In this document: piece by piece, positions 1 to 64,000 of the stretch
Position numbering within the stretch: the first letter of the stretch is position 1
Layout: the number at the start of each line of letters is the position of its first letter
Source: Actinoplanes sp. L3-i22
GTDB taxonomy: Bacteria; Actinomycetota; Actinomycetes; Mycobacteriales; Micromonosporaceae
Direction of reading: 5' to 3'
Assembly: GCF_019704555.1 (NCBI RefSeq)
Contig: NZ_AP024745.1
Span: 351,001 to 415,000, forward strand
Length of the DNA stretch: 64,000 nucleotides
The notes under the pieces: model-generated
Databases searched by the model: none
Told to the model about the DNA's origin: nothing
What the model saw: only the letters and a program-made list of their open reading frames with translations
Translations under genes and position numbers: made by a program

Positions 1-88
1 GAACGACCAGGTCAGGGCGCAGCTGAAGGAGCGCGCCCAGCGCCTCGTCGGGCAGCGACCGGAGTTGATCCGCAAATGTGGTGGCCAT
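1..88 (-). CDS. Helicase-associated domain protein, N-terminal fragment
   Basis: Only the first 29 codons lie in the window, reading leftward from an ATG at 88. The peptide starts MATTFADQLRSLPDEALGAL and continues LLQLRPDLVV. From memory this matches the N-terminus of the actinobacterial helicase-associated (XPB/Ssl2 N-terminal-like) proteins of unknown exact role. It is divergent from the small gene at 169, so the 80-bp gap must hold both promoters. The family call rests on a short peptide; the gene runs out of the window. Confidence 0.6.
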   Translation of the reverse strand, partial: MATTFADQLRSLPDEALGALLQLRPDLVV

Positions 89-168
89 CGTCTTCAACGC
101 TAACGTTCATGGGACGATGGTGACGGGTCCGGGCGTGGCCGGACCTCTTTTCGCAAGGAGGACCGAAC

Positions 169-336
169 GTGGCGTCGAAGGCCAAGAACCAGGAGAGCCC
201 GGCTCTGAAGGGGCACCTCCAGGTGTCCGAGCTGGTCTCTGACCGGGCCGCCGCCCCGTCGCCGTTCGGCGACGACCAGACGTTCCCGCTGCCGCTCGAG
301 CGGCTGCGGCACCTGCCGGAGTCGCAGGCGCATTGA
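169..336 (+). CDS. Small conserved-looking protein of 55 aa, unknown function
   Basis: A GTG start at 169 follows a very good ribosome-binding site (AAGGAGG at 155-161). The peptide is hydrophilic and rich in Ser, Ala, Pro and Leu, ending RLRHLPESQAH, with no signal peptide or membrane segment. Its TGA (334-336) overlaps the TTG start of the HAD phosphatase (333-335), so the two are probably translationally coupled. The strong Shine-Dalgarno and the coupling support it being real. Function is not recognised. Confidence 0.6.
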   Translation: MASKAKNQESPALKGHLQVSELVSDRAAAPSPFGDDQTFPLPLERLRHLPESQAH

Positions 337-959
337 TTCCGGCGGTCGGTTTCGACCTGGACATGACCTTGATCGACTCCCGGCCGGGGATCGCGGCGGC
401 GTACCGCGCGCTCACCGCCCGGACCGGCGTCTTCGTCGACGCCGATCTGGCGGTCTCCCGGCTCGGCCCGCCGCTGCGGCACGAACTGCGCGAGTGGTTC
501 CCGGCCGAGGACGTCGAGGAAGCGGTCACCACGTACCGGGGGCTCTATCCGGATCATGCGATCGAGCCGTCCGTCCCGACCGCGGGCGCCGTCGAGGCGC
601 TCGCCGCGGTCCGTTCGGCCGGTCTGCGCGTCGTCGTGGTGACCTCGAAACTGGACCGGCTGGCGCGGTTGCATCTCGATCATCTGGGGCTGCCGTACGA
701 CCGGCTCGCCGGTGACCTGTTCGCCGAGGGCAAGGCATCCGCGCTGGTGGAGCACGGTGTGCGGTGGTACGTCGGGGACCACGTCGCGGACATGGTGGCG
801 GCCCGGACAGCCGGGGTCCCGGGGATCGGCGTGACCACCGGCCCGTGCCCGGCGGACGACCTCCGCGCGGCCGGCGCCACGTACGTCCTGTCCGACTTGA
901 CCGCCTTCCCGGCTCTGCTGGATGAGATTGCAGTTGGGTCCGGGCCCTCGGCTGGATAG
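333..959 (+). CDS. HAD-family phosphatase (phosphoglycolate phosphatase-like)
   Basis: A 208-residue HAD hydrolase. Motif I is DLDMT at residues 8-12 (nucleophile Asp8, general acid Asp10), followed by an alpha-helical cap. Motif II Thr/Ser lies in VVVTSKLDR, and the acidic motif IV lies in WYVGDHVADMVAA. The usual DGT is DMT here. The TTG start overlaps the stop of the 55-aa gene upstream, so translation is probably coupled. Such proteins hydrolyse small phosphomonoesters such as phosphoglycolate or nucleotides; the substrate cannot be read from sequence. Confidence 0.85.
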   Translation: MIPAVGFDLDMTLIDSRPGIAAAYRALTARTGVFVDADLAVSRLGPPLRHELREWFPAEDVEEAVTTYRGLYPDHAIEPSVPTAGAVEALAAVRSAGLRVVVVTSKLDRLARLHLDHLGLPYDRLAGDLFAEGKASALVEHGVRWYVGDHVADMVAARTAGVPGIGVTTGPCPADDLRAAGATYVLSDLTAFPALLDEIAVGSGPSAG

Positions 960-1005
960 GCTCCCCGTGAGCAGTTGTGTCCATTGAGTGAAGTTGAGGT
1001 CAGCG

Positions 1006-1404
1006 GTGCCCACGGGTCGAGTGAAGTGGTACGACGCGACGAAGGGATTCGGATTCGTCACCAGTGATGAGGGCGGCGACGTGTTCCTGCCCAAGGGTGC
1101 GCTGCCGGCGGGGGTCACCGACCTGAAAACCGGTCAGAAGATCGAGTTCGGTGTGGTGGACAGTCGCAAGGGCGCCCAGGCGCTCGGGGTGAAGCTGTTG
1201 GACGCCCCGCCGTCGCTGGCTCTGCGGGACGCCGAGGCGCGCCGCCGTCCGGCGGAGGAGACCGCCAGCATGATCGAAGACATGATCAAGGTGCTGGAGA
1301 ACACCGTGCAGCCCACGTTGCAGCGCGGCCGTTACCCGGACAAGAAGACCGCACTGAAGATCGCACAGCTGCTGCATGCGATCGCCGGCGAGTTCGAGAT
1401 TTAG
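1006..1404 (+). CDS. Cold-shock domain protein with C-terminal extension
   Basis: 132 residues: an N-terminal cold-shock OB fold (about 1-65) and a helical, charged extension. The RNA-binding motif RNP1 is KGFGFV at residues 13-18; RNP2 is degenerate (DVFLP rather than VFVH). The GTG at 1006 is preferred over one at 988 because GAGGT lies five bases before it and the protein then starts MPTGRVKWYD, typical of the family. Its stop overlaps that of the convergent mqnD by 3 bases. It is expected to bind single-stranded RNA or DNA; the role of the extension is unknown. Confidence 0.9.
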   Translation: MPTGRVKWYDATKGFGFVTSDEGGDVFLPKGALPAGVTDLKTGQKIEFGVVDSRKGAQALGVKLLDAPPSLALRDAEARRRPAEETASMIEDMIKVLENTVQPTLQRGRYPDKKTALKIAQLLHAIAGEFEI

Positions 1405-2228
1405 GCTCGTCCGGCCTGGATCAAGGACGGCACCGCAGGCGTGAGACCCGCCGCCGCCGCGCGCCCGAGCAGGGCGTCGGCGGCGGCGAGTCCGTCTTCG
1501 CCCAGGTTCAGGGTGAACTCGTTGACGTAGAGCTCGATGTGCTGCTTCACCACGGCCGGCTCCATCTCCTGCGCGTTGGCGAGGATGAAGTCCTGGCTGG
1601 CGGCCGGGTCGAGCCAGCCCTGGCGCAGCGAGTCGCGGATCCACTCGGCCGCCTGCGCCGGGTCGACGGTTCCCTTCCGGGCCAGGATCGCGCCGAGCGG
1701 GATCGGCAGGCCGGTGTCCGACTCCCACCACTCGCCGAGGTCGGCGAGGGCGGTCAGCCCGTACCGCTGGTAGGTGAACCGGGCCTCGTGGATGACCAGG
1801 CCGGCGTCGAACTTCCCGGCGGCGACCCCGGGCATGATCTGGTGGAACGGGACCACCTCGATCTTCGCCGGCGGGTTCTCGGCCGACCAGAGACGCATCA
1901 GAAGGTACGCCGTGGTCCGGTCCCCGGGCACCGCCACCGTCGCGCCGGCCAGGTTCGCGCGCTGCTCCCGGGCCAGCACCAGCGGCCCGCAGCCCCGCCC
2001 GAGCGCCCCGCCGCAGGGCAGCAGATCGTACTTGTCGAGCAGCCACGGCAGCGCCGCGTAACTCACCTTGACCAGGTCGAACTCGCCCGTCTCGGCGGCC
2101 GTGTTGGTCACGTCGACATCCGCGAACGTCAGGTCGACGGCGGGCGCGCCGGGCACCAGCCCGTGGATCAGGGCGTGGAAGACGAACGTGTCGTTCGGGC
2201 AGGGAGAGACCGCGAGGGAGAGCGTCAC
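1401..2228 (-). CDS. mqnD: 1,4-dihydroxy-6-naphthoate synthase (futalosine pathway)
   Basis: 275 residues, normal length for MqnD, a periplasmic-binding-protein-like enzyme. It converts cyclic de-hypoxanthinyl futalosine to 1,4-dihydroxy-6-naphthoate in the futalosine route to menaquinone. The N-terminal SLAVSPCPNDTFVFHALIHG is diagnostic, followed by FADVDVTNTAAETGEFDLVKVS. The GTG at 2228 is chosen because it places this block at the N-terminus; upstream in-frame codons give an unrelated leader. Together with the MqnB gene at 10024 it indicates the futalosine rather than the classical menaquinone route. The 3' end overlaps the convergent cold-shock gene. Confidence 0.9.
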   Translation of the reverse strand: MTLSLAVSPCPNDTFVFHALIHGLVPGAPAVDLTFADVDVTNTAAETGEFDLVKVSYAALPWLLDKYDLLPCGGALGRGCGPLVLAREQRANLAGATVAVPGDRTTAYLLMRLWSAENPPAKIEVVPFHQIMPGVAAGKFDAGLVIHEARFTYQRYGLTALADLGEWWESDTGLPIPLGAILARKGTVDPAQAAEWIRDSLRQGWLDPAASQDFILANAQEMEPAVVKQHIELYVNEFTLNLGEDGLAAADALLGRAAAAGLTPAVPSLIQAGRA

Positions 2229-2400
2229 CTGACAAACGCTAGCCCCGCCGAGGCCCGGACGCTCGCGGCGGAAGTTGTCCAGTGCGCCACACCCCGCTTC
2301 GTCGTACGGAAAAATATTCACATTCACCTCTGGCTTAACACCGGTGTGACTTTCTACACTCCGCTTTGTCGGATCATTTGATCTACCAAGGGGGTGTCCC

Positions 2401-4428
2401 GTGCGCCGAAAGCTGCTCGCGGGCGTCCTGGTGCTGGGCCTCATCGGGCTGTCCGCGCCCGCCCGAGCCGCCGAGACCTGGACGCCCGCCTACGATCTGG
2501 AGGGCTCGTGCGTCACCCTCCAGGCATTCAACGGAACGACCTCGCTGGGCTACGTCTTCAAGGACTCGGTCGGCTACGGCTTCAGCGGCACCGCGTCGAA
2601 GGCCGAGCCGTTCCGCTTCGAGGCCACTCAACTCGGTCGCTACCTGCTCCGTGATCACACCGGTGCTCCGCCGTACCAAAGTGTGGTGAATTGGGTTTGG
2701 GCCGGCGATTCCTATGGCGATCGCGCCGACTGGACGGTCAGCAGCGGCTCCTCCGGGCAGTACAAGCTGGTCTCGACGGCGACCGGGCAGCAGATGGGGT
2801 CGTACCTCGGGGGTCTGGGCGCGGGAAGCGCGACCATGAAGCTCACCCCGGCCACCGGATGCGCCGCGATCCCGGACATCGCCACCGGCGTGACCGGCAC
2901 CCCGTCGGCCGGCGTCGACGCCAACGGCAAGCTGGTCGGCTGGATCGACGCGCACGCGCACGTCACCGCGGCCGAGGCGTTCGGCGGCTCGCTGCACTGC
3001 GGCGACCCCTATGCCGCCGGCGGCGCCCCGGTCGCGCTGGCCGGCTGCGCCTCGCACGCGACCCTGGGCTGGGGTGCGCTGCTCGAGGCGATCATCGCCG
3101 GCACCGACCCGATCAACTCGTCCGAGCAGGGCTGGCCGACGTTCACCGACTGGCCGCAGACCGACACGATGCTGCACGAGGCGTCGTACTTCCGCAGCCT
3201 GGAACGCGCCTGGCAGTCCGGCCAGCGGGTGCTCAACGTGCTGCTGGTGGCGAACCGGGTGATCTGCGACCTGACCCTGCAGCACACCTCCTGCGACGAG
3301 ATGGACCAGATCCGCGCGCAGTCCACCTACCTGCGGAAGATGCAGGATTACATCGACGCTCGCAGCGGCGGTCCGGGCCGCGGGTGGTTCCGCTTGGCGA
3401 CCACCCCGGCCGAGGTACGGGCGATCGCCGCCCAGGGCAAGCTCGCCGTCACCATCGGCGTGGAGAACTCGGAGATCTTCGGCTGCCGCGAGATCAAGGA
3501 CGTCGCGCAGTGCACCACCGCCGACATCGACAAGGGCCTCGACGAGCTGCAGGCGATGGGCGTCAGCGGCTTCTACCCGGTGCACAAGTTCGACAACGCG
3601 TTCGGCGGCACCCGGTTCGACGAGGGTGTCACCGGCGCCGCGATCAACGTCGGCCAGCTGCTCTCCAGCGGCCACTGGTGGCAGGCGACCAGCTGCACCG
3701 GCCCGTCCGACAACGAGCAGCCGCTGGTCAGCGATGACCTCACCAAGCTGCTGTCGCTGGGCGTCGGGCTGCCGGCCGGCACCATCCTGCCGGTCTATCC
3801 GAGCGGCAAGATCTGCAACGTCCGCGGGCTGACCGCGCTCGGCACGTACCTGGTCCAGAAGATGATGGCCCGCGGCATGATCATCCACATCGACCACATG
3901 GGCGTGAAGACCGCGTCGGCGGTGCTCGACCTGGCCGAGCAGGCGCACTACGCCGGGGTCACCTCGGTGCACAGCTGGGCCGACCGGACCCTGGTGAACC
4001 GGGTGCTCGGGGTCGGCGGGTTCGTCGCCACCTACGCGTTCGCCGCCACCGACGACGGCTCCGGCACGCCGGCGTTCCTCGACGAGTGGCGGGCCAACAA
4101 GGCCCTCGGCAACGGCTCGAAGATCACCGGGTACGGCGTCGGCACCGACGTCAACGGCCTGGGCACCCAGGCGGAGCCCCGTCTGACCGCCGGGTCCAGC
4201 CCGCTCATCTACCCCTTCAAAGCCCTCAACGGTACGACCGTGAGCCGCCAGATCTGGGGCACGCGCACCTTCGACCTCAACACCGACGGCGTCGCCCAGT
4301 ACGGCCTCTACGCCGACTGGATCACCGACCTGACCAACCAGGCCGGCTCGGACAAGGCACTGCTCACCCAGCAACTGATGAGCGGGGCCGAGGCGTACGT
4401 CGAGATGTGGGAGAAAGCTCGCTCATGA
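2401..4428 (+). CDS. Secreted M19-like (membrane dipeptidase-type) metallohydrolase
   Basis: 675 residues with a Sec signal peptide (RRK, hydrophobic core, cleavage near ARA-AE at about 22-25). Residues about 25-165 form an unrecognised N-terminal beta-rich region. The rest has the M19/amidohydrolase signature in order: HxH at His185 and His187, Glu355 in IGVENSE, His in YPVHKFDNAFGG, His499 in IHIDHMG, His524 in SVHSWADR, and Asp583 in GVGTDVNG. All metal ligands expected of a binuclear zinc dipeptidase fold are present. A GTG start follows AAGGGGGTG. Its stop overlaps the MFS start (ATGA), so it heads an operon with the carrier and a GH1 glycosidase. The substrate is unknown; amide or peptide bonds are the family norm. 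Confidence 0.8.
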   Translation: MRRKLLAGVLVLGLIGLSAPARAAETWTPAYDLEGSCVTLQAFNGTTSLGYVFKDSVGYGFSGTASKAEPFRFEATQLGRYLLRDHTGAPPYQSVVNWVWAGDSYGDRADWTVSSGSSGQYKLVSTATGQQMGSYLGGLGAGSATMKLTPATGCAAIPDIATGVTGTPSAGVDANGKLVGWIDAHAHVTAAEAFGGSLHCGDPYAAGGAPVALAGCASHATLGWGALLEAIIAGTDPINSSEQGWPTFTDWPQTDTMLHEASYFRSLERAWQSGQRVLNVLLVANRVICDLTLQHTSCDEMDQIRAQSTYLRKMQDYIDARSGGPGRGWFRLATTPAEVRAIAAQGKLAVTIGVENSEIFGCREIKDVAQCTTADIDKGLDELQAMGVSGFYPVHKFDNAFGGTRFDEGVTGAAINVGQLLSSGHWWQATSCTGPSDNEQPLVSDDLTKLLSLGVGLPAGTILPVYPSGKICNVRGLTALGTYLVQKMMARGMIIHIDHMGVKTASAVLDLAEQAHYAGVTSVHSWADRTLVNRVLGVGGFVATYAFAATDDGSGTPAFLDEWRANKALGNGSKITGYGVGTDVNGLGTQAEPRLTAGSSPLIYPFKALNGTTVSRQIWGTRTFDLNTDGVAQYGLYADWITDLTNQAGSDKALLTQQLMSGAEAYVEMWEKARS

Positions 4429-5600
4429 CGCTCACCGAGGCGCCGGTCCGCCCCCGCTGGATGGTCGCGTACGCGCTGGCCATGATCGGGGTGGCCGCGG
4501 GCTGGTTCGGGCCGATCCAGATCCTGCTGCCCGAGCAGGCCGCGCGGCTGGCCGGCGCCGACGGCAAGGAGTCGCTGCTCGCCCTGGTCACCGCGATCGG
4601 GGCGGCAGCCTCCCTGGTGGCGAACCCCTTGTGGGGTGCGCTGTCGGACCGTCTCGGCTCCCGGCGGCCGATCTTCATCGCCGGAACCGTGGTCGGCGTC
4701 GCCGGCCTGCTGGTCCTGTCCGTCGCGGAGGCCCGCGGCCCGATGATCACCGGCTGGGTGCTCGTCCAGATCGGACTGAACGGGCCGCTCGCCGCGCTCG
4801 CCGCGATGATCGGCGACCGGGTGCCGGAGCGGCAGCGGGGAACGGTCGGGGCACTGTTCGGCGTGGCGCAGATCGTCGGGGTGGTGCTCGGCACCGCCCT
4901 GGCGGTCGCGGTCGGCCAGGGCGCGCCGGGATACATCGCGGTGGCCGTGGCGGTGCCCGCGCTCGGTGCGGCGCTGTTGCTGATGCACCGGGAACCGGCG
5001 CTCCGGTCCGAAAGATCCGGCATCTCATTGCATTGGCCAGGCGGTCAGTTCGCTTGGGCGTGGCTGATCCGGTTCCTGCTCAACCTGGTCAACGCGCTGG
5101 TCCTGGTCTACCTCTTCTACTACCTGTCGGATGCGGTCGGCGTCACCGACGCGGCCACCTGGGTGCTGGTCCTGACCGTGGTGAACGTGCTGTTCGCCGG
5201 CATCTTCGGCTTCGCCGGCGGGGTGCTGTCGGACCGCTGGCAGCGCCGGAAGGTCTTCATCACGGTGGCCGCGCTGGTCCTGGCCGCCGGGACCGCGCTG
5301 CTCGCCCTGGTTCCCGTGGTGGCCGCGGCGATCGTGGCGTCGGTGCTGGTCGGGGCGGGGTGGGGGGCGTACGTCGCGGTCGACATGGCGGTCATCACGC
5401 ACGTACTGCCGGACGCCGAGACCCGGGCCACCATGCTCGGCGTCGCCAACATCGCCGGCACCCTGCCGCAGCTGCTCGCCCCGGTGATCGCCGCGCCGAT
5501 CGTCACCCGGCTCGGCGGTTACCCCACGCTCTACCTGCTCACCGCCGTGATCGCGGTGCTGGCCCTGGCCTGCCTGCCCCGGCTCAAGTCACTGTCCTGA
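4425..5600 (+). CDS. MFS transporter, second gene of the M19-like/GH1 operon
   Basis: 391 residues with about 12 hydrophobic segments. The loop 2-3 motif (GALSDRLGSRRP) of the major facilitator superfamily and its second-half counterpart (GVLSDRWQRRKV) are both visible. The ATG at 4425 overlaps the TGA of the secreted hydrolase. The beta-glucosidase follows 11 bases downstream, so one mRNA probably carries all three. Sitting between a secreted hydrolase and a cytosolic glycosidase, it plausibly imports a released glycoside, but MFS direction cannot be read from sequence. Confidence 0.85.
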   Translation: MTLTEAPVRPRWMVAYALAMIGVAAGWFGPIQILLPEQAARLAGADGKESLLALVTAIGAAASLVANPLWGALSDRLGSRRPIFIAGTVVGVAGLLVLSVAEARGPMITGWVLVQIGLNGPLAALAAMIGDRVPERQRGTVGALFGVAQIVGVVLGTALAVAVGQGAPGYIAVAVAVPALGAALLLMHREPALRSERSGISLHWPGGQFAWAWLIRFLLNLVNALVLVYLFYYLSDAVGVTDAATWVLVLTVVNVLFAGIFGFAGGVLSDRWQRRKVFITVAALVLAAGTALLALVPVVAAAIVASVLVGAGWGAYVAVDMAVITHVLPDAETRATMLGVANIAGTLPQLLAPVIAAPIVTRLGGYPTLYLLTAVIAVLALACLPRLKSLS

Positions 5601-5611
5601 AAGGATCACCC

Positions 5612-6949
5612 ATGCGATTCCCACCCGGCTTCCGATTCGGCATGGCGACCTCCGCCTACCAGATCGAGGGCGCCTGGGACGCCGACGGCAAGGGCCCGAG
5701 CATCTGGGACACCTTCACCGCCCGGCCCGGGACGGTCCGGCACGGCGAGGACGCCAAGGTCGCCATCGACCACTACCACCGGTACGCCGAGGACGTCACG
5801 CACATCGCCGAGTCCGGCGTGCGCGACTACCGGTTCTCGATCTCCTGGCCGCGGGCGCTGGCCTCGCTGGACTTCTACGACCGGCTGGTCGACGAGCTGC
5901 TCGCGGCGGGCGTTCGCCCGGTGCCGACGCTCTACCACTGGGACCTGCCACAGGACCTGGAGGACCAGGGCGGCTGGCTGAACCGGGACACCGCGCACCG
6001 GCTCGCCGACTACACCAGCGCGGTGGTGCTGCGGCTCGGCGACCGGGTCCGGGACTGGATCACCATGAACGAGATGAACGTGCAAACCCTCTACGGGTAC
6101 GCGTTGACGGATCACGCCCCGGCCCGGGGCCTCGGCCTGGAAGCACTGCCGGTCGCGCACCATCAGCTGCTCGCGCACGGGCTCGCGGTGCAGGTGCTGC
6201 GCACCCACGACGCGGGCTCGATCGGCATCGCCAACCAGCACTTCCCGGTCTACCCGGCCAGCGACGACCCGGCCGACGCGTTCGCCGCCGAGATGTTCCG
6301 GGGTTTGACCAACTGGACGTTCTCCGACCCGATCCTGCTCGGCGACTACCCGGACGAGATGATCCGGGCCGGCGTCGGCACCTCGGGTGCGCAGCTGGAC
6401 CGGGACCTGGAGCTGATCGGGGCGCGGCTCGACTTCTACGGGGTCAACTTCTATGAGCCGACGGCGATCGAGGCGCCCCGGGAGGGCAAGGACTACACCG
6501 GGGTGCTGGAGGTCGACATTCCGGACGGGCTGCCGTTCTCGCCGGTCCCGGTGAAGAGCGACGAACGCACCGACTTCGGCTGGGCGATCGTGCCGTCGGC
6601 GCTCACCGAGATCTTGGTGACGCTGCGGGACCGGTACCCGGCGCTGCCCCCGGTCATCGTCACCGAGAACGGCGCCTCGTTCCACGACGCGTCGCCCGGT
6701 GCGGACGGGAAGGTGCACGACCCGCGACGGATCGCGTACCTGGACGCACACCTGCGGGCGGTGTCGGCGGCGATCGAAGCTGGGGTCCGGGTGGACGGCT
6801 TTTACGTGTGGTCGGCCTTTGACAACTTTGAGTGGGCGGCCGGTTATGACGAGCGCTTCGGCCTGGTGCACGTGGACCGCGAGACCCTCGCCCGCACTCG
6901 CAAGGACTCCTGGTACTGGTACCGCGACCTGATCGCCGCCCAGCGCTGA
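5612..6949 (+). CDS. GH1 beta-glucosidase
   Basis: 445 residues, a full-length single-domain glycoside hydrolase family 1 enzyme without signal peptide. The FGMATSAYQIEGAW start is typical. The nucleophile is Glu352 in IVTENGA. The acid/base is Glu154, but its context is ITMNEMN where almost all GH1 enzymes have NEP. The aglycone-side motif WSAFDNFEWAAGYDERFGLV is intact. It should cleave beta-glucosides, galactosides or similar in the cytosol. AAGGA at 5601 serves as ribosome-binding site. A repeat of GTTGATGCCTAC begins at its stop codon. Confidence 0.9.
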   Translation: MRFPPGFRFGMATSAYQIEGAWDADGKGPSIWDTFTARPGTVRHGEDAKVAIDHYHRYAEDVTHIAESGVRDYRFSISWPRALASLDFYDRLVDELLAAGVRPVPTLYHWDLPQDLEDQGGWLNRDTAHRLADYTSAVVLRLGDRVRDWITMNEMNVQTLYGYALTDHAPARGLGLEALPVAHHQLLAHGLAVQVLRTHDAGSIGIANQHFPVYPASDDPADAFAAEMFRGLTNWTFSDPILLGDYPDEMIRAGVGTSGAQLDRDLELIGARLDFYGVNFYEPTAIEAPREGKDYTGVLEVDIPDGLPFSPVPVKSDERTDFGWAIVPSALTEILVTLRDRYPALPPVIVTENGASFHDASPGADGKVHDPRRIAYLDAHLRAVSAAIEAGVRVDGFYVWSAFDNFEWAAGYDERFGLVHVDRETLARTRKDSWYWYRDLIAAQR

Positions 6950-7011
6950 TGCCTACCGATCGCCGCCCCGGCGTTGATGCCTACTGGTCGGCGCTCAGTG
7001 TTGATGCCTAC
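6945..7011. repeat. Three near-tandem 12-bp repeats after the GH1 gene
   Basis: GCTGATGCCTAC (6945-6956) and two copies of GTTGATGCCTAC (6973-6984, 7000-7011) recur every 27-28 bp. The first overlaps the GH1 stop codon. Further GTTGA(T/C) words continue to 7081. The stretch lies between convergent genes and is unlikely to code. Origin and role are unknown. Confidence 0.7.
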
Positions 7012-7072
7012 ATGTTGACTTGATTGACTGGATCAATGTTGATGGTTGATTGCATCGCGACGTGTTGATGTC

Positions 7073-7091
7073 CATGTTGACTGTCAACATG
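7073..7091. promoter_or_regulatory. Perfect 19-bp palindrome CATGTTGAC-T-GTCAACATG
   Basis: Two perfect 9-bp arms around one base, 10 bp beyond the TetR stop codon. The position, between the 3' ends of convergent genes, is odd for a repressor site. As RNA it could form an 8-bp stem with a CTG loop, giving a weak bidirectional terminator without a T-run. It resembles TetR-type operators, but no regulator can be assigned. Confidence 0.5.
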
Positions 7092-7101
7092 TCAAGTTCA
7101 G

Positions 7102-7698
7102 CTATTCGCGGAGCTGGTTGACGAAGCCGTCGGCGAGGCGGGTCAGGCGTTCGGCCCGGCCCTCCTCGGCCCAGCCGTCCACCAGGCTGAGCAGCGTGCT
7201 GCCCTCGACCAGGATGATGAAGTCGTCGATCACCGCTTCGTCGGCCACCCCGGGTCGGAGTTCGTGCAGCCGACGGGCCTCGCGCAGGCAGTTCATCAGA
7301 TGCACGCGGATGGCCCGGTGCGACTCCCGCCGCGACTCGGCCAGCAGCGGATGGGACAGCGCCGCCCCGGCAAAGGCCACGTTGACGTGCGCGTCCGCGG
7401 CCCGCTCCTCGTCGATCGGCAGCACCGCGTCCAGCGCGGCCCGGAGCGCCGCCAGCCCGAACAGGTCCCCGCCGATCCGGAAAGCCCGCTCCACGATCCG
7501 GTCGTAGACCGCCTTCTGCGCCGCGACGAGGATGTCGTCCTTGCCGCCGAGAAAATGCGCCAGCACGCTCAGCGAACAGCCGGCCTCGTCGGCAATCGCC
7601 CTGGTGGTCGTGCCCTCAACACCGCGGGCCCGAACCACGCGCCAGGCGGCCGCAAGAAGTTCCGCCCGGCGAACGCCATGATCGACCAGCCTCGGCAC
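7102..7698 (-). CDS. TetR-family transcriptional regulator
   Basis: 198 residues. The N-terminal helix-turn-helix spans about residues 10-55 (RAELLAAAWRVVRARGVEGTTTRAIADEAG). The usual xxHFxxKxxLL element reads LAHFLGGKDDILVAA. The C-terminal ligand domain is generic and the inducer is unknown. The GTG start is preceded by TAAGCT six bases upstream and no Shine-Dalgarno, suggesting a leaderless mRNA. It converges with the GH1 operon, and the MFS gene at 8271-9470 lies upstream on the same strand, so its target is not obvious. Confidence 0.85.
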   Translation of the reverse strand: MPRLVDHGVRRAELLAAAWRVVRARGVEGTTTRAIADEAGCSLSVLAHFLGGKDDILVAAQKAVYDRIVERAFRIGGDLFGLAALRAALDAVLPIDEERAADAHVNVAFAGAALSHPLLAESRRESHRAIRVHLMNCLREARRLHELRPGVADEAVIDDFIILVEGSTLLSLVDGWAEEGRAERLTRLADGFVNQLRE

Positions 7699-7704
7699 CC
7701 ACCA

Positions 7705-7710
7705 AGCTTA
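7705..7710 (-). promoter_or_regulatory. Candidate -10 box of a leaderless tetR transcript
   Basis: TAAGCT on the minus strand, six bases before the GTG start, matches TANNNT at the spacing that puts transcription start on the start codon. No ribosome-binding site is present. No clear -35 is seen. Confidence 0.4.
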
Positions 7711-7875
7711 ACCAGCCACCAGACCACCCCACTCCCACGCACACCCCGCCCCCGCCGACCACGCCGCGATCCCACCCACGCCCCGCTTCCTGCGGCCACG
7801 CCGCGATCCCGCGGCGACCACGGGCGGGACCCGCGGCGCGCGGCTGGGCCTCAACCCGGGAGGCGGCTCGCGTGG

Positions 7876-8031
7876 GTTTTTTGAAACCGCAACCACCCTC
7901 GGACGCCGCCCTGGAGGGTCTCGCGTTTTGGGCGCCCCGGCGCCCTTGCGAGGCCCGGAAGGGTCCCCGCGGGAGCGACGATCAGTTATTGGCCGCAGCC
8001 GAGGCAATGAAGATCTTTGAAGTTGATCTTC
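7876..8031 (+). repeat. Dispersed structured repeat, copy A
   Basis: One of four copies of a repeat of about 140 bp in this window (others near 18.5, 45.6 and 50.6 kb). All four share GGGAGCGACGATCAGTTATT without change. Copy A contains the hairpin GGGCGCC-CC-GGCGCCC (7930-7945) and ends with a 7-bp inverted repeat GAAGATC/GATCTTC (8009-8015, 8025-8031). Its left end (TTTTTTGAAACCGCAACCACC region) most resembles copy C. It lies between two minus-strand genes, unlike the other copies. No transposase or clear terminal inverted repeat is visible. It reads open in one frame, but I treat that as incidental. Confidence 0.85.
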
Positions 8032-8065
8032 CAGGGGTGAACCGTGCGCTGCGGAGCTTGCGGTC

Positions 8066-8133
8066 GACGGCTGACGCCGGACGCTCATGCCCGCCGACCG
8101 ACGGCTGACGCGCGACGCCCATGCCCGCCGCCT
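8066..8133. repeat. Two tandem 34-bp units
   Basis: Two consecutive 34-bp units beginning GACGGCTGACGC and ending near CATGCCCGCCG. They are followed to about 8240 by degenerate GACGGC/GCTGACG words. The stretch separates repeat copy A from the 3' end of the MFS gene. Reading frames are short and of unlikely composition, so it is probably non-coding. Confidence 0.6.
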
Positions 8134-8270
8134 GCGGCTGACACTCGCCGCCCGTTGCTGACGGCCGTCGCTCGCAGCTCGCCGCTAGCCGCTCGATGGC
8201 TGATGGCTGACGCGCGACGGCAGACGGCAGACGGGACGGCAGAAGACGGGTGACGCCTGAAGGGTGGGGT

Positions 8271-9470
8271 TCAGGCGGTGGGGCGGGGGGCCGGCGCGGC
8301 GACCGTGAGGTGGTGGAGGCGGCGGGCCAGGGGGAGGGTGAGGATGACGCCGACGACCGGGATGAGGAAGGCGATCCGCAGGCCGATCGGGTCGGAGAGG
8401 GCGCCTAGGAGAACTGCTCCCAGGAGGGCGCCGCCGTAGTTGAACAGGTTCACCCGGGCGATCACCTCGTCGCTGCTCTCCGCGGCGGCTTCGCCGGCGG
8501 CGCTGAAGGCGAGGGGGACCAGGACGCCGACGCCGATGCCGGCGATGGCGAAGCCGGTGATCGCGGCGGGGATCGACGGGATCAGCACGACCAGGCCGCA
8601 GCCGACGCCACAGACCGCGAGCGAGCCGAGGGCCAGGACCACGCGGCCGGTGCGGGGCACCATGTGGTCCGCGACCATGCGGCTGACCAGCACGGCTGCC
8701 TGATAGGCGGCGTAGCCGAGCGGGGCGACGGCGAGCGAGACGCCGAGTACGGTCGCGGATCCCGCGGTGAGCGTGTCCTTCAGGTAGACCGAGCTCCACG
8801 TGCTGACCGCGGAGTCGACCAGGAACGCGGTGAAGATCAGCATGCCGCAGATCCAGACCACCCGCCGGACCGCGCGGCCGCCGGTCTCGTGGACCGCGCT
8901 GGAGCGTTCGGTGCGGCCCGGCTCGAAGGCCCGCCAGCCGGCCAGCCCGACCAGTACCGCGAACGCGGCTGCCGTGCCGACCGCGACCGAAGCACCGCTG
9001 CTGGCCAGGGAACCCGACATGAGCAGGGCGGCGACGATGGCGGCGGCGGTGTATGCGGCGAACAGTCGGCTCATCACGCTGCGGCCCAGCCGGGCCTGGA
9101 TCAGCACGCCCTGCATGCTCAGCGAGGCGTCCACGGTGCCCAGGCCGATCCCGTAGAACAGCAGGATCGTCACGAAGGCGACATTCGGGGTGCCGACCGT
9201 GGTTCCGGCCAGCCCGGCGCCGACCAGGAACAGGCCGCCGGCCAGCGCGTACCGGCTGCCCCAGCGCGCGGCGACCTGATCCGCGACGACTGAGCCGCCG
9301 GCCGCCGCCACGCACACCAGCAGCAGGATCGCCGAGACGAACGCGTCGCTCAGGCCCTGTCGCTCCTTGAACGCGGGCAGCGCGGTGACGACCGCGGCAT
9401 ACCCGAGCCCCTGGGCGGCGTAGCCGGCACCGATCAGGCGTGCCCGGGCCCCGGCGCTCATGTCGTTCAT
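8271..9470 (-). CDS. MFS transporter
   Basis: 399 residues from an ATG at 9470 (MNDMSAGARARLIG), chosen because CGAGG lies five bases before it; an alternative ATG is at 9461. Twelve hydrophobic segments fit the major facilitator fold, with a weak loop 2-3 motif (QVAARWGSRYA). No substrate-specific feature is recognised. It is monocistronic, with repeat copy A and a minisatellite beyond its 3' end. Confidence 0.85.
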   Translation of the reverse strand: MNDMSAGARARLIGAGYAAQGLGYAAVVTALPAFKERQGLSDAFVSAILLLVCVAAAGGSVVADQVAARWGSRYALAGGLFLVGAGLAGTTVGTPNVAFVTILLFYGIGLGTVDASLSMQGVLIQARLGRSVMSRLFAAYTAAAIVAALLMSGSLASSGASVAVGTAAAFAVLVGLAGWRAFEPGRTERSSAVHETGGRAVRRVVWICGMLIFTAFLVDSAVSTWSSVYLKDTLTAGSATVLGVSLAVAPLGYAAYQAAVLVSRMVADHMVPRTGRVVLALGSLAVCGVGCGLVVLIPSIPAAITGFAIAGIGVGVLVPLAFSAAGEAAAESSDEVIARVNLFNYGGALLGAVLLGALSDPIGLRIAFLIPVVGVILTLPLARRLHHLTVAAPAPRPTA

Positions 9471-10023
9471 GGTGCCTCGCTCAGCTTCCCGGCGAACGTC
9501 TTCTGGCACGGCCAGCGACCTTCTGCGCCTTTTGGGCTCCCGGATCACCGGCGCGCGGCCGATGCTCCAGGGACTCCTGGGGCGCTAGCGACGAAAGTCA
9601 CATGCTCGTTCAGCGCAGCATGCCGGGCTCGATCATCAACAGCAACAGATTCCTGTAAAAGAATTCACCTTCCTGATGGGCGTGCGTTTGCCTGGTCACC
9701 TTTGCTTCACCGCAAAGGCAGACAATTCGGGGGTACGGCGTGAGCTCCGCGCCCCAGGCTGTGACCTGCGTGCGAGTCACCCGGGTCGGTTGCCGCGTGC
9801 CGAGCGCCTGCGCCGCCGGCCAATCGCCGCGTCGTCAGATCGTGCGCCGCCACCCGTGCGGCTGGCCGCCGAGGCGGATGGGTGCGTCGGCGGGGTGGGA
9901 CTCCGGGGCTGGCCAGGGGCGGGCGGCGGTCTCGCGGGCGGGCAGCAGGCGCCTCGCGGTCGGGAGCCAGGCGCCGGCCGGGCGGGTGTCGACCGGGCGG
10001 GTCGGGCGCCTCGCAGGGTGGGG
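9471..10023. other. Intergenic stretch of 553 bp without a recognisable gene
   Basis: It lies upstream of the MFS gene and downstream of mqnB, both on the minus strand. It holds an A/T-richer patch at 9645-9665, a probable promoter zone. A perfect hairpin CCTTTGC/GCAAAGG (9699-9705, 9712-9718) has a 6-base loop but no T-run. The part nearest mqnB is G-rich. Open frames here look like compositional artefacts. Confidence 0.6.
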
Positions 10024-10656
10024 TCAGGGGAGGGACTGCAGGGCGGGGGCGGCGGCTCGCAGGGCGGCGAACGCGTCGGCCATCCGCCAGGCCGAGCGGT
10101 CCCGGGGGCCGATCAGGTTGGAGATGGTGCGCAGCTCGGCGAACGGCACGTCGGCTCCGGTGGCGGCGATCGCCACGCCGTAGCCCTCCATCGCCTCGGC
10201 CACCGCCTGCGGGAAGCGGGTCGCCAGGCGGTTCGTCGTCGCGGCCGTGCCGGTCACCGTGCTCAGCGTGAGCACGTCGCCGGGAATCGCGTGCGGGAGC
10301 GCCACCTGGAGGTGTTTGAGCAGCGTGGCGTCGGTTTCCAGGACGCTGCTGCCGAAGCCGAGCTCCTCGATCGGGAGGAAGCCGTCCGGGGATTCGGCGC
10401 CCAGGTCGGCGGCGATCGTCCGGGTGGCCAGGACGGTGCCGCCCACGTCGGCGCGGCCGGGGAAGCCGCCGGCGATGCCGACGCTGATCACGGCTCGGTA
10501 GTCGCGTCGGGCGAGCAGGCGTGCGGTTCCCGCGGCGGCGGCGGTCGGGCCGACCCCGACCGCCTCGACGACGACCAGGCCCGGGTCGAGTATCGGGCGT
10601 AGGGCGTCGGCCTCGGCGGTCACCGCGGTCACGACCAGCACGGGGTTTCGGGTCAC
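10024..10656 (-). CDS. mqnB: Futalosine hydrolase
   Basis: 210 residues of the nucleoside phosphorylase/5'-methylthioadenosine nucleosidase fold. It hydrolyses futalosine to hypoxanthine and dehypoxanthine futalosine, a step of the futalosine menaquinone route. Visible signatures are LVVTAVTAEADAL at the N-terminus, the glycine-rich ISVGIAGGFPGRADVG, and AEAMEGYGVA, the ligand-binding Glu region. The GTG start (10656-10654) overlaps the TGA of the upstream MFS gene (GTGA), so the two are co-translated. mqnD lies about 8 kb away in this window. Confidence 0.9.
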   Translation of the reverse strand: MTRNPVLVVTAVTAEADALRPILDPGLVVVEAVGVGPTAAAAGTARLLARRDYRAVISVGIAGGFPGRADVGGTVLATRTIAADLGAESPDGFLPIEELGFGSSVLETDATLLKHLQVALPHAIPGDVLTLSTVTGTAATTNRLATRFPQAVAEAMEGYGVAIAATGADVPFAELRTISNLIGPRDRSAWRMADAFAALRAAAPALQSLP

Positions 10657-12794
10657 GCGTCGCTGCCCTTCTCGGAGCCGGCGTTCCGTGCCGAGTCGGC
10701 GGAGGACGGGCGGTAGACGTGATACCCCGGCGGCGCCGGAGCCCGGTCGGCGTTCTCCTCGTCAGGCGCGGCACCCGCGCCGAACTGCCTGGTCGGCTCG
10801 CCGGCGGAAGCGCCGAACTGCCTGGTCGGCTCGCCCGCGGAGGCGCTGAACTGCCTGGTCGGCTCGCCGTCGGAGGTGGCTTCGGTGCTGAACTGCCTGG
10901 TCGGCTTCTCGGGGGCGGCGCTGGACGAGGCGGGCTTCTTCGCGGGCTTGCGCTTGCGGCGGCCCCACCAGCCGCGGCCGGTCGGCTCGTCGATCAGGGT
11001 CGGCTCGGTGGTGCGGTCACGGGTGCCCCGCGGCCGGGAGTCGGCGGGACGGCGCTGCGCGGGTGCGCTGTGGCCGGACTGATCAGGAACGGTCGGAGCG
11101 TCCGGCCAGGGGTCGGCAGCCTCGTAGAACAGGTCCTCATCGTCGTCGAGGCGCGCGGAGTCGGCCCGGCGCGCGGAGTCGGCCGGGTGTGCGGAGTCGG
11201 CCGGGTGTGCGGAGCCTGCCGAGCGCGCGGAGTCGGCCGAGCGCGCGGAGTCGGCCGGGTATGCGGAGTCGGCCGCGCGGGCGGCCTCCGGCCGGGGCGA
11301 ATCCGGTCGCGTGGCGGCGGGGCGGGACGGGTCGGCACGTGCCGGGTCGGGTGCGGCGGTGCGCGCGGGATCCGCGACTTCCGCGTCGGGGCTGGCTGAC
11401 GACGTACCGAAGGAGGGGTTTTCGCTGTTCGAATTGTCCGGTCGGCCGGCCAGGCGCTCATTGCGCAGGCGGGCCGCCGACCACCCGGCCCGGGCCGCGG
11501 CCGCCACCGCGAGCAGCGCGGCGAGTGCGACCCCCAGCCGCCCGGTGAGCGGGATCAGCCCGATGCCGCCGCCGGCGACCCAGGCCAGCATCAGGACCGT
11601 CTCCGAGTGGGCGAAGGCGGTCGCCCGGAGACGCTCCGGGACGCGTTCCTGGATGCTCGCGTCGACGGCGAGTTTCGCGATGCCGCTGAAGATGGCGGTG
11701 ACCAGGGCGAGCAGGGCGATCGTGGCCAGGTTGTAGAAGATCGTCGCGAGGATCGCCACGCCGGCGGTGATCACCAGGCCGCTGGACTGTAGCGCGAGCG
11801 GGCGGCGGATGCGCAGGCCGGTGCCGGCGGCGGTGGAGAGGAACGTGCCGACCACGAGCGCGCCGCCGACCACGCCGACCGCGGCGTTCTTGCCGAGATC
11901 CCAGGCGAGGATCGTGGTGTCCACGTCGCCGGCCATGATCGCGAAGGTCATGAAGAGCAGCAGGAAGCCGTAGAGCAGGCGCAGCGACGAGCTGCCGATC
12001 AGGGTGGCCACCACCAGCCGGCCGGAGAGCGGGCGGTCCGAGCCGCGGTCCAGGCCCAGCACGGTGCGCCAGGCGCGCGGCATCGACTCGGGCGGGTCGG
12101 AGTCGGCGCGCGGCGGCAGGCGCAGCGCGACGACCACGCCGGCGAAGAAGATGATGATCGCCACATAGAGCGGCCACTGTGGCCCGAAGCGGAAGGCGAG
12201 CAGGCCGATCGGCGCGACCACGGCGCCGGCGAACGTGCCGTAGACGCTGGCCCGCGCGCCCACCTGGGACAGGCCGACCCCGTCCGGGAGCAGGCGTGGC
12301 ACGGCCGCCGAGCGGGCCACCCCGTAGGCCCGGGACAGCGCCAGCATGCCGAACGCCGCCGGGTAGAGACCCCAGGTGTGCAGGTTGACGGACATCACGT
12401 AGGCGAGAAACGCCCGGCCCAGCATGGTCACCGCCAGGGCGTAGCGCCGGCCGTGCCGGAAGTGGTCGAGCAGCGGGCCGACCACCGGCGCCAGCAGGGC
12501 GAACGGGATCATCGTGATCAGCAGGTACAGCCCGACCTTGCTGCGCGCCTCGCCGAGCGGAACGCTGAAGATGGTGCCGGCCAGCCCGATCGCGATCAGC
12601 GCGTCACCGGCGCAGGAGACCGCGTGCAGGTCGAAGAGCCGGATCATGCCGATCTCGTTGGCGGCGCCACGCGCCCGGACGGTGCCGACCCGGCGGGTCG
12701 CCCAGGCGCCGCCGCGCACGGATCCACGCACCACCAGGCGTACGGCTTTGACGCCGGAGCCGACGGTGCGTCCGAGGGTAGGAAGCAGCGGCAT
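10653..12794 (-). CDS. MFS-type membrane protein with long repetitive disordered tail
   Basis: 713 residues. The first ~445 form an MFS-like 12-helix membrane domain. The last ~265 are low complexity: a Pro/Ala/Asp block with many hexads of the ADSARS type (about 11150-11290), a basic RKRKPAKKPA patch, then four PTRQF units (three as GEPTRQF), ending PGYHVYRPSSADSA and a short charged end. The ATG at 12794 is favoured by an AGGA eight bases upstream; an ATG nine bases earlier is possible. It is translationally coupled to mqnB downstream, which may hint at a quinone- or purine-related role; this is inference. It is divergent from the DUF3027 gene. Confidence 0.8.
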   Translation of the reverse strand: MPLLPTLGRTVGSGVKAVRLVVRGSVRGGAWATRRVGTVRARGAANEIGMIRLFDLHAVSCAGDALIAIGLAGTIFSVPLGEARSKVGLYLLITMIPFALLAPVVGPLLDHFRHGRRYALAVTMLGRAFLAYVMSVNLHTWGLYPAAFGMLALSRAYGVARSAAVPRLLPDGVGLSQVGARASVYGTFAGAVVAPIGLLAFRFGPQWPLYVAIIIFFAGVVVALRLPPRADSDPPESMPRAWRTVLGLDRGSDRPLSGRLVVATLIGSSSLRLLYGFLLLFMTFAIMAGDVDTTILAWDLGKNAAVGVVGGALVVGTFLSTAAGTGLRIRRPLALQSSGLVITAGVAILATIFYNLATIALLALVTAIFSGIAKLAVDASIQERVPERLRATAFAHSETVLMLAWVAGGGIGLIPLTGRLGVALAALLAVAAAARAGWSAARLRNERLAGRPDNSNSENPSFGTSSASPDAEVADPARTAAPDPARADPSRPAATRPDSPRPEAARAADSAYPADSARSADSARSAGSAHPADSAHPADSARRADSARLDDDEDLFYEAADPWPDAPTVPDQSGHSAPAQRRPADSRPRGTRDRTTEPTLIDEPTGRGWWGRRKRKPAKKPASSSAAPEKPTRQFSTEATSDGEPTRQFSASAGEPTRQFGASAGEPTRQFGAGAAPDEENADRAPAPPGYHVYRPSSADSARNAGSEKGSDA

Positions 12795-12896
12795 GGCAAC
12801 CATCCTGACTGATCCAGGCGACCTTCGTACGCTGCTGTCCACAGGTATGTGGGGAGTCGTTGTGACCAATGGGGCCCGGTAGGCAACAATGGGCGG

Positions 12897-13718
12897 GTGA
12901 CCTCCAGGACCACCACCCGCGCCGCCCGACTCGACCAGGTCTGTGCCGATGCCGTCGGGGTGGCCCGTGGCGCGATCACCGATGTGGACCCGGCAGACAT
13001 CGGTGAGCATTTGGAGGCGGTCGCCGAGGGCGACCGTGTCGTGACTCACTTCTTCGATTCCCACCTCGACGGCTACCGGGGCTGGCGCTGGGCGGTGACC
13101 GTGACCCGGGTGCCGCGCAGCCGGCACGTCACGATCTGCGAGACCGTGCTGCTGCCCGGGCCGGACGCGCTGCTCGCCCCCGGCTGGGTGCCGTGGAACG
13201 AGCGGGTCCAGCCCGGCGACCTGGGTGTCGGCGACCTGATGCCGACCGCGCCGGACGACGACCGCCTGACCCCCGGCTACGTGCTGAGCGACGACGCCGC
13301 GGTCGAGGCGGTCTCCTGGGAGCTCGGCCTGGGCCGCTCCCGGGTGATGTCCAAGGACGGCCGGATGGAGACCGCCCAGCGGTGGTACGACAGCGACGCC
13401 GGCCCGGAGGCGCCGATCTCGACCGCCGCCCCGCGCAACGCGCGCTGTGGGGCCTGCGGGTTCTACCTGCCGCTGGCCGGTTCGATGCGGCAGATGTTCG
13501 GGGTCTGCGGCAACCTCTACGCGCCGGACGACGGCCGCGCGGTCAGCGCCGATCACGGCTGCGGCGCACACTCGGAGGCGCTGCTGGCCACCGTCGAGCA
13601 CCCGGTCGACGAGCTGCCCACGGTCTACGACGACAGCGAGGTGGAGGCGGTGGCGGTCAGCCGCGGCCACGGCTCGGTCGAGTCAGGCGAGCCGGCCGAG
13701 GATTACGGCCACAGCTAA
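12897..13718 (+). CDS. DUF3027 family protein
   Basis: 273 residues from a GTG at 12897. It matches the actinobacterial DUF3027 family as I recall it (LDQVCADAVGVARGAI, HFFDSHLDGYRGWRWAVTV, CETVLLPG). A cysteine-rich segment, CGACGFYLPLAGS followed by two further Cys and a His near the C-terminus, looks like a possible zinc site. No signal peptide or membrane segment is present. Function is unknown. It is divergent from the MFS gene and its stop overlaps the convergent DUF2530 gene. Confidence 0.85.
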   Translation: MTSRTTTRAARLDQVCADAVGVARGAITDVDPADIGEHLEAVAEGDRVVTHFFDSHLDGYRGWRWAVTVTRVPRSRHVTICETVLLPGPDALLAPGWVPWNERVQPGDLGVGDLMPTAPDDDRLTPGYVLSDDAAVEAVSWELGLGRSRVMSKDGRMETAQRWYDSDAGPEAPISTAAPRNARCGACGFYLPLAGSMRQMFGVCGNLYAPDDGRAVSADHGCGAHSEALLATVEHPVDELPTVYDDSEVEAVAVSRGHGSVESGEPAEDYGHS

Positions 13719-14017
13719 GAGGCGCGGAACTCGGGGTGGGACAGCGCCCGGCGGCGCTTCCGGTTCCGATCGTGCACGATCATCGTGATCAGGCCGGGGA
13801 TCCCCACCAGGAACCCGGCCACGCTGGTGTCCAGCCATGAGTCGGGTGCGTCGGCGAGCAGGCAGACGATCGTGGCCACGACGAAGGCGCCCAGACCGGC
13901 GAGGGCGAACGGGACCATCGGCGGGTCCAGCGGTTCGACGCGTGGTTTGGTGCCGGTCACGACGGACAGGCCGGACGGCGGATCGTCAGCCCGGGCCGCG
14001 GGGGACAGGTCACTCAC
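13715..14017 (-). CDS. DUF2530 small membrane protein
   Basis: 100 residues with two hydrophobic segments (about 35-52 and 62-78) and a basic C-terminus (HDRNRKRRRALSHPEFRAS). The pattern agrees with DUF2530, an actinobacterial family of unknown function. GTG start. Its last codons overlap the 3' end of the convergent DUF3027 gene by 4 bases. Confidence 0.8.
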   Translation of the reverse strand: MSDLSPAARADDPPSGLSVVTGTKPRVEPLDPPMVPFALAGLGAFVVATIVCLLADAPDSWLDTSVAGFLVGIPGLITMIVHDRNRKRRRALSHPEFRAS

Positions 14018-14150
14018 TCCGTCAGGGTAAGGCCATTACGGAACGTCTCGGCGCAGGACGTGAGAGTTGTAACATCACTCTGCTTTTGCCGAGGTCAGCC
14101 GGGTCTGGGAACATGCGCGCGTCCTCAGTGTGCCACCCGAAAGGGCAAGC

Positions 14151-15575
14151 ATGTCCACGCAGAACGGTTTCGACCGCTTCTTCCAGATCACCGAGCGCGG
14201 CTCAACGTTGAGCCGCGAGGTCCGTGGCGGGTTCGTCACGTTCTTCACGATGGCGTACATCGTCGTGCTCAACCCCCTGATCCTGGCCGGGGGTGCCGAC
14301 CAGAAGGGCGCCCACCTGCCGCTGGCCGCGCTCGCCGCCGGCACCGCGCTGGTCGCCGGCGTGATGACCATCCTGATGGGCGTGGTCGCCCGCTTCCCGC
14401 TCGCGCTGGCCGCCGGGCTGGGCGTGAACGCGCTTGTCGCGTACGAGATCGCCCCGCAGATGACCTGGGCCGACGCGATGGGTCTGGTCGTCATCGAGGG
14501 CCTGCTGATCGGTGTGCTCGTGCTCACCGGGCTGCGGACGATGGTGTTCAAGGCCGTACCCACGCAGCTCAAGACCGCCATCGGGGTGGGCATCGGCCTG
14601 TTCCTGATGATCATCGGGCTGGTCGACTCGGGCTTCGTGCACCGCGTCCCGGACGCGTCGAACACCACCGTCCCGGTCGAGCTCGGCCTCGGCGGCAAGC
14701 TGCTCACCTGGCCGACCCTGGTCTTCTCGATCGGCCTGCTGTTCACGCTGGTGCTCTTCGTCCGCAAGATCAAGGGCGCGATCCTGATCGGCATCCTGGG
14801 CACCACGGTGCTGGCCATCGTGGTGGAGGCGATCACCGGCGTCGGCTCGGTCGTCACCAACCCGCACGGCTGGTCGCTGAACGTGCCGAAGATGCCGGAG
14901 AAGATCGTCGACACCCCGGACCTGTCGCTGCTCGGGCACTTCAACGTGCTCGGCTCGTGGCAGCACGCCGGCTGGCTGGTCGCGCTGATGTTCGTCTTCA
15001 CGCTGCTGGTGGCGGACTTCTTCGACACCATGGGCACGATGGTCGCGGTCGGGCAGGAGGGCGAGATGCTCGACGCCGAGGGTATGCCGCCGCGTACCCG
15101 GGAAATTCTGCTTGTCGATTCTCTTGCCGCCGCGGCGGGTGGCGCGGCGAGCGTCTCCAGCAACACCTCGTTCGTGGAGAGCGCCTCCGGCGTCGGCGAG
15201 GGCGCCCGCACCGGCGTGGCGAACCTGGTCACCGGCGGGCTGTTCCTGCTGGCCATGTTCTTCGCGCCGCTGGTGCAGGTGGTGCCGTTCGAGGCGGCGT
15301 CGACGGCGCTGGTCGTGGTCGGCTTCCTGATGATGACGTCGGTCCGGCAGATCGACTGGACCGACTGGACGATCGCGGTGCCGGCGTTCCTGACGATCAC
15401 GATCATGCCGTTCACGTACTCGATCTCGAACGGCATCGGGGCGGGGATCATCTCGTTCGTCGTCCTGAAGGCCACCACCGGCAAGGCGAAAGAGATCCAC
15501 CCCATCCTGTACGGGGTCGCCGTCCTGTTCGTGCTCTATTTCGCCCGGGGTCCGCTGGAAGCCTGGGTGCTCTGA
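14151..15575 (+). CDS. NCS2-family purine (hypoxanthine/guanine) permease, AzgA/PbuG type
   Basis: 474 residues. The AzgA-like start FDRFFQITERGSTLSREVRGGFVTFFTMAYIVVLNP, the DFFDTMGTMVAV segment and the SSNTSFVESASGVGEGARTG motif identify the nucleobase-cation symporter-2 (PbuG/AzgA) branch. It should import hypoxanthine, guanine or adenine with protons. ATG at 14151 with a weak AAGGG upstream. A strong hairpin at 15584-15617 probably ends the transcript. Confidence 0.9.
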   Translation: MSTQNGFDRFFQITERGSTLSREVRGGFVTFFTMAYIVVLNPLILAGGADQKGAHLPLAALAAGTALVAGVMTILMGVVARFPLALAAGLGVNALVAYEIAPQMTWADAMGLVVIEGLLIGVLVLTGLRTMVFKAVPTQLKTAIGVGIGLFLMIIGLVDSGFVHRVPDASNTTVPVELGLGGKLLTWPTLVFSIGLLFTLVLFVRKIKGAILIGILGTTVLAIVVEAITGVGSVVTNPHGWSLNVPKMPEKIVDTPDLSLLGHFNVLGSWQHAGWLVALMFVFTLLVADFFDTMGTMVAVGQEGEMLDAEGMPPRTREILLVDSLAAAAGGAASVSSNTSFVESASGVGEGARTGVANLVTGGLFLLAMFFAPLVQVVPFEAASTALVVVGFLMMTSVRQIDWTDWTIAVPAFLTITIMPFTYSISNGIGAGIISFVVLKATTGKAKEIHPILYGVAVLFVLYFARGPLEAWVL

Positions 15576-15583
15576 TCCACCGG

Positions 15584-15617
15584 CCGTCACCGGGTGCGCT
15601 AGCGTGCCCGGTGACGG
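15584..15617 (+). terminator. Hairpin terminator after purine permease gene
   Basis: Perfect 11-bp arms CCGTCACCGGG and CCCGGTGACGG around a 12-base loop, starting 9 bases after the stop codon. TTCTAA follows; there is no long T-run, common in GC-rich actinobacteria. Confidence 0.75.
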
Positions 15618-15642
15618 TTCTAACATGGTCGAATACATGTCG

Positions 15643-15673
15643 TTAGCCATGCTCATTAGCTAGGCTAAGTATC
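15643..15673 (+). promoter_or_regulatory. marR promoter with overlapping palindromic operator
   Basis: TTAGC-TAG-GCTAA (15656-15668) is a perfect 13-bp palindrome, and a further TTAGCC half-site lies at 15643-15648. The candidate -10 TAGGCT (15661-15666) sits inside the palindrome, seven bases before the GTG of marR. This is the arrangement expected for autorepression of a leaderless marR transcript. Confidence 0.55.
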
Positions 15674-16120
15674 GTGACGGAGCGGGTGATGACGACGGAA
15701 CGCACAGCGGAATCGCTCGCCAAGACGCTGCGGGACGCGATCATCCGGTTCAGCCGGCGGGTCCGGCAGGCCCGGCCGGTCGGCGACCTGACGTTCAGTC
15801 AGCTCTCCGCGCTGACCAGCCTTCAACTGCACGGCGCGCTCACTCCCCGTGAGCTCGCCGATGTGGAACGGGTGCAGCCCCCGACGATGACGAAGATCGT
15901 CGGCAAGCTGGAGGATCGCGGGCTGGTGGCACGGACGCCGCATCCCACCGACGGGCGCCAGGTGATCCTGGCCGCCACCGACGAGGGACGCGCGGTCTAC
16001 GCGGTGCATGAGAACGCCCGCAACGAGTGGCTGGCCGTGCAGTTGGACCAGCTCAGCCCGGAAGAACGGGACACCCTGGCCCGCGCTGCGGAAATTCTGC
16101 AACGCGTCGCCCGCGCCTGA
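15674..16120 (+). CDS. MarR-family transcriptional regulator
   Basis: 148 residues. The winged helix is clear: LTPRELADVERVQPPTMTKIVGKLEDRGLV (recognition helix) and the wing with ARTPHPTDGRQVILAATDEG. The GTG at 15674 would be leaderless; an ATG at 15689 with GGAG six bases ahead is an alternative. The palindrome over its promoter suggests autoregulation. The MFS exporter gene starts 72 bp downstream in the same direction, the common MarR/efflux pairing. The ligand is unknown. Confidence 0.85.
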   Translation: MTERVMTTERTAESLAKTLRDAIIRFSRRVRQARPVGDLTFSQLSALTSLQLHGALTPRELADVERVQPPTMTKIVGKLEDRGLVARTPHPTDGRQVILAATDEGRAVYAVHENARNEWLAVQLDQLSPEERDTLARAAEILQRVARA

Positions 16121-16192
16121 CTCGCCCGGTCCGGACGTTCCGCTTCGTCACACGACGATGACGCGTACGACCGAGGCGAGGAGGCACACCGC

Positions 16193-17686
16193 ATGCGGGC
16201 AGTGCTGGACACGACATTCCGATCCCTGCGAGTCCGGAACTATCGCCTCTTCTCCCTCGGGCAGCTGATCAAGCTGGTCGGCGTGTGGACGATGTTCACC
16301 GCGCAGGACTGGCTGGTCCTGGATCTCTCGAACAACTCACCCGGCGCGCTCGGCGCGGTCACCGCCCTGCAGTTCGTCCCGGTGATGCTGCTCACGCTCT
16401 ACAGCGGGCGGCTGGCCGACCGCTACGACAAGCGCAAGCTCCTGATCATCGCGAACACGGTCTTCGCGGCCACCGCCATCGCGTTCGCGATCATCGTGGC
16501 GTCCGGCATCGTGCAGCTCTGGCACGTCTTCCTGTTCGCCCTGCTGTTCGGCATCGCGAACTCGGTGGAGACCCCGGTCCGCCAGGCGTTCGTCTCCGAG
16601 CTGGTCGAGTTGCCGCTGCTGCCGAACGCGCTGGCGCTTTCCGCGGCCACCTTCAACTCGGCGCGCATCGGTGGGCCGGCGCTGGCCGGCGTGCTGCTGG
16701 CCGCGTTCCCCATGCGCGTGGTGTTCCTGCTCGCGACGGTGCTGGCGATCGCGCCGATCTTCACCTACACCCGGATGAACACCACCGAGCTGCACGGCAT
16801 CGAGCGCAAGGACCGCGGCAACGCCAAGGTCCTGGACGGTCTGAAGTACGTCGGGAAGCGTGCCGACCTGGTCCTCCCGATCGCCCTGATGGCCGTGGTC
16901 GGCATGATCGGCTTCAACTTCCCGGTCACCCTGGCCGCCCTCGCGAAGATCAACTTCCACGCCGGGGCCTCGTCGTTCGGGCTGCTCACCACGGCGCTGG
17001 CGGTGGGCGCGCTCGGCGGTGCGCTGGCCGGCAGCGCCCGGCGGGCCCGTCCCGGGGCGTACCGGGTGATCGGCGCCGCCATCGCCTTCGGCGTACTGGA
17101 GTTCGCGGTCGGGTTCGCGCCGAACTTCGTGGTCGCGATGCTGCTCCTGGTGCCGACCGGGTTCTTCTCGATCTACCTGGCGCAGGCCGCGAACCACCGG
17201 GTGCAGATGGGGGTGGACGCGGCGTTCCGGGGGCGGGTGATGGCGCTCTACGTGCTGGTCTTCCTCGGCACGACGCCGATCGGGGCGTCGCTGGCCGGCT
17301 GGTGGGGGGAGCAGTTCGGGGTGCCGTCCAGCATCTGGGCGGGCGGGCTGATCTCGTTCCTGGCCGGGGTGGTGGCGCTGGTCTGGCAGCTGCGGACCAG
17401 CGGGGAGCGGTTACGGATCCGGGTGTGGCCGCGGCCCGGCATGCGCTTGATCGACGCCCCGACGTCGGCCGGCAGCGCTCCGGTGCCGGCTGACGGCATT
17501 GCGCATGCGGCGGCCGGCGGTCTGGTGCCGGCTTTGGTGGACGCGCGCCCGCCGACGCACGCCGAGCCTGCCGTCCCCGGCGCGGTTGTTTCCGCGGTGG
17601 TGCCCGCCGGCTCCGCGGGCAAGCCGACCGACATCGCGATGCGGGTTCGCCTGCCCCGAAAGCCGGAACCGGTCGCCCGCGCTTGA
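16193..17686 (+). CDS. MFS exporter, DHA3/EntS-like, paired with MarR
   Basis: 497 residues, of which about 410 form the 12-helix domain and the rest a Pro/Ala-rich tail. The opening SLRVRNYRLFSLGQLIKLVGVWTMFTAQDWLVLDLS and the loop motif GRLADRYDKRKLL resemble the MFS_3 (EntS-like) exporters. AGGAGG lies eight bases before the ATG. Adjacent to marR and probably controlled by it. It is likely an exporter of a hydrophobic compound or siderophore-like molecule; the substrate is unknown. Confidence 0.85.
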   Translation: MRAVLDTTFRSLRVRNYRLFSLGQLIKLVGVWTMFTAQDWLVLDLSNNSPGALGAVTALQFVPVMLLTLYSGRLADRYDKRKLLIIANTVFAATAIAFAIIVASGIVQLWHVFLFALLFGIANSVETPVRQAFVSELVELPLLPNALALSAATFNSARIGGPALAGVLLAAFPMRVVFLLATVLAIAPIFTYTRMNTTELHGIERKDRGNAKVLDGLKYVGKRADLVLPIALMAVVGMIGFNFPVTLAALAKINFHAGASSFGLLTTALAVGALGGALAGSARRARPGAYRVIGAAIAFGVLEFAVGFAPNFVVAMLLLVPTGFFSIYLAQAANHRVQMGVDAAFRGRVMALYVLVFLGTTPIGASLAGWWGEQFGVPSSIWAGGLISFLAGVVALVWQLRTSGERLRIRVWPRPGMRLIDAPTSAGSAPVPADGIAHAAAGGLVPALVDARPPTHAEPAVPGAVVSAVVPAGSAGKPTDIAMRVRLPRKPEPVARA

Positions 17687-17719
17687 TTTTGAGCAAGACT
17701 TTGCAGATTTTGAGCAAGA
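17685..17719. repeat. Two direct copies of GATTTTGAGCAAGA, 21 bp apart
   Basis: Copies lie at 17685-17698 and 17706-17719; the first overlaps the stop codon of the MFS gene. The A/T content is much higher than in the surroundings. It could be a regulatory element or a small duplication; no function can be assigned. The remaining gap to 17892 holds nothing else recognisable beyond a promoter for the next gene. Confidence 0.6.
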
Positions 17720-17880
17720 GTCCGTATCACCCGATCAGGGCGACGCGGACTCTCGCATTTCAGGGCAAAATCCCGCCAAACGCACCGGAAGAGTGCCCGT
17801 AGTCGGTGAGGAACCTGGCATTTAGGTAGTTGGCAGATCAGGTCCGCCGAAAGGGTGTTCCGGCGCGAGCGAACGCTGTC

Positions 17881-17886
17881 TAACGT
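17881..17886 (+). promoter_or_regulatory. Candidate -10 box TAACGT, leaderless start
   Basis: TAACGT lies six bases before the GTG at 17893 and there is no Shine-Dalgarno, fitting a leaderless transcript. Confidence 0.4.
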
Positions 17887-17892
17887 CAAAAC

Positions 17893-18432
17893 GTGGCGAT
17901 GGCGCAACTGGTCGTGATCTTGGCGGCGTGGACGACGCTGCTGGTCCTGCCGTGTGCCCGGGTCCTGCTCCGGCGCCCCGCTTCGCGCCGGCCGGCTTCC
18001 CCGGGCCACCTGCCCCGGCGACGTTCCTCGTTTCGCCGGGCGCCCGCTCCGGGTCGTCAGGCCCGCCGGGGCTCGGCTCAGGCGTCCTGGGCCCGGCGCC
18101 CCGGCCCGCCCGGCCGTGATCTCCGCCGGCTCGACCGTGAGCTGCCGGGTCTCGACCTGACCGCCCGGCTGGAGGCGCTCCCCACGGTCCCGATCGAGCA
18201 GTTGGCCTACGACCTCCGCCGCCTCGACCGGCAGCGCCGCAGCGGCCCGCTCCGCTCGTCGGAGGTGTGCCTGGCCGCGGTCATGCAGGCATATGACGCA
18301 CGGTTACGGCTCGCCTGCCGCTGCCTCGGCGTCGCCGAACACCTGCAACCGCTGAAAGGCGCCGACCGCGAGATCGAACGTTTCCGCGTCGAGACCCAAC
18401 TCGAGGCGGCCGGGCTCGCTCTCCGTGGCTAA
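17893..18432 (+). CDS. Hypothetical membrane-anchored protein
   Basis: 179 residues: an N-terminal hydrophobic helix (about 4-22, MAQLVVILAAWTTLLVLPC) followed by a strongly basic Pro/Arg region and a mostly helical C-terminal half with several Arg/Leu-rich amphipathic segments (DLRRLDRELPGLDLTARLEAL). No known domain recognised. The base composition is ordinary for the window. It ends directly at repeat copy B and converges with the RNA ligase gene. Confidence 0.65.
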   Translation: MAMAQLVVILAAWTTLLVLPCARVLLRRPASRRPASPGHLPRRRSSFRRAPAPGRQARRGSAQASWARRPGPPGRDLRRLDRELPGLDLTARLEALPTVPIEQLAYDLRRLDRQRRSGPLRSSEVCLAAVMQAYDARLRLACRCLGVAEHLQPLKGADREIERFRVETQLEAAGLALRG

Positions 18433-18571
18433 CCATCAAGATCAAATTCTTCATTGCCTCGGCTGCGGCCAATAACTGATCGTCGCTCCCGCGGGGACCC
18501 TTCCGGTCCTCGCAGGGCGCGGGGCGCCCAGAACGCGAGGCCCTACAGGGCGACGTCCGAGGGTGGTTGCG
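18433..18571 (-). repeat. Dispersed structured repeat, copy B
   Basis: Minus-strand copy of the repeat described at 7876. It fills the gap between the stop codon at 18430-18432 and the stop of the convergent RNA ligase gene (18585-18587). Its inner palindrome is GCCCT-GT-AGGGC, as in copy C. The GC-rich stem (GGGCGC/GCGCCC) and the invariant 20-mer are present. Confidence 0.85.
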
Positions 18572-18584
18572 GACTTCCGAACCA

Positions 18585-19076
18585 TCAACCGTGGAGGGCC
18601 CACTCCTGGCGGGTGTGGTAGTTCCCGAGCAGACTCTCCACCAGCGCGAAAGCGGTCACCGACCACTCCGGCCCCCGGTAGCCCGCCAGCGCGGGCAGCA
18701 GCGCGGGCTCGGCGCGGTAGGAGACGGTCAGGTGGGGCCGGAACGGGCGGGCGTCGATCGGGAAGCCCGCGTCGTCCAGAACCGTCCGGATCGACTCGCG
18801 CAGGGCGGTCAGCGCCGCCCGGTCACCGGACAGTCCGGCCCAGGTGACCTCACCGAAGCGGCCACCACCGGTCAGCCGGAGCGGGAACGGGGCGGCCGGT
18901 GGGACGGTCGCCAGGGCGTCGGCGACCTCCCGCGTACCGTCCGGGACGTCGCCCAGGAAAGCCAGCGTGACGTGCCATTTCCCGGGGCGGGCGAACCGTG
19001 CCCCGGCCGGCAGGTGACGCAGCAGATCCTCGCGGGCCGCTTCCGAGGGGAAGGCGGCCACGAAGAGTCGGCTCAG
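18585..19076 (-). CDS. 2'-5' RNA ligase family protein (2H phosphoesterase, ThpR/LigT-like)
   Basis: 163 residues with the two HxT motifs of the 2H superfamily, HVTLAFLGD and HLTVSYR, and the family start RLFVAAFP. Members act as 2',3'-cyclic phosphodiesterases or reversible 2'-5' RNA ligases. No ATG, GTG or TTG exists at the right place: the best start is CTG (19076-19074), which overlaps the TGA of sepH as CTGA and has GGAG five bases ahead. A downstream GTG would delete the first beta-strand. It is therefore probably translationally coupled to sepH through a rare CTG start. Confidence 0.8.
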   Translation of the reverse strand: MSRLFVAAFPSEAAREDLLRHLPAGARFARPGKWHVTLAFLGDVPDGTREVADALATVPPAAPFPLRLTGGGRFGEVTWAGLSGDRAALTALRESIRTVLDDAGFPIDARPFRPHLTVSYRAEPALLPALAGYRGPEWSVTAFALVESLLGNYHTRQEWALHG

Positions 19077-20131
19077 GAGGACTCCCGAGCGGCCGGACCG
19101 CCGCCGAAGAGCACGTCGTCCCAGCTGGGGAGGCGCTTGCGGGGCTTGCTGTTCTCCTCGCCCTCGCCGTTGCCCTGAGTGTTCTGCCCGACCGTGCGGC
19201 GCGGGCGCAGAACCGCCAGCGACGGCACCGCCGGGACCTCCTTGGGCAGGTCGGCGTCGTCGTCGAAGGCCGAGCCGGCACCACCGCCGAGCAGGGCCGC
19301 GGCACCGCCGGCGACCGGGCGCCGGGCGGCCGGGGAGACCGGCTCCAGGCTGCGGCCGGACTGGCCCTCGAGCGGACGGTCCAGCGAGGCGAGCAACGCG
19401 TCGCGGCCGGCCCGGATCGGGTCGCGGGTCGGCCGGGCGGGCGCGTCGGCCGCGGGCAGGCCGTGGCCGCCCCGGATCGGCTCGGGGCTGCGGACCGGGC
19501 CGGGCAGGCCGTGGCCGCCACGCTCGGGAACCGGCTCCTGGCCGAGGATCTGGGTGGGGCGCTCGGCGCACAGGTACTGCGCCATGTCGTCGTGCGGGGC
19601 GACCACCTGACGACCCTTGTCCAGGTCCCAGATGGCCTGGGCGGTGGCCTTGCCGGACGGCCAGGTCGCGACGATCCGCCAGGTGCCGTCGTCCTTGCGG
19701 AACGCGTCCCAGGAGATCTTCTCGGTGTCGATGCCGTGCTGCGCGAGGCGGCTGTCGACCACCTCGGCGAGCGGCTGGCCGGAATCGGACGTCTTCAGCC
19801 GGGTGCGGCGCGCGTGCTGCGCCAGCATGGCGCGCTCCTGCAGCACCGGACCGGCGTAGCGCAGCACCCGGTCGACCGGGACGCCGGCGATGCGGGCCAC
19901 GTCCTCGGCGGACTCGCCCTGCCGGATCCGCGCCTGGATGTCACGAGGTGACAGTGAGGGCGTGGCGTCCGGTGAGATGACCGCGACGGCCGTCCCCGGC
20001 TGCCCAGGGGTCTCCGTGAGGACACCGGACACCCGGTCGTCGAGAGGGAGCGCCAATAGGCGGCCCACCTCGTCGGCGAGCACAAGAGCCTGTCCGTCCT
20101 CGGAGAGGGCGACGAAGCGTACCGGCCGCAT
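19073..20131 (-). CDS. sepH: SepH, FtsZ-interacting cell-division protein (DUF3071)
   Basis: 352 residues. The N-terminal DUF3071 domain (about 1-170) contains a helix-turn-helix-like segment (LSPRDIQARIRQGESAEDVARIAGVPVDRVLRYAGPVL). A Pro/Ala/Gly-rich linker follows, with two RGGHGLP units, and a conserved C-terminal RKRLPSWDDVLFG. SepH promotes FtsZ ring assembly in Streptomyces and Mycobacterium. The ATG at 20131 starts MRPVRFVALSEDG, the family N-terminus. It lies downstream of serC and citrate synthase on the same strand. Confidence 0.9.
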   Translation of the reverse strand: MRPVRFVALSEDGQALVLADEVGRLLALPLDDRVSGVLTETPGQPGTAVAVISPDATPSLSPRDIQARIRQGESAEDVARIAGVPVDRVLRYAGPVLQERAMLAQHARRTRLKTSDSGQPLAEVVDSRLAQHGIDTEKISWDAFRKDDGTWRIVATWPSGKATAQAIWDLDKGRQVVAPHDDMAQYLCAERPTQILGQEPVPERGGHGLPGPVRSPEPIRGGHGLPAADAPARPTRDPIRAGRDALLASLDRPLEGQSGRSLEPVSPAARRPVAGGAAALLGGGAGSAFDDDADLPKEVPAVPSLAVLRPRRTVGQNTQGNGEGEENSKPRKRLPSWDDVLFGGGPAARESS

Positions 20132-20355
20132 GCGTTGCCTCCGTCCCGCGTGTTGGCCTGTGCTCCCGAGAGTCAGGCACCCGGGCGCGTTTCGGAACAC
20201 GGTACGCGCCCTGGTCACTCAATGGGGGTAAGCCACGCCGTCGAACAATCTGACCAGCAAAGATGATCTTCAGTATCTGCTGCCGGTACCTATCCGTTCC
20301 TTCGTACGGACTATGCCCTGCTGATCGCAATGAGCCAAGTCACCCGGCCGATTTA

Positions 20356-21480
20356 CTACAGCCGCTCGACCACGTAGTCGACGCAGGCGGTCAGGGCCGC
20401 GACGTCGGTCGGATCCACGGTCGGGTACAGCGCGATCCGCAGCTGGTTCCGGCCCAGCTTCCGGTACGGCTCGGTGTCCACGATGTCGTTGGCCCGCAGC
20501 ACCTTGGCGATCGCGGTGGCGTCCACACCCTCGGCGAAGTCGATGGTGGCCACGGCCGACGAGCGCAGCGCCGGGTCGGTGACGAACGGCTCGGCGTACG
20601 ACGACCGGTCGGCCCAGCCGTAGATCGCGGCGGCGCTCTCCGCGCTGCGCTTGACCGCCCAGGCGAGGCCGCCCTGCGCGTTCATCCAGTCCACCTGCTC
20701 GGCCGCGAGGAAGACGGTGGCCAGGGCCGGCGTGTTGTACGTCTGCTCCAGCCGGGACTGCTCGATCGCGGTCACCAGATCGAGGAACTGCGGGATGTAC
20801 CGCTTCGTGGCCTTGACCTCGAAGGCCCGCTCGATCGCGGCCGGCGACATCAGGGCCAGCCAGATCCCGCCGTCCGAGCCGAGCGCCTTCTGCGGGGCCA
20901 GGTAGTACACGTCGGTCTCGGTGAGGTCGACGTCCAGGCTGCCGCCGCCCGAGGTGGCGTCGGTGAGCAGGAGCGCGCCCGGGTCGGCGCCGGCCACCCG
21001 CCGCACCGGCACCGCGACCCCGGTCGAGGTCTCGTTCTGCACGGTCGCGTAGACGTCGACGCCGGCCTCGGCGGTCAGGAACGCCGCCTGGCCGGCCGGG
21101 GCCCGGTGCACGGTCGGCTCGGCCAGGAACGGCGCGGCCGTGACGGCCTGCACGAACTTGGCGCCGAACTCGCCGAACTCGGCGAACTGGGCCTTGTCGC
21201 GGACCAGGCCGAACGTGGCGATCTCCCAGAACGCGCTGGTGCCCCCGTTGGCGAGGACCACCTCGTACCCGTCAGGCATGGAAAAGAACTCGGCGAGACC
21301 CTTCCGGAGCCGGGCGACCTGCTCCTTCACCGTCTGCTGGCGGTGCGAGGTGCCCATGAAGGTCCGGGAGACCGCGGAGAGCGCCTCGACCCCTTCCGGT
21401 CGCACCTTGCTCGGCCCGGAGCCGAATCGGCCGTCGACGGGTTTGATCGTGTCAGGGATCCGGATGTCAGACATGGTCAC
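20356..21480 (-). CDS. serC: Phosphoserine aminotransferase
   Basis: 374 residues, the actinobacterial-length SerC. It forms phosphoserine from 3-phosphohydroxypyruvate and glutamate in serine synthesis. FGSGPSKVRPE at the N-terminus, FMGTSHRQ, and the PLP lysine in YYLAPQKALGSDGG are visible. The GTG at 21480 overlaps the TGA of the citrate synthase gene (GTGA), giving a coupled operon; an ATG six bases later is a possible alternative. SerC can also act in vitamin B6 synthesis, but actinobacteria usually make PLP with PdxS/PdxT. Confidence 0.95.
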   Translation of the reverse strand: MTMSDIRIPDTIKPVDGRFGSGPSKVRPEGVEALSAVSRTFMGTSHRQQTVKEQVARLRKGLAEFFSMPDGYEVVLANGGTSAFWEIATFGLVRDKAQFAEFGEFGAKFVQAVTAAPFLAEPTVHRAPAGQAAFLTAEAGVDVYATVQNETSTGVAVPVRRVAGADPGALLLTDATSGGGSLDVDLTETDVYYLAPQKALGSDGGIWLALMSPAAIERAFEVKATKRYIPQFLDLVTAIEQSRLEQTYNTPALATVFLAAEQVDWMNAQGGLAWAVKRSAESAAAIYGWADRSSYAEPFVTDPALRSSAVATIDFAEGVDATAIAKVLRANDIVDTEPYRKLGRNQLRIALYPTVDPTDVAALTACVDYVVERL

Positions 21481-22583
21481 ACATTATGCGTGAGCTGAGC
21501 CCAGCCCTCGACCTCCGAGGGCATCCGCTCGCCCGGGCCGAGGTAGCGCAGGCTCGGGCGCAGGATCCGGCCGAGCCGCTTCTGCTCCAGGATGTGCGCG
21601 CTCCACCCGGCCACCCGGGCGCAGGTGAACATCGAGGTGAACATGTGCGCGGGCACCTCGGCGAAGTCGAGCACCACCGCGGACCAGAACTCCACGTTCG
21701 TGAACAGCTGCCGGCCGGGCTTGCGCTCGCGCAGCTCGGCCAGCGCGGCCTTCTCCAGCGCGGCGGCCACCTCGTAGCGCGGGGCGCTCAGGTCCTTGGC
21801 GATCCGGCGCAGCACGCGGGCCCGCGGGTCCTCGGCGCGGTAGACCCGGTGACCGAAACCCATCAGGCGCTCGCCGCGGTCGAGGACGTCCTTCACGTAG
21901 CCCTCGGCGTCGCCGCTGCGCTCGACCGCCTCCAGCATGTGCAGCACCCGGGTCGGCGCGCCGCCGTGCAGCGGGCCGGAGAGCGCGCCGATCCCCGAGG
22001 AGATGCAGGCGGCCGCGTCCGCGCCGGTGGAGGCGACGATGCGGGTGGTGAAGGTGGAGGCGTTCAGGCCGTGCTCGGCGGCCGAGATGAAGTACGCGTC
22101 GACCGCCTTGACGTGCCGCGGGTCCGGCTCGCCACGCCAGCGGCGCATGAACCGCTCCACGATGGTCTCGGCCTTGTCGATGTCCTTCTGCGGGACGGCC
22201 GGCAGGCCCAGCCCGCGGGCCGCCTGGGCGACGAACGAGAGCGCGGTCACCGAGACCCGGGCCAGGTCCTTGCGGGCCTGCTCGTCGGTGATGTCGAGGA
22301 GCTGGTCGAGCCCCCAGTACGGCGCCAGCATGGCCACCGCGGACTGCACATCGACCCGGATGTCCCCGGAGTGCACCGGCACCGGGAACGGCTCGGCGGG
22401 TGGCAGCCCCGGCCCGAACTTGCCGTCGACCAGCAGGCCCCAGACGTTGCCGAAGGAGACCTGGCCGATCAGATCCTCGATGTCGACGCCGCGGTATCGC
22501 AGCGCGCCACCGTCCCGGTCGGGCTCGGCGATCTCGGTCTCGAACGCGATGACGCCCTCGAGTCCCGGCTTGAAGTCGGACAC
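21477..22583 (-). CDS. Citrate synthase (type II-like, CitA/citrate synthase 2)
   Basis: 368 residues. It condenses oxaloacetate and acetyl-CoA. Catalytic regions are present: AEHGLNASTF (His), GPLHGGAPTRV (substrate His) and LMGFGHRVYR. The GTG at 22583 follows GGGAG five bases upstream and starts SDFKPGLEGVIAFETEIAEPD. The sequence is of the shorter second citrate synthase type of actinobacteria, so a 2-methylcitrate synthase activity cannot be excluded. It heads the citrate synthase-serC unit and is divergent from pdxH. Confidence 0.9.
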   Translation of the reverse strand: MSDFKPGLEGVIAFETEIAEPDRDGGALRYRGVDIEDLIGQVSFGNVWGLLVDGKFGPGLPPAEPFPVPVHSGDIRVDVQSAVAMLAPYWGLDQLLDITDEQARKDLARVSVTALSFVAQAARGLGLPAVPQKDIDKAETIVERFMRRWRGEPDPRHVKAVDAYFISAAEHGLNASTFTTRIVASTGADAAACISSGIGALSGPLHGGAPTRVLHMLEAVERSGDAEGYVKDVLDRGERLMGFGHRVYRAEDPRARVLRRIAKDLSAPRYEVAAALEKAALAELRERKPGRQLFTNVEFWSAVVLDFAEVPAHMFTSMFTCARVAGWSAHILEQKRLGRILRPSLRYLGPGERMPSEVEGWAQLTHNV

Positions 22584-22750
22584 GGCACTCCCTGAGAGAC
22601 GTGAGCTGCGGTGAGTGATTGCATCTTGCCCGCCGGGTAACCGCACGGTCGACCCGTGGGGGTTGTGCTCTCGATGACACCCATCCTGGTTCAACTGACA
22701 TCAGGGGGTTGCGGACTTAACGTGCATGCAGCCGAAAGGAAGTACCTCCG

Positions 22751-23413
22751 ATGCCATCCGATCCGCCGTCCCCCGCGGGGATGCGCCGTGACTACACCGA
22801 GCACGGACCGTTGCTGGAGACCTCGCTGGCGAAGGAGTGGACCGGGCAGTTCGCGCGGTGGTTCGCCGAGGCGACCACGTTCGGGCTGCCGGAGCCGAAC
22901 GCGATGATCGTGGCGACCGCCGACGCCGACGGGCGGCCCTCGGCCCGGACGGTGCTGCTCAAGGGGTACGACTCGGGCGGTTTCGTATTTTTCACCAACT
23001 ACGAGTCGCGTAAGGGGACGGAGGCGGCGCTCAACCCGTACGCAAGCCTGGTCTTTCCCTGGTTCCCGATGCAGCGTCAGGTGATCGTTGCCGGACAGGT
23101 GGAACGCGTGTCCCGCGCCGAGACCGAGGCGTATTTCGCGTCCCGGCCGCGCGGCTCGCAGCTCGGCGCGTGGGCGAGTCCGCAGTCGCGGGTGCTGCCC
23201 GATCGGGACGCGGTGGACGCCGGCCTGGCCGCGGCGGCGGCGCGATTCGGCGACGGACCGGTGCCGCCCCCGCCGCATTGGGGTGGTTTGCGGGTGATTC
23301 CGGAGAGCGTGGAGTTCTGGCAGGGGCGCAGCAACCGGATGCACGACCGCCTGCGTTTCCGCAGGCAGGATGGCACGAACGGGGACTGGATCGTGGAGAG
23401 GCTGGCCCCGTGA
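22751..23413 (+). CDS. pdxH: Pyridoxamine 5'-phosphate oxidase
   Basis: 220 residues, FMN flavoprotein oxidising pyridoxine/pyridoxamine phosphate to PLP. Family features: [26 protein letters not shown] (FMN and substrate contacts), [27 protein letters not shown], and the C-terminal [17 protein letters not shown] with the PLP-binding Arg. AAGGAAG precedes the ATG. Its stop overlaps the next MFS gene (GTGA). Confidence 0.95.
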
Positions 23414-24726
23414 GCGTGGTCGACGACGAGAAAACAGACGGCAAGAAGAACGACGGCAAGAAATCCTGGATGATCGACACCAGCCCGCTGCGGATGACCA
23501 CTTTCCGCCGGATGTGGATCGGCACCGGGGCGTCGTTCTTCGGTTTCCAGTTCACCGCGGTGGCCGTGCCGGTGCAGATGTTCGCGATCACGCACTCGAC
23601 GTTCTGGGTCGGCCTGCTCGGCGTCGCCGGGCTGGTCCCGCTGCTCATCTTCGGGCTCTGGGGCGGCGCGGTGGCCGACGTCGTGGACCGCCGCCGACTG
23701 CTCCTGACCAGTTCCGCCCTGACCTGGGTGGTCACTCTCGGCCTGCTGGTGCAGGCAATTCTCGGGGTACGGAGTCCGCACCTGCTCCTGGTCCTGACCG
23801 CGGTCCAGGCGATCGGCTTCGCGATCAGCTCCCCGGCCCGGCAGTCGATCGTCCCGCGGATCGTGCCGACCGAGATGGTCCCGGCCGCGAACACGCTGAA
23901 CTACACGACCACCACGGCCGGGGGTGTGCTCGGCCCGCTGGCCGCCGGTCTGATCATGGGCATCTGGTCGACCGGTTCCGGCGTCGCGGTTGCCTACCTG
24001 GTCGACGCGCTGCTGTTCACCCTCACGTTCTGGGCCACCTGGCGGCTCCCGCCGATTCCGCCGATCGAGCCGGACGAGACCGGCGAGAAGCCGACGGCCG
24101 GCCTGCGCGGCATCGTGGTCGGCCTGAAGTTCCTGGTCACCCAGCCGGTGCTGCTGCTCTCCTTCGCGGTCGACCTGATCGCGATGGTCTTCGCCATGCC
24201 CCGGGCGCTGTTCCCGGCGGTGGCCGAGGAGCGGTTCGGCGGCCCCACCGCGGTCGGCTGGCTGTTCAGCGCGATCGCGATCGGCTCGCTGCTGGGCGGT
24301 CTGACCTCCGGCTGGATCAGCCGGGTCCGTCGCCAGGGCATCGCGCTGATCGTCGCGGTGGTCGGCTGGGGCGTGGCGATCGCGCTGTCCGGTCTGGCCC
24401 ATCAGCTCTGGCTGGCGGTCCTGCTGCTCGCCGTGGCGGGCGCGGCCGACCTGGTCAGCGCGGTCTACCGGCAGACGATCATGCAGACGTTCGCACCGGA
24501 CCGGCTGCGCGGCCGGCTGCAGGGCGTCTTCACCGTGGTGGTGGCCGGTGGTCCTCGTCTGGGTGACCTGCGGGCCGGCGCGACCGCCCAGTTCACCGGC
24601 GTCGGGGTCTCCTGGGTCGGCGGCGGGCTGGTCGCCGCGGGGCTGACCGTGATGCTCGCGCTCGCGTTCCCGGCGCTGCTCCGCTACCGGCCCGTCCCGG
24701 AACCCGCGGCGAACGCCGAACGATAG
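23410..24726 (+). CDS. MFS transporter, EntS-like
   Basis: 438 residues. After a short Lys/Asp-rich N-terminus ([16 protein letters not shown]) twelve hydrophobic segments follow, with loop motif [15 protein letters not shown] and the MFS_3 segment [25 protein letters not shown]. The GTG start is coupled to pdxH by a 4-base overlap. Probably an exporter; the substrate is unknown. Its TAG stop is part of the candidate -10 box of the downstream aldose epimerase gene. Confidence 0.85.
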
Positions 24727-24729
24727 TGT
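24724..24729 (+). promoter_or_regulatory. Candidate -10 box TAGTGT, leaderless start
   Basis: TAGTGT begins at the stop codon of the MFS gene and ends seven bases before the ATG at 24737, with no Shine-Dalgarno. It fits a leaderless internal promoter. Confidence 0.4.
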
Positions 24730-24736
24730 CGCGGGT

Positions 24737-25654
24737 ATGACAGAGACAGCCGCGAAATCCGGGGTTCAGTGGTCGATCGAGGCGGACGGTCACCGGGCCG
24801 TGCTCGCCGAGGTCGGAGGCACGCTGCGCAGCTTCTCGTCCGGCGGCCACGAGCTGCTCGACGGGTTCGGCGTGGACGAGATCTCCCCGGGTTCCGCCGG
24901 CCAGATCCTCGCCCCGTGGCCGAATCGGATCCGGGACGGGCGCTACACGTTCCAGGAGCAGACGTACCAGCTGGCGCTCTCCGAGCCGGCCCGGCACAAC
25001 GCCATCCACGGCCTGGTCAACTGGTCGCGCTGGCGGGCCACCGAGCACACCGCGTCCGCGGTGACGCTGGAGTTCGACCTGCCCCCGCAGGTGGGCTACC
25101 CGTGGGGGCTCACCCTGCGGACCCGCTGGTCGGTCTCCGCCGACGGGCTGCGCAGCGTGCAGGAGGTCGTGAACACCAGCGACGCGGACGCGCCGTGGGG
25201 TTACTCGGTGCATCCGTACCTGCGGCTGACCGGCGTCCCGGTGGACGACACCGTGCTCCAGGTGCCGGCGAAGACCCGGCTGCTGGCCGACTCCCGGCTG
25301 CTGCCGCTCGGCGCGGTCAAGGTGGCCGGCACCGAGTTCGACTACGCCGAGCCGCGCCGGATCGGCACCGCGGTCCTGGACACCACGTTCGGGGACATCG
25401 ACTTCGGTGCGGACGGGATCACCGAGGTGGTCCTCGCCGACGCGAACTCGGACGCGAAGATCACCGTCTGGGCCGACGAGAAGTTCAAGTACTGGCAGGT
25501 CTTCACCGGCGACACGCTGCACGGCGAGCGGCACCGCCGGTCCGTCGCGGTCGAGCCGATGACCTGCCCGCCGGACGCGTTCCGGTCCGGCCGGGACCTG
25601 ATCGTGCTGGCCCCGGGCGAGACCTGGACCACCGCGTGGGGGATCCGGGCCTGA
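24737..25654 (+). CDS. Aldose 1-epimerase family protein
   Basis: 305 residues of the galactose mutarotase fold. APWPNRIRDGRYTFQEQTYQLAL, the His of NAIHGLVNW, and the second catalytic His in WGYSVHPYLRL are recognisable, with a Glu near the C-terminus (SVAVEPMTCPPDAF). It interconverts alpha and beta anomers of hexoses or related sugars in the cytosol. Its TGA overlaps the nitroreductase ATG (TGATG). Confidence 0.9.
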   Translation: MTETAAKSGVQWSIEADGHRAVLAEVGGTLRSFSSGGHELLDGFGVDEISPGSAGQILAPWPNRIRDGRYTFQEQTYQLALSEPARHNAIHGLVNWSRWRATEHTASAVTLEFDLPPQVGYPWGLTLRTRWSVSADGLRSVQEVVNTSDADAPWGYSVHPYLRLTGVPVDDTVLQVPAKTRLLADSRLLPLGAVKVAGTEFDYAEPRRIGTAVLDTTFGDIDFGADGITEVVLADANSDAKITVWADEKFKYWQVFTGDTLHGERHRRSVAVEPMTCPPDAFRSGRDLIVLAPGETWTTAWGIRA

Positions 25655-26271
25655 TGGAGTTCGACGAGGTGGTCCGCCGGCGCCGGATGATCCGGGAGTA
25701 CGACCCTGAGCGCCCGGTGCCGCCGGACCTGATCGACAAGATCGTCCGGCACGGTCTGCGCGCGCCGTCGGCCGGCTTCTCCCAGGGCTGGAGCTTCCTG
25801 GTCCTCTCCGCACCCGAGGACCGCGAACGCTACTGGTCGGTGACGGCTACGCCGGAGTTCGAGGCCGGCGGCTGGCTGGACCGGATGCGGACCGCCCCGC
25901 TGCTCGTGGTCGCGCTCTCCAACAAGTCGGTCTACCTGGATCGTTACGCGGAGAAGGACAAGGGCTGGACCGATCGGGACGAGTCCCGCTGGCCGGTGCC
26001 GTACTGGGACGTCGACACCGGCTTCGCCGCGCTGCTGATGCACCTGACCGCGGTGAACGAGGGGCTCGGCTCGTGCTTCTTCGGCATCCCGCCGGTACGG
26101 ATCCCGGACTTCCGGACGGCTTTCGGGGTACCGGAGGAGTTCAACCCGGTCGGCGTGCTGAGCGTCGGCTATCGGAGAGACGACAAGAGGTCCCCGTCAC
26201 TCAAGCGCGGCCACCGCCCGGTGGACGATGTGGTGCATCATGGCCGGTGGGCGACGGCCGCGGAGGCCTGA
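25654..26271 (+). CDS. Nitroreductase family flavoprotein
   Basis: 205 residues. The start EFDEVVRRRRMIREYDPERPVP and RAPSAGFSQGWSFLVL are typical FMN-binding elements; GLGSCFFGIPP and VGVLSVGYRRDD complete the fold. It reduces nitro compounds, quinones or flavins with NAD(P)H. Start overlaps the stop of the epimerase gene, so co-translation is likely. Confidence 0.9.
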   Translation: MEFDEVVRRRRMIREYDPERPVPPDLIDKIVRHGLRAPSAGFSQGWSFLVLSAPEDRERYWSVTATPEFEAGGWLDRMRTAPLLVVALSNKSVYLDRYAEKDKGWTDRDESRWPVPYWDVDTGFAALLMHLTAVNEGLGSCFFGIPPVRIPDFRTAFGVPEEFNPVGVLSVGYRRDDKRSPSLKRGHRPVDDVVHHGRWATAAEA

Positions 26272-26330
26272 TCCGGTCCGCGGCTACGCTGGCATGGCAA
26301 AGACGTTCGCAGGGGAAAGGGGCAGCCGCC

Positions 26331-26627
26331 GTGATCTTCAGAGCGGTTCGGGACGGCGCCCCGTACCCTGATCACCACACCACGCTCAAGGCGTGGGCGG
26401 AGATCCCGCCGCGGCCGATCCGGCTCGCCGAGCTGATCACCACCAAGCGCGAGCTGGCGTTGGACAAGCTGCTCGCCGAGGATTCGACGTTCTACGGTGA
26501 TCTTTTCCCGCACGTCGTGGAGTACCGGGGCGCGCTGTATCTCGAGGACGGTTTGCACCGTGCATTACGCGCTGCGCTGCAGCAGCGCAATCAGATTCAC
26601 GCACGTGTATTGGTCGTAGAGGGCTGA
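26331..26627 (+). CDS. Small conserved actinobacterial protein (often labelled VapB-like)
   Basis: 98 residues from a GTG at 26331, with an A/G-rich GGGGAAAGGGG upstream. LAELITTKRELALDKLLAEDSTFYGDLFPHVVEYRG and LYLEDGLHRALRAALQQRNQIHARVL are features of a widespread actinobacterial family. Automated annotation often calls it a VapB-type antitoxin, but no toxin gene is adjacent. It lacks an obvious ribbon-helix-helix; the DGLHRALRA segment resembles ParB-like folds. Function unknown. Confidence 0.8.
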   Translation: MIFRAVRDGAPYPDHHTTLKAWAEIPPRPIRLAELITTKRELALDKLLAEDSTFYGDLFPHVVEYRGALYLEDGLHRALRAALQQRNQIHARVLVVEG

Positions 26628-26650
26628 CGGTTCTTCCGTTAATTTGAAGC

Positions 26651-27826
26651 ATGGTTGTTCGCCCGCTTGACCTGCTGGATCTTGACGACCTGCTGAGTGA
26701 CGACGAGCGTGCCGCGCGTGCTCTGGCCCGCCGAGTGGCCGACGATCACATCCGCCCGGATGTGGCCGGCTGGTACGAGAACGGTGATCCACCAATTCGC
26801 GAGATCGCCGTCGAATTGGGCAAGGCCGGATTGTTCGGCATGCAGTTGACCGGGTACGGCCTGTCCGGCGTCTCCACCGTCGCCTACGGCCTGGCCTGCA
26901 TGGAGCTGGAGGCCGCCGACTCCGGCATCCGCTCGCTGGTCTCGGTGCAGGGCTCGCTGGTGATGTACGCGATCTGGCGCTACGGCTCGGACGAGCAGAA
27001 GGACCACTGGCTGCCGCTGCTGGCCGCCGGGCAGTCGATCGGCTGCTTCGGGCTGGCCGAGCCGGACCACGGCTCCGACCCGACCGGGATGTCCACCCTG
27101 GCCCGCCGCGACGGCGACGACTGGGTGCTGGACGGGGTGAAGACCTGGATCCTGAACGCGCCGATCGCCGACGTGGCGATCGTCTGGGCCCGCGCCGAGA
27201 AGGGCATCGCCGGCTTCGTGGTGCCGGCCGGCCGGCCCGGGCTCACCGCCCACGAGTTCGGGCACAACCTGTCGCTGCGCGCGTCGAGCGTCGGCGAGCT
27301 GGTGCTGGACGGGGTGCGACTGCCGGAGAGCGCCCGGCTGCCGGCCGCGCGCAGCCTGATGGCGCCGCTTTCCTGCCTGACCGAGGCGCGGCTGGGCATC
27401 ATCTTCGGGGTGCTCGGCGCGGCCCGGGACTGTCTGGACACGACGCTCGACTACGCGGCCGGGCGGGAGCAGTTCGGCCGGCCGATCAGCGGCTTCCAGC
27501 TGACCCAGGCCAAACTCGCCGACATGGCGCTGGAGCTGCAGAAAGGCTTCCTGCTCGCGCTGCATCTGGGCCGGCTACGGGACGCCGCCGGGAAGCCGCT
27601 GCGGCCGGAGCAGGTCAGCGTGGGGAAGCTGAACAACGTCCGGGAATGCCTGGAGATCGCCCGGCAGTGCCGGACCATCCTCGGTGGCAACGGGATCCGC
27701 GGGGAGCTACCGGTGATGCGGCACGCCAGCAATCTGGAGAGCGTGCTGACCTACGAGGGCACGTCGGAGATCCATCAACTGTCGATTGGTCAGAAATTGA
27801 CGGGATTGAACGCTTTTTCGCGATAG
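26651..27826 (+). CDS. Acyl-CoA dehydrogenase (glutaryl-CoA dehydrogenase-like)
   Basis: 391 residues. FAD/substrate motifs CFGLAEPDHGSDPTGM and GNGIRGELPVMRHASNLESV, and the catalytic Glu in LTYEGTSEIHQL (the position used by glutaryl-CoA dehydrogenase-type enzymes) are present. It oxidises an acyl-CoA to the enoyl-CoA; glutaryl-CoA is the likeliest class, but specificity is uncertain. There is no Shine-Dalgarno; an A/T-rich TAATTT lies five bases before the ATG, compatible with a leaderless start. Confidence 0.85.
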   Translation: MVVRPLDLLDLDDLLSDDERAARALARRVADDHIRPDVAGWYENGDPPIREIAVELGKAGLFGMQLTGYGLSGVSTVAYGLACMELEAADSGIRSLVSVQGSLVMYAIWRYGSDEQKDHWLPLLAAGQSIGCFGLAEPDHGSDPTGMSTLARRDGDDWVLDGVKTWILNAPIADVAIVWARAEKGIAGFVVPAGRPGLTAHEFGHNLSLRASSVGELVLDGVRLPESARLPAARSLMAPLSCLTEARLGIIFGVLGAARDCLDTTLDYAAGREQFGRPISGFQLTQAKLADMALELQKGFLLALHLGRLRDAAGKPLRPEQVSVGKLNNVRECLEIARQCRTILGGNGIRGELPVMRHASNLESVLTYEGTSEIHQLSIGQKLTGLNAFSR

Positions 27827-27872
27827 GAGCGCGCGGTGGGGACTCCGGATGCGAATTGTCGTACCCCCTCCG

Positions 27873-27878
27873 TACCGT
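27873..27878 (+). promoter_or_regulatory. Candidate -10 box TACCGT, leaderless start
   Basis: TACCGT lies seven bases before the ATG at 27886. GAGGT abuts the ATG and is too close to act as a normal ribosome-binding site. Confidence 0.35.
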
Positions 27879-27885
27879 TTGAGGT

Positions 27886-28629
27886 ATGACCCACCCCTCG
27901 GATGCCGAAGAGTCGACGTCGGAGTACCCGGCCGTGCCCGAGGTGGCCGAGCCGGATGCTCCGACCGCTCCGCCGGAGCACCGGCCGAGCTTCTTCGCAC
28001 GGTTGCTGATCTTCGTCTTCGTCGTGTTCGCCCTGATCGTCGCGTCCTGCTTCGGGCTGCGCGCGATGAACGTGCTGCCCTCCTTCGACAACCCGTTCTC
28101 CGACAAGACCGTCGACCGCAGCCAGCCGGTGCTGCTGCAGTCGATGCGCGACCTGCACCGCTACGTCGCCGCCGACGGCACCTTCCAGGTGATCGTCGAC
28201 CTGCAGCAGAACAAGGAGAACATTCCGGACTTCCTGGTGAACCGGCGGATTCTCTTCGTCGGCTCCGGCACGGTGGAGACCTATGTGGACTTCAGTGCCA
28301 TTGCCGGCGACGCGCTGAAGGTCGACAACGAGAAGATGACCATCGAGCTGACCCTGCCGCCGCCGGAGCAGTCCCAGGCGGCGCTGGACATGTCGAAGAG
28401 CTACGTCGTCGAGGAGGACCGCGGCCTGCTGACCAGCATCGGTGACGCGTTCAAGAGCGACACGACCAAACAGCAGCGGGTGTACGAGATGGCCCAGCAG
28501 AAGATCACCGAAGCCGCCAAGTCCAGTGGGCTCGACCAGCGGGCTCAGCAGAACACGCAGGTGATGCTGCAGAGCCTGTTCCTGCGGCTGGGCTACACGT
28601 CGGTGAAGGTCAACTTCACCAACCCCTGA
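27886..28629 (+). CDS. DUF4230 membrane-anchored protein
   Basis: 247 residues: an acidic, Pro-rich N-terminus, one transmembrane helix (about 37-60, LLIFVFVVFALIVASCFGL), then an extracytoplasmic DUF4230 domain (DLQQNKENIPDFLVNRRILFVGSGTVETYVDF). Function of DUF4230 is unknown. The strong hairpin at 28641-28671 ends the transcript. Confidence 0.85.
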   Translation: MTHPSDAEESTSEYPAVPEVAEPDAPTAPPEHRPSFFARLLIFVFVVFALIVASCFGLRAMNVLPSFDNPFSDKTVDRSQPVLLQSMRDLHRYVAADGTFQVIVDLQQNKENIPDFLVNRRILFVGSGTVETYVDFSAIAGDALKVDNEKMTIELTLPPPEQSQAALDMSKSYVVEEDRGLLTSIGDAFKSDTTKQQRVYEMAQQKITEAAKSSGLDQRAQQNTQVMLQSLFLRLGYTSVKVNFTNP

Positions 28630-28640
28630 GACGGGGTGAC

Positions 28641-28671
28641 GCCGCCGCCCTCGGGGGTTAAGGGCGGCGGC
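28641..28671 (+). terminator. Hairpin terminator after DUF4230 gene
   Basis: Perfect 11-bp arms GCCGCCGCCCT and AGGGCGGCGGC with a 9-base loop, 11 bases after the stop codon. No T-run. Confidence 0.75.
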
Positions 28672-29090
28672 GCCGGGAACCGCGCCCCGGGGTGTGGCCG
28701 GGTCACGATTCACGCTTTTCCGTGCGGTGGGCGGCGATGCTGCCCACCGTTTTTTCTGATCTTTCGTGCGCTGCCGATTTCTGGTGCGGCCGGTCGCCGA
28801 AAGTTGGTCGGCGCCCGGCTTGGCGATGGGCCCGGCCGGGGCTTGCCAGCCCGGCTTCCGCCCCGGCCGGGAGACTTGGGCGGTTCGCAGGTGTCCGGTG
28901 TGGGGTGGGTCCTGCGGTTCGGTGTCGCTTATCGGTTATGTGCCCGATTGGCCGGCGGCCTACTCATCAAACTTCGATGTGGATCGCTGTAATTTCTTGC
29001 GAATAGCCGTTTAGGCTGCCGGTGCTGGTGGCGCTCCGGCGCGGTGACCCGCTTCTCGGCGATCCGGCCTGCCTGGGCTGCCCGCCGACC

Positions 29091-29460
29091 AGGTTGGTTG
29101 CCCGCCGGCCTGGTCGCCCGCCGGCCTGGTTGCCTGCTGGCCTGGTTGCCTGCTGGCCTGCTGGCCTGCTTGCCCGGCTGCCCGGATTGGTGGCGGGACT
29201 TCCTGGCTGCCCGGATTGGTGGCGGGACTGCCTGGCTGCCCGGATTGGTGGCGGGACTGCCTGGCTGTCCGGGCTGGGGGCCGTCGGCTCGGACCTGGAA
29301 ACCATGCGGCCACCTGGCTGGAGGTCGCATGGCTGGGCCGCATGGCCTTGGGCGGTTGCTGGCTTGGGCCGCATGGCCTTGGGCGTTGCCGGCTTGGGGC
29401 CGGGCCCGCCGGCTTGGGCCTGGGGCCGCCGGCTTTGGGGCCGGCGGCCGGGCGGGGCCT
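29091..29460. repeat. Minisatellite cluster downstream of the pspC gene
   Basis: Three kinds of tandem repeats lie side by side. Units of 16 bp of the type GCCTGGTTGCCTGCTG run from about 29108 to 29155, partly shortened to 8 bp after that. Three 29-bp units starting CTGCCCGGATTGGTGG occupy 29178-29264, plus a decayed fourth. Two units of about 30 bp starting GGGCCGCATGGCCTTGGGC lie at about 29337-29397, followed by GCCGGCTTGGG words. There are no unique spacers, so this is not CRISPR. The rest of 28672-29090 shows nothing else. Confidence 0.8.
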
Positions 29461-29461
29461 G

Positions 29462-29644
29462 TTATTCGCTGGGCAGGAGGGCCCAGAGGATCAAGTAGGC
29501 GATGAACTGGGGCCCCGGCAGCAGGCAGGACAGGACGAAGATCAGGCGGACCACGCCGGTGGAGAGGCCGAAGCGGCGGGCCAGGCCGGCGCAGACGCCG
29601 CCGATCATGCGGTCGTTGCGGGGGCGGGTGAGGGGGCGGGTCAC
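29462..29644 (-). CDS. PspC domain small membrane protein
   Basis: 60 residues, essentially one PspC domain: RNDRMIGGVCAGLARRFGLS followed by a hydrophobic helix (VVRLIFVLSCLLPGPQFIAYLILWALLP). PspC proteins take part in envelope-stress responses; single-domain versions are common in actinobacteria. The GTG start has AAGGAG nine bases ahead, and a candidate -10 TAACGT lies further upstream on the minus strand. No other psp gene is nearby. Confidence 0.85.
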   Translation of the reverse strand: MTRPLTRPRNDRMIGGVCAGLARRFGLSTGVVRLIFVLSCLLPGPQFIAYLILWALLPSE

Positions 29645-29983
29645 GGTAATCCACTCCTTCAGTGGTGGCCGGGGCGTTCTGCCCCTGGACCACTTCGACG
29701 TTAGGTACGGAGGCTTGATCGTCCCTCATTCCCGAGATGGAGAGCGGCGACCTAGTTCCCGTAGGGGGGACCCGTACCCGGATGCGGCTCGCGGTGAACA
29801 TTCAGCTCGGCTTGCGGGGCCTCCTGGCTGCGGACTCGTGGAGGCGGCTTTACGGCGTACATCGCAATCGGGGTTTTGTTGTTGAACCGCCCCCGCATCG
29901 GACTTCGCGCCGCGGCCGGTGCGGAACTGATCGGAAGCGGGCTTTTCGGCGGGCGCGGGGCCGTCGGGAAGAGCGGCCGGCGT

Positions 29984-30073
29984 GGGGTGGCTCCGGGGCT
30001 GCGGGATGGGGTCGCGGGGTGGGCTCCGGGGCCTGCGGGATGGGGCCGCGGGGTGGGCTGCGGGGTGGGCTGC
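29984..30073. repeat. GGGGTGGGCT minisatellite
   Basis: Two units of 32 and 34 bp (GGGGTGG-CTCCGGGG...GCGGGATGGGG type) at 29984-30049 are followed by two 12-bp units GGGGTGGGCTGC (30050-30073). They lie in the 629-bp gap between pspC and the ABC ATPase gene. That gap otherwise holds only the pspC promoter region and, after 30110, an A/T-richer stretch that probably contains the ABC promoter. Confidence 0.7.
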
Positions 30074-30273
30074 GGCGAGAGGTGGGCGGATTGTCGTTTG
30101 TTGCTGGGAACGTGCACAGAAACCCGCCCAAGTTCTGATCTCCGTAATCGATTGATCACTATCTGCGAATGGCACGTTCGCCCGATGGCAAAGCATCGAC
30201 ACCACTCGCAAAGTCATTACCCGATCGCCGACCGTCGTGGGATCGGGATCACAGTCGATGGGGGAGGTTGGCG

Positions 30274-31569
30274 GTGTCCACCGTCGCGCTCAAGGACGTC
30301 ACCAAAATTTGGCCAGATGGCACACTCGCCGTTGACCATGTGTCGCTGGATGTCAAGGACGGCGAGTTCATGGTCCTGCTCGGCCCCTCGGGCTGTGGGA
30401 AGTCGACCGTGCTCCGCATGATCGCCGGGCTGGAGGACCCCTCCGGGGGCGACATTCTCCTGAACGGCGAGCCGGTGCTCGAGATGCCGCCGCGCGACCG
30501 CAGCATCGCCATGGTGTTTCAGGACTTTGCGCTCTATCCGCACATGACCGTGGCCGACAACATCGGTTTCCCGCTGAAACTCTCCGGCATCGAGCCGGGA
30601 CCGCGGTCGGACCGGGTCGGCACGGTGGCCGGCGCGCTCGGCATCGGCGAGGTGCTCGGGCGGCGGCCCAGCCAGCTCTCCGGCGGGCAGCGCCAGCGGG
30701 TCGCGATGGGCCGGGCGATGGTCCGCCGCCCCGGCCTGTTCCTGATGGACGAGCCGCTCTCCAACCTGGACAGCGGGCTGCGCGCCGAGTTGCGCGCGGA
30801 GATCACCAGCATGACCCGTGAGCTCGGCGTCACGACCATGTACGTGACGCACGACCAGGCCGAGGCGCTGACCATGGCGGACCGGGTGGCGATCATGCGG
30901 CGCGGGGTGCTGCAGGACCTGGGCACGCCGACCGAGGTCTACCGGCGTCCGGCCACGCTCTACGTCGCGGCGTTCCTCGGCTCGCCGCGGATGAACCTGC
31001 TGGAGGCGCAGGTCTACGTGCACCTGGACCGGTACGTCGCGCTGAACTTCGGTGAGCAGAACCTGTATCTGGCCTGGTCCGACCCGCGGTCGCGGGCGGT
31101 GGCGCGATACCACGGCGAGCGGATCGTGGTCGGCGTGCGGGCCGAGGCGCTCACCCCGGTCACGCCGGACACCGCCGGGGCGGTCCTGCACGGGCGGATC
31201 CGGTACCTCGAGCACCACGGCCACGAGTCGCTGGCCTACCTGGACATCGGGGCGACCGCGATCGTGGTGGACGAGATCGGCGGGACGGTGCCCGAGCAGA
31301 ACGGCTCCGGCGGCACGCTGAAGCGGCTCGGCGGGGCGCTGCAGCGTCTCACCAAGGGCGCGCCGGCCGCGGCGCCGGAGAGCAAGGGCGCGCCGGTGAG
31401 CCTGCTGAACGACCCGGGCCGGCACCACCGGAAGGCGGCCGAGCTGTCGGTGCGGCTGGCGCCGTACCCGGCGGTCAATCCCGGACATCCGCTGACCGTG
31501 TCGGTGGCGATGGACGCGGTGCACTTCTTCGACGAGCGTGGCGACCGGATCGATGTGGGCTGGCGCTGA
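30274..31569 (+). CDS. Sugar ABC transporter ATP-binding protein (MsmK/UgpC type)
   Basis: 431 residues. Walker A GPSGCGKST, signature LSGGQRQR, Walker B GLFLMDEPLSNLD and the H-loop THDQAEAL are intact, followed by an OB-type regulatory domain. Such ATPases power several carbohydrate importers. About 60 residues rich in Gly/Ala/Lys (near 31290-31430) interrupt the C-terminal domain compared with typical MsmK. The GTG at 30274 has GGGGGAGG ahead. No permease or binding protein is encoded nearby, so it may serve distant transporters, as known for MsmK-like ATPases. GH65 and pgmB lie downstream on the same strand. Confidence 0.9.
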   Translation: MSTVALKDVTKIWPDGTLAVDHVSLDVKDGEFMVLLGPSGCGKSTVLRMIAGLEDPSGGDILLNGEPVLEMPPRDRSIAMVFQDFALYPHMTVADNIGFPLKLSGIEPGPRSDRVGTVAGALGIGEVLGRRPSQLSGGQRQRVAMGRAMVRRPGLFLMDEPLSNLDSGLRAELRAEITSMTRELGVTTMYVTHDQAEALTMADRVAIMRRGVLQDLGTPTEVYRRPATLYVAAFLGSPRMNLLEAQVYVHLDRYVALNFGEQNLYLAWSDPRSRAVARYHGERIVVGVRAEALTPVTPDTAGAVLHGRIRYLEHHGHESLAYLDIGATAIVVDEIGGTVPEQNGSGGTLKRLGGALQRLTKGAPAAAPESKGAPVSLLNDPGRHHRKAAELSVRLAPYPAVNPGHPLTVSVAMDAVHFFDERGDRIDVGWR

Positions 31570-31611
31570 CCAAGGCGGCGCTGACCGACGGGCGCCGAGT
31601 GAGGGGGAACG

Positions 31612-32169
31612 GTGAATTCGGATCGCCACTTCCGGGCGGGATCGTGGATGCCTCCTGCCACCGGGCGGCCACAGCGCGTAGGCTGCACGACGGTGGAGGA
31701 CAGGATCGGCCAAACCGTGCGTTCGGCTCCCAGCGGGGAGCCGAGGGCCGATGCCGCCCCGCCACGGTCCGCCTCCTCGGTCCTGCTGGACCGGACGTTC
31801 GGGGATGCCGACATCACCGTGCTGCGGCACGAGGTGACCCGCCTGCTGCCGGCGGTCGGCGTGGCCGGCGATCGCCTCTCCGGGTACGTGCTGGCGATCA
31901 ACGAAGTGATCACCAACGTCGTGCTGCACGCCGGCGGGCACGGCCGGATCGTGCTGCGGGTCGAGTCCGGCTCGGTCTGGTGCGTGGTCACCGACGCGGG
32001 CCCGGGCATCCCGGACGGTCATCAGGACAGCCACCTCCTCCCCGGTACGGAGGAGATCGGCGGCCGTGGGTTGTGGCTGGCGCACCAACTGTGCGACGAG
32101 GTGACCACGGCGACCGGGCCGATCGGCACGTCGATAGGGCTCCGAATTGATCTTGGTGGGTTGAGCTGA
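31612..32169 (+). CDS. RsbW/anti-sigma-type ATP-binding protein
   Basis: 185 residues. A GHKL ATPase domain fills about 50-180: N-box INEVITNVVLHAGG, G1 box DAGPGIP, and G2 box GRGLWLAHQLCD. There is no histidine phosphorylation site, so this is a stand-alone serine kinase/anti-sigma-like regulator of the kind abundant in actinobacteria. The GTG at 31612 follows a G-rich site; a GTG at 31693 is a possible later start that would drop a non-conserved leader. The partner sigma factor or antagonist is not visible. Confidence 0.8.
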   Translation: MNSDRHFRAGSWMPPATGRPQRVGCTTVEDRIGQTVRSAPSGEPRADAAPPRSASSVLLDRTFGDADITVLRHEVTRLLPAVGVAGDRLSGYVLAINEVITNVVLHAGGHGRIVLRVESGSVWCVVTDAGPGIPDGHQDSHLLPGTEEIGGRGLWLAHQLCDEVTTATGPIGTSIGLRIDLGGLS

Positions 32170-32255
32170 AAGCTGAAACAGCAGCTTGAACGGCTTATGA
32201 AACACCCAGGAAATGTGAAGGAGCCCTTCGCCTCTCGTCGTGCGACGGGTGCGAC

Positions 32256-32261
32256 TACATT
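32256..32261 (+). promoter_or_regulatory. Candidate -10 box TACATT for pgmB, leaderless start
   Basis: TACATT lies six bases before the GTG at 32268 with no Shine-Dalgarno. This would start the pgmB-GH65 transcript at the initiation codon. Confidence 0.4.
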
Positions 32262-32267
32262 GGGCGC

Positions 32268-33008
32268 GTGCTCGGACTTCCTTCCCAGGTGACCGCTTGC
32301 CTTTTCGATCTTGACGGGGTGCTGACTGACACCGCCCTTGTGCACAGTGCCGCGTGGAAACAAACGTTCGACACGTTCCTCCGGTCGTGGTCGGAGCGGC
32401 ATGATCAACCGTTTGTGCCGTTCGATTCCGGGGTCGACTATCACCGATACGTCGACGGCCGGCAGCGGGCCGACGGCGTCCGTACGTTCCTCGCCTCCCG
32501 GGACATCACCCTGCCCGAGGGCACGCCCGACGACGGTCCCGACCAGGACACCGTCAACGGCGTCGGCAACCGTAAGAACCTGCTCGTGCTCCAGAAGATC
32601 AAGGAAGGCGCCGTCCAGGTCTACCCCGGCTCGGTGGAGTACCTGAAGGCCGCCAAGGCCGCCGGCCTGCGCCGCGCGGTCGTGTCGGCGAGCGCCAACT
32701 GCAAAGACGTGCTCGAGGCGGCCGGCATCGCCGACCTCCTGGAGGTCCGGGTGGACGGGGTGGTCGCGCGCGAGCTGGGCCTGCCCGGCAAGCCGAAGCC
32801 GGACACCTTCCTGCACGGCGCGAAGCTCCTCGGCCTTCCGCCGGAGAGCTGCGCGGTCTACGAGGACGCCCAGGCGGGCGTGGCCGCGGGCCGGGCCGGC
32901 GGGTTCGGCCTGGTGATCGGCGTGGACCGGGTGGGCCAGGCCGACGCGCTGCGGGAGAACGGCGCCGACGTCGTTGTCACTGATCTTTCCGAACTGATCA
33001 ATCTCTAA
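32268..33008 (+). CDS. pgmB: Beta-phosphoglucomutase (HAD family)
   Basis: 246 residues. Motif I is FDLDGVLTDTA (nucleophile Asp14, acid Asp16), the cap contains the region NGVGNRKN used by beta-PGMs, motif II Ser is in AVVSASANCKDVL, and motif IV is in VYEDAQAGVAAG. It converts beta-glucose-1-phosphate to glucose-6-phosphate. The gene lies 14 bp before the GH65 phosphorylase, whose product is beta-glucose-1-phosphate, so the two form a disaccharide phosphorolysis pathway. Confidence 0.9.
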   Translation: MLGLPSQVTACLFDLDGVLTDTALVHSAAWKQTFDTFLRSWSERHDQPFVPFDSGVDYHRYVDGRQRADGVRTFLASRDITLPEGTPDDGPDQDTVNGVGNRKNLLVLQKIKEGAVQVYPGSVEYLKAAKAAGLRRAVVSASANCKDVLEAAGIADLLEVRVDGVVARELGLPGKPKPDTFLHGAKLLGLPPESCAVYEDAQAGVAAGRAGGFGLVIGVDRVGQADALRENGADVVVTDLSELINL

Positions 33009-33022
33009 GAAGAGGCACGACC

Positions 33023-35392
33023 GTGATCCGTGAACGGGCCTACCCCGTCGACCCCTGGCACATCCGGGAGACCCGGCTGGACCTGGACCTGCTGGCCCAG
33101 TCCGAGTCGGTGTTCGCTCTCTCGAACGGCCATATCGGGATACGCGGAAATCTGGACGAGGGCGAGCCGCACGGCCTGCCCGGGACCTATCTGAACTCGT
33201 TCTACGAGCTGCGGCCGCTGCCGCACGCCGAGGGTGGGTACGGATTCCCCGAGTCGGGCCAGACCATGGTCAACGTGACCAACGCGAAGCTGATGCGCCT
33301 GCTGGTCGACGACGAGCCGTTCGACGTCCGCTACGGCGAGCTCCGCTCGCACGAGCGGGTGCTCGACATGCGGGCCGGCACGCTGGAGCGGACCGTGGAG
33401 TGGGTCTCCCCGTCCGGGCAGGGCGTGCGGCTGCGCACGGTGCGCCTGGTCTCGTTCACCCAGCGGGCCGTGGTCGGCATGCTCTACGAGGTCGAGCCGC
33501 TGGACGGCGCGGCCCGGCTGATCCTGCAGTCCGAGCTGGTGGCGAACGAGCAGCTGCCGCCGAGCAGCAAGGACCCGCGGGTGGCGGCCGTGCTGGCCCA
33601 GCCGCTGCAGGCCGAGGAGATGCTGGAGCAGCGCTCCGGCGGCCTGCTGGTGCACCGCACCAAGGTCAGTGACCTGCGGATGGCCGCGGCCATGGAGCAC
33701 CTGGTGGAGACGCCGGGCCGGCACGCGATCACCACCGAGGGGCACGGCGACTGGCTGCGTACCACGGTGGCCTGCCGCCTGGAGCCGGGGCAGAAGCTGC
33801 GCGTGGTCAAGCTGGCGGCCTACGGCTGGTCCAGCGTCCGCTCGCTGCCGGGCCTGCGGGACCAGGTCGGCGCGGCGCTGGCCAGCGCCCGCCTGGACGG
33901 CTGGGACGGCCTGGTCCAGCAGCAGCGGGAGTACCTGGACGCGTTCTGGGACCACTCCGACGTCCGCGTCGAGGGCGACCCGGAGGTGCAGCAGGCGGTC
34001 CGGTTCGGCCTGTTCCACACGCTGCAGGCCGGCGCCCGGGCGGAGAAGCGCCCGATCGGCTCCAAGGGCCTGACCGGGCCGGGGTACGACGGCCACACGT
34101 TCTGGGACGCCGAGACGTTCGTGCTCCCGGCGCTCACCTACACCCAGCCCTCGGCGGCGGCGGACGTGCTGCGCTGGCGGCACTCGACGCTCGACCTGGC
34201 CCGGGAGCGCGCCCAGACGCTGGGGCTGCAGGGCGCCGCGTTCCCGTGGCGGACCATCCGTGGCCAGGAGTGCTCCGGGTACTGGCCGGCCGGCACCGCG
34301 GGCTTCCACATCGCCGCGGACATCGCCGACGCGGTCCGGCGGTACGTGCAGGCCACCGGCGACCTCGACTTCGAGCGTGAGGTCGGCCTGGAGCTGCTGG
34401 TGGAGACGGCGCGGCTGTGGCGCTCGCTGGGTCATCACGACCGGCACGGGCGGTTCCACATCGACGGCGTCACCGGGCCGGACGAGTACACCGCGATCGT
34501 GAACGACAACATCTACACGAACCTGATGGCGCAGCAGAACTTCATGACCGCGGTGGACGCCTGCAAGCGGCACCCGGACCTGGCGCGCCGGTTCGGGGTC
34601 GACGACGAGGAGGCGGCCTCCTGGCGGGACGCGGCGGCGGCCGTGCACATCCCGTACGACAAGGAGCTCGGCGTCCATCAGCAGTGCGAGGGCTTCACCC
34701 GGCTCCAGGAGTGGGACTTCGAGAACACCCCGCCGGAGGGTTACCCGCTGCTGCTGAACTACCCGTACTTCGATCTGTACCGCAAGCAGGTGGTCAAGCA
34801 GGCCGACCTGGTGATGGCGATGTACATCCGCGGTGACGCGTTCACCCCGGAGGAGAAGGTCCGGAACTTCGCGTACTACGACGCGCGGACCGTCCGGGAC
34901 TCGTCGCTCTCCGCCTGCATCCAGGCCGTGATGGCGGCCGAGACCGGGCACCTCGAGCTGGCCCACGACTATCTGGGCGAGGCCGCCCTGATGGACCTGC
35001 ACGACCTGCACCAGAACGCGCGGGACGGCGTGCACGTGGCGTCGCTGGCCGGCTCGTGGATCGCGCTGGTCGCCGGCCTGGGCGGGATGCGGGACTTCAA
35101 CGGCCAGCTGTCGTTCGCGCCGCGGCTGCCCAGCCGGATCAACAACCTGGACTTCTCGCTGCTCTGGCACGGCCTGCGCCTGCGGGTCAACGTCACCGCC
35201 GACGAGGTGACCTACTCCCTGCGCAACGGGGGCGGCTCGGCGCGGCTCACCCTGCTGCACCACGGCAAGGAGATCGAGGTCACCCAGGTGCGCCCGGTGT
35301 CCATGTCGATCCCGTCGGCCGGCCCGGTGGGCCCGGCGCCGACCCAGCCGGCCGGCCGCGCGCCGGTGCGGCGGGCCACGCCGCACCACTGA
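33023..35392 (+). CDS. GH65 disaccharide phosphorylase (maltose/trehalose/kojibiose type)
   Basis: 789 residues, full-length family 65: N-terminal beta-sandwich (about 1-270), (alpha/alpha)6 barrel and C-terminal beta domain. The catalytic acid is Glu488 in GVTGPDEYTAIVND; the phosphate-binding region KQVVKQADLVMAMY and the substrate loop RGQECSGYWPAGT are present. It splits an alpha-linked glucose disaccharide with phosphate to glucose and beta-glucose-1-phosphate. Which disaccharide cannot be decided by eye. The C-terminus has an added Pro-rich tail. Ends at a strong rho-independent terminator. Confidence 0.9.
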   Translation: MIRERAYPVDPWHIRETRLDLDLLAQSESVFALSNGHIGIRGNLDEGEPHGLPGTYLNSFYELRPLPHAEGGYGFPESGQTMVNVTNAKLMRLLVDDEPFDVRYGELRSHERVLDMRAGTLERTVEWVSPSGQGVRLRTVRLVSFTQRAVVGMLYEVEPLDGAARLILQSELVANEQLPPSSKDPRVAAVLAQPLQAEEMLEQRSGGLLVHRTKVSDLRMAAAMEHLVETPGRHAITTEGHGDWLRTTVACRLEPGQKLRVVKLAAYGWSSVRSLPGLRDQVGAALASARLDGWDGLVQQQREYLDAFWDHSDVRVEGDPEVQQAVRFGLFHTLQAGARAEKRPIGSKGLTGPGYDGHTFWDAETFVLPALTYTQPSAAADVLRWRHSTLDLARERAQTLGLQGAAFPWRTIRGQECSGYWPAGTAGFHIAADIADAVRRYVQATGDLDFEREVGLELLVETARLWRSLGHHDRHGRFHIDGVTGPDEYTAIVNDNIYTNLMAQQNFMTAVDACKRHPDLARRFGVDDEEAASWRDAAAAVHIPYDKELGVHQQCEGFTRLQEWDFENTPPEGYPLLLNYPYFDLYRKQVVKQADLVMAMYIRGDAFTPEEKVRNFAYYDARTVRDSSLSACIQAVMAAETGHLELAHDYLGEAALMDLHDLHQNARDGVHVASLAGSWIALVAGLGGMRDFNGQLSFAPRLPSRINNLDFSLLWHGLRLRVNVTADEVTYSLRNGGGSARLTLLHHGKEIEVTQVRPVSMSIPSAGPVGPAPTQPAGRAPVRRATPHH

Positions 35393-35410
35393 TTCTCCGG
35401 TATCAACGAG

Positions 35411-35445
35411 AAAGCCCCCGGTCCGCGAAGGACCGGGGGCTTTTT
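35411..35445. terminator. Rho-independent terminator, bidirectional
   Basis: AAAGCCCCCGGTCC and GGACCGGGGGCTTT form a 14-bp stem with loop GCGAA, with T5 on the right and A-run on the left. It lies between GH65 and the convergent secreted-protein gene and can serve both. Confidence 0.9.
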
Positions 35446-35461
35446 CATGTTCGGTGCGGCG

Positions 35462-36496
35462 CTACAACAGGGACACGTGCACGTGGTCGGTGTGGTCACT
35501 CGGACCGTGGTACGCGTGCCAGTTGCCGGTCGCCGGGAACCAGATCTGTTTGTACCAGATCACGTAGTATATTCCGAGCCGGTCGGCGTTCCGGACCAGG
35601 AACGCGGTGAGGTCGTTCCCGTACCTCATCATGTCGTCGTTGTGCGCGACCGAGAAGCCACTCTTCTGCAGTGACCAGTCGCAGGCCCGGCCCTTGGGAT
35701 GCTCGAACGGACCGCCGTTGCGATGGCAGCCGACGAATCTGTTGAAGCCGGCCTTCTTCACCTCCTGGTAGAGGTGCAGAGTCCGCTTGGTGATGCAGCC
35801 GTCGGTCGTCGGGTCGTCCTGGTTGCAGGACTCCGCGGAGAAGCCGCCGTCGGAGTTGCGCGGCGCCGGGGCCGCGACCTTGGAGACCGCGTCGACGAAG
35901 CCGTTCGTGATGGTCTTGTTGATGCCGGTGCCGCCGCCGAGCAGCTCGAGCTGGCCCTCGGCCGAGTCGTGCTGCTTCTGCTGGATGGTGAGCTGGGTGG
36001 TCTGGTTCTTCAGCTCGGCGTCCAGCTTGGTCTTGCTCTCGGTGATCGTGGTGAGAGCGGTGTTCAGCTCGTTCAGCTTCGCGTCGTGCAGCTTGTTGAT
36101 CTCCTCCAGGGAGACCGCCTTCTCGATGAAGTCCGACGAGTTGTTCGCCTGGAGAAGGAAGCTCAGCGTGTTCAGCGTGCCGAACTCGTACTGCTGGCGG
36201 GCGATCGCGTTGACCTCCGGGATCAGCGCGTCACGGCGCTTCTCGGCGTCGGCGATCTGGGTGGCCAGCAGCTTCTGGTTCTTTTTCGAGGTGGCGACCG
36301 CGGCCTTGGCGTTCACGAACCGCCGGTTGGTCGCCTCGAGCTGATCGGAGAGGTCATCGCTCTCGTCCCCCTCCGCAGGGGTCGACGAGGTGCCGCTCGG
36401 AGCGGCGAGTGCCGGCGTGACCGGTGCCACGAATATCGTGGTGGCCACGAGCGGCGCCAGGGCAAGCAACAGCCACCGGCGGGGACGTGCGGTCAT
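35462..36496 (-). CDS. Secreted coiled-coil protein with ARB_07466/VanY-like C-terminal domain (paralogue 1)
   Basis: 344 residues: signal peptide (ARPRRWLLLALAPLVATTIF, cleavage near ALA-AP), a coiled coil (about 45-175), then a C-terminal domain starting DDPTTDGCITKRTL with HPKGRACDWS and SDHTDHVHVSLL. These His/Asp positions resemble zinc ligands of D-Ala-D-Ala peptidase-like folds, and the layout recalls RipA/NlpC-type cell-wall hydrolases, but the domain is not NlpC/P60. An AGGA six bases upstream favours the ATG at 36496. A c-di-AMP riboswitch lies in its leader. It is a paralogue of the divergent gene at 36984. Confidence 0.8.
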   Translation of the reverse strand: MTARPRRWLLLALAPLVATTIFVAPVTPALAAPSGTSSTPAEGDESDDLSDQLEATNRRFVNAKAAVATSKKNQKLLATQIADAEKRRDALIPEVNAIARQQYEFGTLNTLSFLLQANNSSDFIEKAVSLEEINKLHDAKLNELNTALTTITESKTKLDAELKNQTTQLTIQQKQHDSAEGQLELLGGGTGINKTITNGFVDAVSKVAAPAPRNSDGGFSAESCNQDDPTTDGCITKRTLHLYQEVKKAGFNRFVGCHRNGGPFEHPKGRACDWSLQKSGFSVAHNDDMMRYGNDLTAFLVRNADRLGIYYVIWYKQIWFPATGNWHAYHGPSDHTDHVHVSLL

Positions 36497-36513
36497 CAAC
36501 AATCCTTCCTAGT

Positions 36514-36651
36514 CACCGCCGACCGAGTTAGCTGACGGGTTCGGGACGGAAGCTATCCCTACCGCGTAATGCGGATTCACCCCAACTACCTGGTTCCCCG
36601 GTTCGCCTTTCGACGATTGGGCGGCGGCCTGCCGGCAACTCGGGGGCGGTG
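36514..36651 (-). ncRNA. Cyclic-di-AMP riboswitch (ydaO-yuaA class), minus strand
   Basis: The minus strand carries the class signature in order: GGCGAACCGGGGAACC, GGGGTGAATCC, GCGGTAGGG, CCCGAACCCGTCAGCTAAC. The closing stem is clear: CACCGCC/GGCGGTG (36645-36651 with 36514-36520) and CCGAGTT/AACTCGG (36637-36643 with 36523-36529). The coding start is 18 bases beyond. In actinobacteria this class usually turns cell-wall hydrolase genes off when c-di-AMP is high. Confidence 0.9.
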
Positions 36652-36819
36652 CCGTCCTGGCAGGACCGGCGGCCAGTTTACCTGAGATATCACTCGGCAT
36701 CAGGGTCAGGAAAACCACCAAAGCCGTTACCTTCCGACGACGTTCCGTAATGGCGTGACGACTCGTGACCGGGCCGTTGCAATAAGTGTGAGAACTGTCG
36801 ATTCCTCGATCGAGTGGGT

Positions 36820-36970
36820 ATGGTCGGTTCCGGTTCCCGCCCGGGAACCGCCGCCTAATCGCAACAACCAGCGAGCCGGGGATCCACATTTCTTCCGGGG
36901 TGAATCCGCGTCAGCGGTAGGGATTTCCTTCGTCCCGAACCCGTCAGCTAACCCGGCCGGCGGCCGACGG
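36820..36970 (+). ncRNA. Cyclic-di-AMP riboswitch (ydaO-yuaA class), plus strand
   Basis: The plus strand shows GAGCCGGGGATCC, GGGGTGAATCCGCG, GCGGTAGGG, and CCCGAACCCGTCAGCTAACC, the same ordered motifs as its divergent twin. A GGTTCCCG/CGGGAACC hairpin lies at the 5' side (about 36829-36848). The outer stem is less clear than in the twin, so the 5' edge is approximate. It directly precedes the gene at 36984. Confidence 0.85.
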
Positions 36971-36983
36971 AAGGAAGCAGCCA

Positions 36984-38021
36984 GTGCAGCAAGTGACTGC
37001 GCGGCGACGATGGGTGGCCGTTCTCGCGCTGCTGGTCGCCGCAAGCGGGATCGCCGGTGTCGGCACACCGGCGGCCGCGGCACCCCGGCCCCTTGCCGCC
37101 CCCGGGGAGTCCGGTGACGACGGTGAGGGCGGTACCAAGTCCCTGCTCGACAAACTCGACGAGGCCTCCAAGGGTTACGTCACCGCCAAGACCAAGTTGC
37201 AGACGTCCAAGACGCAGCAGACCAAGCTCGCCGCCGCCCTCAAGCAGTTGGACGCGGCGATCGGTCCGCAGCAGGACTCGCTCAACAAGTACGCCGCGCA
37301 GGCGTACGCGATGGGCCGGCTCGGACCGCTGAGCGCGCTGCTCACCGCGGACTCCTCGGCCGGCTTCCTGGACCGCGCCCAGCTGCTGACCACCGTGGCC
37401 GAGCGGCAGAACCAGGCGATCTCCGACCTGCGGACCACCCGGGAGAATCAGGGCAAGGCCAAGACGGCGATCGACGCGACGATCATCGAGCAGCAGCGTC
37501 AGGTCAACGTGATGGCCAAGAAGAAGATCCAGGCCGAGCAGGCCCTGAAGGACGCGAACCAGGGCTCCGACTCGGGTGGCTCGGGTGACTCCTCCGGCAG
37601 CAGTTCCAACGCCGACCAGCCGTCCGGCAGCCTCTCCGGCGGGTGCACCGAGGACGACCCGACCACCACCGGCTGCATCACTCCGCGTCTGCTGTACGCG
37701 ATGAAGCAGGCGCAGAAGGCCGGTTTCACCCGGTACGTCGCCTGCTTCCGGCACCAGAACAGCGGGGAGCACCCGAAGGGCCGGGCCTGTGACTTCGCCG
37801 CCGACAAGAGCGGTTTCGGCGGGGTGGCCACCGGTGCCAGCAAGACCTACGGCACGAACCTGGCGAACTACTTCATCCACAACTCGGACACGCTCGGCGT
37901 GCTCTACGTGATCTGGTTCAAACGGATCTGGCTGCCGAGCAGTGGGTGGAAGTCGTACAGCGGGGCCGGCGGGACACCGTCGACCGACCACACGAACCAC
38001 GTACATCTGTCGGTGACCTAG
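36984..38021 (+). CDS. Secreted coiled-coil protein with ARB_07466/VanY-like C-terminal domain (paralogue 2)
   Basis: 345 residues: signal peptide (ARRRWVAVLALLVAASGIAG, cleavage near AAA-AP), coiled coil (about 48-190), a Ser/Gly-rich linker, and the same C-terminal domain as paralogue 1 (DDPTTTGCITPRLL, HPKGRACDF, STDHTNHVHLSV). It probably acts on or around peptidoglycan outside the membrane. GGAAGGAAG precedes the GTG start. The leader holds its own c-di-AMP riboswitch. A strong terminator follows. Confidence 0.8.
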   Translation: MQQVTARRRWVAVLALLVAASGIAGVGTPAAAAPRPLAAPGESGDDGEGGTKSLLDKLDEASKGYVTAKTKLQTSKTQQTKLAAALKQLDAAIGPQQDSLNKYAAQAYAMGRLGPLSALLTADSSAGFLDRAQLLTTVAERQNQAISDLRTTRENQGKAKTAIDATIIEQQRQVNVMAKKKIQAEQALKDANQGSDSGGSGDSSGSSSNADQPSGSLSGGCTEDDPTTTGCITPRLLYAMKQAQKAGFTRYVACFRHQNSGEHPKGRACDFAADKSGFGGVATGASKTYGTNLANYFIHNSDTLGVLYVIWFKRIWLPSSGWKSYSGAGGTPSTDHTNHVHLSVT

Positions 38022-38034
38022 CCGTTGACTCCAC

Positions 38035-38071
38035 AAAAAGAGCCCCGGGCCACTGGCCCGGGGCTCTTTTT
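38035..38071. terminator. Rho-independent terminator, bidirectional
   Basis: AAAAAGAGCCCCGGGCC and GGCCCGGGGCTCTTTTT form a 17-bp stem with a 3-base ACT loop between convergent genes. A-run and T-run on the two sides allow action in both directions. Confidence 0.9.
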
Positions 38072-38080
38072 CGACGATGC

Positions 38081-38854
38081 CTACTTCTGCATGTACGCCT
38101 CGTACTGCTGGAGGATCTCCTCGGTCGGCCCGTCGCCGCGGATCAGGCCGGACTCCAGCCAGATGACCCGCTCGCAGGTGTCCCGGATCGACTGCTCGCT
38201 GTGGCTGACCAGGAACACCGTGCCGGCCTCCTCGCGCAGCTCGCGAACCCGCTCCTCGCTGCGGCGGCGGAACTTCGCGTCACCGGTACCGAGCGCCTCG
38301 TCGATCAGCAGCACGTCGTGCTTCTTGGCCGCGGCGATCGAGAAGCGCAGCCGGGCCTGCATGCCGGACGAGTACGTCCGCATCGGGAGCGAGGCGAAGT
38401 CGCCGCGCTCGTTGATGCCCGAGAACGCGATGATCTCGTCTTTCTTCTGCTTCACGTCGGCCGGCGACATGCCCATGGCCAGGCAGCCGAGCTCGACGTT
38501 GCGCTCGCCGGGCAGGTCGTTCATCAGCGCGGCGTTGACGCCGAGCAGCGACGGCTGGCCGGCCGCGTAGATCGCGCCCTTGGACACCGGCAGCAGGCCG
38601 GCGACCGCGCGCAGCAGGGTCGACTTGCCCGAGCCGTTGCTGCCGATCAGGCCGATCGCCTCGCCCTTGTAGGCCACGAAGCTGACGCCCTTGACCGCGT
38701 GCACCTCGCGCACATTGGCCGAGTTGGTCTTGGTGACCAGCCGCTTGAAAGCCGAGAGCGGGCTGGTCTGGTTCGCGCCGATCGCCCCGACGATCTTGTA
38801 CGTGATGTGGGCGTCGTCGCAGATGACGGTCGGTTCGCGTTCGATGTCAGCCAC
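38081..38854 (-). CDS. Polysaccharide/teichoic-acid ABC exporter ATPase (TagH/Wzt-like)
   Basis: 257 residues. Walker A GSNGSGKST, the signature TYSSGMQARLRFS, Walker B HDVLLIDEAL and H-loop VSHSEQSI are intact; the spacing and the GTGDAKFRRR segment are typical of cell-surface polysaccharide exporters. It energises the permease encoded just upstream (8-nt overlap). No substrate-binding C-terminal domain is present. Confidence 0.9.
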   Translation of the reverse strand: MADIEREPTVICDDAHITYKIVGAIGANQTSPLSAFKRLVTKTNSANVREVHAVKGVSFVAYKGEAIGLIGSNGSGKSTLLRAVAGLLPVSKGAIYAAGQPSLLGVNAALMNDLPGERNVELGCLAMGMSPADVKQKKDEIIAFSGINERGDFASLPMRTYSSGMQARLRFSIAAAKKHDVLLIDEALGTGDAKFRRRSEERVRELREEAGTVFLVSHSEQSIRDTCERVIWLESGLIRGDGPTEEILQQYEAYMQK

Positions 38855-39743
38855 GGCCGTAAACCTTTTCTCCGCGCCAGAAGTAGAGGAAGCCGCCGAC
38901 GCTCACGATCGCGGTCCAGATGACGGCCTCGGTCCACAGCAGGCCGGGGGTGCCGGCCAGCTTGACGTCCTCCATCAGCGAGTGCCGGAACAGCTCGATG
39001 AAGACCAGCATCGGGTTCGCCTCGATCAGGTGAAGCTTCCAGCCGTGCAGGTGGTCGGTGAAGCGGGTCACCGGGTAGAGGACGGCCGAGCCGTACATCC
39101 AGAAACGCATGATGAACGGGATCAGCTGCTTGATGTCCCGCAGCTTCGAGCCGAGCCGCGCGAAGAACAGGGCCAGCCCGGTGTTGAAGAGGGCCAGCAG
39201 GAACATCGCCGGGAGGATCAGCAGCCACTCGACGTTGATCGGCTCGCCGGACATCAGGACGATGACGAGCAGCACGCACATGGCGGTGATGAAGTTGCGG
39301 ATCTCCACGAGGGCGACCGACAGTGGCAGGCTGCCCCGCGGGAAGTGCAGCGCCCGGATGATGCCCAGGTTCGCCGTGATCGCGTTCGCGCCCTGGCCCA
39401 CCACCTGCTGGGTGAATCCGAAGACGAAAACACCGATGCAGAGGTACGCGATGAAGTTGCCGGCGCCGGCACCGGTCCCGATGATGACGCCGAAGATGAT
39501 GTAGTAGACCAGCGCGTTCATGATCGGCGTGACGACCTGCCACAACGTGCCCAGGTTCGTGCTGCCGAGCTGTGAGGTGGTCTTCGCCTTGGCGTGGGCC
39601 GTGATGAAGTGCCGGTAGCCCCAGAGCTGACCGGCGTACTCCAACGGGCTGGCAAGTCGCCCGGAAGAGGCAAGGCCGTGCCGCTGCGCCAACTCCTTGA
39701 GGGGAGTGGCAGGAGCGGTTTCGGCAACCGCTGTCTCTGGCAT
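38847..39743 (-). CDS. ABC-2 type polysaccharide exporter permease (TagG/Wzm-like)
   Basis: 298 residues with six hydrophobic segments in an ABC-2 permease pattern (LGTLWQVVTPIMNALVYYIIFG, RFWMYGSAVLYPVTRF, IEANPMLVFIELFRHS). It forms the export channel for a cell-surface glycan or teichoic-acid-like polymer with the ATPase downstream. The ATG at 39743 has GGAG eight bases ahead. No glycosyltransferase lies in the window, so the polymer is unknown. Confidence 0.9.
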   Translation of the reverse strand: MPETAVAETAPATPLKELAQRHGLASSGRLASPLEYAGQLWGYRHFITAHAKAKTTSQLGSTNLGTLWQVVTPIMNALVYYIIFGVIIGTGAGAGNFIAYLCIGVFVFGFTQQVVGQGANAITANLGIIRALHFPRGSLPLSVALVEIRNFITAMCVLLVIVLMSGEPINVEWLLILPAMFLLALFNTGLALFFARLGSKLRDIKQLIPFIMRFWMYGSAVLYPVTRFTDHLHGWKLHLIEANPMLVFIELFRHSLMEDVKLAGTPGLLWTEAVIWTAIVSVGGFLYFWRGEKVYGRG

Positions 39744-39918
39744 GGGGTGGTGCTCCGATCTCGTCTGCCGGTACGAGGCTGCGGACTCCCGTGTTTCGCC
39801 GTCTGGCACAACAAGAAGCATGACAGGCGTCCGCTGACGCCGATGGTACGGGTTCGTATCGACGTCGAGGCAAAGGTATCCGACGTGGCGGCGGAACGCA
39901 ACCGTTACGTCGTAGCGC

Positions 39919-39924
39919 TATAGT
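39919..39924 (+). promoter_or_regulatory. Strong -10 box TATAGT of leaderless tetR; palindrome TAGCGCTA
   Basis: TATAGT lies six bases before the GTG at 39931 and no Shine-Dalgarno exists. An 8-bp palindrome TAGCGCTA (39913-39920) overlaps it and is a candidate repressor half-site region. Confidence 0.5.
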
Positions 39925-39930
39925 TACCCC

Positions 39931-40536
39931 GTGGCGACAGTGAAGCGCGCACCGGCTGGAGCGGCGGTGCTCCGAAATGACATCACCGTGGCGATTCGTA
40001 ACGCGGTCATGAGCGAACTCGCGGAGGTCGGTTACGGCCGGCTCTCGATCGAGGCCGTGGCCCGCCGTGCCGGGGTCGGCAAGACGGCGATCTACCGGCG
40101 GTGGAGCAACAAGCTGGAGATGGTACTCGAGATCATCACCGATGTCGCCGGACGGAAGGTGCCGGTGCCCGATACCGGCAGCTTCGCCAGCGATCTCGAC
40201 CTGTTGATGATGATCGTCAGCCGAGCGCTGCAGCACCGGGTCGCATCGCAGATCATCCCGGACCTGATGGCCGAGGCCGCGCGGAACCCGCAGATCGCCG
40301 AGACGCTGCAACGGGTGCTGCGCATCCACCAGCAGTCGGTGGGGGAGAAGCTGGTCGGCCAGGCGATCGCGCGCGGTGAGCTGCCCGAGGGCACCGATCC
40401 GGAGGTCGCGGTCGACCTGATCCTGGGTCCGCTGTACTGGCGGCTCGCGGTGTCCAGGCAGTCGGTCAGCGACGACTACCTGGAGAAGCTGGCGGCCGCG
40501 GTGCTGGGCTCGCTGAAGAGCGGTGCGGCTACGTAG
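39931..40536 (+). CDS. TetR-family regulator
   Basis: 201 residues. The helix-turn-helix GYGRLSIEAVARRAGVGKTAIYRRWSNKLEMV is canonical, and the C-terminal part (DLILGPLYWRLAV) matches the TetR_C_11-like group. It is divergent from the polysaccharide exporter operon across 187 bp, so it may control that operon; this is inference from position. Confidence 0.9.
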   Translation: MATVKRAPAGAAVLRNDITVAIRNAVMSELAEVGYGRLSIEAVARRAGVGKTAIYRRWSNKLEMVLEIITDVAGRKVPVPDTGSFASDLDLLMMIVSRALQHRVASQIIPDLMAEAARNPQIAETLQRVLRIHQQSVGEKLVGQAIARGELPEGTDPEVAVDLILGPLYWRLAVSRQSVSDDYLEKLAAAVLGSLKSGAAT

Positions 40537-40590
40537 AAGCAACTCAGGGTTTCCTGGCGCCGGCCGACGTGCGCGCCGAACGAGAGGGTC

Positions 40591-40953
40591 ATGCACTCCA
40601 GCCCTCCGCACGTCGACACCACCGTCCTGGACGCCACCGCGATGCTCGCGATCGCGATGGGCCGCGCCGCCGAGAACGGCCTCGGTGCGGCTCCGTCGCG
40701 CCCGTCCGTGGTGACCAGCGCCGCCGTGGTCGGCGCCTGGCGCAGCCCGGACGGGACGGTCAAGCTCCAGCTGCGGACCGACGGGACGTACGCCGGGGAG
40801 GTCGCCGGCCGGCGCAAGCGCCCGCACGGGACGTACCGGATCGACGGCGACGCGGTCCTGCTCCAGGACGATGCGTCCGGGCTGCGCACCCCGGTCGTCC
40901 TGCTGCACGAGGGCGAGCTGGAGATGGCCGGGCACCGGCTGCTCCCCGAATAG
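40591..40953 (+). CDS. Small beta-rich protein, possibly Atu4866-like
   Basis: 120 residues. The N-terminal 45 are Ala-rich and weakly conserved-looking; the rest (VVGAWRSPDGTVKLQLRTDGTYAGEV, HGTYRIDGDAVLLQDD) reads as a small antiparallel beta-barrel, reminiscent of Atu4866/lipocalin-like folds. No signal peptide. GAGAGG precedes the ATG. The call is by eye and tentative. Confidence 0.6.
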   Translation: MHSSPPHVDTTVLDATAMLAIAMGRAAENGLGAAPSRPSVVTSAAVVGAWRSPDGTVKLQLRTDGTYAGEVAGRRKRPHGTYRIDGDAVLLQDDASGLRTPVVLLHEGELEMAGHRLLPE

Positions 40954-40978
40954 TCGCAAGATCGGCGATGCTGTCACC

Positions 40979-41581
40979 GTGATCGATTGGTTGAACAGCA
41001 CCGCGCTGACCGTCTTCGGGGTCGGCACCACCTGGGCCGAGGTCCTCGGCTTCGTCACCGGTCTGCTCAACGTCTGGTTGCTGATCCGGCAGCACGTCCT
41101 GAACTGGCCGCTCGGCATTCTCAACGTCCTGCTGCTGATGGTGGTGTTCGGCACGGCCGGGCTCTACGCGGACATGGGCCTGCAGGTGGTCTACGTGATT
41201 CTCGGCCTGTACGGCTGGTGGGCCTGGCTTTACGGCGGCGCGGGCCGGAGCGAGCTGGTGGTCCGGACCACCACGCGCGCCGAGTGGCTGGGCCTGGCGG
41301 TGGCCGGGGTGCTGCTCACCGGCGGGCTGTGGCTCTTCCTGGACCGGATGACCGGCTCGACGGTGCCGCTCGCGGACGCGCTGACCACGGCGTTGTCGCT
41401 GCTGGCGACGTACGGCCAGACCCGCAAGCTGGTGGAGAGCTGGTGGCTGTGGATCGCGGGGGACCTGATCTACATCCCGCTCTACGGCTACAAGGATCTC
41501 TGGCTCACCGCGATCCTCTATGTGGCCTTCCTCACTCTGTGCGTGCTGGGTCTGCGCGCCTGGCGGAAGGCGATCGGGTGA
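40979..41581 (+). CDS. pnuC: Nicotinamide riboside transporter
   Basis: 200 residues, about seven transmembrane helices. PnuC features: WAEVLGFVTGLLNVWLLIRQHVLNWPLGILNV, VYVILGLYGWWAW, SLLATYGQTRKLVESWWLWIAGDLIYIPLYGYK. It imports nicotinamide riboside by facilitated diffusion, trapped by phosphorylation. GTG start; its TGA overlaps the GTG of the NadR-like gene (GTGA), the expected functional pair. Confidence 0.95.
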   Translation: MIDWLNSTALTVFGVGTTWAEVLGFVTGLLNVWLLIRQHVLNWPLGILNVLLLMVVFGTAGLYADMGLQVVYVILGLYGWWAWLYGGAGRSELVVRTTTRAEWLGLAVAGVLLTGGLWLFLDRMTGSTVPLADALTTALSLLATYGQTRKLVESWWLWIAGDLIYIPLYGYKDLWLTAILYVAFLTLCVLGLRAWRKAIG

Positions 41582-42654
41582 CGTACCGGCACGGTCTGAT
41601 CGTCGGGAAGTTCTACCCGCCGCACGCCGGCCATCACGCCCTGATCGAGGCGGCCGCGCGGGTCTGCGAGCGGGTGACCGTGGTGGTCGCGCCGTCGTCC
41701 CGGGAGAGCATCCCGCTGCCCCGGCGGCTGGAGTGGCTGCGGGAGGCGCACCAGCCGCACGTCCGGTTCGTCGGGGTGCACGACGACCACCCGATCGACT
41801 ACGCCGACCCGGCGGTCTGGGACCTGCACGTGGCCGTCTTCCGGGCCGCGGCCGGGCCGGAGCCGGTGGACGCGGTGTTCTCCTCCGAGGCGTACGGCGC
41901 CGAGCTGGCCCGCCGCTTCCACGCCGAGTCCGTGCTGGTCGACCTCGGGCGCGAGCGGGTCCCGGTCTCCGGCACCGCGATCCGCGCCGACCCGGTCGCG
42001 CACTGGGCGCACCTCGGCCCGGGCGCGCGGGCCTGGCTGGCCCGCCGGGTGGTCGTGGTCGGCGCCGAGTCGACCGGCACCACCACCATGGCCCGCGCGC
42101 TGGCCCGGCACTACCGGACCCGGGGTGGGGTGTGGGCGGCGACCGGCTGGGCGCCGGAGTTCGGCCGTGAGCTGACCGAGCGCAAGCTCGCCGAGCTGCG
42201 GCGCGGCCGCCCGGACGCGACCGTCTTCGACGTCACCTGGGACCGGGACGACTTCGTGACCGTCGCCGTCGAGCAGGCCGCGGCCGAGGACGCGCTGGCC
42301 CGGGCCGGCTCGCCGGTGGTGTTCGGCGACACCGACGCGTTCGCCACCACCATCTGGGAGGAGCGCTACCTGGGCAGCACCTCGGCGAAGGTCCGCGAGC
42401 TGGTCCGCGACCCCGACCTGTACCTGCTGACCGCCGACGCCGGGGTGCCGTTCGAGGACGACGGGCTGCGCGACGGCGAGCACCTGCGGCAGTGGATGAC
42501 CGGGCGGTTCCGGGCCGAGCTGGCCGGGCGCGGGGTGCCGTGGATCGAGCTGACCGGCGGGTACCGGGAGCGGCTGCGGAGGGCGATCCGGGCGGTCGAC
42601 GATCTGCTCGCCGCCGGGTGGCGATTCACGCCGCCGCTAAGTCATTCGGGGTGA
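41578..42654 (+). CDS. nadR: NadR-like NMN adenylyltransferase/ribosylnicotinamide kinase
   Basis: 358 residues without the N-terminal helix-turn-helix of enteric NadR. The nucleotidyltransferase domain has GKFYPPHAGHHALI (the HxGH motif). The C-terminal kinase-type domain has the P-loop as GAESTGTTTMARAL: the Walker A lysine is Thr. I recall the same GTTT form in other actinobacterial relatives, so it is probably a subfamily trait. Kinase activity should not be assumed. With PnuC it makes NAD from nicotinamide riboside. Confidence 0.85.
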   Translation: MTYRHGLIVGKFYPPHAGHHALIEAAARVCERVTVVVAPSSRESIPLPRRLEWLREAHQPHVRFVGVHDDHPIDYADPAVWDLHVAVFRAAAGPEPVDAVFSSEAYGAELARRFHAESVLVDLGRERVPVSGTAIRADPVAHWAHLGPGARAWLARRVVVVGAESTGTTTMARALARHYRTRGGVWAATGWAPEFGRELTERKLAELRRGRPDATVFDVTWDRDDFVTVAVEQAAAEDALARAGSPVVFGDTDAFATTIWEERYLGSTSAKVRELVRDPDLYLLTADAGVPFEDDGLRDGEHLRQWMTGRFRAELAGRGVPWIELTGGYRERLRRAIRAVDDLLAAGWRFTPPLSHSG

Positions 42655-42672
42655 TCGGCCGAATCGTGAGGT

Positions 42673-43218
42673 ATGCGACACGTCAGGTTGATCGCGGCGA
42701 CGGTGTGCGTGCTGATGGCCGGTGGATGCGGCGGCACGACCAAGGTCGAGACGGTCGCGACCCCCACCCCGGGGAGCACCTGGCAACTGCTCATCTCGGG
42801 TAGCGCGGTGCCCACCCCGACACCGCCGCCGTTCAGTGCCCGGCCCGGGATCAGCGCCGCCACACTGTCCGGGTCGCCGAACCCCAGCTGCAGCAAGCTC
42901 TTCACGCAGAGCGAGGCGGTGCTGATCCCGGTGGACGTCACGCCGATCACCGGCGGTTTCACGGTGGAGTGGCCCCGGATGTACGACTCGAACTACCGGG
43001 TCACCGCGGTGCCGCAGCGGCTGGTCAGCGGTCCCCAGCCGGAGCCGCCCTGGAAGGACGTCCCGGCCGGGAAGGGCTGCACGGTCAGCACCACGATCAC
43101 CGGACTGATCTCGGGCGCGGCCTACATCGTCTGGCTGGACGCGCCGAACACCGGTTACGAGCTGGACGGCACCCGCCACCTGTACAGCGGGCGCTCGGGG
43201 GTGGTCTACCCCAAGTGA
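42673..43218 (+). CDS. Putative lipoprotein with Fn3-like domain
   Basis: 181 residues. Signal peptide with lipobox LMAGGC, cleaved before Cys19. A Thr/Pro-rich linker leads into a beta-rich region (ITGGFTVEWPRMYDSNYRVTAVP, TVSTTITGLISGAAYIVWLDAPN) that reads like a fibronectin type III fold. Four Cys in total. Function unknown; anchored outside the membrane. Its 3' end overlaps the convergent MFS gene by 13 bases. Confidence 0.75.
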   Translation: MRHVRLIAATVCVLMAGGCGGTTKVETVATPTPGSTWQLLISGSAVPTPTPPPFSARPGISAATLSGSPNPSCSKLFTQSEAVLIPVDVTPITGGFTVEWPRMYDSNYRVTAVPQRLVSGPQPEPPWKDVPAGKGCTVSTTITGLISGAAYIVWLDAPNTGYELDGTRHLYSGRSGVVYPK

Positions 43219-44846
43219 TCGTCTTCCGGCTTGCCCTGGCGGGGCAGCAGGAAGGTCAGACCAAAAGCGGAGAAGAGCAAGAGCAGAGCGACCCCCGCCG
43301 TACGGACGGTGGTGTCCTCGAACCCCGCGCGAACCTGCTCCGCCGCGTAGGCCCCGAGCTCCGGGGACGCCGCGACCGGCGACTGGCAGGACGGCGGCAC
43401 CACGTCCGGGTTCTCCTCGGCGACCCGATCGGTCAGGCAGGCCCGCAGCCCGGCGACCACGGCCGGCGGGGTGCCGGCCGGCAGTGTCGCGGACGACGTG
43501 TCCACGTGGTGCCCGACCGCGCCCGGCAGCAGCGCGAAGAAGATCGTGCCCAGCACCGCGATCCCGAACGCCCCGCCGAGCTGCTGCACCGACGTGATCG
43601 CCCCGGACGCCGACCCGCTCTCCTCGTCGTCCACCCCGGCCAGCACGATGCCGAAGAACGGCGCCATCGCCAGGCCCATCCCGACGCCGAGCAGCAGCAT
43701 CGCCGGGATCAGGCGCCAGGGCGTGATGGCCGCCCCGGCCAGGTGCACGGTGCCGGCGAGGACCACGGTCCCGGCGATCATCACCAGGGTGCCGAGCTGG
43801 AGCAGCTTGCGGCCGAGCTTCTCGGCCAGGCCGGCGCCGGCCACGATGAAGCCGGCCACCATGCCGAGCGCCTGCGGCAGCGTGCTCAGGCCGGCCTTGA
43901 GCGGTGCATAGCCCAGCCCGATCTGCAGGTAGAAGGTGAAGATCAGGCCGGTGCCGATCAGCGACGCGAAGAACATCAGGCCCAGGGCCAGGCCACCGGT
44001 GAACGCCCGCTTGCGGAACAGGCTCGGGGTGACCAGCGGGTCGAGGCCACGCTTGTCCCGCCACCCCTCGTACGCCGCGAACAGCCCGAACGCGAGCACG
44101 CCGAGCGCCAGCATGCCGAACGTCCAGGCCGGCCAGCCCAACTCCCGGCCCTGCACCAGCGGGTAGAGCAGCAGGAACGCGCCGCCGGCGGCGAACAGCA
44201 CGCCGAGCCCGTCGAGCCGCGGCGCCCGTTCCAGGCGGGACTCGGGCAGGAACCGGAGCGCGCCGAACACCGCGAAGATGCCCAGCGGCAGGTTGATGAA
44301 GAAGATCACCCGCCAGCCGGCGCCGAAGTAGTCCGCGTCGACCAGCCAGCCGGCCAGGATCGGGCCGCCCACCGAGGAGAGGCCCATCACCGGCCCGAAC
44401 GCGCCGAACGCCTTGGCCCGCTCGGCCGGCCCGAACATCTCGCGCAGCATGCCCAGGCCCTGCGGCAGCATCAGCGCGCCGAACAGGCCCTGCACCGCGC
44501 GGGCGGCGACCAGGAAACCGGCCGCCGGGGCGAGCGCGCAGGCCAGCGACGCGAGGGTGAAGCCGGCCGCGCCGATCAGGAACATCCGCCGCCGGCCGTA
44601 GATGTCGCCCAGGCGGCCGCCGGTGAGCAGGCCGATGGCCATGGCCAGCGTGTACGCCGCGCCGAGCCACTGGATCAAGCTGTACGACCCACCGAGCTCG
44701 GACCGGATGACCGGGCCGGCGATCGTGGTGACCAGCGAGTCGAGCAGGTCCATCACCTCGACCGCGAGGATCACGAAGAGGGCGACCCACCGATAGCGGT
44801 AGGGCGCCACCTGTTGTTCTTGAACACTGTTCGTTGCCACGAACAC
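43206..44846 (-). CDS. MFS drug exporter, DHA2 (EmrB/QacA) family
   Basis: 546 residues and about 14 hydrophobic segments. Motifs GRLGDIYGRRRMF, ARAVQGLFGALMLPQGLGML and GPILAGWLVDADYFGAGWRVIFFINLPLG are typical of drug:H+ antiporters. Possible GTG starts are 44846, 44840 and one near the conserved APYRYRW; the operator sites overlap the first two. Divergent from a TetR gene with three operator copies between them, so it is almost surely TetR-repressed. Confidence 0.9.
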   Translation of the reverse strand: MFVATNSVQEQQVAPYRYRWVALFVILAVEVMDLLDSLVTTIAGPVIRSELGGSYSLIQWLGAAYTLAMAIGLLTGGRLGDIYGRRRMFLIGAAGFTLASLACALAPAAGFLVAARAVQGLFGALMLPQGLGMLREMFGPAERAKAFGAFGPVMGLSSVGGPILAGWLVDADYFGAGWRVIFFINLPLGIFAVFGALRFLPESRLERAPRLDGLGVLFAAGGAFLLLYPLVQGRELGWPAWTFGMLALGVLAFGLFAAYEGWRDKRGLDPLVTPSLFRKRAFTGGLALGLMFFASLIGTGLIFTFYLQIGLGYAPLKAGLSTLPQALGMVAGFIVAGAGLAEKLGRKLLQLGTLVMIAGTVVLAGTVHLAGAAITPWRLIPAMLLLGVGMGLAMAPFFGIVLAGVDDEESGSASGAITSVQQLGGAFGIAVLGTIFFALLPGAVGHHVDTSSATLPAGTPPAVVAGLRACLTDRVAEENPDVVPPSCQSPVAASPELGAYAAEQVRAGFEDTTVRTAGVALLLLFSAFGLTFLLPRQGKPEDDHLG

Positions 44847-44869
44847 TGTTTTATTAGCGAACAGCGTTC
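44822..44869. promoter_or_regulatory. Triple TetR operator between MFS and tetR genes
   Basis: Three 11-bp near-identical palindromes: GAACACTGTTC (44822-44832), GAACACTGTTT (44841-44851) and GAACAGCGTTC (44859-44869), spaced 18-19 bp apart so they fall near the same helical face in steps of about 1.8 turns. A perfect minus-strand -35 TTGACA (44876-44871) abuts the third site, so bound repressor would block the MFS promoter. Confidence 0.8.
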
Positions 44870-44891
44870 ATGTCAACTAAATTAGAGCGCG

Positions 44892-45623
44892 ATGAAGACC
44901 TCCCCCTGGCAACCGCTTCCGGACCGGCGACCCGGCCGGGTGCAGCTCGACCGCGAGCAGATCATCGACGCCGCCCTGCGGATCAGCGATGCGGAAGGCG
45001 TCGACGCGGTCAGCACGCGCCGGGTCGCCGCCGAGTTCGGCACCGGCCCGTCCAGCCTCTACGCCCACGTGTCCAACAAGGACGAACTGCTCCGGCTGAT
45101 GTTCGACCGGGTCTGTGGCGAGATCGAGCTGCCGCCGCAGGAGCCGGCGCGGTGGGCGGCGCAGGTCAAGCACCTGATGCTGGCGACGCACGTGATCCTT
45201 CGGGAGCACAACGACCTGGCCCGGGTCGCGCTCGCCTCGATCCCGAACGGCCCGAACGCGCTGCGGACCTCGGAGTGGATGTTCAGCCTGCTGATCAAGA
45301 GTGGGATGCCGCCGCGGTACAGCGCCTGGGCGATCGAGCGGATCTTCCTGTACGTCACCGCGGACGCCTACGAGAACTCGATCTGGCGTGCCCAGATGCG
45401 TCACCTGAAGCTGACCGAGGCGCAGGCGGAGCAGCACGTCAAGACGGAGCTGAAGGAGCACTTCGCGGAGCTGCCGGACGACCGGTTCCCGTATCTCCGG
45501 GCCCATCCGGACGCGATGACCTCGGGGACCGTCCAGGAGCGCTTCGAGTGGGGTCTCGACCTGCTGATCGCGGGGTTGACCGGGTTTTTGAAACCGCAAC
45601 CACCCGCGGACGTCGCCCTGTAG
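44892..45623 (+). CDS. TetR-family regulator of the divergent MFS exporter
   Basis: 243 residues. Helix-turn-helix RVQLDREQIIDAALRISDAEGVDAVSTRRVAAEFGTGPSSLYAHVSNKDEL; the C-terminal part resembles TetR_C_1. A TAAATT eight bases before the ATG may be the -10. The last 13 residues (FLKPQPPADVAL and the preceding Gly) are encoded by repeat copy C, so the native C-terminus appears to have been replaced. Operator sites lie just upstream. Confidence 0.9.
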   Translation: MKTSPWQPLPDRRPGRVQLDREQIIDAALRISDAEGVDAVSTRRVAAEFGTGPSSLYAHVSNKDELLRLMFDRVCGEIELPPQEPARWAAQVKHLMLATHVILREHNDLARVALASIPNGPNALRTSEWMFSLLIKSGMPPRYSAWAIERIFLYVTADAYENSIWRAQMRHLKLTEAQAEQHVKTELKEHFAELPDDRFPYLRAHPDAMTSGTVQERFEWGLDLLIAGLTGFLKPQPPADVAL

Positions 45624-45736
45624 GGCCTCGCGTTCTGGGCGCCCCGCGCCCTTGCGGGGCCCGGAAGGGTCCCCGCGGGAGCGACGATCAGTTATTGGCC
45701 GCAGCGTAGGCAATGAAGAACTTGAATTTGATCTTC
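45584..45736 (+). repeat. Dispersed structured repeat, copy C
   Basis: Plus-oriented copy. It starts inside the TetR coding region, supplies the TetR stop codon (45621-45623) through its GCCCTGTAGGGC palindrome, and ends at the stop codon of the convergent rhodanese gene (45735-45737). The invariant 20-mer and the GC-rich stem are present. Confidence 0.85.
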
Positions 45737-46133
45737 AGTCCAGGGTCGGCAGGCCGGCTTCCCGCCAGGCCTTGAAGCCGCCGGCCAGGTCGGTCGCCCG
45801 GTGCAGGCCGAGGTCCTGCAGCGCGGCCGCGGCCAGGCTGCTGGTGTAGCCCTCCTGGCAGGTGATGATCACCGCGAGGTCGTAGCTGTTCGCGAACGGC
45901 AGGCGGGCGTCGCTGCGCGGGTCGAGGCGCCACTCCAGCACGTTGCGCTCGATGATCAGCGCGCCCGGGATCTCGCCGTGCTCGGCGCGCTGGGCGGCCG
46001 GGCGGATGTCGATCAGGATCGCGCCGTCGCGGATCGCCGCGGCGGTCGCCAGGGGACCGAGCCGGTCGAGCCGGGCGCGGGCCTGGTCGAGGATCTCGCT
46101 GATGCTCCGGGCGCCGGGCGGAGCCGCGGTCAC
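45735..46133 (-). CDS. Rhodanese-like domain protein
   Basis: 132 residues, one rhodanese domain. AILIDIRPAAQRAEHGEIPGALIIERNVLEWRL and the active-site loop ITCQEGYTSSLAA with the catalytic Cys are visible. It handles sulfane sulfur. The GTG start overlaps the TGA of the cysteine dioxygenase gene (GTGA). The loop has Thr where many rhodaneses have Arg. Confidence 0.9.
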   Translation of the reverse strand: MTAAPPGARSISEILDQARARLDRLGPLATAAAIRDGAILIDIRPAAQRAEHGEIPGALIIERNVLEWRLDPRSDARLPFANSYDLAVIITCQEGYTSSLAAAALQDLGLHRATDLAGGFKAWREAGLPTLD

Positions 46134-46600
46134 CACTGCGAGCCGGCCTTGTCGACGGTGACGACCTCGAGGCCGGCCGGGCTCAGCCGGTACTTGGTCA
46201 TCACGGTCAGCGCGGGGCCGTAGACGTGCACGCTGATCGCCGGGTCGGTGCCACGGTTCACGATCCGGTGCACGTGGTGCTCGCCGAAGCGGCGGCCGGC
46301 GCCCTCGCCGAGATCGCGCGTGACGACGCGGGGCGACGCGGCCGGGCCGCCCACGGTGTCCTCGGTGAGCACGCCGCTGAAGACGTGGAACGCGCCCGCC
46401 GAGCCGCCGTGGTCGTGCAGCTCGGTCTGCTGCCCGGGGAGCCAGGTGAGCAGCCACACCTCGTAGTCGTCGGTGGCCGCCAGCCGGTGATACCACCGGT
46501 CCACCGGGTCGAACCGGGGCGGAACCACCCACCCTTCCGGCGCATCGGCGAATTGCCGGGCGATGGCGAGGTGGTCGAGTCGGAGGGCGGTGGCTGACAT
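46130..46600 (-). CDS. Cysteine dioxygenase (cupin)
   Basis: 156 residues. Iron-binding His are in TELHDHGGSAGAFHVFSG (HxH) and in GEHHVHRIVNRG. It oxidises cysteine to cysteine sulfinate, or a related thiol. AGGAG lies six bases before the ATG. Forms an operon with the rhodanese gene, linking cysteine oxidation to sulfane-sulfur handling. A 21-bp palindrome overlies its promoter. Confidence 0.85.
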   Translation of the reverse strand: MSATALRLDHLAIARQFADAPEGWVVPPRFDPVDRWYHRLAATDDYEVWLLTWLPGQQTELHDHGGSAGAFHVFSGVLTEDTVGGPAASPRVVTRDLGEGAGRRFGEHHVHRIVNRGTDPAISVHVYGPALTVMTKYRLSPAGLEVVTVDKAGSQW

Positions 46601-46626
46601 GCGTTCTCCTCGGCGAGGGCATATAT

Positions 46627-46647
46627 AACCTATCGGCAAGATAGGTT
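46627..46647. promoter_or_regulatory. 21-bp palindromic operator before the cysteine dioxygenase operon
   Basis: AACCTATC-GGCAA-GATAGGTT has perfect 8-bp arms. Immediately downstream on the minus strand is TATATA, a likely -10, so the palindrome sits between -35 and -10 and a bound protein would repress. The dyad style fits an Rrf2 or GntR type regulator, none of which is encoded nearby. Confidence 0.7.
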
Positions 46648-46699
46648 TTACCACAGAAGTGGATCGCGCGTGAAGCTTTCCCGGATCCGGCTCGTCCCC

Positions 46700-46731
46700 C
46701 GAAAGAGGCTTTACCGAGTTTGCCTCTTTCG
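46700..46731. other. Perfect 10-bp hairpin in the cysteine dioxygenase/neprosin intergenic region
   Basis: CGAAAGAGGC and GCCTCTTTCG flank a 12-base loop. It lies within the 347-bp gap 46601-46947 between divergent genes, so it is not an ordinary terminator of either. It could be an operator or a leader element of the neprosin-like gene. Nothing else is recognised in the gap. Confidence 0.5.
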
Positions 46732-46947
46732 TGGCGGAGTGCGAAAATCGGCTGTCCGCAATGACGTGACCACGCTGGGTTGAACAAAGTGGTCGTTGCG
46801 TCACCGGAATGGCCGATGGCCTCATCCGTTCCGGCAGAGTTCCTGGTCAGCTCGTCCCTAGGCAATTGAGAAAGCTATATGGTGAGGCGCGCCGCCGAAG
46901 CCTGGTGTGCACTCCCCTCACTCCCCCCGATGAACGAGGACGGACAC

Positions 46948-48051
46948 GTGTTGAAGTCACGCCGCGGTCTGCTCGCCGCCGGCCTCGCCGTCGCGGTGAT
47001 CGGTGCGATCGGAGTCGTCTCCACCCTCAACGCGGGGGCCGAGCAGATTCCGGGCGCGACCGCCGAAGCCTCCGCCGCGGCCGAGCCGGCCCTGCAGCCG
47101 CCGGCCGAGCTTCCGTGGGGCGCCAGGCCGCAGCGGGTCAAGCGCGGCAAGACCGGCACCAGCAGCAAGTCGCTCAAGGCGGCCGGGCTCAGCGTGGCCG
47201 GCGACACGAACCAGGCCGACGACGAGTTCGCGCCGAAGGGCCGCAGCAACAAGTCGACCTTCCTGCGGACCGCGAAGACCAACGTGGTCCCGCCGGAGCC
47301 GTCGGGCGTGCCGTCCCCGTCGGCGAGCAGCGACTCCGGGACAGTCAACTTCCTCTACAACGTCGGTGCGCAGTCGGCCGTCTCGGACGGCGCCTACGTC
47401 AACCTGACGGTCAACAAGCCGAAGCTCGCGAAAGAGGACTACCACACCCTCGCCGAGCTGGCCGTGCAGTCCGCGGACGGCAACCAGATCGTCGAGGTCG
47501 GGTGGAACGTCGACCGGGTGGTCAACGGTGACGACGACCCGCACCTGTTCGTCTACCACTGGGTGAACCGGCAGACGTCCTGCTACAACGGCTGCGGCTA
47601 CGTGCAGTACAGCAAGACCGTGTTCCCCGGCGACACCCTCGCGGTGGACCAGCAGCGGCGGTTCGGGATCCAGTACTTCAACGACGCCTGGTGGATCGCG
47701 TTCGACACCGAGTGGGTCGGCTACTTCCCGGCCAAGCTCTGGGGCGACGTGTCGTTCGCCAAGACCGGCCTGGTCCAGGTCTTCGGCGAGGTGGCCGCGT
47801 CCTCCGACAAGCCGTGCACGGAGATGGGCAACGGCAAGAAGTCCGACGACACCACGTCGGCCCGGATCGGCAGCGTGGCCTACCTGAACGGGCCGGACCC
47901 GAGCGTCACGGTGCGCAGCACCAGCGACTACTACTCGGTGAACCAGCTGAGTGCCCGGACCTTCCGGTACGGCGGGCCCGGCGCGTGCGGCACCACCACG
48001 CCGACGCCGACCCCGACGATCACCGCGAGCGCGACCACCGCGGCCAAGTAG
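46948..48051 (+). CDS. Neprosin-domain secreted protein
   Basis: 367 residues from a GTG at 46948 with GAGGA seven bases ahead. Signal peptide (KSRRGLLAAGLAVAVIGAIG), basic propeptide-like region, then a neprosin (DUF239) domain of about 220 residues: HTLAELAVQSADGNQIVEVGWNVD, HLFVYHWVNRQTSCYNGCGYVQ, QYFNDAWWIAFDTEWVGYFPAKLW. Plant neprosin is a glutamic prolyl endopeptidase; whether this member is a peptidase is unproven. A Thr/Pro tail ends the protein. Confidence 0.8.
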   Translation: MLKSRRGLLAAGLAVAVIGAIGVVSTLNAGAEQIPGATAEASAAAEPALQPPAELPWGARPQRVKRGKTGTSSKSLKAAGLSVAGDTNQADDEFAPKGRSNKSTFLRTAKTNVVPPEPSGVPSPSASSDSGTVNFLYNVGAQSAVSDGAYVNLTVNKPKLAKEDYHTLAELAVQSADGNQIVEVGWNVDRVVNGDDDPHLFVYHWVNRQTSCYNGCGYVQYSKTVFPGDTLAVDQQRRFGIQYFNDAWWIAFDTEWVGYFPAKLWGDVSFAKTGLVQVFGEVAASSDKPCTEMGNGKKSDDTTSARIGSVAYLNGPDPSVTVRSTSDYYSVNQLSARTFRYGGPGACGTTTPTPTPTITASATTAAK

Positions 48052-48067
48052 TAGATCCACTTCACGC

Positions 48068-48114
48068 AAACGTCGATGCCCGGTCCCTCGTAAGGGGCCG
48101 GGCATCGACGTTTT
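48068..48114 (+). terminator. Long-stem rho-independent terminator
   Basis: AAACGTCGATGCCCGG pairs with CCGGGCATCGACGTTT and the stem continues through T·G and CCCT/AGGG to a CGTA loop, about 21 bp in all, ending in TTTT. Confidence 0.9.
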
Positions 48115-48201
48115 CCGGTTTCTTGCCCCCACCGTGAACCGGATCGCATGCCACGATGTACATCCGGGTGGCCGGGCGGAACCCGAGGGGAGCTGGCGCC
48201 G

Positions 48202-48738
48202 ATGAAGCGACGGGTGAGCCCCGACGAGCAACTGATGACCGCGCTCTACACGGAACACTATGCAGTTCTGATCAACTTCGTCTCGAGATACGTCTCCGAT
48301 CGGCACAAGGCCGAGGACCTGGTCCAGGAGACGTTGTTACGGGCGTGGAAGCACATCGACCACCTCGACCCGGAACCCGGGCGAACCAGGTCGTACCTGC
48401 TCACCATCGCTCGTAACGTGGTGACCAACGCGTGGCGGGCGGAACAGCGCCGGCCCCGGCTGGTCTCCGACGAGACCGCGGTCAACTCCGTGCCGTCGGC
48501 GGACAATGTGGATCAAATGGTGGAGGGCTGGCTGGTCGCGGAAGCGCTGGAACGGCTGTCCCCGGAACATCGGGCGGTGATACAGGCGATGTACTACGAG
48601 GGGCAGAGCGTGGCTGACGCGGCGCGACGGCTCTCGGTGCCGGAGGGCACGGTGAAATCGCGCGCCTACTACGCGGTTCGCGCGCTCCGCGCCGTATTCG
48701 AGGAGATGGGCATGCTCCGGAGCGGGGGTGTGTCATGA
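48202..48738 (+). CDS. ECF RNA polymerase sigma factor (SigL/SigK-like)
   Basis: 178 residues. Region 2 is ALYTEHYAVLINFVSRYVSDRHKAEDLVQETLLRAWKHIDHLD, region 4 is LERLSPEHRAVIQAMYYEGQSVADAARRLSVPEGTVKSRAYYAVRAL. ATG start at 48202. The stop overlaps the anti-sigma ATG. A TGAACC (48135-48140) upstream could be a -35 for autoregulation. Confidence 0.9.
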   Translation: MKRRVSPDEQLMTALYTEHYAVLINFVSRYVSDRHKAEDLVQETLLRAWKHIDHLDPEPGRTRSYLLTIARNVVTNAWRAEQRRPRLVSDETAVNSVPSADNVDQMVEGWLVAEALERLSPEHRAVIQAMYYEGQSVADAARRLSVPEGTVKSRAYYAVRALRAVFEEMGMLRSGGVS

Positions 48739-49463
48739 GCGATCTCGACGAGCACGACAGCCTGCACCGTCTGTTGGGTGGCTATCTGCTGGGCGGGCTG
48801 GACGAGGCGGACACCGACAAGCTCGACGCGCACCTGCACGACTGCGCCGAGTGCCGGGCGGAACTGGACCGGCTCGCACCGGTACCGGAGATGCTGCAGC
48901 ACCTGCCGGATGCCCGGCACATGGGCGGCGACTTACCACCGCTCACGGTCGCGCCGACCGCGCGGCCGAGTCCGCAGAACATCGAGAGTCTGCTCGGCCG
49001 GATGCGGGCGGAGAAGACCAGGGAGACCCGGGTCAGCCGGACGCGCTGGCTGGTCGCGGCGTCGGTGGCGGTGATCGCGGCCGGGGCGATCGGCTACGGC
49101 GTGATCATCAACAACAACACCGGCGGCGACGGTACGACGCAGACCCCGCCCGTCGCGGCGCAGAGCGTCGTCGCGAACTTCCGGGCCGAGGCCGGCAGTG
49201 CCATGGGCGGTCAGGCGACCCTGGTCAAGAAGGCGTGGGGCGCCCAGGTCTCCCTGAACATGACCGGCATGTCGGGCAAGGCGCCGTTCTACTGCATCGT
49301 CAAACGCGCCGACGGCAAACAGGAACAGGCGGCGGTCTGGGGCGAGACGCCCGAGCACACCGCCAAGGTCGACGGGTCCAGCTCGTTCCCGGCGGCCGAC
49401 GTGAAGAGCATCGTGATCACCGACGCCGACGGAAAAGTGCTCGGCAGCGCGACGGTGACCTGA
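48735..49463 (+). CDS. Anti-sigma factor with zinc-finger and extracytoplasmic domain
   Basis: 242 residues. Zinc-binding HLHDCAEC (HxxxCxxC) in the N-terminal anti-sigma domain, a single transmembrane helix (about 105-123, WLVAASVAVIAAGAIGYGVII), and an RskA-like extracytoplasmic domain. It should hold the coupled ECF sigma factor at the membrane until a signal releases it. ATGA overlap with the sigma gene. Confidence 0.9.
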   Translation: MSDLDEHDSLHRLLGGYLLGGLDEADTDKLDAHLHDCAECRAELDRLAPVPEMLQHLPDARHMGGDLPPLTVAPTARPSPQNIESLLGRMRAEKTRETRVSRTRWLVAASVAVIAAGAIGYGVIINNNTGGDGTTQTPPVAAQSVVANFRAEAGSAMGGQATLVKKAWGAQVSLNMTGMSGKAPFYCIVKRADGKQEQAAVWGETPEHTAKVDGSSSFPAADVKSIVITDADGKVLGSATVT

Positions 49464-49470
49464 GCAGAAT

Positions 49471-49498
49471 CGGGGGCATGTCACCGCACATGCCCCCG
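49471..49498 (+). promoter_or_regulatory. Hairpin enclosing the start codon of the S66 peptidase gene
   Basis: CGGGGGCATG and CATGCCCCCG pair perfectly (10 bp) around an 8-base loop. The left arm contains the G-rich ribosome-binding region and the ATG at 49478; the right arm contains the alternative ATG at 49490. The structure begins 8 bases after the anti-sigma stop codon, so it may also attenuate readthrough from the sigma operon. Confidence 0.75.
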
Positions 49499-50521
49499 AA
49501 GCCGCGTCCCGGCGACCGGGTTGCCGTGCTCTCCCCGGCCTTCGCCGCGCCCGGCCTCTTCCCGGAGCGTCACGAGCAGGCGCTCCGCCGGATCCGCGAC
49601 GAGTTGGGGCTGGACCCGGTGGAGTTCCCGACCACCCGGCAGCTCGGCGCTCCCGCGGCCGACCGGGCCGCCGACCTGATGGCGGCCTGGGCCGACCCGA
49701 CGATCCGGGCGGTGTTCGCCACGATCGGCGGCGACGACCAGATCACCGTGCTGCCGCACCTCGACCCGGCGGTGTTCCGCGCCGACCCGAAGCCGTTCTT
49801 CGGGTTCTCGGACAACACCAACCTGCTGAACTGGCTGTGGGGGCACGGGCTCGGGGCCTACCACGGCGGGTCGACGATGATGCACCTCGCGCGCGGCGGC
49901 GGGATCCAGGCGGTGCACCTGGCCTCGCTGCGGGCCGCTCTCTTCGACGGCGGTGACCTGGTCATCGCGCCGGTCCCCGCGTTCAGCGAGGAGGAGACGG
50001 ACTGGGCTTCCGCTTCTGCGATGACGCCGCCTTTGGTGCCCAGCCCCGGCCACTTCTGGCACCTCGGTTCCCGATCAGAATCGGTCGTTACCGGGCCGAG
50101 CTGGGGCGGCAATCTGGAGATTCTGCACTGGAATCTGGCGGCTGATCGCTGGATCCGGCCGGTCGAGGACTATGCCGGGTGCGTGCTCCTGCTGGAGACG
50201 TCCGAGGAGATGCCGCCGGGCGAGGAGGTCTTCCGGATGCTCCGGAACTTCGGCGAGCGGGGGTTGTTGCGGCAGTTCCCGGCGGTTCTGGTCGGCACCG
50301 CCAAGGCGACGGTCTTCACCAGCCCGCGCCCGGTGGCGGAGCGCCGGCAGTACCGCGACGAGCAGCGGGAGGCGATCCTGCGGGCCTTCGCGGTCTACCA
50401 CCCGTCGGCGATGATCGTCTTCGGGGTCGATTTCGGTCACACCGATCCGCAGTATGTCCTCCCCTACGGCGGCCGGATCACGGTCGACGGGCCGGCCGAG
50501 AAGATCACCGCGCACTTCTAA
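49478..50521 (+). CDS. S66 LD-carboxypeptidase / MccF-like peptidase
   Basis: 347 residues. N-terminal PRPGDRVAVLSPAFAAPGLFPERHEQAL, the nucleophile Ser in FFGFSDNTNLLN, and the C-terminal catalytic Glu/His region with GVDFGHTDPQ follow the S66 layout. Members cleave L,D-peptide bonds in murein tripeptides or detoxify microcin-type peptide-nucleotides (MccF). No signal peptide, so it is cytosolic. The start codon is in a hairpin. Confidence 0.85.
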   Translation: MSPHMPPKPRPGDRVAVLSPAFAAPGLFPERHEQALRRIRDELGLDPVEFPTTRQLGAPAADRAADLMAAWADPTIRAVFATIGGDDQITVLPHLDPAVFRADPKPFFGFSDNTNLLNWLWGHGLGAYHGGSTMMHLARGGGIQAVHLASLRAALFDGGDLVIAPVPAFSEEETDWASASAMTPPLVPSPGHFWHLGSRSESVVTGPSWGGNLEILHWNLAADRWIRPVEDYAGCVLLLETSEEMPPGEEVFRMLRNFGERGLLRQFPAVLVGTAKATVFTSPRPVAERRQYRDEQREAILRAFAVYHPSAMIVFGVDFGHTDPQYVLPYGGRITVDGPAEKITAHF

Positions 50522-50522
50522 G

Positions 50523-50654
50523 TTCAAGATCTTCTTTGCCTCGGCTGCGGCCAATAACTGATCGTCGCTCCCGCGGGGACCCTTCCGGGCCTCGCAAGGG
50601 CGCGGGGCGCCCAGAACGCGAGACCCTCCAGGGCGACGTCCGAGGGTGGTTGCG
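50523..50654 (-). repeat. Dispersed structured repeat, copy D
   Basis: Minus-oriented copy that starts one base after the stop codon of the S66 peptidase gene. The invariant 20-mer, the GGGCGC/GCGCCC stem, and GCCCTGGAGGGT (as in copy A) are present. The convergent MFS gene ends 162 bp further right. Confidence 0.85.
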
Positions 50655-50700
50655 CTTTACCCCAAACCCCAACCCGGTGATCCCGACCTTCGTCGTGCAC

Positions 50701-50783
50701 GCTGCGGTCAGCACCGTCGGACCGCAGCCGCTGACCGTGACCGGAACTGATCGCCTCCCGTGGGGGAGCGCCCCCCAGGGGAG
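50701..50783 (-). terminator. Two hairpins downstream of the DHA2 MFS gene
   Basis: GCTGCGGTC/GACCGCAGC (50701-50709, 50720-50728) is a perfect 9-bp stem. CTCCCGTGGGGG/CCCCCAGGGGAG (50755-50783) is an 11-bp stem with one mismatch. Both lie between the MFS stop (50816) and repeat copy D, and probably end MFS transcription. Confidence 0.65.
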
Positions 50784-50815
50784 GCTACGACGACAGTGTG
50801 AGGGCTGGTGGGTGG

Positions 50816-52306
50816 CTACGGCTGGGTCTGGACCTGGGTCTGGGGGTCGGGGTGCGGCTGGGGGTGGACCGGGGGTGAGGCCGGGTCGCAGAAGGAGCGG
50901 TTGGGGGTGGGCTTCGGCGGCAGGCGGGTGGGGATCACGGCGAAGGCGGTCAGAGCGCCGGCCCCCATCAGGGCGGCGCAGATCAGCATGGCGTGCTGGT
51001 AGACCGGGTGGAGCTGGGTGGACTCGGTGAGGGAGCCCGAGCCCAGGCCGGCGGCCAGCGGCAGGACCGCGACCGAGAGCAGGCCGGCCGCCCGGGCCAC
51101 CGCGTTGTTGACCCCCGAGGCGATGCCGGCGTGCGCGTCGTCCAGAGCACCGAGCGCGGTGGCGGTGAGCGGGGCGACCAGCAGCGCCAGCCCGAGGCCG
51201 AAGAGGATGACCGCGGGCAGGACCCGGGTCAGGTAGGGCGCGTGCGGCCCGATCGTCGACATCAGCACCAGGGCGGCGCCGCAGAGCAGCGGGCCGACGG
51301 TCATCGGGATGCGTGGCCCGATCCGCTGGCCGAGGGCGCCGCCGCGGGCCGAGAGCAGCAGCATGATCACCGTCACCGGGAGCATGGCCAGGCCCGCGGT
51401 GATCGCCGAATAGCCCGCCACCACCTGCAGGTTGACCACGACCAGGAAGAACACGCCACCGTTCGCCGCGTAGACCAGGAAGGTCACCAGGTTGGCGCCG
51501 GTGAAGGAGCGGTGCCGGAAGATCTCCGGCGGCACCATCGGGTGCGGCGAGCGCATCTCGGCGAGGACGAACGCGGTCATCCCCAGCACGCCGATGAGCA
51601 GCGGGATCAGCACGACCGGCGAGCCCGCGCCGTGCGCCGGCCAGGCGGTGAACCCGTAGGTCAGGCCGCCCAGCCCGGCCGCCCCGAAGAGCAGCCCGGC
51701 CAGGTCGAAGCTGCGGGCGGCGCCCGGGTCGCGGGACTCCGGCACGTGGCGGGCGGCCACCCAGAGGACCAGCGCCGCGACCGGCACGTTGATCAGGAAC
51801 AGGAACCGCCAGCTGCCGATCTCCAGCAGCCAGCCGCCGAGGAACGGCCCGAGCGCCCCACCGACGCCGCCGAGCCCGGACCAGGCGCCGATCGCCTTGG
51901 CCCGATCGTCCGGCACGAAGGAGGCCTCCAGGATGGCGAGCGCGCCCGGGGTGAGCAGCGCGCCGCCGATGCCCTGCAGCACCCGGGCGGCGATCAGCAG
52001 CTCGATGTTCGGGGCGAGGCCGCAGAGCAGCGAGGCCAGCGCGAACCAGGTGACGCCGGCCATGAAGACCCGCTTGCGGCCGAGCCGGTCGCCGAGCGAG
52101 CCGCCGACCAGGATCAGGGCGGCGAGGGAGAGCGCGTAGCCGTTGATCGTCCACTGCAGGCCCGCCGCGGAGGCGCCCAGGTTCCGCCCCAGCTCGGGGA
52201 GGGCCAGGTTGACCACCGTGGCGTCGACGAACGCCAGGCTGGAGCCGAGCACGGTGGCCAGCAACACCAGACGTCCGGCGTTGGTGCCGTACCGAACCGG
52301 ATTCAT
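50816..52306 (-). CDS. MFS drug exporter, DHA2 (EmrB/QacA) family
   Basis: 496 residues, about 14 hydrophobic segments. TVVNLALPELGRNLGASAAGLQWTINGYALSLAALILVGGSLGDRLGRKRVF and ARVLQGIGGALLTPGALAIL are characteristic. A Pro/Gln-rich C-terminal tail of about 25 residues (PPVHPQPHPDPQTQVQTQP) is unusual. No regulator gene is adjacent; the stand-alone response regulator on the same strand upstream is a candidate. Confidence 0.9.
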   Translation of the reverse strand: MNPVRYGTNAGRLVLLATVLGSSLAFVDATVVNLALPELGRNLGASAAGLQWTINGYALSLAALILVGGSLGDRLGRKRVFMAGVTWFALASLLCGLAPNIELLIAARVLQGIGGALLTPGALAILEASFVPDDRAKAIGAWSGLGGVGGALGPFLGGWLLEIGSWRFLFLINVPVAALVLWVAARHVPESRDPGAARSFDLAGLLFGAAGLGGLTYGFTAWPAHGAGSPVVLIPLLIGVLGMTAFVLAEMRSPHPMVPPEIFRHRSFTGANLVTFLVYAANGGVFFLVVVNLQVVAGYSAITAGLAMLPVTVIMLLLSARGGALGQRIGPRIPMTVGPLLCGAALVLMSTIGPHAPYLTRVLPAVILFGLGLALLVAPLTATALGALDDAHAGIASGVNNAVARAAGLLSVAVLPLAAGLGSGSLTESTQLHPVYQHAMLICAALMGAGALTAFAVIPTRLPPKPTPNRSFCDPASPPVHPQPHPDPQTQVQTQP

Positions 52307-52343
52307 GCGCCGACCCTACGCCGCGTCCGGTGTCAGCCAGGTG

Positions 52344-52829
52344 TCAAGCCGAGTGTCGTATCTGGATCTCTTCGTAACGAGTGGGCGGTGCCGTCGGGCG
52401 TACGTGCCGGGCGGCGGCCAGTGCGGCCCGGGCCGCGGCCGACGAGCGGATCATCCCGGTGCCCGGGCGGCGCAGCAGGTCGCCGAGTCGGGCCACCAAC
52501 TCGTCGCGGGCGAACGGCTTGCAGAGGTAGTCGTCGGCCCCGGCGTGCAGGGCGTCGGTGACCCGTTCGTGGTGCACGTCCGCGCTGACCACCATGATCG
52601 GTAAGGACTCCAGGGCCGGATCGTCGCGTATTCGGCGACACAGCTCGATGCCGGACGGACCGGGCATCCGCACGTCGATCAGGGCCGCGTCGACGCCGCC
52701 GCGGGCCAGCACCTGGAGCGCGCTGTCGGCGTCGTCGGCGGTGACGACCTGGTAGCCGAAGCGGCGCAGGGCGAGCGAGAGCAGATCCCGGTGGTCGGCC
52801 TCGTCGTCGGCGATCAGAACGGTGAACAC
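52344..52829 (-). CDS. Single-domain response regulator
   Basis: 161 residues. Receiver domain 1-120 with acidic pair Asp8/Asp9 region (LIADDEADH), phospho-acceptor Asp52 in LIDVRMPG, and Lys in LCKPFARDEL. The remaining 40 residues are Ala/Arg-rich and contain no DNA-binding domain. GTG at 52829 has GGAGG five bases ahead. It probably acts by protein contact; no histidine kinase is adjacent. Confidence 0.9.
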   Translation of the reverse strand: MFTVLIADDEADHRDLLSLALRRFGYQVVTADDADSALQVLARGGVDAALIDVRMPGPSGIELCRRIRDDPALESLPIMVVSADVHHERVTDALHAGADDYLCKPFARDELVARLGDLLRRPGTGMIRSSAAARAALAAARHVRPTAPPTRYEEIQIRHSA

Positions 52830-52948
52830 GCGGGCCTCCAGAGTGCGGGCAGCGACGGGCCTACTCCTGTTCGGCAACTGGGTGGAGCCGCTGAGCCGTT
52901 GCGGGTTTGAATCAGCGGACCGGATCGGCGTATCGAGCAGGAGGACAA

Positions 52949-53452
52949 ATGATCAGAACGGCGCGTGCGGACGACATTCCCGAGATGCAGCGCATCGAGG
53001 TCGAAGCGGGCCGGATGTTCCTGACACTGGACATGGGGCTGGTCGCGGGGGACGAGCCGTTGAGCACCGCCGAGCTGCTCGACTATCAGCGGGACGGGCG
53101 GGCCTGGGTGGTCGCGGACGCGGCGGATCGGCCCATCGCGTACGCAATCGCGCTTTTTGCCGACCGCGTGGCGCACCTTGAGCAGGTTTCCGTGCACCCC
53201 GCCTGCGCCGGCCGAAGGCTCGGCGCGGATCTGGTCGAGCGCGTCGCCGGATGGGCCCGGGAGCAGGGCTCACCGGCGCTGACCCTGACCACGTTCGCCG
53301 ACGTCCCGTGGAACGCGCCGTACTACGAGCGCCTCGGCTTCCGGCGGCTGGCCGACGACGAGATCACCCCGGAGCTGCGCGCGATCCGTGCCGAGGAGGC
53401 CGCCCACGGCCTGGACCGATGGCCCCGTCTCGCCATGCGTCGCGAGCTCTGA
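52949..53452 (+). CDS. GNAT-family N-acetyltransferase
   Basis: 167 residues. The acetyl-CoA binding segment VSVHPACAGRRLGADLVERVAGWAREQG and the C-terminal NAPYYERLGFRRL are typical of GNAT enzymes. AGGAGG lies five bases before the ATG. The substrate is unknown. Confidence 0.9.
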   Translation: MIRTARADDIPEMQRIEVEAGRMFLTLDMGLVAGDEPLSTAELLDYQRDGRAWVVADAADRPIAYAIALFADRVAHLEQVSVHPACAGRRLGADLVERVAGWAREQGSPALTLTTFADVPWNAPYYERLGFRRLADDEITPELRAIRAEEAAHGLDRWPRLAMRREL

Positions 53453-53459
53453 CAGGCCA

Positions 53460-53465
53460 TAGGGT
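53460..53465 (+). promoter_or_regulatory. Candidate -10 box TAGGGT
   Basis: TAGGGT ends six bases before the ATG at 53472, compatible with a leaderless transcript, though GAGGGA could also act as a poor ribosome-binding site. Confidence 0.35.
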
Positions 53466-53471
53466 GAGGGA

Positions 53472-54506
53472 ATGCGCGCTGCCGTCTACACCGAGTCCGG
53501 TTCCGCCTCCGAGGTCCTCAAGATTGTCGACCATGAGTTGCCGCTGACCGCCGCGGACGAGGTGCGGGTCCGGATCGTGCTGTCGGCGGTGAACCCGACC
53601 GACACCGGCACCCGAGCCGGGCGCGGCGTGCCGGACGGGGTGGCGCCCCCGCGGGTGCCGAACCAGGACGGCGCCGGCGTGGTCGACTCGCTCGGCGAGG
53701 GCGTCGGCGACCTGGAGCCGGGGGACCGGGTCTGGGTCTGGGACGCCGGCTTCGGCCGGGCGAACGGCACCGCCCAGGAGTACGTGGTGCTGCCCCGCCG
53801 CCAGGTCGTCCGGATGAACGACGACGTCCCGTTCGAGGTCGGCGCGGCGCTGGGCATCCCGGCGCTGACCGCGCACCGCTGCCTGACCGTGGCCAGCGAC
53901 GGCCCGGCCCGGTTGGGGCCGGGCGCCCTGGAGGGGCGGACGGTGCTGGTCGCGGGCGGCGCGGGCGCGGTCGGCAACGCCGCGATCCAGCTCGCCAAGT
54001 GGGCCGGCGCGACCGTGCTGACCACGGTGAGCGGCAAGGACAAGGGCGTGCTGGCGAGCGCGGCCGGCGCCGACCTGGTGATTGACTATCGCGAGGAGGA
54101 CGTGGCCGCCCGGATCCGGGAGTTCAGCGAGACCGGGCCGAACGTGATCGTCGAGGTCAACACCGACAACCTGGAGCTCGACCTGGACGTGATCGCGCCG
54201 GGCGGCAACATCGCGATCTACGTCGGCGGCAAGTTCAGCGTGCCGAGCTTCCAGGCGATGCTGAAGAACGCCAGCCTGGACTTCGTGCTGACCTACACCA
54301 CCACGCCGGCGGAGAAGGACGACGCGGTGGCCGCGGTCGCCGACGCGGCGAACTCGGGCGCGTTCCGGGTCGGCGCCGAGCACGGCCTGCCGATCCTCCG
54401 CTTCCCGCTGGACGGGGACGGGGTGGCGCGGGCACACGAAGCCGTCGAGAATCACGCGGTCGGCAAGGTCGTGATCGAGGTGACCAGCCCGGGTTGGTCG
54501 GGTTAA
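53472..54506 (+). CDS. Zinc-independent quinone oxidoreductase (MDR superfamily)
   Basis: 344 residues. MRAAVYTESGSASEVLKI start, substrate domain, and the NADPH-binding Rossmann motif VLVAGGAGAVGNAAIQLAKWAGATVLTTVSG. No catalytic zinc Cys/His set is present, matching the quinone reductase branch. Its stop codon overlaps the palindrome used as candidate regulator site of the downstream histidine kinase gene. Confidence 0.9.
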   Translation: MRAAVYTESGSASEVLKIVDHELPLTAADEVRVRIVLSAVNPTDTGTRAGRGVPDGVAPPRVPNQDGAGVVDSLGEGVGDLEPGDRVWVWDAGFGRANGTAQEYVVLPRRQVVRMNDDVPFEVGAALGIPALTAHRCLTVASDGPARLGPGALEGRTVLVAGGAGAVGNAAIQLAKWAGATVLTTVSGKDKGVLASAAGADLVIDYREEDVAARIREFSETGPNVIVEVNTDNLELDLDVIAPGGNIAIYVGGKFSVPSFQAMLKNASLDFVLTYTTTPAEKDDAVAAVADAANSGAFRVGAEHGLPILRFPLDGDGVARAHEAVENHAVGKVVIEVTSPGWSG

Positions 54507-54512
54507 CCCTAC
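54499..54512 (+). promoter_or_regulatory. Near-palindrome CGGGTTAACCCTAC upstream of the kinase gene
   Basis: Contains the perfect palindrome GGGTTAACCC. A related 14-mer, GTAGGGTTATCCCC, lies before the MMPL gene at 56533-56546 in the opposite orientation. Both are about 60 nt before their start codon and about 53 nt before a TAGCGT -10 box. It is a candidate binding site for the NarL-type regulator encoded between them. Confidence 0.55.
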
Positions 54513-54558
54513 TGCCGGCCGGGCGGTCCGCAGGATCGGAACGGCGGGCTCCGATGCC

Positions 54559-54564
54559 TAGCGT
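54559..54564 (+). promoter_or_regulatory. Candidate -10 box TAGCGT of the kinase gene
   Basis: Seven bases before the ATG at 54572. The MMPL gene has the same hexamer at 56594-56599, eight bases before its ATG. Confidence 0.4.
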
Positions 54565-54571
54565 GGAGGAC

Positions 54572-55879
54572 ATGACAATCTCGTACGCCGATGCTCCGGC
54601 CACCACCCCCGCCCCGGCCCGGCGATACCTGCGTCAGCTGGGCGTCGACACGCAGTATGTGCTGCTCGGCTTCCCGATCGGGCTGATCACGCTGGTGCTC
54701 TGCATCGCCGGGTTCGCGATCGGGGTCAGCACCGCGATCATCTGGATCGGCCTGCCGCTGCTGGCCGGCGCGCTCGCGATGTCCCGCGGGTTCGCGCATC
54801 TGGAACGGCTGCGGATCGGGCCGGTGCTGCGCCGGCGGATCCCACATCCGCACTATCGCTCGTCCCGGGCGAAGAGCTGGGTCGGCCGGATGTTCAGCCC
54901 ACTCGCCGACGGTCAGTCCTGGTTGGACCTGGTGCACGGGATCTTCCGGTTCATCCCGAGCACGATCGCGTTCTGCTTCGTCTTCACCTGGTGGACCGGG
55001 GTGCTGAGCGGCCTCACGTACGCGCTGTGGGACTGGGCGCTCCCGCACACGCCGGACAACCAGGAGCTGCCCGAGCTGCTCGGCTTCCAGGACACCGCCC
55101 TCGTCCGGATCACCTTCTACCTGCTGATGGGCCTGTTCTTCGCGATCACGCTGATCCCGGTGGTGCGCGGCTCGGCGCTGCTCGAGGCGCAGTTCGCCCG
55201 AGGCCTGCTCAGCGGGGTCGACGAGCTGCGCCAGCAGGTGGCCGACGCGAACGCCGCCCGGGACACCGCGCTGGGCCAGAAGGCGGCCGCCGTCTCGGCC
55301 GAGGCCACCGCGCTGCGCAGGCTGGAGCGGGACATCCACGACGGCCCGCAGCAGCGGCTGGTCCGGCTCGCCATGGACCTGGGCCGTGCCGAGCAGCAGT
55401 TCGCCTCCGACCCGGAGGCGGCCCGGGCGACCGTCGCCGAGGCGCTCAGCCAGACCCGGGAGACGCTCGACGAGCTGCGCGCCCTGTCCCGCGGGATCGC
55501 CCCGCCGATCCTGGTGGACCGGGGCCTGCAGGCGGCGCTGACCGCGCTGGCCGGCCGCTGCACCGTCCCGGTCGACCTGGACGCCCCGTTCTTCGAGCGG
55601 ATGGACCCGTCGGTCGAGTCGACGGCGTACTTCGTGGTCGCCGAGGCCCTGACCAACGTCGCCAAGCACAGCCACGCCAGCGAGGTGCAGGTCAGCGTCC
55701 AGCGGATCGCCACCGGCCTGCTGGTGACCGTCTCGGACGACGGGGTGGGCGGCGCGAGTCTGGCCAAGGGGCACGGCCTGGCCGGCCTGGACGACCGGGT
55801 CACGGCGGCCGGCGGGGTGCTGGCCGTGGACAGCGCCGAGGGAGAGGGAACCCGGCTGACGGCGGCGCTGCCACTCTGA
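54572..55879 (+). CDS. Sensor histidine kinase (PF13796-type sensor, HisKA_3)
   Basis: 435 residues. Residues about 15-215 form a membrane sensor with four hydrophobic helices (LGVDTQYVLLGFPIGLITLVLCIAGFAIGVS is the typical start). The dimerisation box LERDIHDGPQQRLVRLAMDLG has His256; the ATPase domain has VVAEALTNVAKHSHA (N box), SDDGVGGA and GHGLAGLDDRV. It phosphorylates the response regulator downstream. The ATG at 54572 is preferred over one at 54554. Confidence 0.9.
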   Translation: MTISYADAPATTPAPARRYLRQLGVDTQYVLLGFPIGLITLVLCIAGFAIGVSTAIIWIGLPLLAGALAMSRGFAHLERLRIGPVLRRRIPHPHYRSSRAKSWVGRMFSPLADGQSWLDLVHGIFRFIPSTIAFCFVFTWWTGVLSGLTYALWDWALPHTPDNQELPELLGFQDTALVRITFYLLMGLFFAITLIPVVRGSALLEAQFARGLLSGVDELRQQVADANAARDTALGQKAAAVSAEATALRRLERDIHDGPQQRLVRLAMDLGRAEQQFASDPEAARATVAEALSQTRETLDELRALSRGIAPPILVDRGLQAALTALAGRCTVPVDLDAPFFERMDPSVESTAYFVVAEALTNVAKHSHASEVQVSVQRIATGLLVTVSDDGVGGASLAKGHGLAGLDDRVTAAGGVLAVDSAEGEGTRLTAALPL

Positions 55880-55887
55880 CAGAGTGG
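55871..55887. other. Palindrome CCACTCTG-A-CAGAGTGG between kinase and regulator genes
   Basis: Perfect 8-bp arms covering the stop codon of the kinase gene, five bases before the regulator ATG at 55892. As RNA it would put a hairpin just before the regulator start and could tune its translation. Confidence 0.5.
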
Positions 55888-55891
55888 CCGC

Positions 55892-56536
55892 ATGCGAGTG
55901 GTAATCGCCGATGACGCGGTCCTGTTGCGCGAGGGACTGATCCGGCTTGTCGAGGAGAACGGCCACACCGTGGTGGCGGCCGTCGGCGACGGGCCATCCC
56001 TGGTCGAGGCGGTCGTCGAGCATCGTCCGGACGTCTCGATCGTGGACGTCCGGATGCCGCCGTCGCACACCGACGAGGGCCTGCGGGCGGCGGTGGAGGC
56101 GCGCAGCCGGGTCCCGGGCACGCCGATCCTGGTGCTCTCGCAGTACGTCGAGGTCTCGTACGCCGATGACCTGCTGGCCGATCGCCGAGGGGCGGTCGGC
56201 TATCTGCTCAAGGACCGGGTGTCGCTGGTCGCCGACTTCCTGGACGGCCTGCGCCGGGTCGCCGACGGCGGGACCGTGCTCGACCCCGAGGTGGTCGGCC
56301 AGTTGCTGGTCCGGCGCCGGCGGGACGATCCGCTGCGCAGCCTGACCCCGCGCGAGCGCGAGGTGCTGGGCCTGATGGCGGAGGGCATGTCGAACACCGC
56401 GGTGGCCCGCAAGATGGTGGTCACCGAGGGCGCGGTGGAGAAGCACGTGCGCAACATCTTCACCAAGCTCGACCTCCACCAGGACGAGGAGCAGCACCGA
56501 CGCGTCCTGGCGGTGCTGGCCTACCTACAGACGTAG
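55892..56536 (+). CDS. NarL/LuxR-family response regulator
   Basis: 214 residues. Receiver with IADDAVLLREGL and phospho-acceptor Asp52 (SIVDVRMPP), then the LuxR helix-turn-helix LTPREREVLGLMAEGMSNTAVARKMVVTEGAVEKHVRNIFTKLDL. Pairs with the kinase upstream; a shared motif suggests it controls the kinase gene and the MMPL gene. Its stop codon is part of the second motif. Confidence 0.9.
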   Translation: MRVVIADDAVLLREGLIRLVEENGHTVVAAVGDGPSLVEAVVEHRPDVSIVDVRMPPSHTDEGLRAAVEARSRVPGTPILVLSQYVEVSYADDLLADRRGAVGYLLKDRVSLVADFLDGLRRVADGGTVLDPEVVGQLLVRRRRDDPLRSLTPREREVLGLMAEGMSNTAVARKMVVTEGAVEKHVRNIFTKLDLHQDEEQHRRVLAVLAYLQT

Positions 56537-56546
56537 GGTTATCCCC
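56533..56546 (+). promoter_or_regulatory. GTAGGGTTATCCCC motif upstream of the MMPL gene
   Basis: The reverse complement is GGGGATAACCCTAC; it shares TAACCCTAC and the GGG arm with CGGGTTAACCCTAC at 54499. Position relative to the start codon and to TAGCGT (56594-56599) is nearly identical in both promoters. Confidence 0.55.
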
Positions 56547-56607
56547 ACCCCGGTTCGGGGGCTCGCCGGATTCATGATGATCTCCGTGATCCATAGCGTT
56601 CTCAGGC

Positions 56608-58803
56608 ATGGAACACAGGGGGAAAGTCAAGGGAATCGCGCCTCGCGTCGCGATCTGGAGCGCCCGGCACCGGGTGCTCGCGATCCTGGGGTGGATCGCT
56701 TTCGTGGCCGCCGCCACCGTCCTCAGCGGCATGGTGGGCACCCTCGCGGCGTCCAACGCCGACCAGGGCAACGGTGACTCCGGCCGGGCCGAGAAGATCG
56801 TCGAGGGGGCGGGCTTCCCGAAGCAGCCGGCCGGCGAGATGGTGCTGATCCAGAACCGGGCCGGCACCGACCGGGTCGCCGCCGGCACCGAGATCACCCG
56901 GACGCTGTCGGCGCTGAGCGACGTCACCGACGTGCAGAAGCCGATCCAGTCACCGGACGGGCGCTCCACGCTGATCACGTTCAGCGTCAAGGGTGACGCG
57001 GAGACCGCGAAGGACCGGGTCGGCCCGGCGCTGGACGCGGTGGCGAAGGTGCAGGCCGCGCATCCGGACCTGCTCATCGCCGAGGGCGGCGACGCCAGTG
57101 GCGACAAGCTGATCGGCGACGAGCTGGACGCCGGCCTCGCCCGGCTGTCGATGCTCTCCATCCCGGTCACGCTCGGCATCCTGCTGGTGGCGTTCGGCGC
57201 GGTGGTGGCCGCGCTGCTCCCGGTCGGCCTGGCGGTGACCGCGGTGATCGCGGCGATCGGGCTGATGGCCGGGTTCAGCCGGCTGGCTCCGACGGTCGAC
57301 GCGACCTCGCACGTGATGCTGCTGGTCGGGCTCGCGGTCGGGGTCGACTACTGCCTGTTCTACATCCGCCGGGAGCGGGACGAGCGCCGCAACGGGGCTG
57401 ATCCGCACCGGGCCCTGATGATCGCCGCGCAGACCTCGGGCCGGTCGATCTGGGTCTCCGGCCTCACCGTGATCGTGGCGATGGCCGGCATGTTCCTGAC
57501 CCACGACACCACGTTCGTCAGCTTCGGCCTGGGCACCATCCTGGTGGTCACCACCGCGGTGCTGGGCTCGCTGACCGTGCTGCCGGCCCTGCTGTCGGCG
57601 CTCGGCGACCGGGTCGACGCGATCAAGATCCCGGGGCTCTACCGGCGCCGCAGCGACGGCCGGTTCTGGCCCGCGCTGCTCAAGGTGGTCCTGGCCAAGC
57701 CGCTGATCTCGGCGCTGGTCGCGGTGGCGGCACTGGGCGCGCTGGCGGCGCCGGCGCTGGACCTGAAGACCAAGGCGGAGAGCATCCAGGACCTGCCGCC
57801 GGACGCCCCGATCGTGCAGGCGCTGAAGGCGATCAACGAGGCGTTCCCGAGCAAGACCACGCCGGCCCGGGTGGTCGTCGAGAGCTCCTCGGTCAAGGGT
57901 GACGGGTTCCAGCAGGCGCTCACCAAGTTCCGCGCCGAGGCGAAGGCGAGCGGCCAGCTCGTCGAGCCGATCGACATCGAGATCAACCCCGCCGGGACGG
58001 TCGCGGTGGTCTCCGTGGGCCTGGTGGGCAAGGGCGACGACAGTACGGCGACGGCCGCCCTGGACACCCTGCGCGGCCGGATCGTGCCGGCCACGTTCGG
58101 CGCGCTGCCCGGCGCGACCGCGCTGGTCTCCGGCGACACCGCGGCGAACGCCGACTTCAACAAACAGCTCGACGACAGCCTGCCCTGGGTGTTCGGCTTC
58201 GTGCTCGGGCTGGCGTTCCTGCTCCTGCTGGTGTCGTTCCGGTCGGTCGTGGTCGCGATCACCGGCGTGGTGCTCAACCTGCTCTCCGTCGCCGCCGCCT
58301 ACGGCATGCTGGTCTACGTCTTCCAGTACGGGCACTTCGAGAAGCAGCTCGACTTCGTCTCCAGCGGTGGGATCACCAACTGGATGCCGCTGTTCCTCTT
58401 CGTGATCCTGTTCGGTCTCTCGATGGACTACCACGTCTTCGTGCTCAGCCGGATCCGCGAGGGTCACGACCGGGGCCTGAGCACGCGGGACGCGGTCCGC
58501 GAGGGCGTCGGCCGGACGGCCGGCGTGATCACCAGCGCGGCCGTGGTGATGGTGGCGGTGTTCGGCCTGTTCGCGACGCTCCCGCTGAACTCGACCAAGC
58601 AGCTCGGCGTCGGGCTGGCGGCGGCGGTGCTGCTGGACGCGACGATCGTCCGGGCGGTGCTGCTCCCGGCCGTGATGGCGATGCTCGGTAAGGCGAACTG
58701 GTGGCTGCCCCGGTGGCTGGGCTGGCTGCCGGAGATCGCCCACGACGTGGAGCCGGAGGTCGAGCCGGTGGTCATGCGGCGTCCGCTGACTCCGGTCGGC
58801 TGA
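56608..58803 (+). CDS. MMPL-family transporter
   Basis: 731 residues with the RND/MMPL duplication: helix, large extracytoplasmic domain, five helices, repeated twice. VDYCLFYIRRERDERRNG and SMDYHVFVLSRIREGHDRG are the two characteristic intracellular motifs with the helix 4/10 Asp. It exports lipids, antibiotics or other hydrophobic compounds using the proton gradient. The ATG at 56608 lacks a good Shine-Dalgarno; TAGCGT eight bases ahead suggests a leaderless start. Probably controlled by the adjacent two-component system. Confidence 0.9.
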   Translation: MEHRGKVKGIAPRVAIWSARHRVLAILGWIAFVAAATVLSGMVGTLAASNADQGNGDSGRAEKIVEGAGFPKQPAGEMVLIQNRAGTDRVAAGTEITRTLSALSDVTDVQKPIQSPDGRSTLITFSVKGDAETAKDRVGPALDAVAKVQAAHPDLLIAEGGDASGDKLIGDELDAGLARLSMLSIPVTLGILLVAFGAVVAALLPVGLAVTAVIAAIGLMAGFSRLAPTVDATSHVMLLVGLAVGVDYCLFYIRRERDERRNGADPHRALMIAAQTSGRSIWVSGLTVIVAMAGMFLTHDTTFVSFGLGTILVVTTAVLGSLTVLPALLSALGDRVDAIKIPGLYRRRSDGRFWPALLKVVLAKPLISALVAVAALGALAAPALDLKTKAESIQDLPPDAPIVQALKAINEAFPSKTTPARVVVESSSVKGDGFQQALTKFRAEAKASGQLVEPIDIEINPAGTVAVVSVGLVGKGDDSTATAALDTLRGRIVPATFGALPGATALVSGDTAANADFNKQLDDSLPWVFGFVLGLAFLLLLVSFRSVVVAITGVVLNLLSVAAAYGMLVYVFQYGHFEKQLDFVSSGGITNWMPLFLFVILFGLSMDYHVFVLSRIREGHDRGLSTRDAVREGVGRTAGVITSAAVVMVAVFGLFATLPLNSTKQLGVGLAAAVLLDATIVRAVLLPAVMAMLGKANWWLPRWLGWLPEIAHDVEPEVEPVVMRRPLTPVG

Positions 58804-58814
58804 GGTCCGCGGTT

Positions 58815-58843
58815 CGGTCCGGGCGCGCTTCGCGTCCGGGCCG
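58815..58843 (+). terminator. Hairpin terminator after MMPL gene
   Basis: CGGTCCGGGCGCG and CGCGTCCGGGCCG form a 13-bp stem with two G·T pairs and a CTT loop, 11 bases after the stop codon. Confidence 0.75.
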
Positions 58844-59249
58844 CGGCATTTGGGGTACGGGATGGGTCGGTGGTTCGCGTGTGGGGTGCGGCTTTCGGGG
58901 TACGTGATGGGGCCGGTCTCGGGGCGGTTTGCGTGCCGGCGGTGGCCCCTGGAGTGCGTGGCGGGGGCGGTTCCGGGGTGGTTTGCGGTTGGGTTGCGGG
59001 GATTTCGGCGTACCGAAATCGGTCTTTGATCTTGGGGTTGTTCGCGCTGAGTCATGGGGTCCGGTTTCCGCCGCGCAAGATCGTCGCCTACAGTGGACTC
59101 TGAAAACGCCGAGGCACAGGTCAACGGGCATTTACATCGCCTGTTTCAGGTCGTTTCATGCGATCGGTGGATCTGTCCCGAGCGCCCGGAACCGGCCGGG
59201 GAGGACGCCGCCACGTCCCCCCGGCCGCCCGCGCGATAACGTCTCGGAA
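58844..59249. other. Intergenic stretch of about 400 bp upstream of the fluoride-channel genes
   Basis: A G/T-rich section with loose GGGGTGCG/GGGGTACG repeats runs to about 59000. A perfect hairpin GATTTCGG-CGTA-CCGAAATC lies at 59001-59020. The last 150 bp must hold the crcB promoter; GATAAC at 59235-59240 is a possible -10. I looked for a fluoride riboswitch here and did not find a convincing one. Confidence 0.5.
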
Positions 59250-59657
59250 ATGGATCTCGACGTCGACCGGCGGGCGCTGGCCGCGGTCGCGGGCGGTGGG
59301 GTGCTCGGCGCGCTCGCCCGCTACGCCATCGGAGTTGTCTGGCCGCACACACCGGCCGAGTTCCCGTGGGCCATCTGGTCGATCAACGTCTCCGGGTGTT
59401 TCATGATCGGCGTGCTGTACACGCTGCTCGCCCGGTTCCGGCCGGAGGGTCGGCTGACGCGGCTCTTCCTGGGTACCGGGGTGCTGGGCGGCTACACGAC
59501 GTTCTCGACCGCGGAGGTCGACGTGTTGCGGGCGGTGCCCGGGATCGCGCTGGCCTATCTTTTCGCGACGGTGGTCGGGGCGCTGCTCGCGGTCTGGGCC
59601 GGCAGTTCGCTGGCGTCCCTCGGCGCGGCGGCCTCGCTCGACCCGGTGCGGCGATGA
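59250..59657 (+). CDS. crcB: Fluoride channel subunit FluC/CrcB (first copy)
   Basis: 135 residues, four transmembrane helices. WSINVSGCFMIGVLYTLL (channel Asn) and GTGVLGGYTTFSTAEVD (TTFS fluoride track) mark the family. Dual-topology or paired subunits form a double-barrelled fluoride exporter. The ATG at 59250 starts MDLDVDRRALAAVAGG. A second subunit gene follows. Confidence 0.9.
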   Translation: MDLDVDRRALAAVAGGGVLGALARYAIGVVWPHTPAEFPWAIWSINVSGCFMIGVLYTLLARFRPEGRLTRLFLGTGVLGGYTTFSTAEVDVLRAVPGIALAYLFATVVGALLAVWAGSSLASLGAAASLDPVRR

Positions 59658-59770
59658 CGAACACGCTGTTCGCGGCGGGTGGCGCCCGCCCGGGCGCGCC
59701 TTTTGCGGCGACGGATGGCGTGGCCTTGCCGGGCGCGCCTTTTGCGGCGGTAGGGGAGGGGCGGCGTTGA
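59654..59770 (+). CDS. Possible 38-aa peptide between the two crcB genes
   Basis: An ATG overlapping the crcB stop (ATGA) opens 38 codons ending in a TGA that overlaps the TTG start of the second crcB gene. The peptide contains PGAPFAA twice because of a 21-bp direct repeat (59690-59710, 59729-59749). The double coupling is suggestive, but the composition is low complexity and it may only be a spacer whose translation carries ribosomes to the next start. Confidence 0.35.
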   Translation: MTNTLFAAGGARPGAPFAATDGVALPGAPFAAVGEGRR

Positions 59771-60126
59771 TCACGGTGCTGCTGGTTGTGGTCGGGGCGG
59801 CGATCGGCGCACCGCTGCGGTATGTCACCGACCGTTACGTTCAGGCTCGCTACGGGAGCGGTTTTCCCTGGGGCACGCTTGCCGTCAACGTGGCGGGGTC
59901 GCTGGTGCTCGGCTTCGTGCTCGGGATGCCGCTCTCGCACGGCCTGACCGCGTTGATCGGGACCGGGTTCTGCGGGGCGCTGACCACGTATTCGACGTTC
60001 TCCTGGGAGGCGCTGACCTTCGCGCGCCGGGGCGAGCGGGCGAAGGCTTTCGCGTATGTGCTGGTCAGCCTGTTGGCCGGGCTCGGCGCCGCGAGTGTCG
60101 GCCTGATCCTGGCCGACGCCGTCTGA
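59767..60126 (+). CDS. crcB: Fluoride channel subunit FluC/CrcB (second copy)
   Basis: 119 residues, four helices. WGTLAVNVAGSLVLGFVLG and GTGFCGALTTYSTFSWEAL are the Asn and TTYSTF motifs. TTG start overlapping the stop of the short frame upstream. The two different subunits probably assemble as a heterodimer, the common arrangement where genes are paired. Confidence 0.9.
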   Translation: MITVLLVVVGAAIGAPLRYVTDRYVQARYGSGFPWGTLAVNVAGSLVLGFVLGMPLSHGLTALIGTGFCGALTTYSTFSWEALTFARRGERAKAFAYVLVSLLAGLGAASVGLILADAV

Positions 60127-60157
60127 CGCACCGCGCCTCGGCCCGCGGGGTTGTCGG

Positions 60158-62413
60158 TTACTCGTCGGCCGGGGACTCGACCGGGAACAGCAGGTCGTCC
60201 ATCGCGTCCGTGGTCAGCGGCTCCGCGAAGTAGTACCCCTGCCCCAGCTCGCAGTTCCCGTCGGCGAGCTCGCTCAACTGCTCGACGTGCTCGATCCCCT
60301 CGGCGATCGTGGAGAGCTGCAGCGCCTGCCCGAGCTGGATGATCCCCAGGGTCAGCGCCGCCGCGGCCGGCATGTCGCCGATGTCGTCCACGAACGACTT
60401 GTCGATCTTGATGATGTCGACCGGGAAGTTCCGCAGGTACGCCAGCGACGAGTACCCGGTCCCGAAGTCGTCGATCGCCAGCCGCACCCCGAGCGCCTTC
60501 ACCGCGTGCAACCGCCGCAGCGTCTCCGGCCGGTGATCGACCAGCAGCGACTCGGTCAGCTCGATGATCAGGCACTTGGCCGGCAGCCCGCTGTCCGCCA
60601 GCGCCGACGACACGAGTTGGGGCAGGTCGGCCCGTTCCAGCTGGACCGCGGAGAGGTTCACGCTGACGGTCAGCGGGGTGTCCGCGTCACGCTGCGAGTT
60701 CCATCGTGCGGCCTGACGGCAGGCCTCGCGCAGCACCCACTCGCCGATCGGCACGATCAGCCCGGTCTCCTCGGCGAGCGGGATGAACTCCATCGGCGGG
60801 ATGATCCCGCGCTCCGGGTGCTGCCAGCGGACCAGCGCCTCCAGCCCGGAGATCTCCTGGGTGCGCAGCCGCACGATCGGCTGGAACCGCAGCTCGAACT
60901 CGTGCCGCAGCACCGCCCGCCGCAGGTCGGCCTCCATCTCCAGGTGTTTCTGGAAGGACGCGCGCATCGCCGGCTCGAAGACCGCGAGCTGGTCCTTGCC
61001 CTGTTTCTTCGCCTCGAAGACGGCCAGGTCGGCGCGGACCAGGAGGTCGTCCGCGTCGGTGCTGCCGGCTTCGGCGTACGCGACGCCGACGCTGCAACTG
61101 GCGTAGATCTCCCGCCCGTCCAGGTCGAACGGCTCCCGCAGCGCGGCCACGATCCGTCGCGCCACCGGCACCGCGAGCTCGATCCCGACGACGTCCGGCA
61201 GCAGCACGGCGAACTCGTCCCCGCCGAGCCGGGCCGCGGTGTCCCCGGTACGCAGGCAGGCGCGCAGCCGGTCGGCCACCGAGCTCAGCAGCCGGTCGCC
61301 GATCGCGTGTCCGAGCGAGTCGTTGACCACCTTGAACCGGTCCAGGTCGACCAGGAGCGCGGCCACCCCGTGCGAGCCGGCGGTGGCCAGCGCGTTCTCC
61401 ATCCGGGTGGTGAACAGCGAGCGGTTCGCGAGTCCGGTCAGCGAGTCGTGGAACGCGTGGTTCATCTCGCGCAGCGTCCGCGCGTCGGTGATGGCCAGGC
61501 TGACGTGCTCGGCGAAGGCCTGCAGGATCTCCTGCGAGGCGCGGTCCCATTCCCGTACGGCGTGGAAGGAGCCGACGAACAGCGCCCCGACCACCACGTC
61601 GTCCTCGTGCACCGGCACCGCCATCACGCTCTTCAGCTGCGCGCGGACGATCTCCGGCACGGCGATCGGCGAGTTCGCGTAGTCGTCGACGGCGATCAGC
61701 TCGTTGCCCATCATGGCGAGCCCGGCGACGCCCAGCGCCGCGACCGGCATCCCCTGCATCCGCTCGACGCCCTCGTCGCTGACGCCGCGGCTGGCGATCA
61801 GGCTGGTCCGGCTCGGATCGTCGAGGTCCAGCACGGTCAGCCCGGACAGTTCGACGTCGAGCAGCTCGGCCGCGCTCGCGGTGATCTGGTCGAGGATCCG
61901 GCGCAGCGGCTCCCGCTTGGCGATGGCCCGCTGCACCGCGCTCAGCTCGTCGAACAGCCGCTGCCGGCGCTGCAACGAGTTGATCAGGGTCTTGTTCTCG
62001 GCGGACTGCCGGCGTTCCACCTCGATCAGGTGCAGCGCCTGGAGGCTCAGTTCGAGCACCCGGGCCATGCCGCGCAGGAGGCAGACCTCCTCGACGCTGA
62101 ACATGGCCTGTCGGCCGAGCACCAGGACGCCCGGCGTCACGCCGCCGAGGTGGGCCAGGGTGACCGCGTAGAGGCGGCCGTCGGCCTCGAAGGTGGTGCG
62201 GTTGCCGGCGGCGATCTCGGTGAGGTCGTACGCCGGGATCCGTTCCACGGGGAGCCCGACCGCCGCGACCACGCCACCGTCGACCATCAGCACCGCGAGG
62301 TCGGCCTCGAGTGCGCGTACGGCGCATTCGACGGCGGCGTGCTGCGCGGCGGCCTCATCCGGGCGGTCGGCGACGACGGAGAGGAACTCCGTCAGTTGCT
62401 GGGTGGCGAGCAC
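60158..62413 (-). CDS. GAF-GGDEF-EAL protein (cyclic-di-GMP turnover)
   Basis: 751 residues. An N-terminal region of ~150 residues resembling a degenerate GAF fold, a coiled linker, a GAF domain (about 165-320), a GGDEF domain with intact LGGDEFAVL and an RxxD-free I-site, and an EAL domain with EALVRW, TESLL, DDFGTGYSS, KIDKSF and AEGIE all present. It can therefore both make and degrade c-di-GMP, which controls development in mycelial actinobacteria. No membrane segment. GTG start. Confidence 0.9.
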   Translation of the reverse strand: MLATQQLTEFLSVVADRPDEAAAQHAAVECAVRALEADLAVLMVDGGVVAAVGLPVERIPAYDLTEIAAGNRTTFEADGRLYAVTLAHLGGVTPGVLVLGRQAMFSVEEVCLLRGMARVLELSLQALHLIEVERRQSAENKTLINSLQRRQRLFDELSAVQRAIAKREPLRRILDQITASAAELLDVELSGLTVLDLDDPSRTSLIASRGVSDEGVERMQGMPVAALGVAGLAMMGNELIAVDDYANSPIAVPEIVRAQLKSVMAVPVHEDDVVVGALFVGSFHAVREWDRASQEILQAFAEHVSLAITDARTLREMNHAFHDSLTGLANRSLFTTRMENALATAGSHGVAALLVDLDRFKVVNDSLGHAIGDRLLSSVADRLRACLRTGDTAARLGGDEFAVLLPDVVGIELAVPVARRIVAALREPFDLDGREIYASCSVGVAYAEAGSTDADDLLVRADLAVFEAKKQGKDQLAVFEPAMRASFQKHLEMEADLRRAVLRHEFELRFQPIVRLRTQEISGLEALVRWQHPERGIIPPMEFIPLAEETGLIVPIGEWVLREACRQAARWNSQRDADTPLTVSVNLSAVQLERADLPQLVSSALADSGLPAKCLIIELTESLLVDHRPETLRRLHAVKALGVRLAIDDFGTGYSSLAYLRNFPVDIIKIDKSFVDDIGDMPAAAALTLGIIQLGQALQLSTIAEGIEHVEQLSELADGNCELGQGYYFAEPLTTDAMDDLLFPVESPADE

Positions 62414-62572
62414 AATGTTGCAGTCGGCTGCGGCCCACCCCAGTTGAGGAATTGCAACCCGCGGGGCCGGGAGCCGGCCGGTCGATCAGGGTGTGCCAAT
62501 CTGGTCACGAGCGGTCATTGTCCGGTGACGCATGGTTGTCAAAGTCCGCTTCGGTACGACTGAATAGAGTCC

Positions 62573-64000
62573 GTGGCCACCCCTGACGCACCTTCGCACG
62601 AGGAGCCCGCCGGGCTCGCTCTCGGACGTCTCGGCGCCGGATCCGTCGCGTTCTTCGGCATGGCCGCGGCCGCGCCGATCGCCACGGTGGTCATCGTGAT
62701 CCCGCCGGTCCTGGCCGCCGGCGCCGGGCCGCTGGCGGCACTCTCCGTCGTCGCGGTCGCGGTCGTCCTGGTCCTTTTCGGTACGCCGTACGCCGCCATG
62801 ATCCGCCGGGCGCCCAGCGCCGGCGGCGTCTACCCGCAGCTCGCCCGTGGCCTGGGCCGGCCCGCCGCGCTGACCGGCGCCTGGCTGGCCCTGGCCGGCT
62901 ACCACGCGATCCAGTTCGGTCTCTACGCGCTCACCGCGCAGGCCGCGGCGCCCCTGTTGCTCGGCTGGTTCGGCGTGACCGCGCCCTGGTGGGCGGTGGC
63001 CGCCGGGTGCTGGGCGGTGGTCACGCTCGTCGGGACGGTCCGGATCGAGGTCGCCGCCGTGGTGATCACGATCCTCACCGTCGCCGAGGCCGCGGTGCTG
63101 GCCGGGCTCGCCGCCGCCAACGTGGTGCGCCCGTCCGGCGGCCGGATCGAGACCGGGACGTACTGGCTCGGCGATCTCGCCCGGATCGATCGGCCGCTGC
63201 TCGGACTCCTGCTTGCGGTCGCGGTGCTGTCCTTCGCCGGTTTCGAGACGATTTCGACGTACGCTGAGGAGTCCCGTGACCCGCGCCGCACCGCCGGTCG
63301 CGCCGCCCGCCTCGCGGTGCCGGCGATCGCGCTCCTGCTGGCCGGGGTGACCTGGAGCCTGATCGTGGCGGCCGGTCCGCGCGGGGTGGCCGGGCGCGCC
63401 GCGAACCGGGGGCCGGAGCTGTTGTTCGCCCTGGCCGACGAGCGCCTCGCCGGCTGGGCGGTCACGATCGGCCGGGTGATGCTGTTCACCGGCCTGCTGG
63501 CGGCGATCCTCGCGGTGCATCACGCGATCGCTCGCTACCTGTTCGCCCTCGGCCGCGAGCGCGTGCTCCCCGCCGTACTGGGAAATGTTTCTGAGCGCAC
63601 CCGCGCGCCGCGCGCCGCCGCCCTGACCCAATCGCTGATCGCGGGTGCCGCGCTGCTCGGCGCGGCCGTGGCCGGCGCCGAGGCGTCGGCCCGGACCGCC
63701 CGCTGGCTCACCGTCGGCGGCAGCCTGGCCGTTCTCGTGTTGTTGCTGCTCACCGCGGTGGCCGCGCTGCTGCACCTGAACCGCGCGCCGGGCGGCGAAG
63801 GCGCCTGGACCAGGTTCTTCGCGCCCCTTCTGTCCACAGTGTCTCTTGGCGTGCTGGTCTATCTGGCCGGCCTGAACCTGCCCGCGCTGCTCGACGTCCG
63901 GTCCGGGTCGCCGTGGGTGACGGTGGTGGCCGCCGCACTCGCCGCCTGCCCGGTGATCGGGCTGGGGCACGCGCTGGTGCTCCGCGCGACGCACCCGGTC
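62573..64000 (+). CDS. APC-superfamily amino acid permease, 3' end outside window
   Basis: 476 codons, open to the window edge. After a hydrophilic N-terminus, LGRLGAGSVAFFGMAAAAPIATVVIVIPPV is the typical helix 1 of APC transporters, followed by GGVYPQLARGLGRPAALTGAW and VLSFAGFETISTYAEESRDPRRTAGRA (helix 6/loop motif). At least eleven hydrophobic segments are present. It should import an amino acid or amine; the substrate is unknown. GTG at 62573, divergent from the GGDEF/EAL gene. Confidence 0.85.
   Translation, partial: MATPDAPSHEEPAGLALGRLGAGSVAFFGMAAAAPIATVVIVIPPVLAAGAGPLAALSVVAVAVVLVLFGTPYAAMIRRAPSAGGVYPQLARGLGRPAALTGAWLALAGYHAIQFGLYALTAQAAAPLLLGWFGVTAPWWAVAAGCWAVVTLVGTVRIEVAAVVITILTVAEAAVLAGLAAANVVRPSGGRIETGTYWLGDLARIDRPLLGLLLAVAVLSFAGFETISTYAEESRDPRRTAGRAARLAVPAIALLLAGVTWSLIVAAGPRGVAGRAANRGPELLFALADERLAGWAVTIGRVMLFTGLLAAILAVHHAIARYLFALGRERVLPAVLGNVSERTRAPRAAALTQSLIAGAALLGAAVAGAEASARTARWLTVGGSLAVLVLLLLTAVAALLHLNRAPGGEGAWTRFFAPLLSTVSLGVLVYLAGLNLPALLDVRSGSPWVTVVAAALAACPVIGLGHALVLRATHPV

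Follow-up and report, generated by a model that had tools for sequence, protein, structure and literature searches.

A folded, many-copied repeat of about 140 nucleotides dispersed over Actinoplanes chromosomes, mostly at gene ends

Chromosomes of Actinoplanes, the genus that includes the acarbose producer, carry a dispersed, folded DNA or RNA repeat of ~140 letters, most copies of which abut gene ends. The element looks unlike any catalogued family. We favour, with moderate confidence, the view that it is a REP-like repeat, ancient and non-autonomous, that disperses in Actinoplanes and relatives and folds as a single strand. The window is the whole stretch of DNA analysed (64,000 nucleotides); G000 is its source genome (12.0 Mb), and the genus set comprises 67 genomes of Actinoplanes in the broad sense.

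Results

Copies in the window and in the source genome

A search with the 20-mer core returned exactly four matches in the window, also four when up to three mismatches were allowed, while shuffled sequences are expected to give 0.00. Aligned with one another, the window copies are alike across ~140-155 nt; search and alignment together confirm the four copies recorded in an earlier note (Table 1). Contact with stop codons of convergent gene pairs, claimed there for three of the four, was found for copies 2, 3 and 4, copy 1 being in a tandem setting. Copy 3 provides the final codons and the stop (45621-45623) of the gene on its left, and with its tail it reaches the right-hand gene's stop (45735-45737).

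The expectation of very many copies per genome was correct: the genome-wide 20-mer search at two or fewer mismatches gave 144 copies in 12.0 Mb. The window is therefore denser than average (4 versus ~0.8 copies per 64 kb). The 20-mer, described as invariant, is so in all four window copies, but not family-wide; it is the source-genome form, and other species differ.

Table 1. Coordinates of the element and its parts in the window
Feature	Position	Strand	Remarks
Copy 1	7876..8031	+	Genome-type core 7971-7990; tandem gene setting
Copy 2	18433..18571	-	Core 18471-18490; flanked by convergent stops 18430-18432 and 18585
Copy 3	45584..45736	+	Core 45677-45696; between convergent genes
Copy 4	50522..50654	-	Core 50553-50572; tail directly after stop codon 50519-50521
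Long hairpin in copy 3	45616..45669	+	CCCT..GGGCCTCGC..GGGCGC / GCGCCC..GCGGGGCCC..AGGG; placement on copy 3 inferred from the consensus structure
Tail in copy 3	45715..45735	+	GAAGAACTTGAATTTGATCTT; end meeting the opposing gene's stop codon

Fold and folding strand

The + strand combines two hairpins, a 5' mini-hairpin and a long bulged one, with a conserved core (GGGAGCGRCGRTC), a pair formed over long range and a tail resembling TTGATCTT; the tail consists of TTGATC-like units in varying number. The 3' end of the element is fixed, and its 5' side is variable. The structure was scored in alignment A3 (28 loci from 26 genomes, 2 of the 28 being additions from G000; 4 of an initial 30 loci were omitted, namely L136, L148 and L149, which have a different arm, and L132, which contains Ns). 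The long hairpin has 16 pairs, a 4-nt bulge, 7 pairs and a 4-nt loop, and its long helix pairs columns 28-43 with 66-81. Over the 28 elements, 93.1% of cells were paired, the covariation score was 0.373 (0.133 in shuffles, 0.097 or less when slid), and 12 of the 16 long-helix pairs had changed on both sides. The earlier note had looked to covariation in the aligned fold, and the long hairpin does covary. The small palindrome GCCCTGTAGGGC, earlier taken for a conserved pairing, is none of its own: both halves form part of the 5' arm of this one long hairpin.

At the structure's pairs, G-T outnumbered A-C by 55 to 1 in A3 (28 rows) and by 134 to 10 in alignment A4 (86 rows, 76 distinct over core and hairpin, 4 of these also in A3). 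We therefore conclude that the + strand is the folding strand. The long-range pair, read by alignment column, was kept in 28 of 28 A3 rows. A rule that chose the partner base scored 93 distinct elements, and the pair was present in every one (55 G-C, 38 C-G), with 7 of 100 elements unscored and 3 rows having candidates of both kinds; the 107 rows of the combined A3 and A4 count amount to 93 distinct elements.

At the hairpin foot (columns 23-26), 17 of the 28 rows read CGTC, 7 have GGTC and 4 have other sequences. A helix CGTCG/CGACG, though 90.7% paired, had no two-sided changes and 13 unpaired cells, and is not claimed. An earlier consensus structure was thin (18 pairs), probably from the mixing of two element types in its alignment.

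Position relative to genes

Of the 144 copies in G000, 71 were scored for position, including the first 30 along the chromosome, and 70 of the 71 had both neighbours called. At least one conserved gene (17893-18432) escaped the home-made gene caller, and copy 2 was scored as distant for that reason. The right-hand gene runs toward the tail in 58 of the 70 copies (p 2e-8 against one half), and in 12 of 70 it is this gene's start, not its stop, that faces the element. Among the 58 facing copies, the stop lies no more than 15 nt from the tail end in 29, a gap of 16-160 nt intervenes in 20, and 9 are further off. A hairpin lies inside the gap in 17 of these 20; stems of at least 11 occurred in 17 of 20 gaps versus 1.25 in shuffled gaps. 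In most copies examined, the tail thus stands directly behind the opposing gene's stop codon or behind a hairpin that follows the stop.

In other species, 30 of 74 elements were found between convergent genes, compared with 68 of 371 other gene pairs (the set holds 76 of 86 model matches, less 2 lost at locus edges). The gene-end location proposed at the outset is thus borne out in G000 and beyond it. Convergent genes free of the element are close together, with median gaps of 22 bp (75 pairs) and 4 bp (68 pairs); proximity to stops is therefore partly forced in convergent settings. Settings of the '<<' kind outnumbered '>>' by 20 to 6 in G000, an asymmetry absent in other species (20 to 19), and in 13 of the 20 '<<' settings of G000 the stop lay within 51 nt of the core end.

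Distribution and recurrence of sites

The structure model matched 58 of the 67 genus genomes, and other Micromonosporaceae weakly; the nine genus genomes without a match are G007, G008, G015, G028, G041, G043, G052, G060 and G064. Its matches per genome, of which up to 50 or up to 9 were listed, are never taken as copy numbers, and the E-values of R1 and R2 are rough. Copy number extends from a single match (G025 and G055) to the 144 copies of G000. Of 30 genomes examined, 14 have the element behind dnaJ, in every case antisense; this survey took in 30 of 67 dnaJ loci at strict matches, and 3 further loci (G010, G051, G066) are degenerate by eye. The sole match in G025 and that in G055 both stand behind dnaJ. 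These single-match genomes were also considered as pointers to a partner gene, and the neighbours appeared ordinary by eye. At loci of other genera, with a gene caller trained on just 8,204 codons, 8 of 14 place the element within -5 to +63 nt of opposing stops; these relatives are best model matches, which makes the likeness of their cores partly circular, but not their position by stops.

Sites are gained or lost between species, and absence in relatives could be loss. Copy 4 is present in G000, G031 and, as an unbroken match, G066, while clean empty sites, at which the opposing genes meet without an element, are found in G051, G010, G014 and G035. Inspection by eye, in the alignment and at these empty sites of copy 4, showed neither terminal inverted repeats nor a target duplication. 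Copy 3 is present in G000 and G031 and missing in 7 relatives having the same neighbour gene. Copy 2 is also present in G066, and not in G051, where ~24 bp separate the flanking matches; absence of copies 1 and 2 in relatives was judged by eye.

A partner at an orthologous gene of another species was found for 69 of 203 copies, paralogues possibly being among the pairs; the chance level, by simple arithmetic with 9,000 genes per genome, is ~2. So many recurring sites are unexpected of mobile repeats alone, unless the sites are inherited or insertion is site-specific. Mean likeness was 0.873 within a genome, 0.809 at the same site in two genomes and 0.796 at different sites, and likeness within a genome exceeded same-site likeness in 38 of 50 pairs; loci L211-L290 were selected for sharing an exact hairpin 25-mer, and this raised their mutual likeness.

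Search for movers, known families and transcription signals

No match to the Y1 transposase profile (PF01797) was obtained in the copy-rich genomes G000, G051, G035 and G022; 21 of the 67 genus genomes have one. Reverse transcriptase (RVT_1) was not matched in copy-rich G010 and G022, nor in G049, G050 and G058, and G000 gave one weak match. Since profile matches are missing in copy-rich genomes, both enzymes were rejected as movers. Recurrent neighbour genes, considered as an autonomous partner, were sought by blastn among the 70 G000 loci, and the longest 60 of 121 off-centre rows were mostly the element itself. A few longer shared stretches appeared among those rows at L021, L023, L031 and L035. 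A phage-borne element was also set aside: two core-pattern stretches in viral contigs both lie in coding sequence without the hairpin and were read as chance.

Simple consensus scans of copies 3 and 4 revealed no U-tract terminator inside them on either strand and, for that promoter type only, no sigma-70-like promoter. At gathering score, Rfam returned no family for the element, either in the 64-kb window or at 20 loci from other species, in line with the earlier note, which knew of no described family matching it; for copy 1, at E up to 5, one match was obtained (E 1.9), under its gathering score. Among the papers listed by literature searches, titles and abstract starts contained no description of the family in Actinoplanes or Micromonosporaceae, nor is the element mentioned in the searched passages of the SE50/110 genome paper (PMC3364876).

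Discussion

The element would, on our preferred reading, be a REP-type population of sequences within the genome, yet ~140 nt long and one-sided, that is still dispersing. Its working form may be the + strand in its folded state, either RNA or single-stranded DNA. A host-encoded factor recognising the fold would spread the element through such an intermediate and homogenise it by copying or gene conversion; this factor would be something other than a RAYT-type Y1 transposase, and probably other than a reverse transcriptase. New copies would land or survive just 3' of genes, with the tail toward the opposing gene's stop codon or terminator hairpin.

The serious rival, which we regard as possible though on the unlikely side, is a structured RNA with a function at transcript ends. 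It would arise from the + strand, either by read-through of the left-hand gene or from a promoter that went unrecognised, and would block or shape convergent transcription or act on the opposing mRNA at its 3' end, selection keeping copies at given genes and gene conversion homogenising them. The strand-specific fold with G-U wobble, the long-range pair without exception among the elements scored, the placement against opposing stops in other genera too and the recurrence of the same genes, such as dnaJ, all speak for such an RNA, and with its conserved, covarying fold the element resembles Rfam structured RNA families, though none matches it at gathering score. Against it stand the differences in presence between related species, the span from a single match to 144, the copies that face a gene start, and the missing sigma-70 promoter and U-tract terminator in copies 3 and 4. 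The same terminator scan bears on the bidirectional transcription-end element suggested earlier, for which the position fits but the U-tract does not appear; the small RNA suggested alongside it is possible.

A more novel reading, which we hold to be doubtful, is a persistent intragenomic population of RNA-like elements across Micromonosporaceae, with neither RAYT nor reverse transcriptase: the folded + strand, as RNA, would guide itself into gene ends by copying or repair via an undescribed RNA- or ssDNA-dependent enzyme.

A SINE-like element, a folded RNA with a simple-repeat tail that a reverse transcriptase copies at the 3' ends of genes, would account for the varying tail units and for the fixed 3' and variable 5' ends; it is very unlikely given where RVT_1 is missing. 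Miniature elements derived from IS200/IS605 have one folded strand that is recognised and no terminal inverted repeats; unlike them, the element occurs in four copy-rich genomes without a Y1 transposase match.

PMC3116915 and PMC8049555 describe REP/REPIN sequences with RAYT as having many intergenic copies, hairpins with compensatory changes and long persistence. In those respects the element, many-copied, intergenic, near gene 3' ends, persistent and with compensatory hairpin changes, is similar. It differs in being ~140 nt, asymmetric and not two inverted REP units, in its actinobacterial host and in the lack of a Y1 match in G000: a REP unit is a palindrome of 20-40 bp, usually in inverted pairs, while the element has one 16+7-pair hairpin, a long non-palindromic core and a tail. 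PMC3733652 describes CGTC-tagged REPs that have no known dedicated transposase, carry the CGTC unpaired at the stem foot, lie near stop codons between convergent or tandem genes, and have stems of 8-9 bp with AT at the first positions, loops of 4-5 nt and a CCA-like tail. They are mostly head-to-head dimers from five phyla, Actinobacteria not being among them; untagged REP-like families in M. tuberculosis are mentioned there. The element shares with them the nearness to stop codons between convergent or tandem genes, but not the stem, which is long and bulged; CGTC at the hairpin foot occurs in the rows noted above. Of the readings offered in the earlier note, the REP/MITE-like one best describes how the element lives, but membership of the RAYT-driven REPs is not supported, G000 having no Y1 transposase match, and no terminal repeats were seen by eye. 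An ordinary REP/REPIN population driven by RAYT would explain high copy number, hairpins and gene 3' ends, where PMC3733652 mostly places REPs, by convergent genes; with an element several times REP length and one-sided, and no PF01797 in four copy-rich genomes, it is highly improbable unless the enzyme lies outside PF01797. Least probable is a double-stranded DNA element, whether a MITE bounded by terminal repeats or a site bound by a protein such as a nucleoid protein: dispersed intergenic copies would suit it, but the wobble-pair strand asymmetry is unexpected for a double-stranded site, and terminal inverted repeats were not seen by eye.

The covariance model of the element is usable for annotating Actinoplanes. 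The authors of PMC8049555 (2021) knew of no sequence population other than REPINs that is stably kept inside prokaryote genomes. The element family looks like a second such population, actinobacterial, larger, with a long-range pair and RAYT-less in several genomes, and makes it testable what spreads such repeats without a transposase and whether the repeats act at gene ends.

Copy number and host range

The genome holding the window (G000; other G numbers denote relatives) is a single contig of 12,014,766 bases. The earlier note had described four copies sharing an invariant 20-mer and had predicted very many per genome; four 20-mer matches were indeed obtained in the window, where none was expected, and 144 at up to two mismatches in the whole genome, where a reversed control gave none. 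The last base of the 20-mer was C instead of T in 37 of the copies. An exact 25-mer of the hairpin occurred in 117 stretches of named genomes, and the 80 listed all belong to Actinoplanes, Paractinoplanes or Symbioplanes, so we take the genus to be Actinoplanes sensu lato.

Of 120 genomes searched for the 20-mer pattern, 12 had it, each belonging to the same genus. The structure model R2 matched 58 of the 67 genomes of the genus and, elsewhere in the family, 10 of 287. Laxer filters gave 41 R2 matches summed over nine of the ten non-genus genomes and G132 (best E 1.8e-8), and one genus had several per genome. Of 14 such loci, 13 carried GGGAGC with a near match to the core after it, and eight had an opposing stop at -5 to +63 nt from the match end. 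We read these loci as real distant relatives, bearing in mind that the model picked them as its best hits.

Anatomy, fold and folding strand

Six parts could be distinguished along the + strand of the element.

Parts of the element, its copies in the window, and other window features
Feature	Position	Strand	Description
Part 1	5' end	+	mini-hairpin SCG..ACCAC..CGS
Part 2	3' of mini-hairpin	+	CGTCG-like stretch
Part 3		+	long hairpin: 16 pairs, 4-nt bulge (GTTC), 7 more pairs, GCCA-like loop
Part 4		+	core CSGCGGGAGCGRCGRTC
Part 5		+	variable segment, sequence changes with species
Part 6	3' end	+	tail of TTGATCTT-like units
Copy 1	7876-8031	+	
Copy 2	18433-18571	-	
Copy 3	45584-45736	+	
Copy 4	50522-50654	-	
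Tandem repeat	10755-10926		~33 bp, four copies
Tandem repeat	11133-11302		18 bp, seven copies in register
c-di-AMP riboswitch	36502-36633	-	RF00379
c-di-AMP riboswitch	36842-36978	+	RF00379

The small palindrome that had been described as a pairing unit of its own lies within the 5' arm of the long hairpin. The proposed covariation check, run on 28 elements (28 loci, 26 genomes), bore out a conserved fold: the score was 0.373, compared with 0.133 for shuffled and at most 0.097 for slid versions, and 93.1% of cells at 32 named pairs were paired (shuffled mean 79.0; slid at most 43.4), the slid control being biased in favour of the structure, which was drawn from the same 28 sequences. Two-sided change was seen at 16 of the 32 pairs (shuffled mean 11.5), including 12 of 16 in the long helix. 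In 26 of 28 rows, the inner stem had exactly one mismatch, at either of two alternative places. A long-range pair (columns 89-125) was kept in all 28 rows when read by column and, by rule, in all 93 distinct elements scored (55 G-C, 38 C-G; 7 of 100 were unscored); both forms coexist in four genomes.

At the pairs of the model, G·T outnumbered A·C by 55 to 1 in the 28 elements and by 134 to 10 in 86 rows aligned to the model, the two sets having four elements in common. A double-stranded element would give both alike; we therefore conclude that the + strand is the one that folds.

Single or tandem copies of the mini-hairpin were also seen upstream of complete elements (loci L013, L049, L055, L010, L061), in some cases with a GGAAC..GTTCC-like unit. 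Doubled tandem hairpins or tandem tail segments were seen in copies L363 (G035, behind dnaJ), L078, L217 and L223. A second hairpin repeat, GGCTGG..CTCA/TGAG..CCAGCC, often lies just 5' of the element, as at many G000 copies of the latter (for example L016, L023, L031, L035), and also fills convergent gaps of G066, G031, G014 and G045, some without the element. TGTGGATAAC-like boxes, which resemble DnaA boxes, lie up to ~110 nt 5' of copies L003, L010, L014, L032, L058 and L061; none was found in the window. The two riboswitches in the window, which scored 91.7 and 90.5 bits, lie on opposite strands in a back-to-back arrangement.

Position relative to genes

Gene positions were sampled for 71 of the 144 copies of G000; both neighbours were called for 70, the 71st having no left gene. 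Settings were convergent in 38, '<<' (both genes running against the element) in 20, '>>' (both along it) in six and divergent in six. The right-hand gene faced the tail in 58 of 70 copies (p 2e-8 against one half), its stop lying at most 15 nt from the tail end in 29, at 16-160 nt in 20 and beyond 160 nt in nine. In 17 of these 20 gaps, stop and tail were separated by a hairpin of 8 or more pairs; a stem of at least 11 was observed in 17 of 20, compared with a mean of 1.25 in shuffled gaps. Nearness to stops is partly forced, since element-free convergent genes are already close (median gap 22 bp, 75 pairs). In the 20 '<<' settings, however, 13 stops still lay no more than 51 nt from the end of the core.

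The suggested excess of convergent settings held in other species (30 of 74 elements versus 68 of 371 other gene pairs, p 9e-5), where divergent settings were rarer (5 of 74 versus 89 of 371, p 5e-4) and a facing right-hand gene commoner (50 of 74 versus 189 of 371, p 0.01). The '<<' over '>>' excess of G000 (20 to 6) was absent among these 74 elements (20 to 19).

Comparison with known repeats

Passages of PMC3733652 place convergent-gene REPs of two species mostly within 20 bp of 3' ends and describe a CGTC-tagged REP class without transposase; according to a passage of PMC8049555, its authors knew of no intragenomic sequence population in prokaryotes other than REPINs that is stably maintained. 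The Actinoplanes element, of which a literature search found no description, has its life style and gene-end location in common with REPs but differs in size, asymmetry, its long-range pair and the lack of RAYT. It is therefore filed beside REPs as a variant, not a member.

Probable dispersal and turnover of copies

At the site of copy 4, the same two genes meet without the element in G051, G010, G014 and G035; in G031 (cut at a contig end) the element directly follows the stop codon, as in G000, and in G066 an unbroken match runs into it. Copy 3 was present in G000 and G031 and missing from seven relatives with the same opposing gene, a comparison leaving out G066, whose sequence ends ~20 bases past the stop. 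Copy 2 was present in G000 and G066 and missing from G051 (~24 bp between flanking matches); by eye, G045, G022 and G014 had other sequence there, and copy 1 was seen in none of five readable relatives, G031 having Ns. At shared sites, the variable segment reads CAGTTAT-GGCCGCAGC in G000 versus CCGGACCACAGC or similar in G031 and G066.

For 69 of 203 copies from up to 37 genomes, a partner copy was found at an orthologous right-hand gene of another genome, in 27 clusters, with ~2 shared pairs reckoned by chance. The clearest shared site is behind dnaJ, where 14 of 30 genomes examined had a strict core (antisense in 14 of 14), three more were degenerate by eye and 13 had none; in G025 and G055 this was the only match found.

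A function as RNA at the ends of transcripts would account for the fold, the position and the recurrence at the same genes, but would leave the variable presence unexplained; copies 3 and 4 showed neither a sigma-70 promoter nor a U-tract terminator. Dispersal of the element is suggested by the clean empty sites and by copy numbers ranging from one match to 144; what moves or is copied is probably the + strand in its folded state. Repeats of this kind are usually moved by a RAYT, a Y1 transposase of PF01797; no PF01797 match was found in G000, G051, G035 or G022, and 21 of 67 genus genomes had one. No reverse transcriptase was found in copy-rich G010 and G022. Many Actinoplanes genomes carry a reverse transcriptase group of similar score (E ~1e-18 to 1e-22, match from ~position 10), which differs from stronger ones with full-length matches.

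In 50 pairs with enough data, copies at the same site in different genomes were on average no more alike than copies at different sites (0.809 versus 0.796, with the same-site figure the higher in 26 of 50). Copies inside one genome were more alike, at 0.873, and surpassed the same-site figure in 38 of 50. Some close relatives retained site memory (0.92 versus 0.69 in one pair, 0.93 versus 0.84 in another). Thus, sites outlast sequences, and copies would appear to be replaced or homogenised inside each genome.
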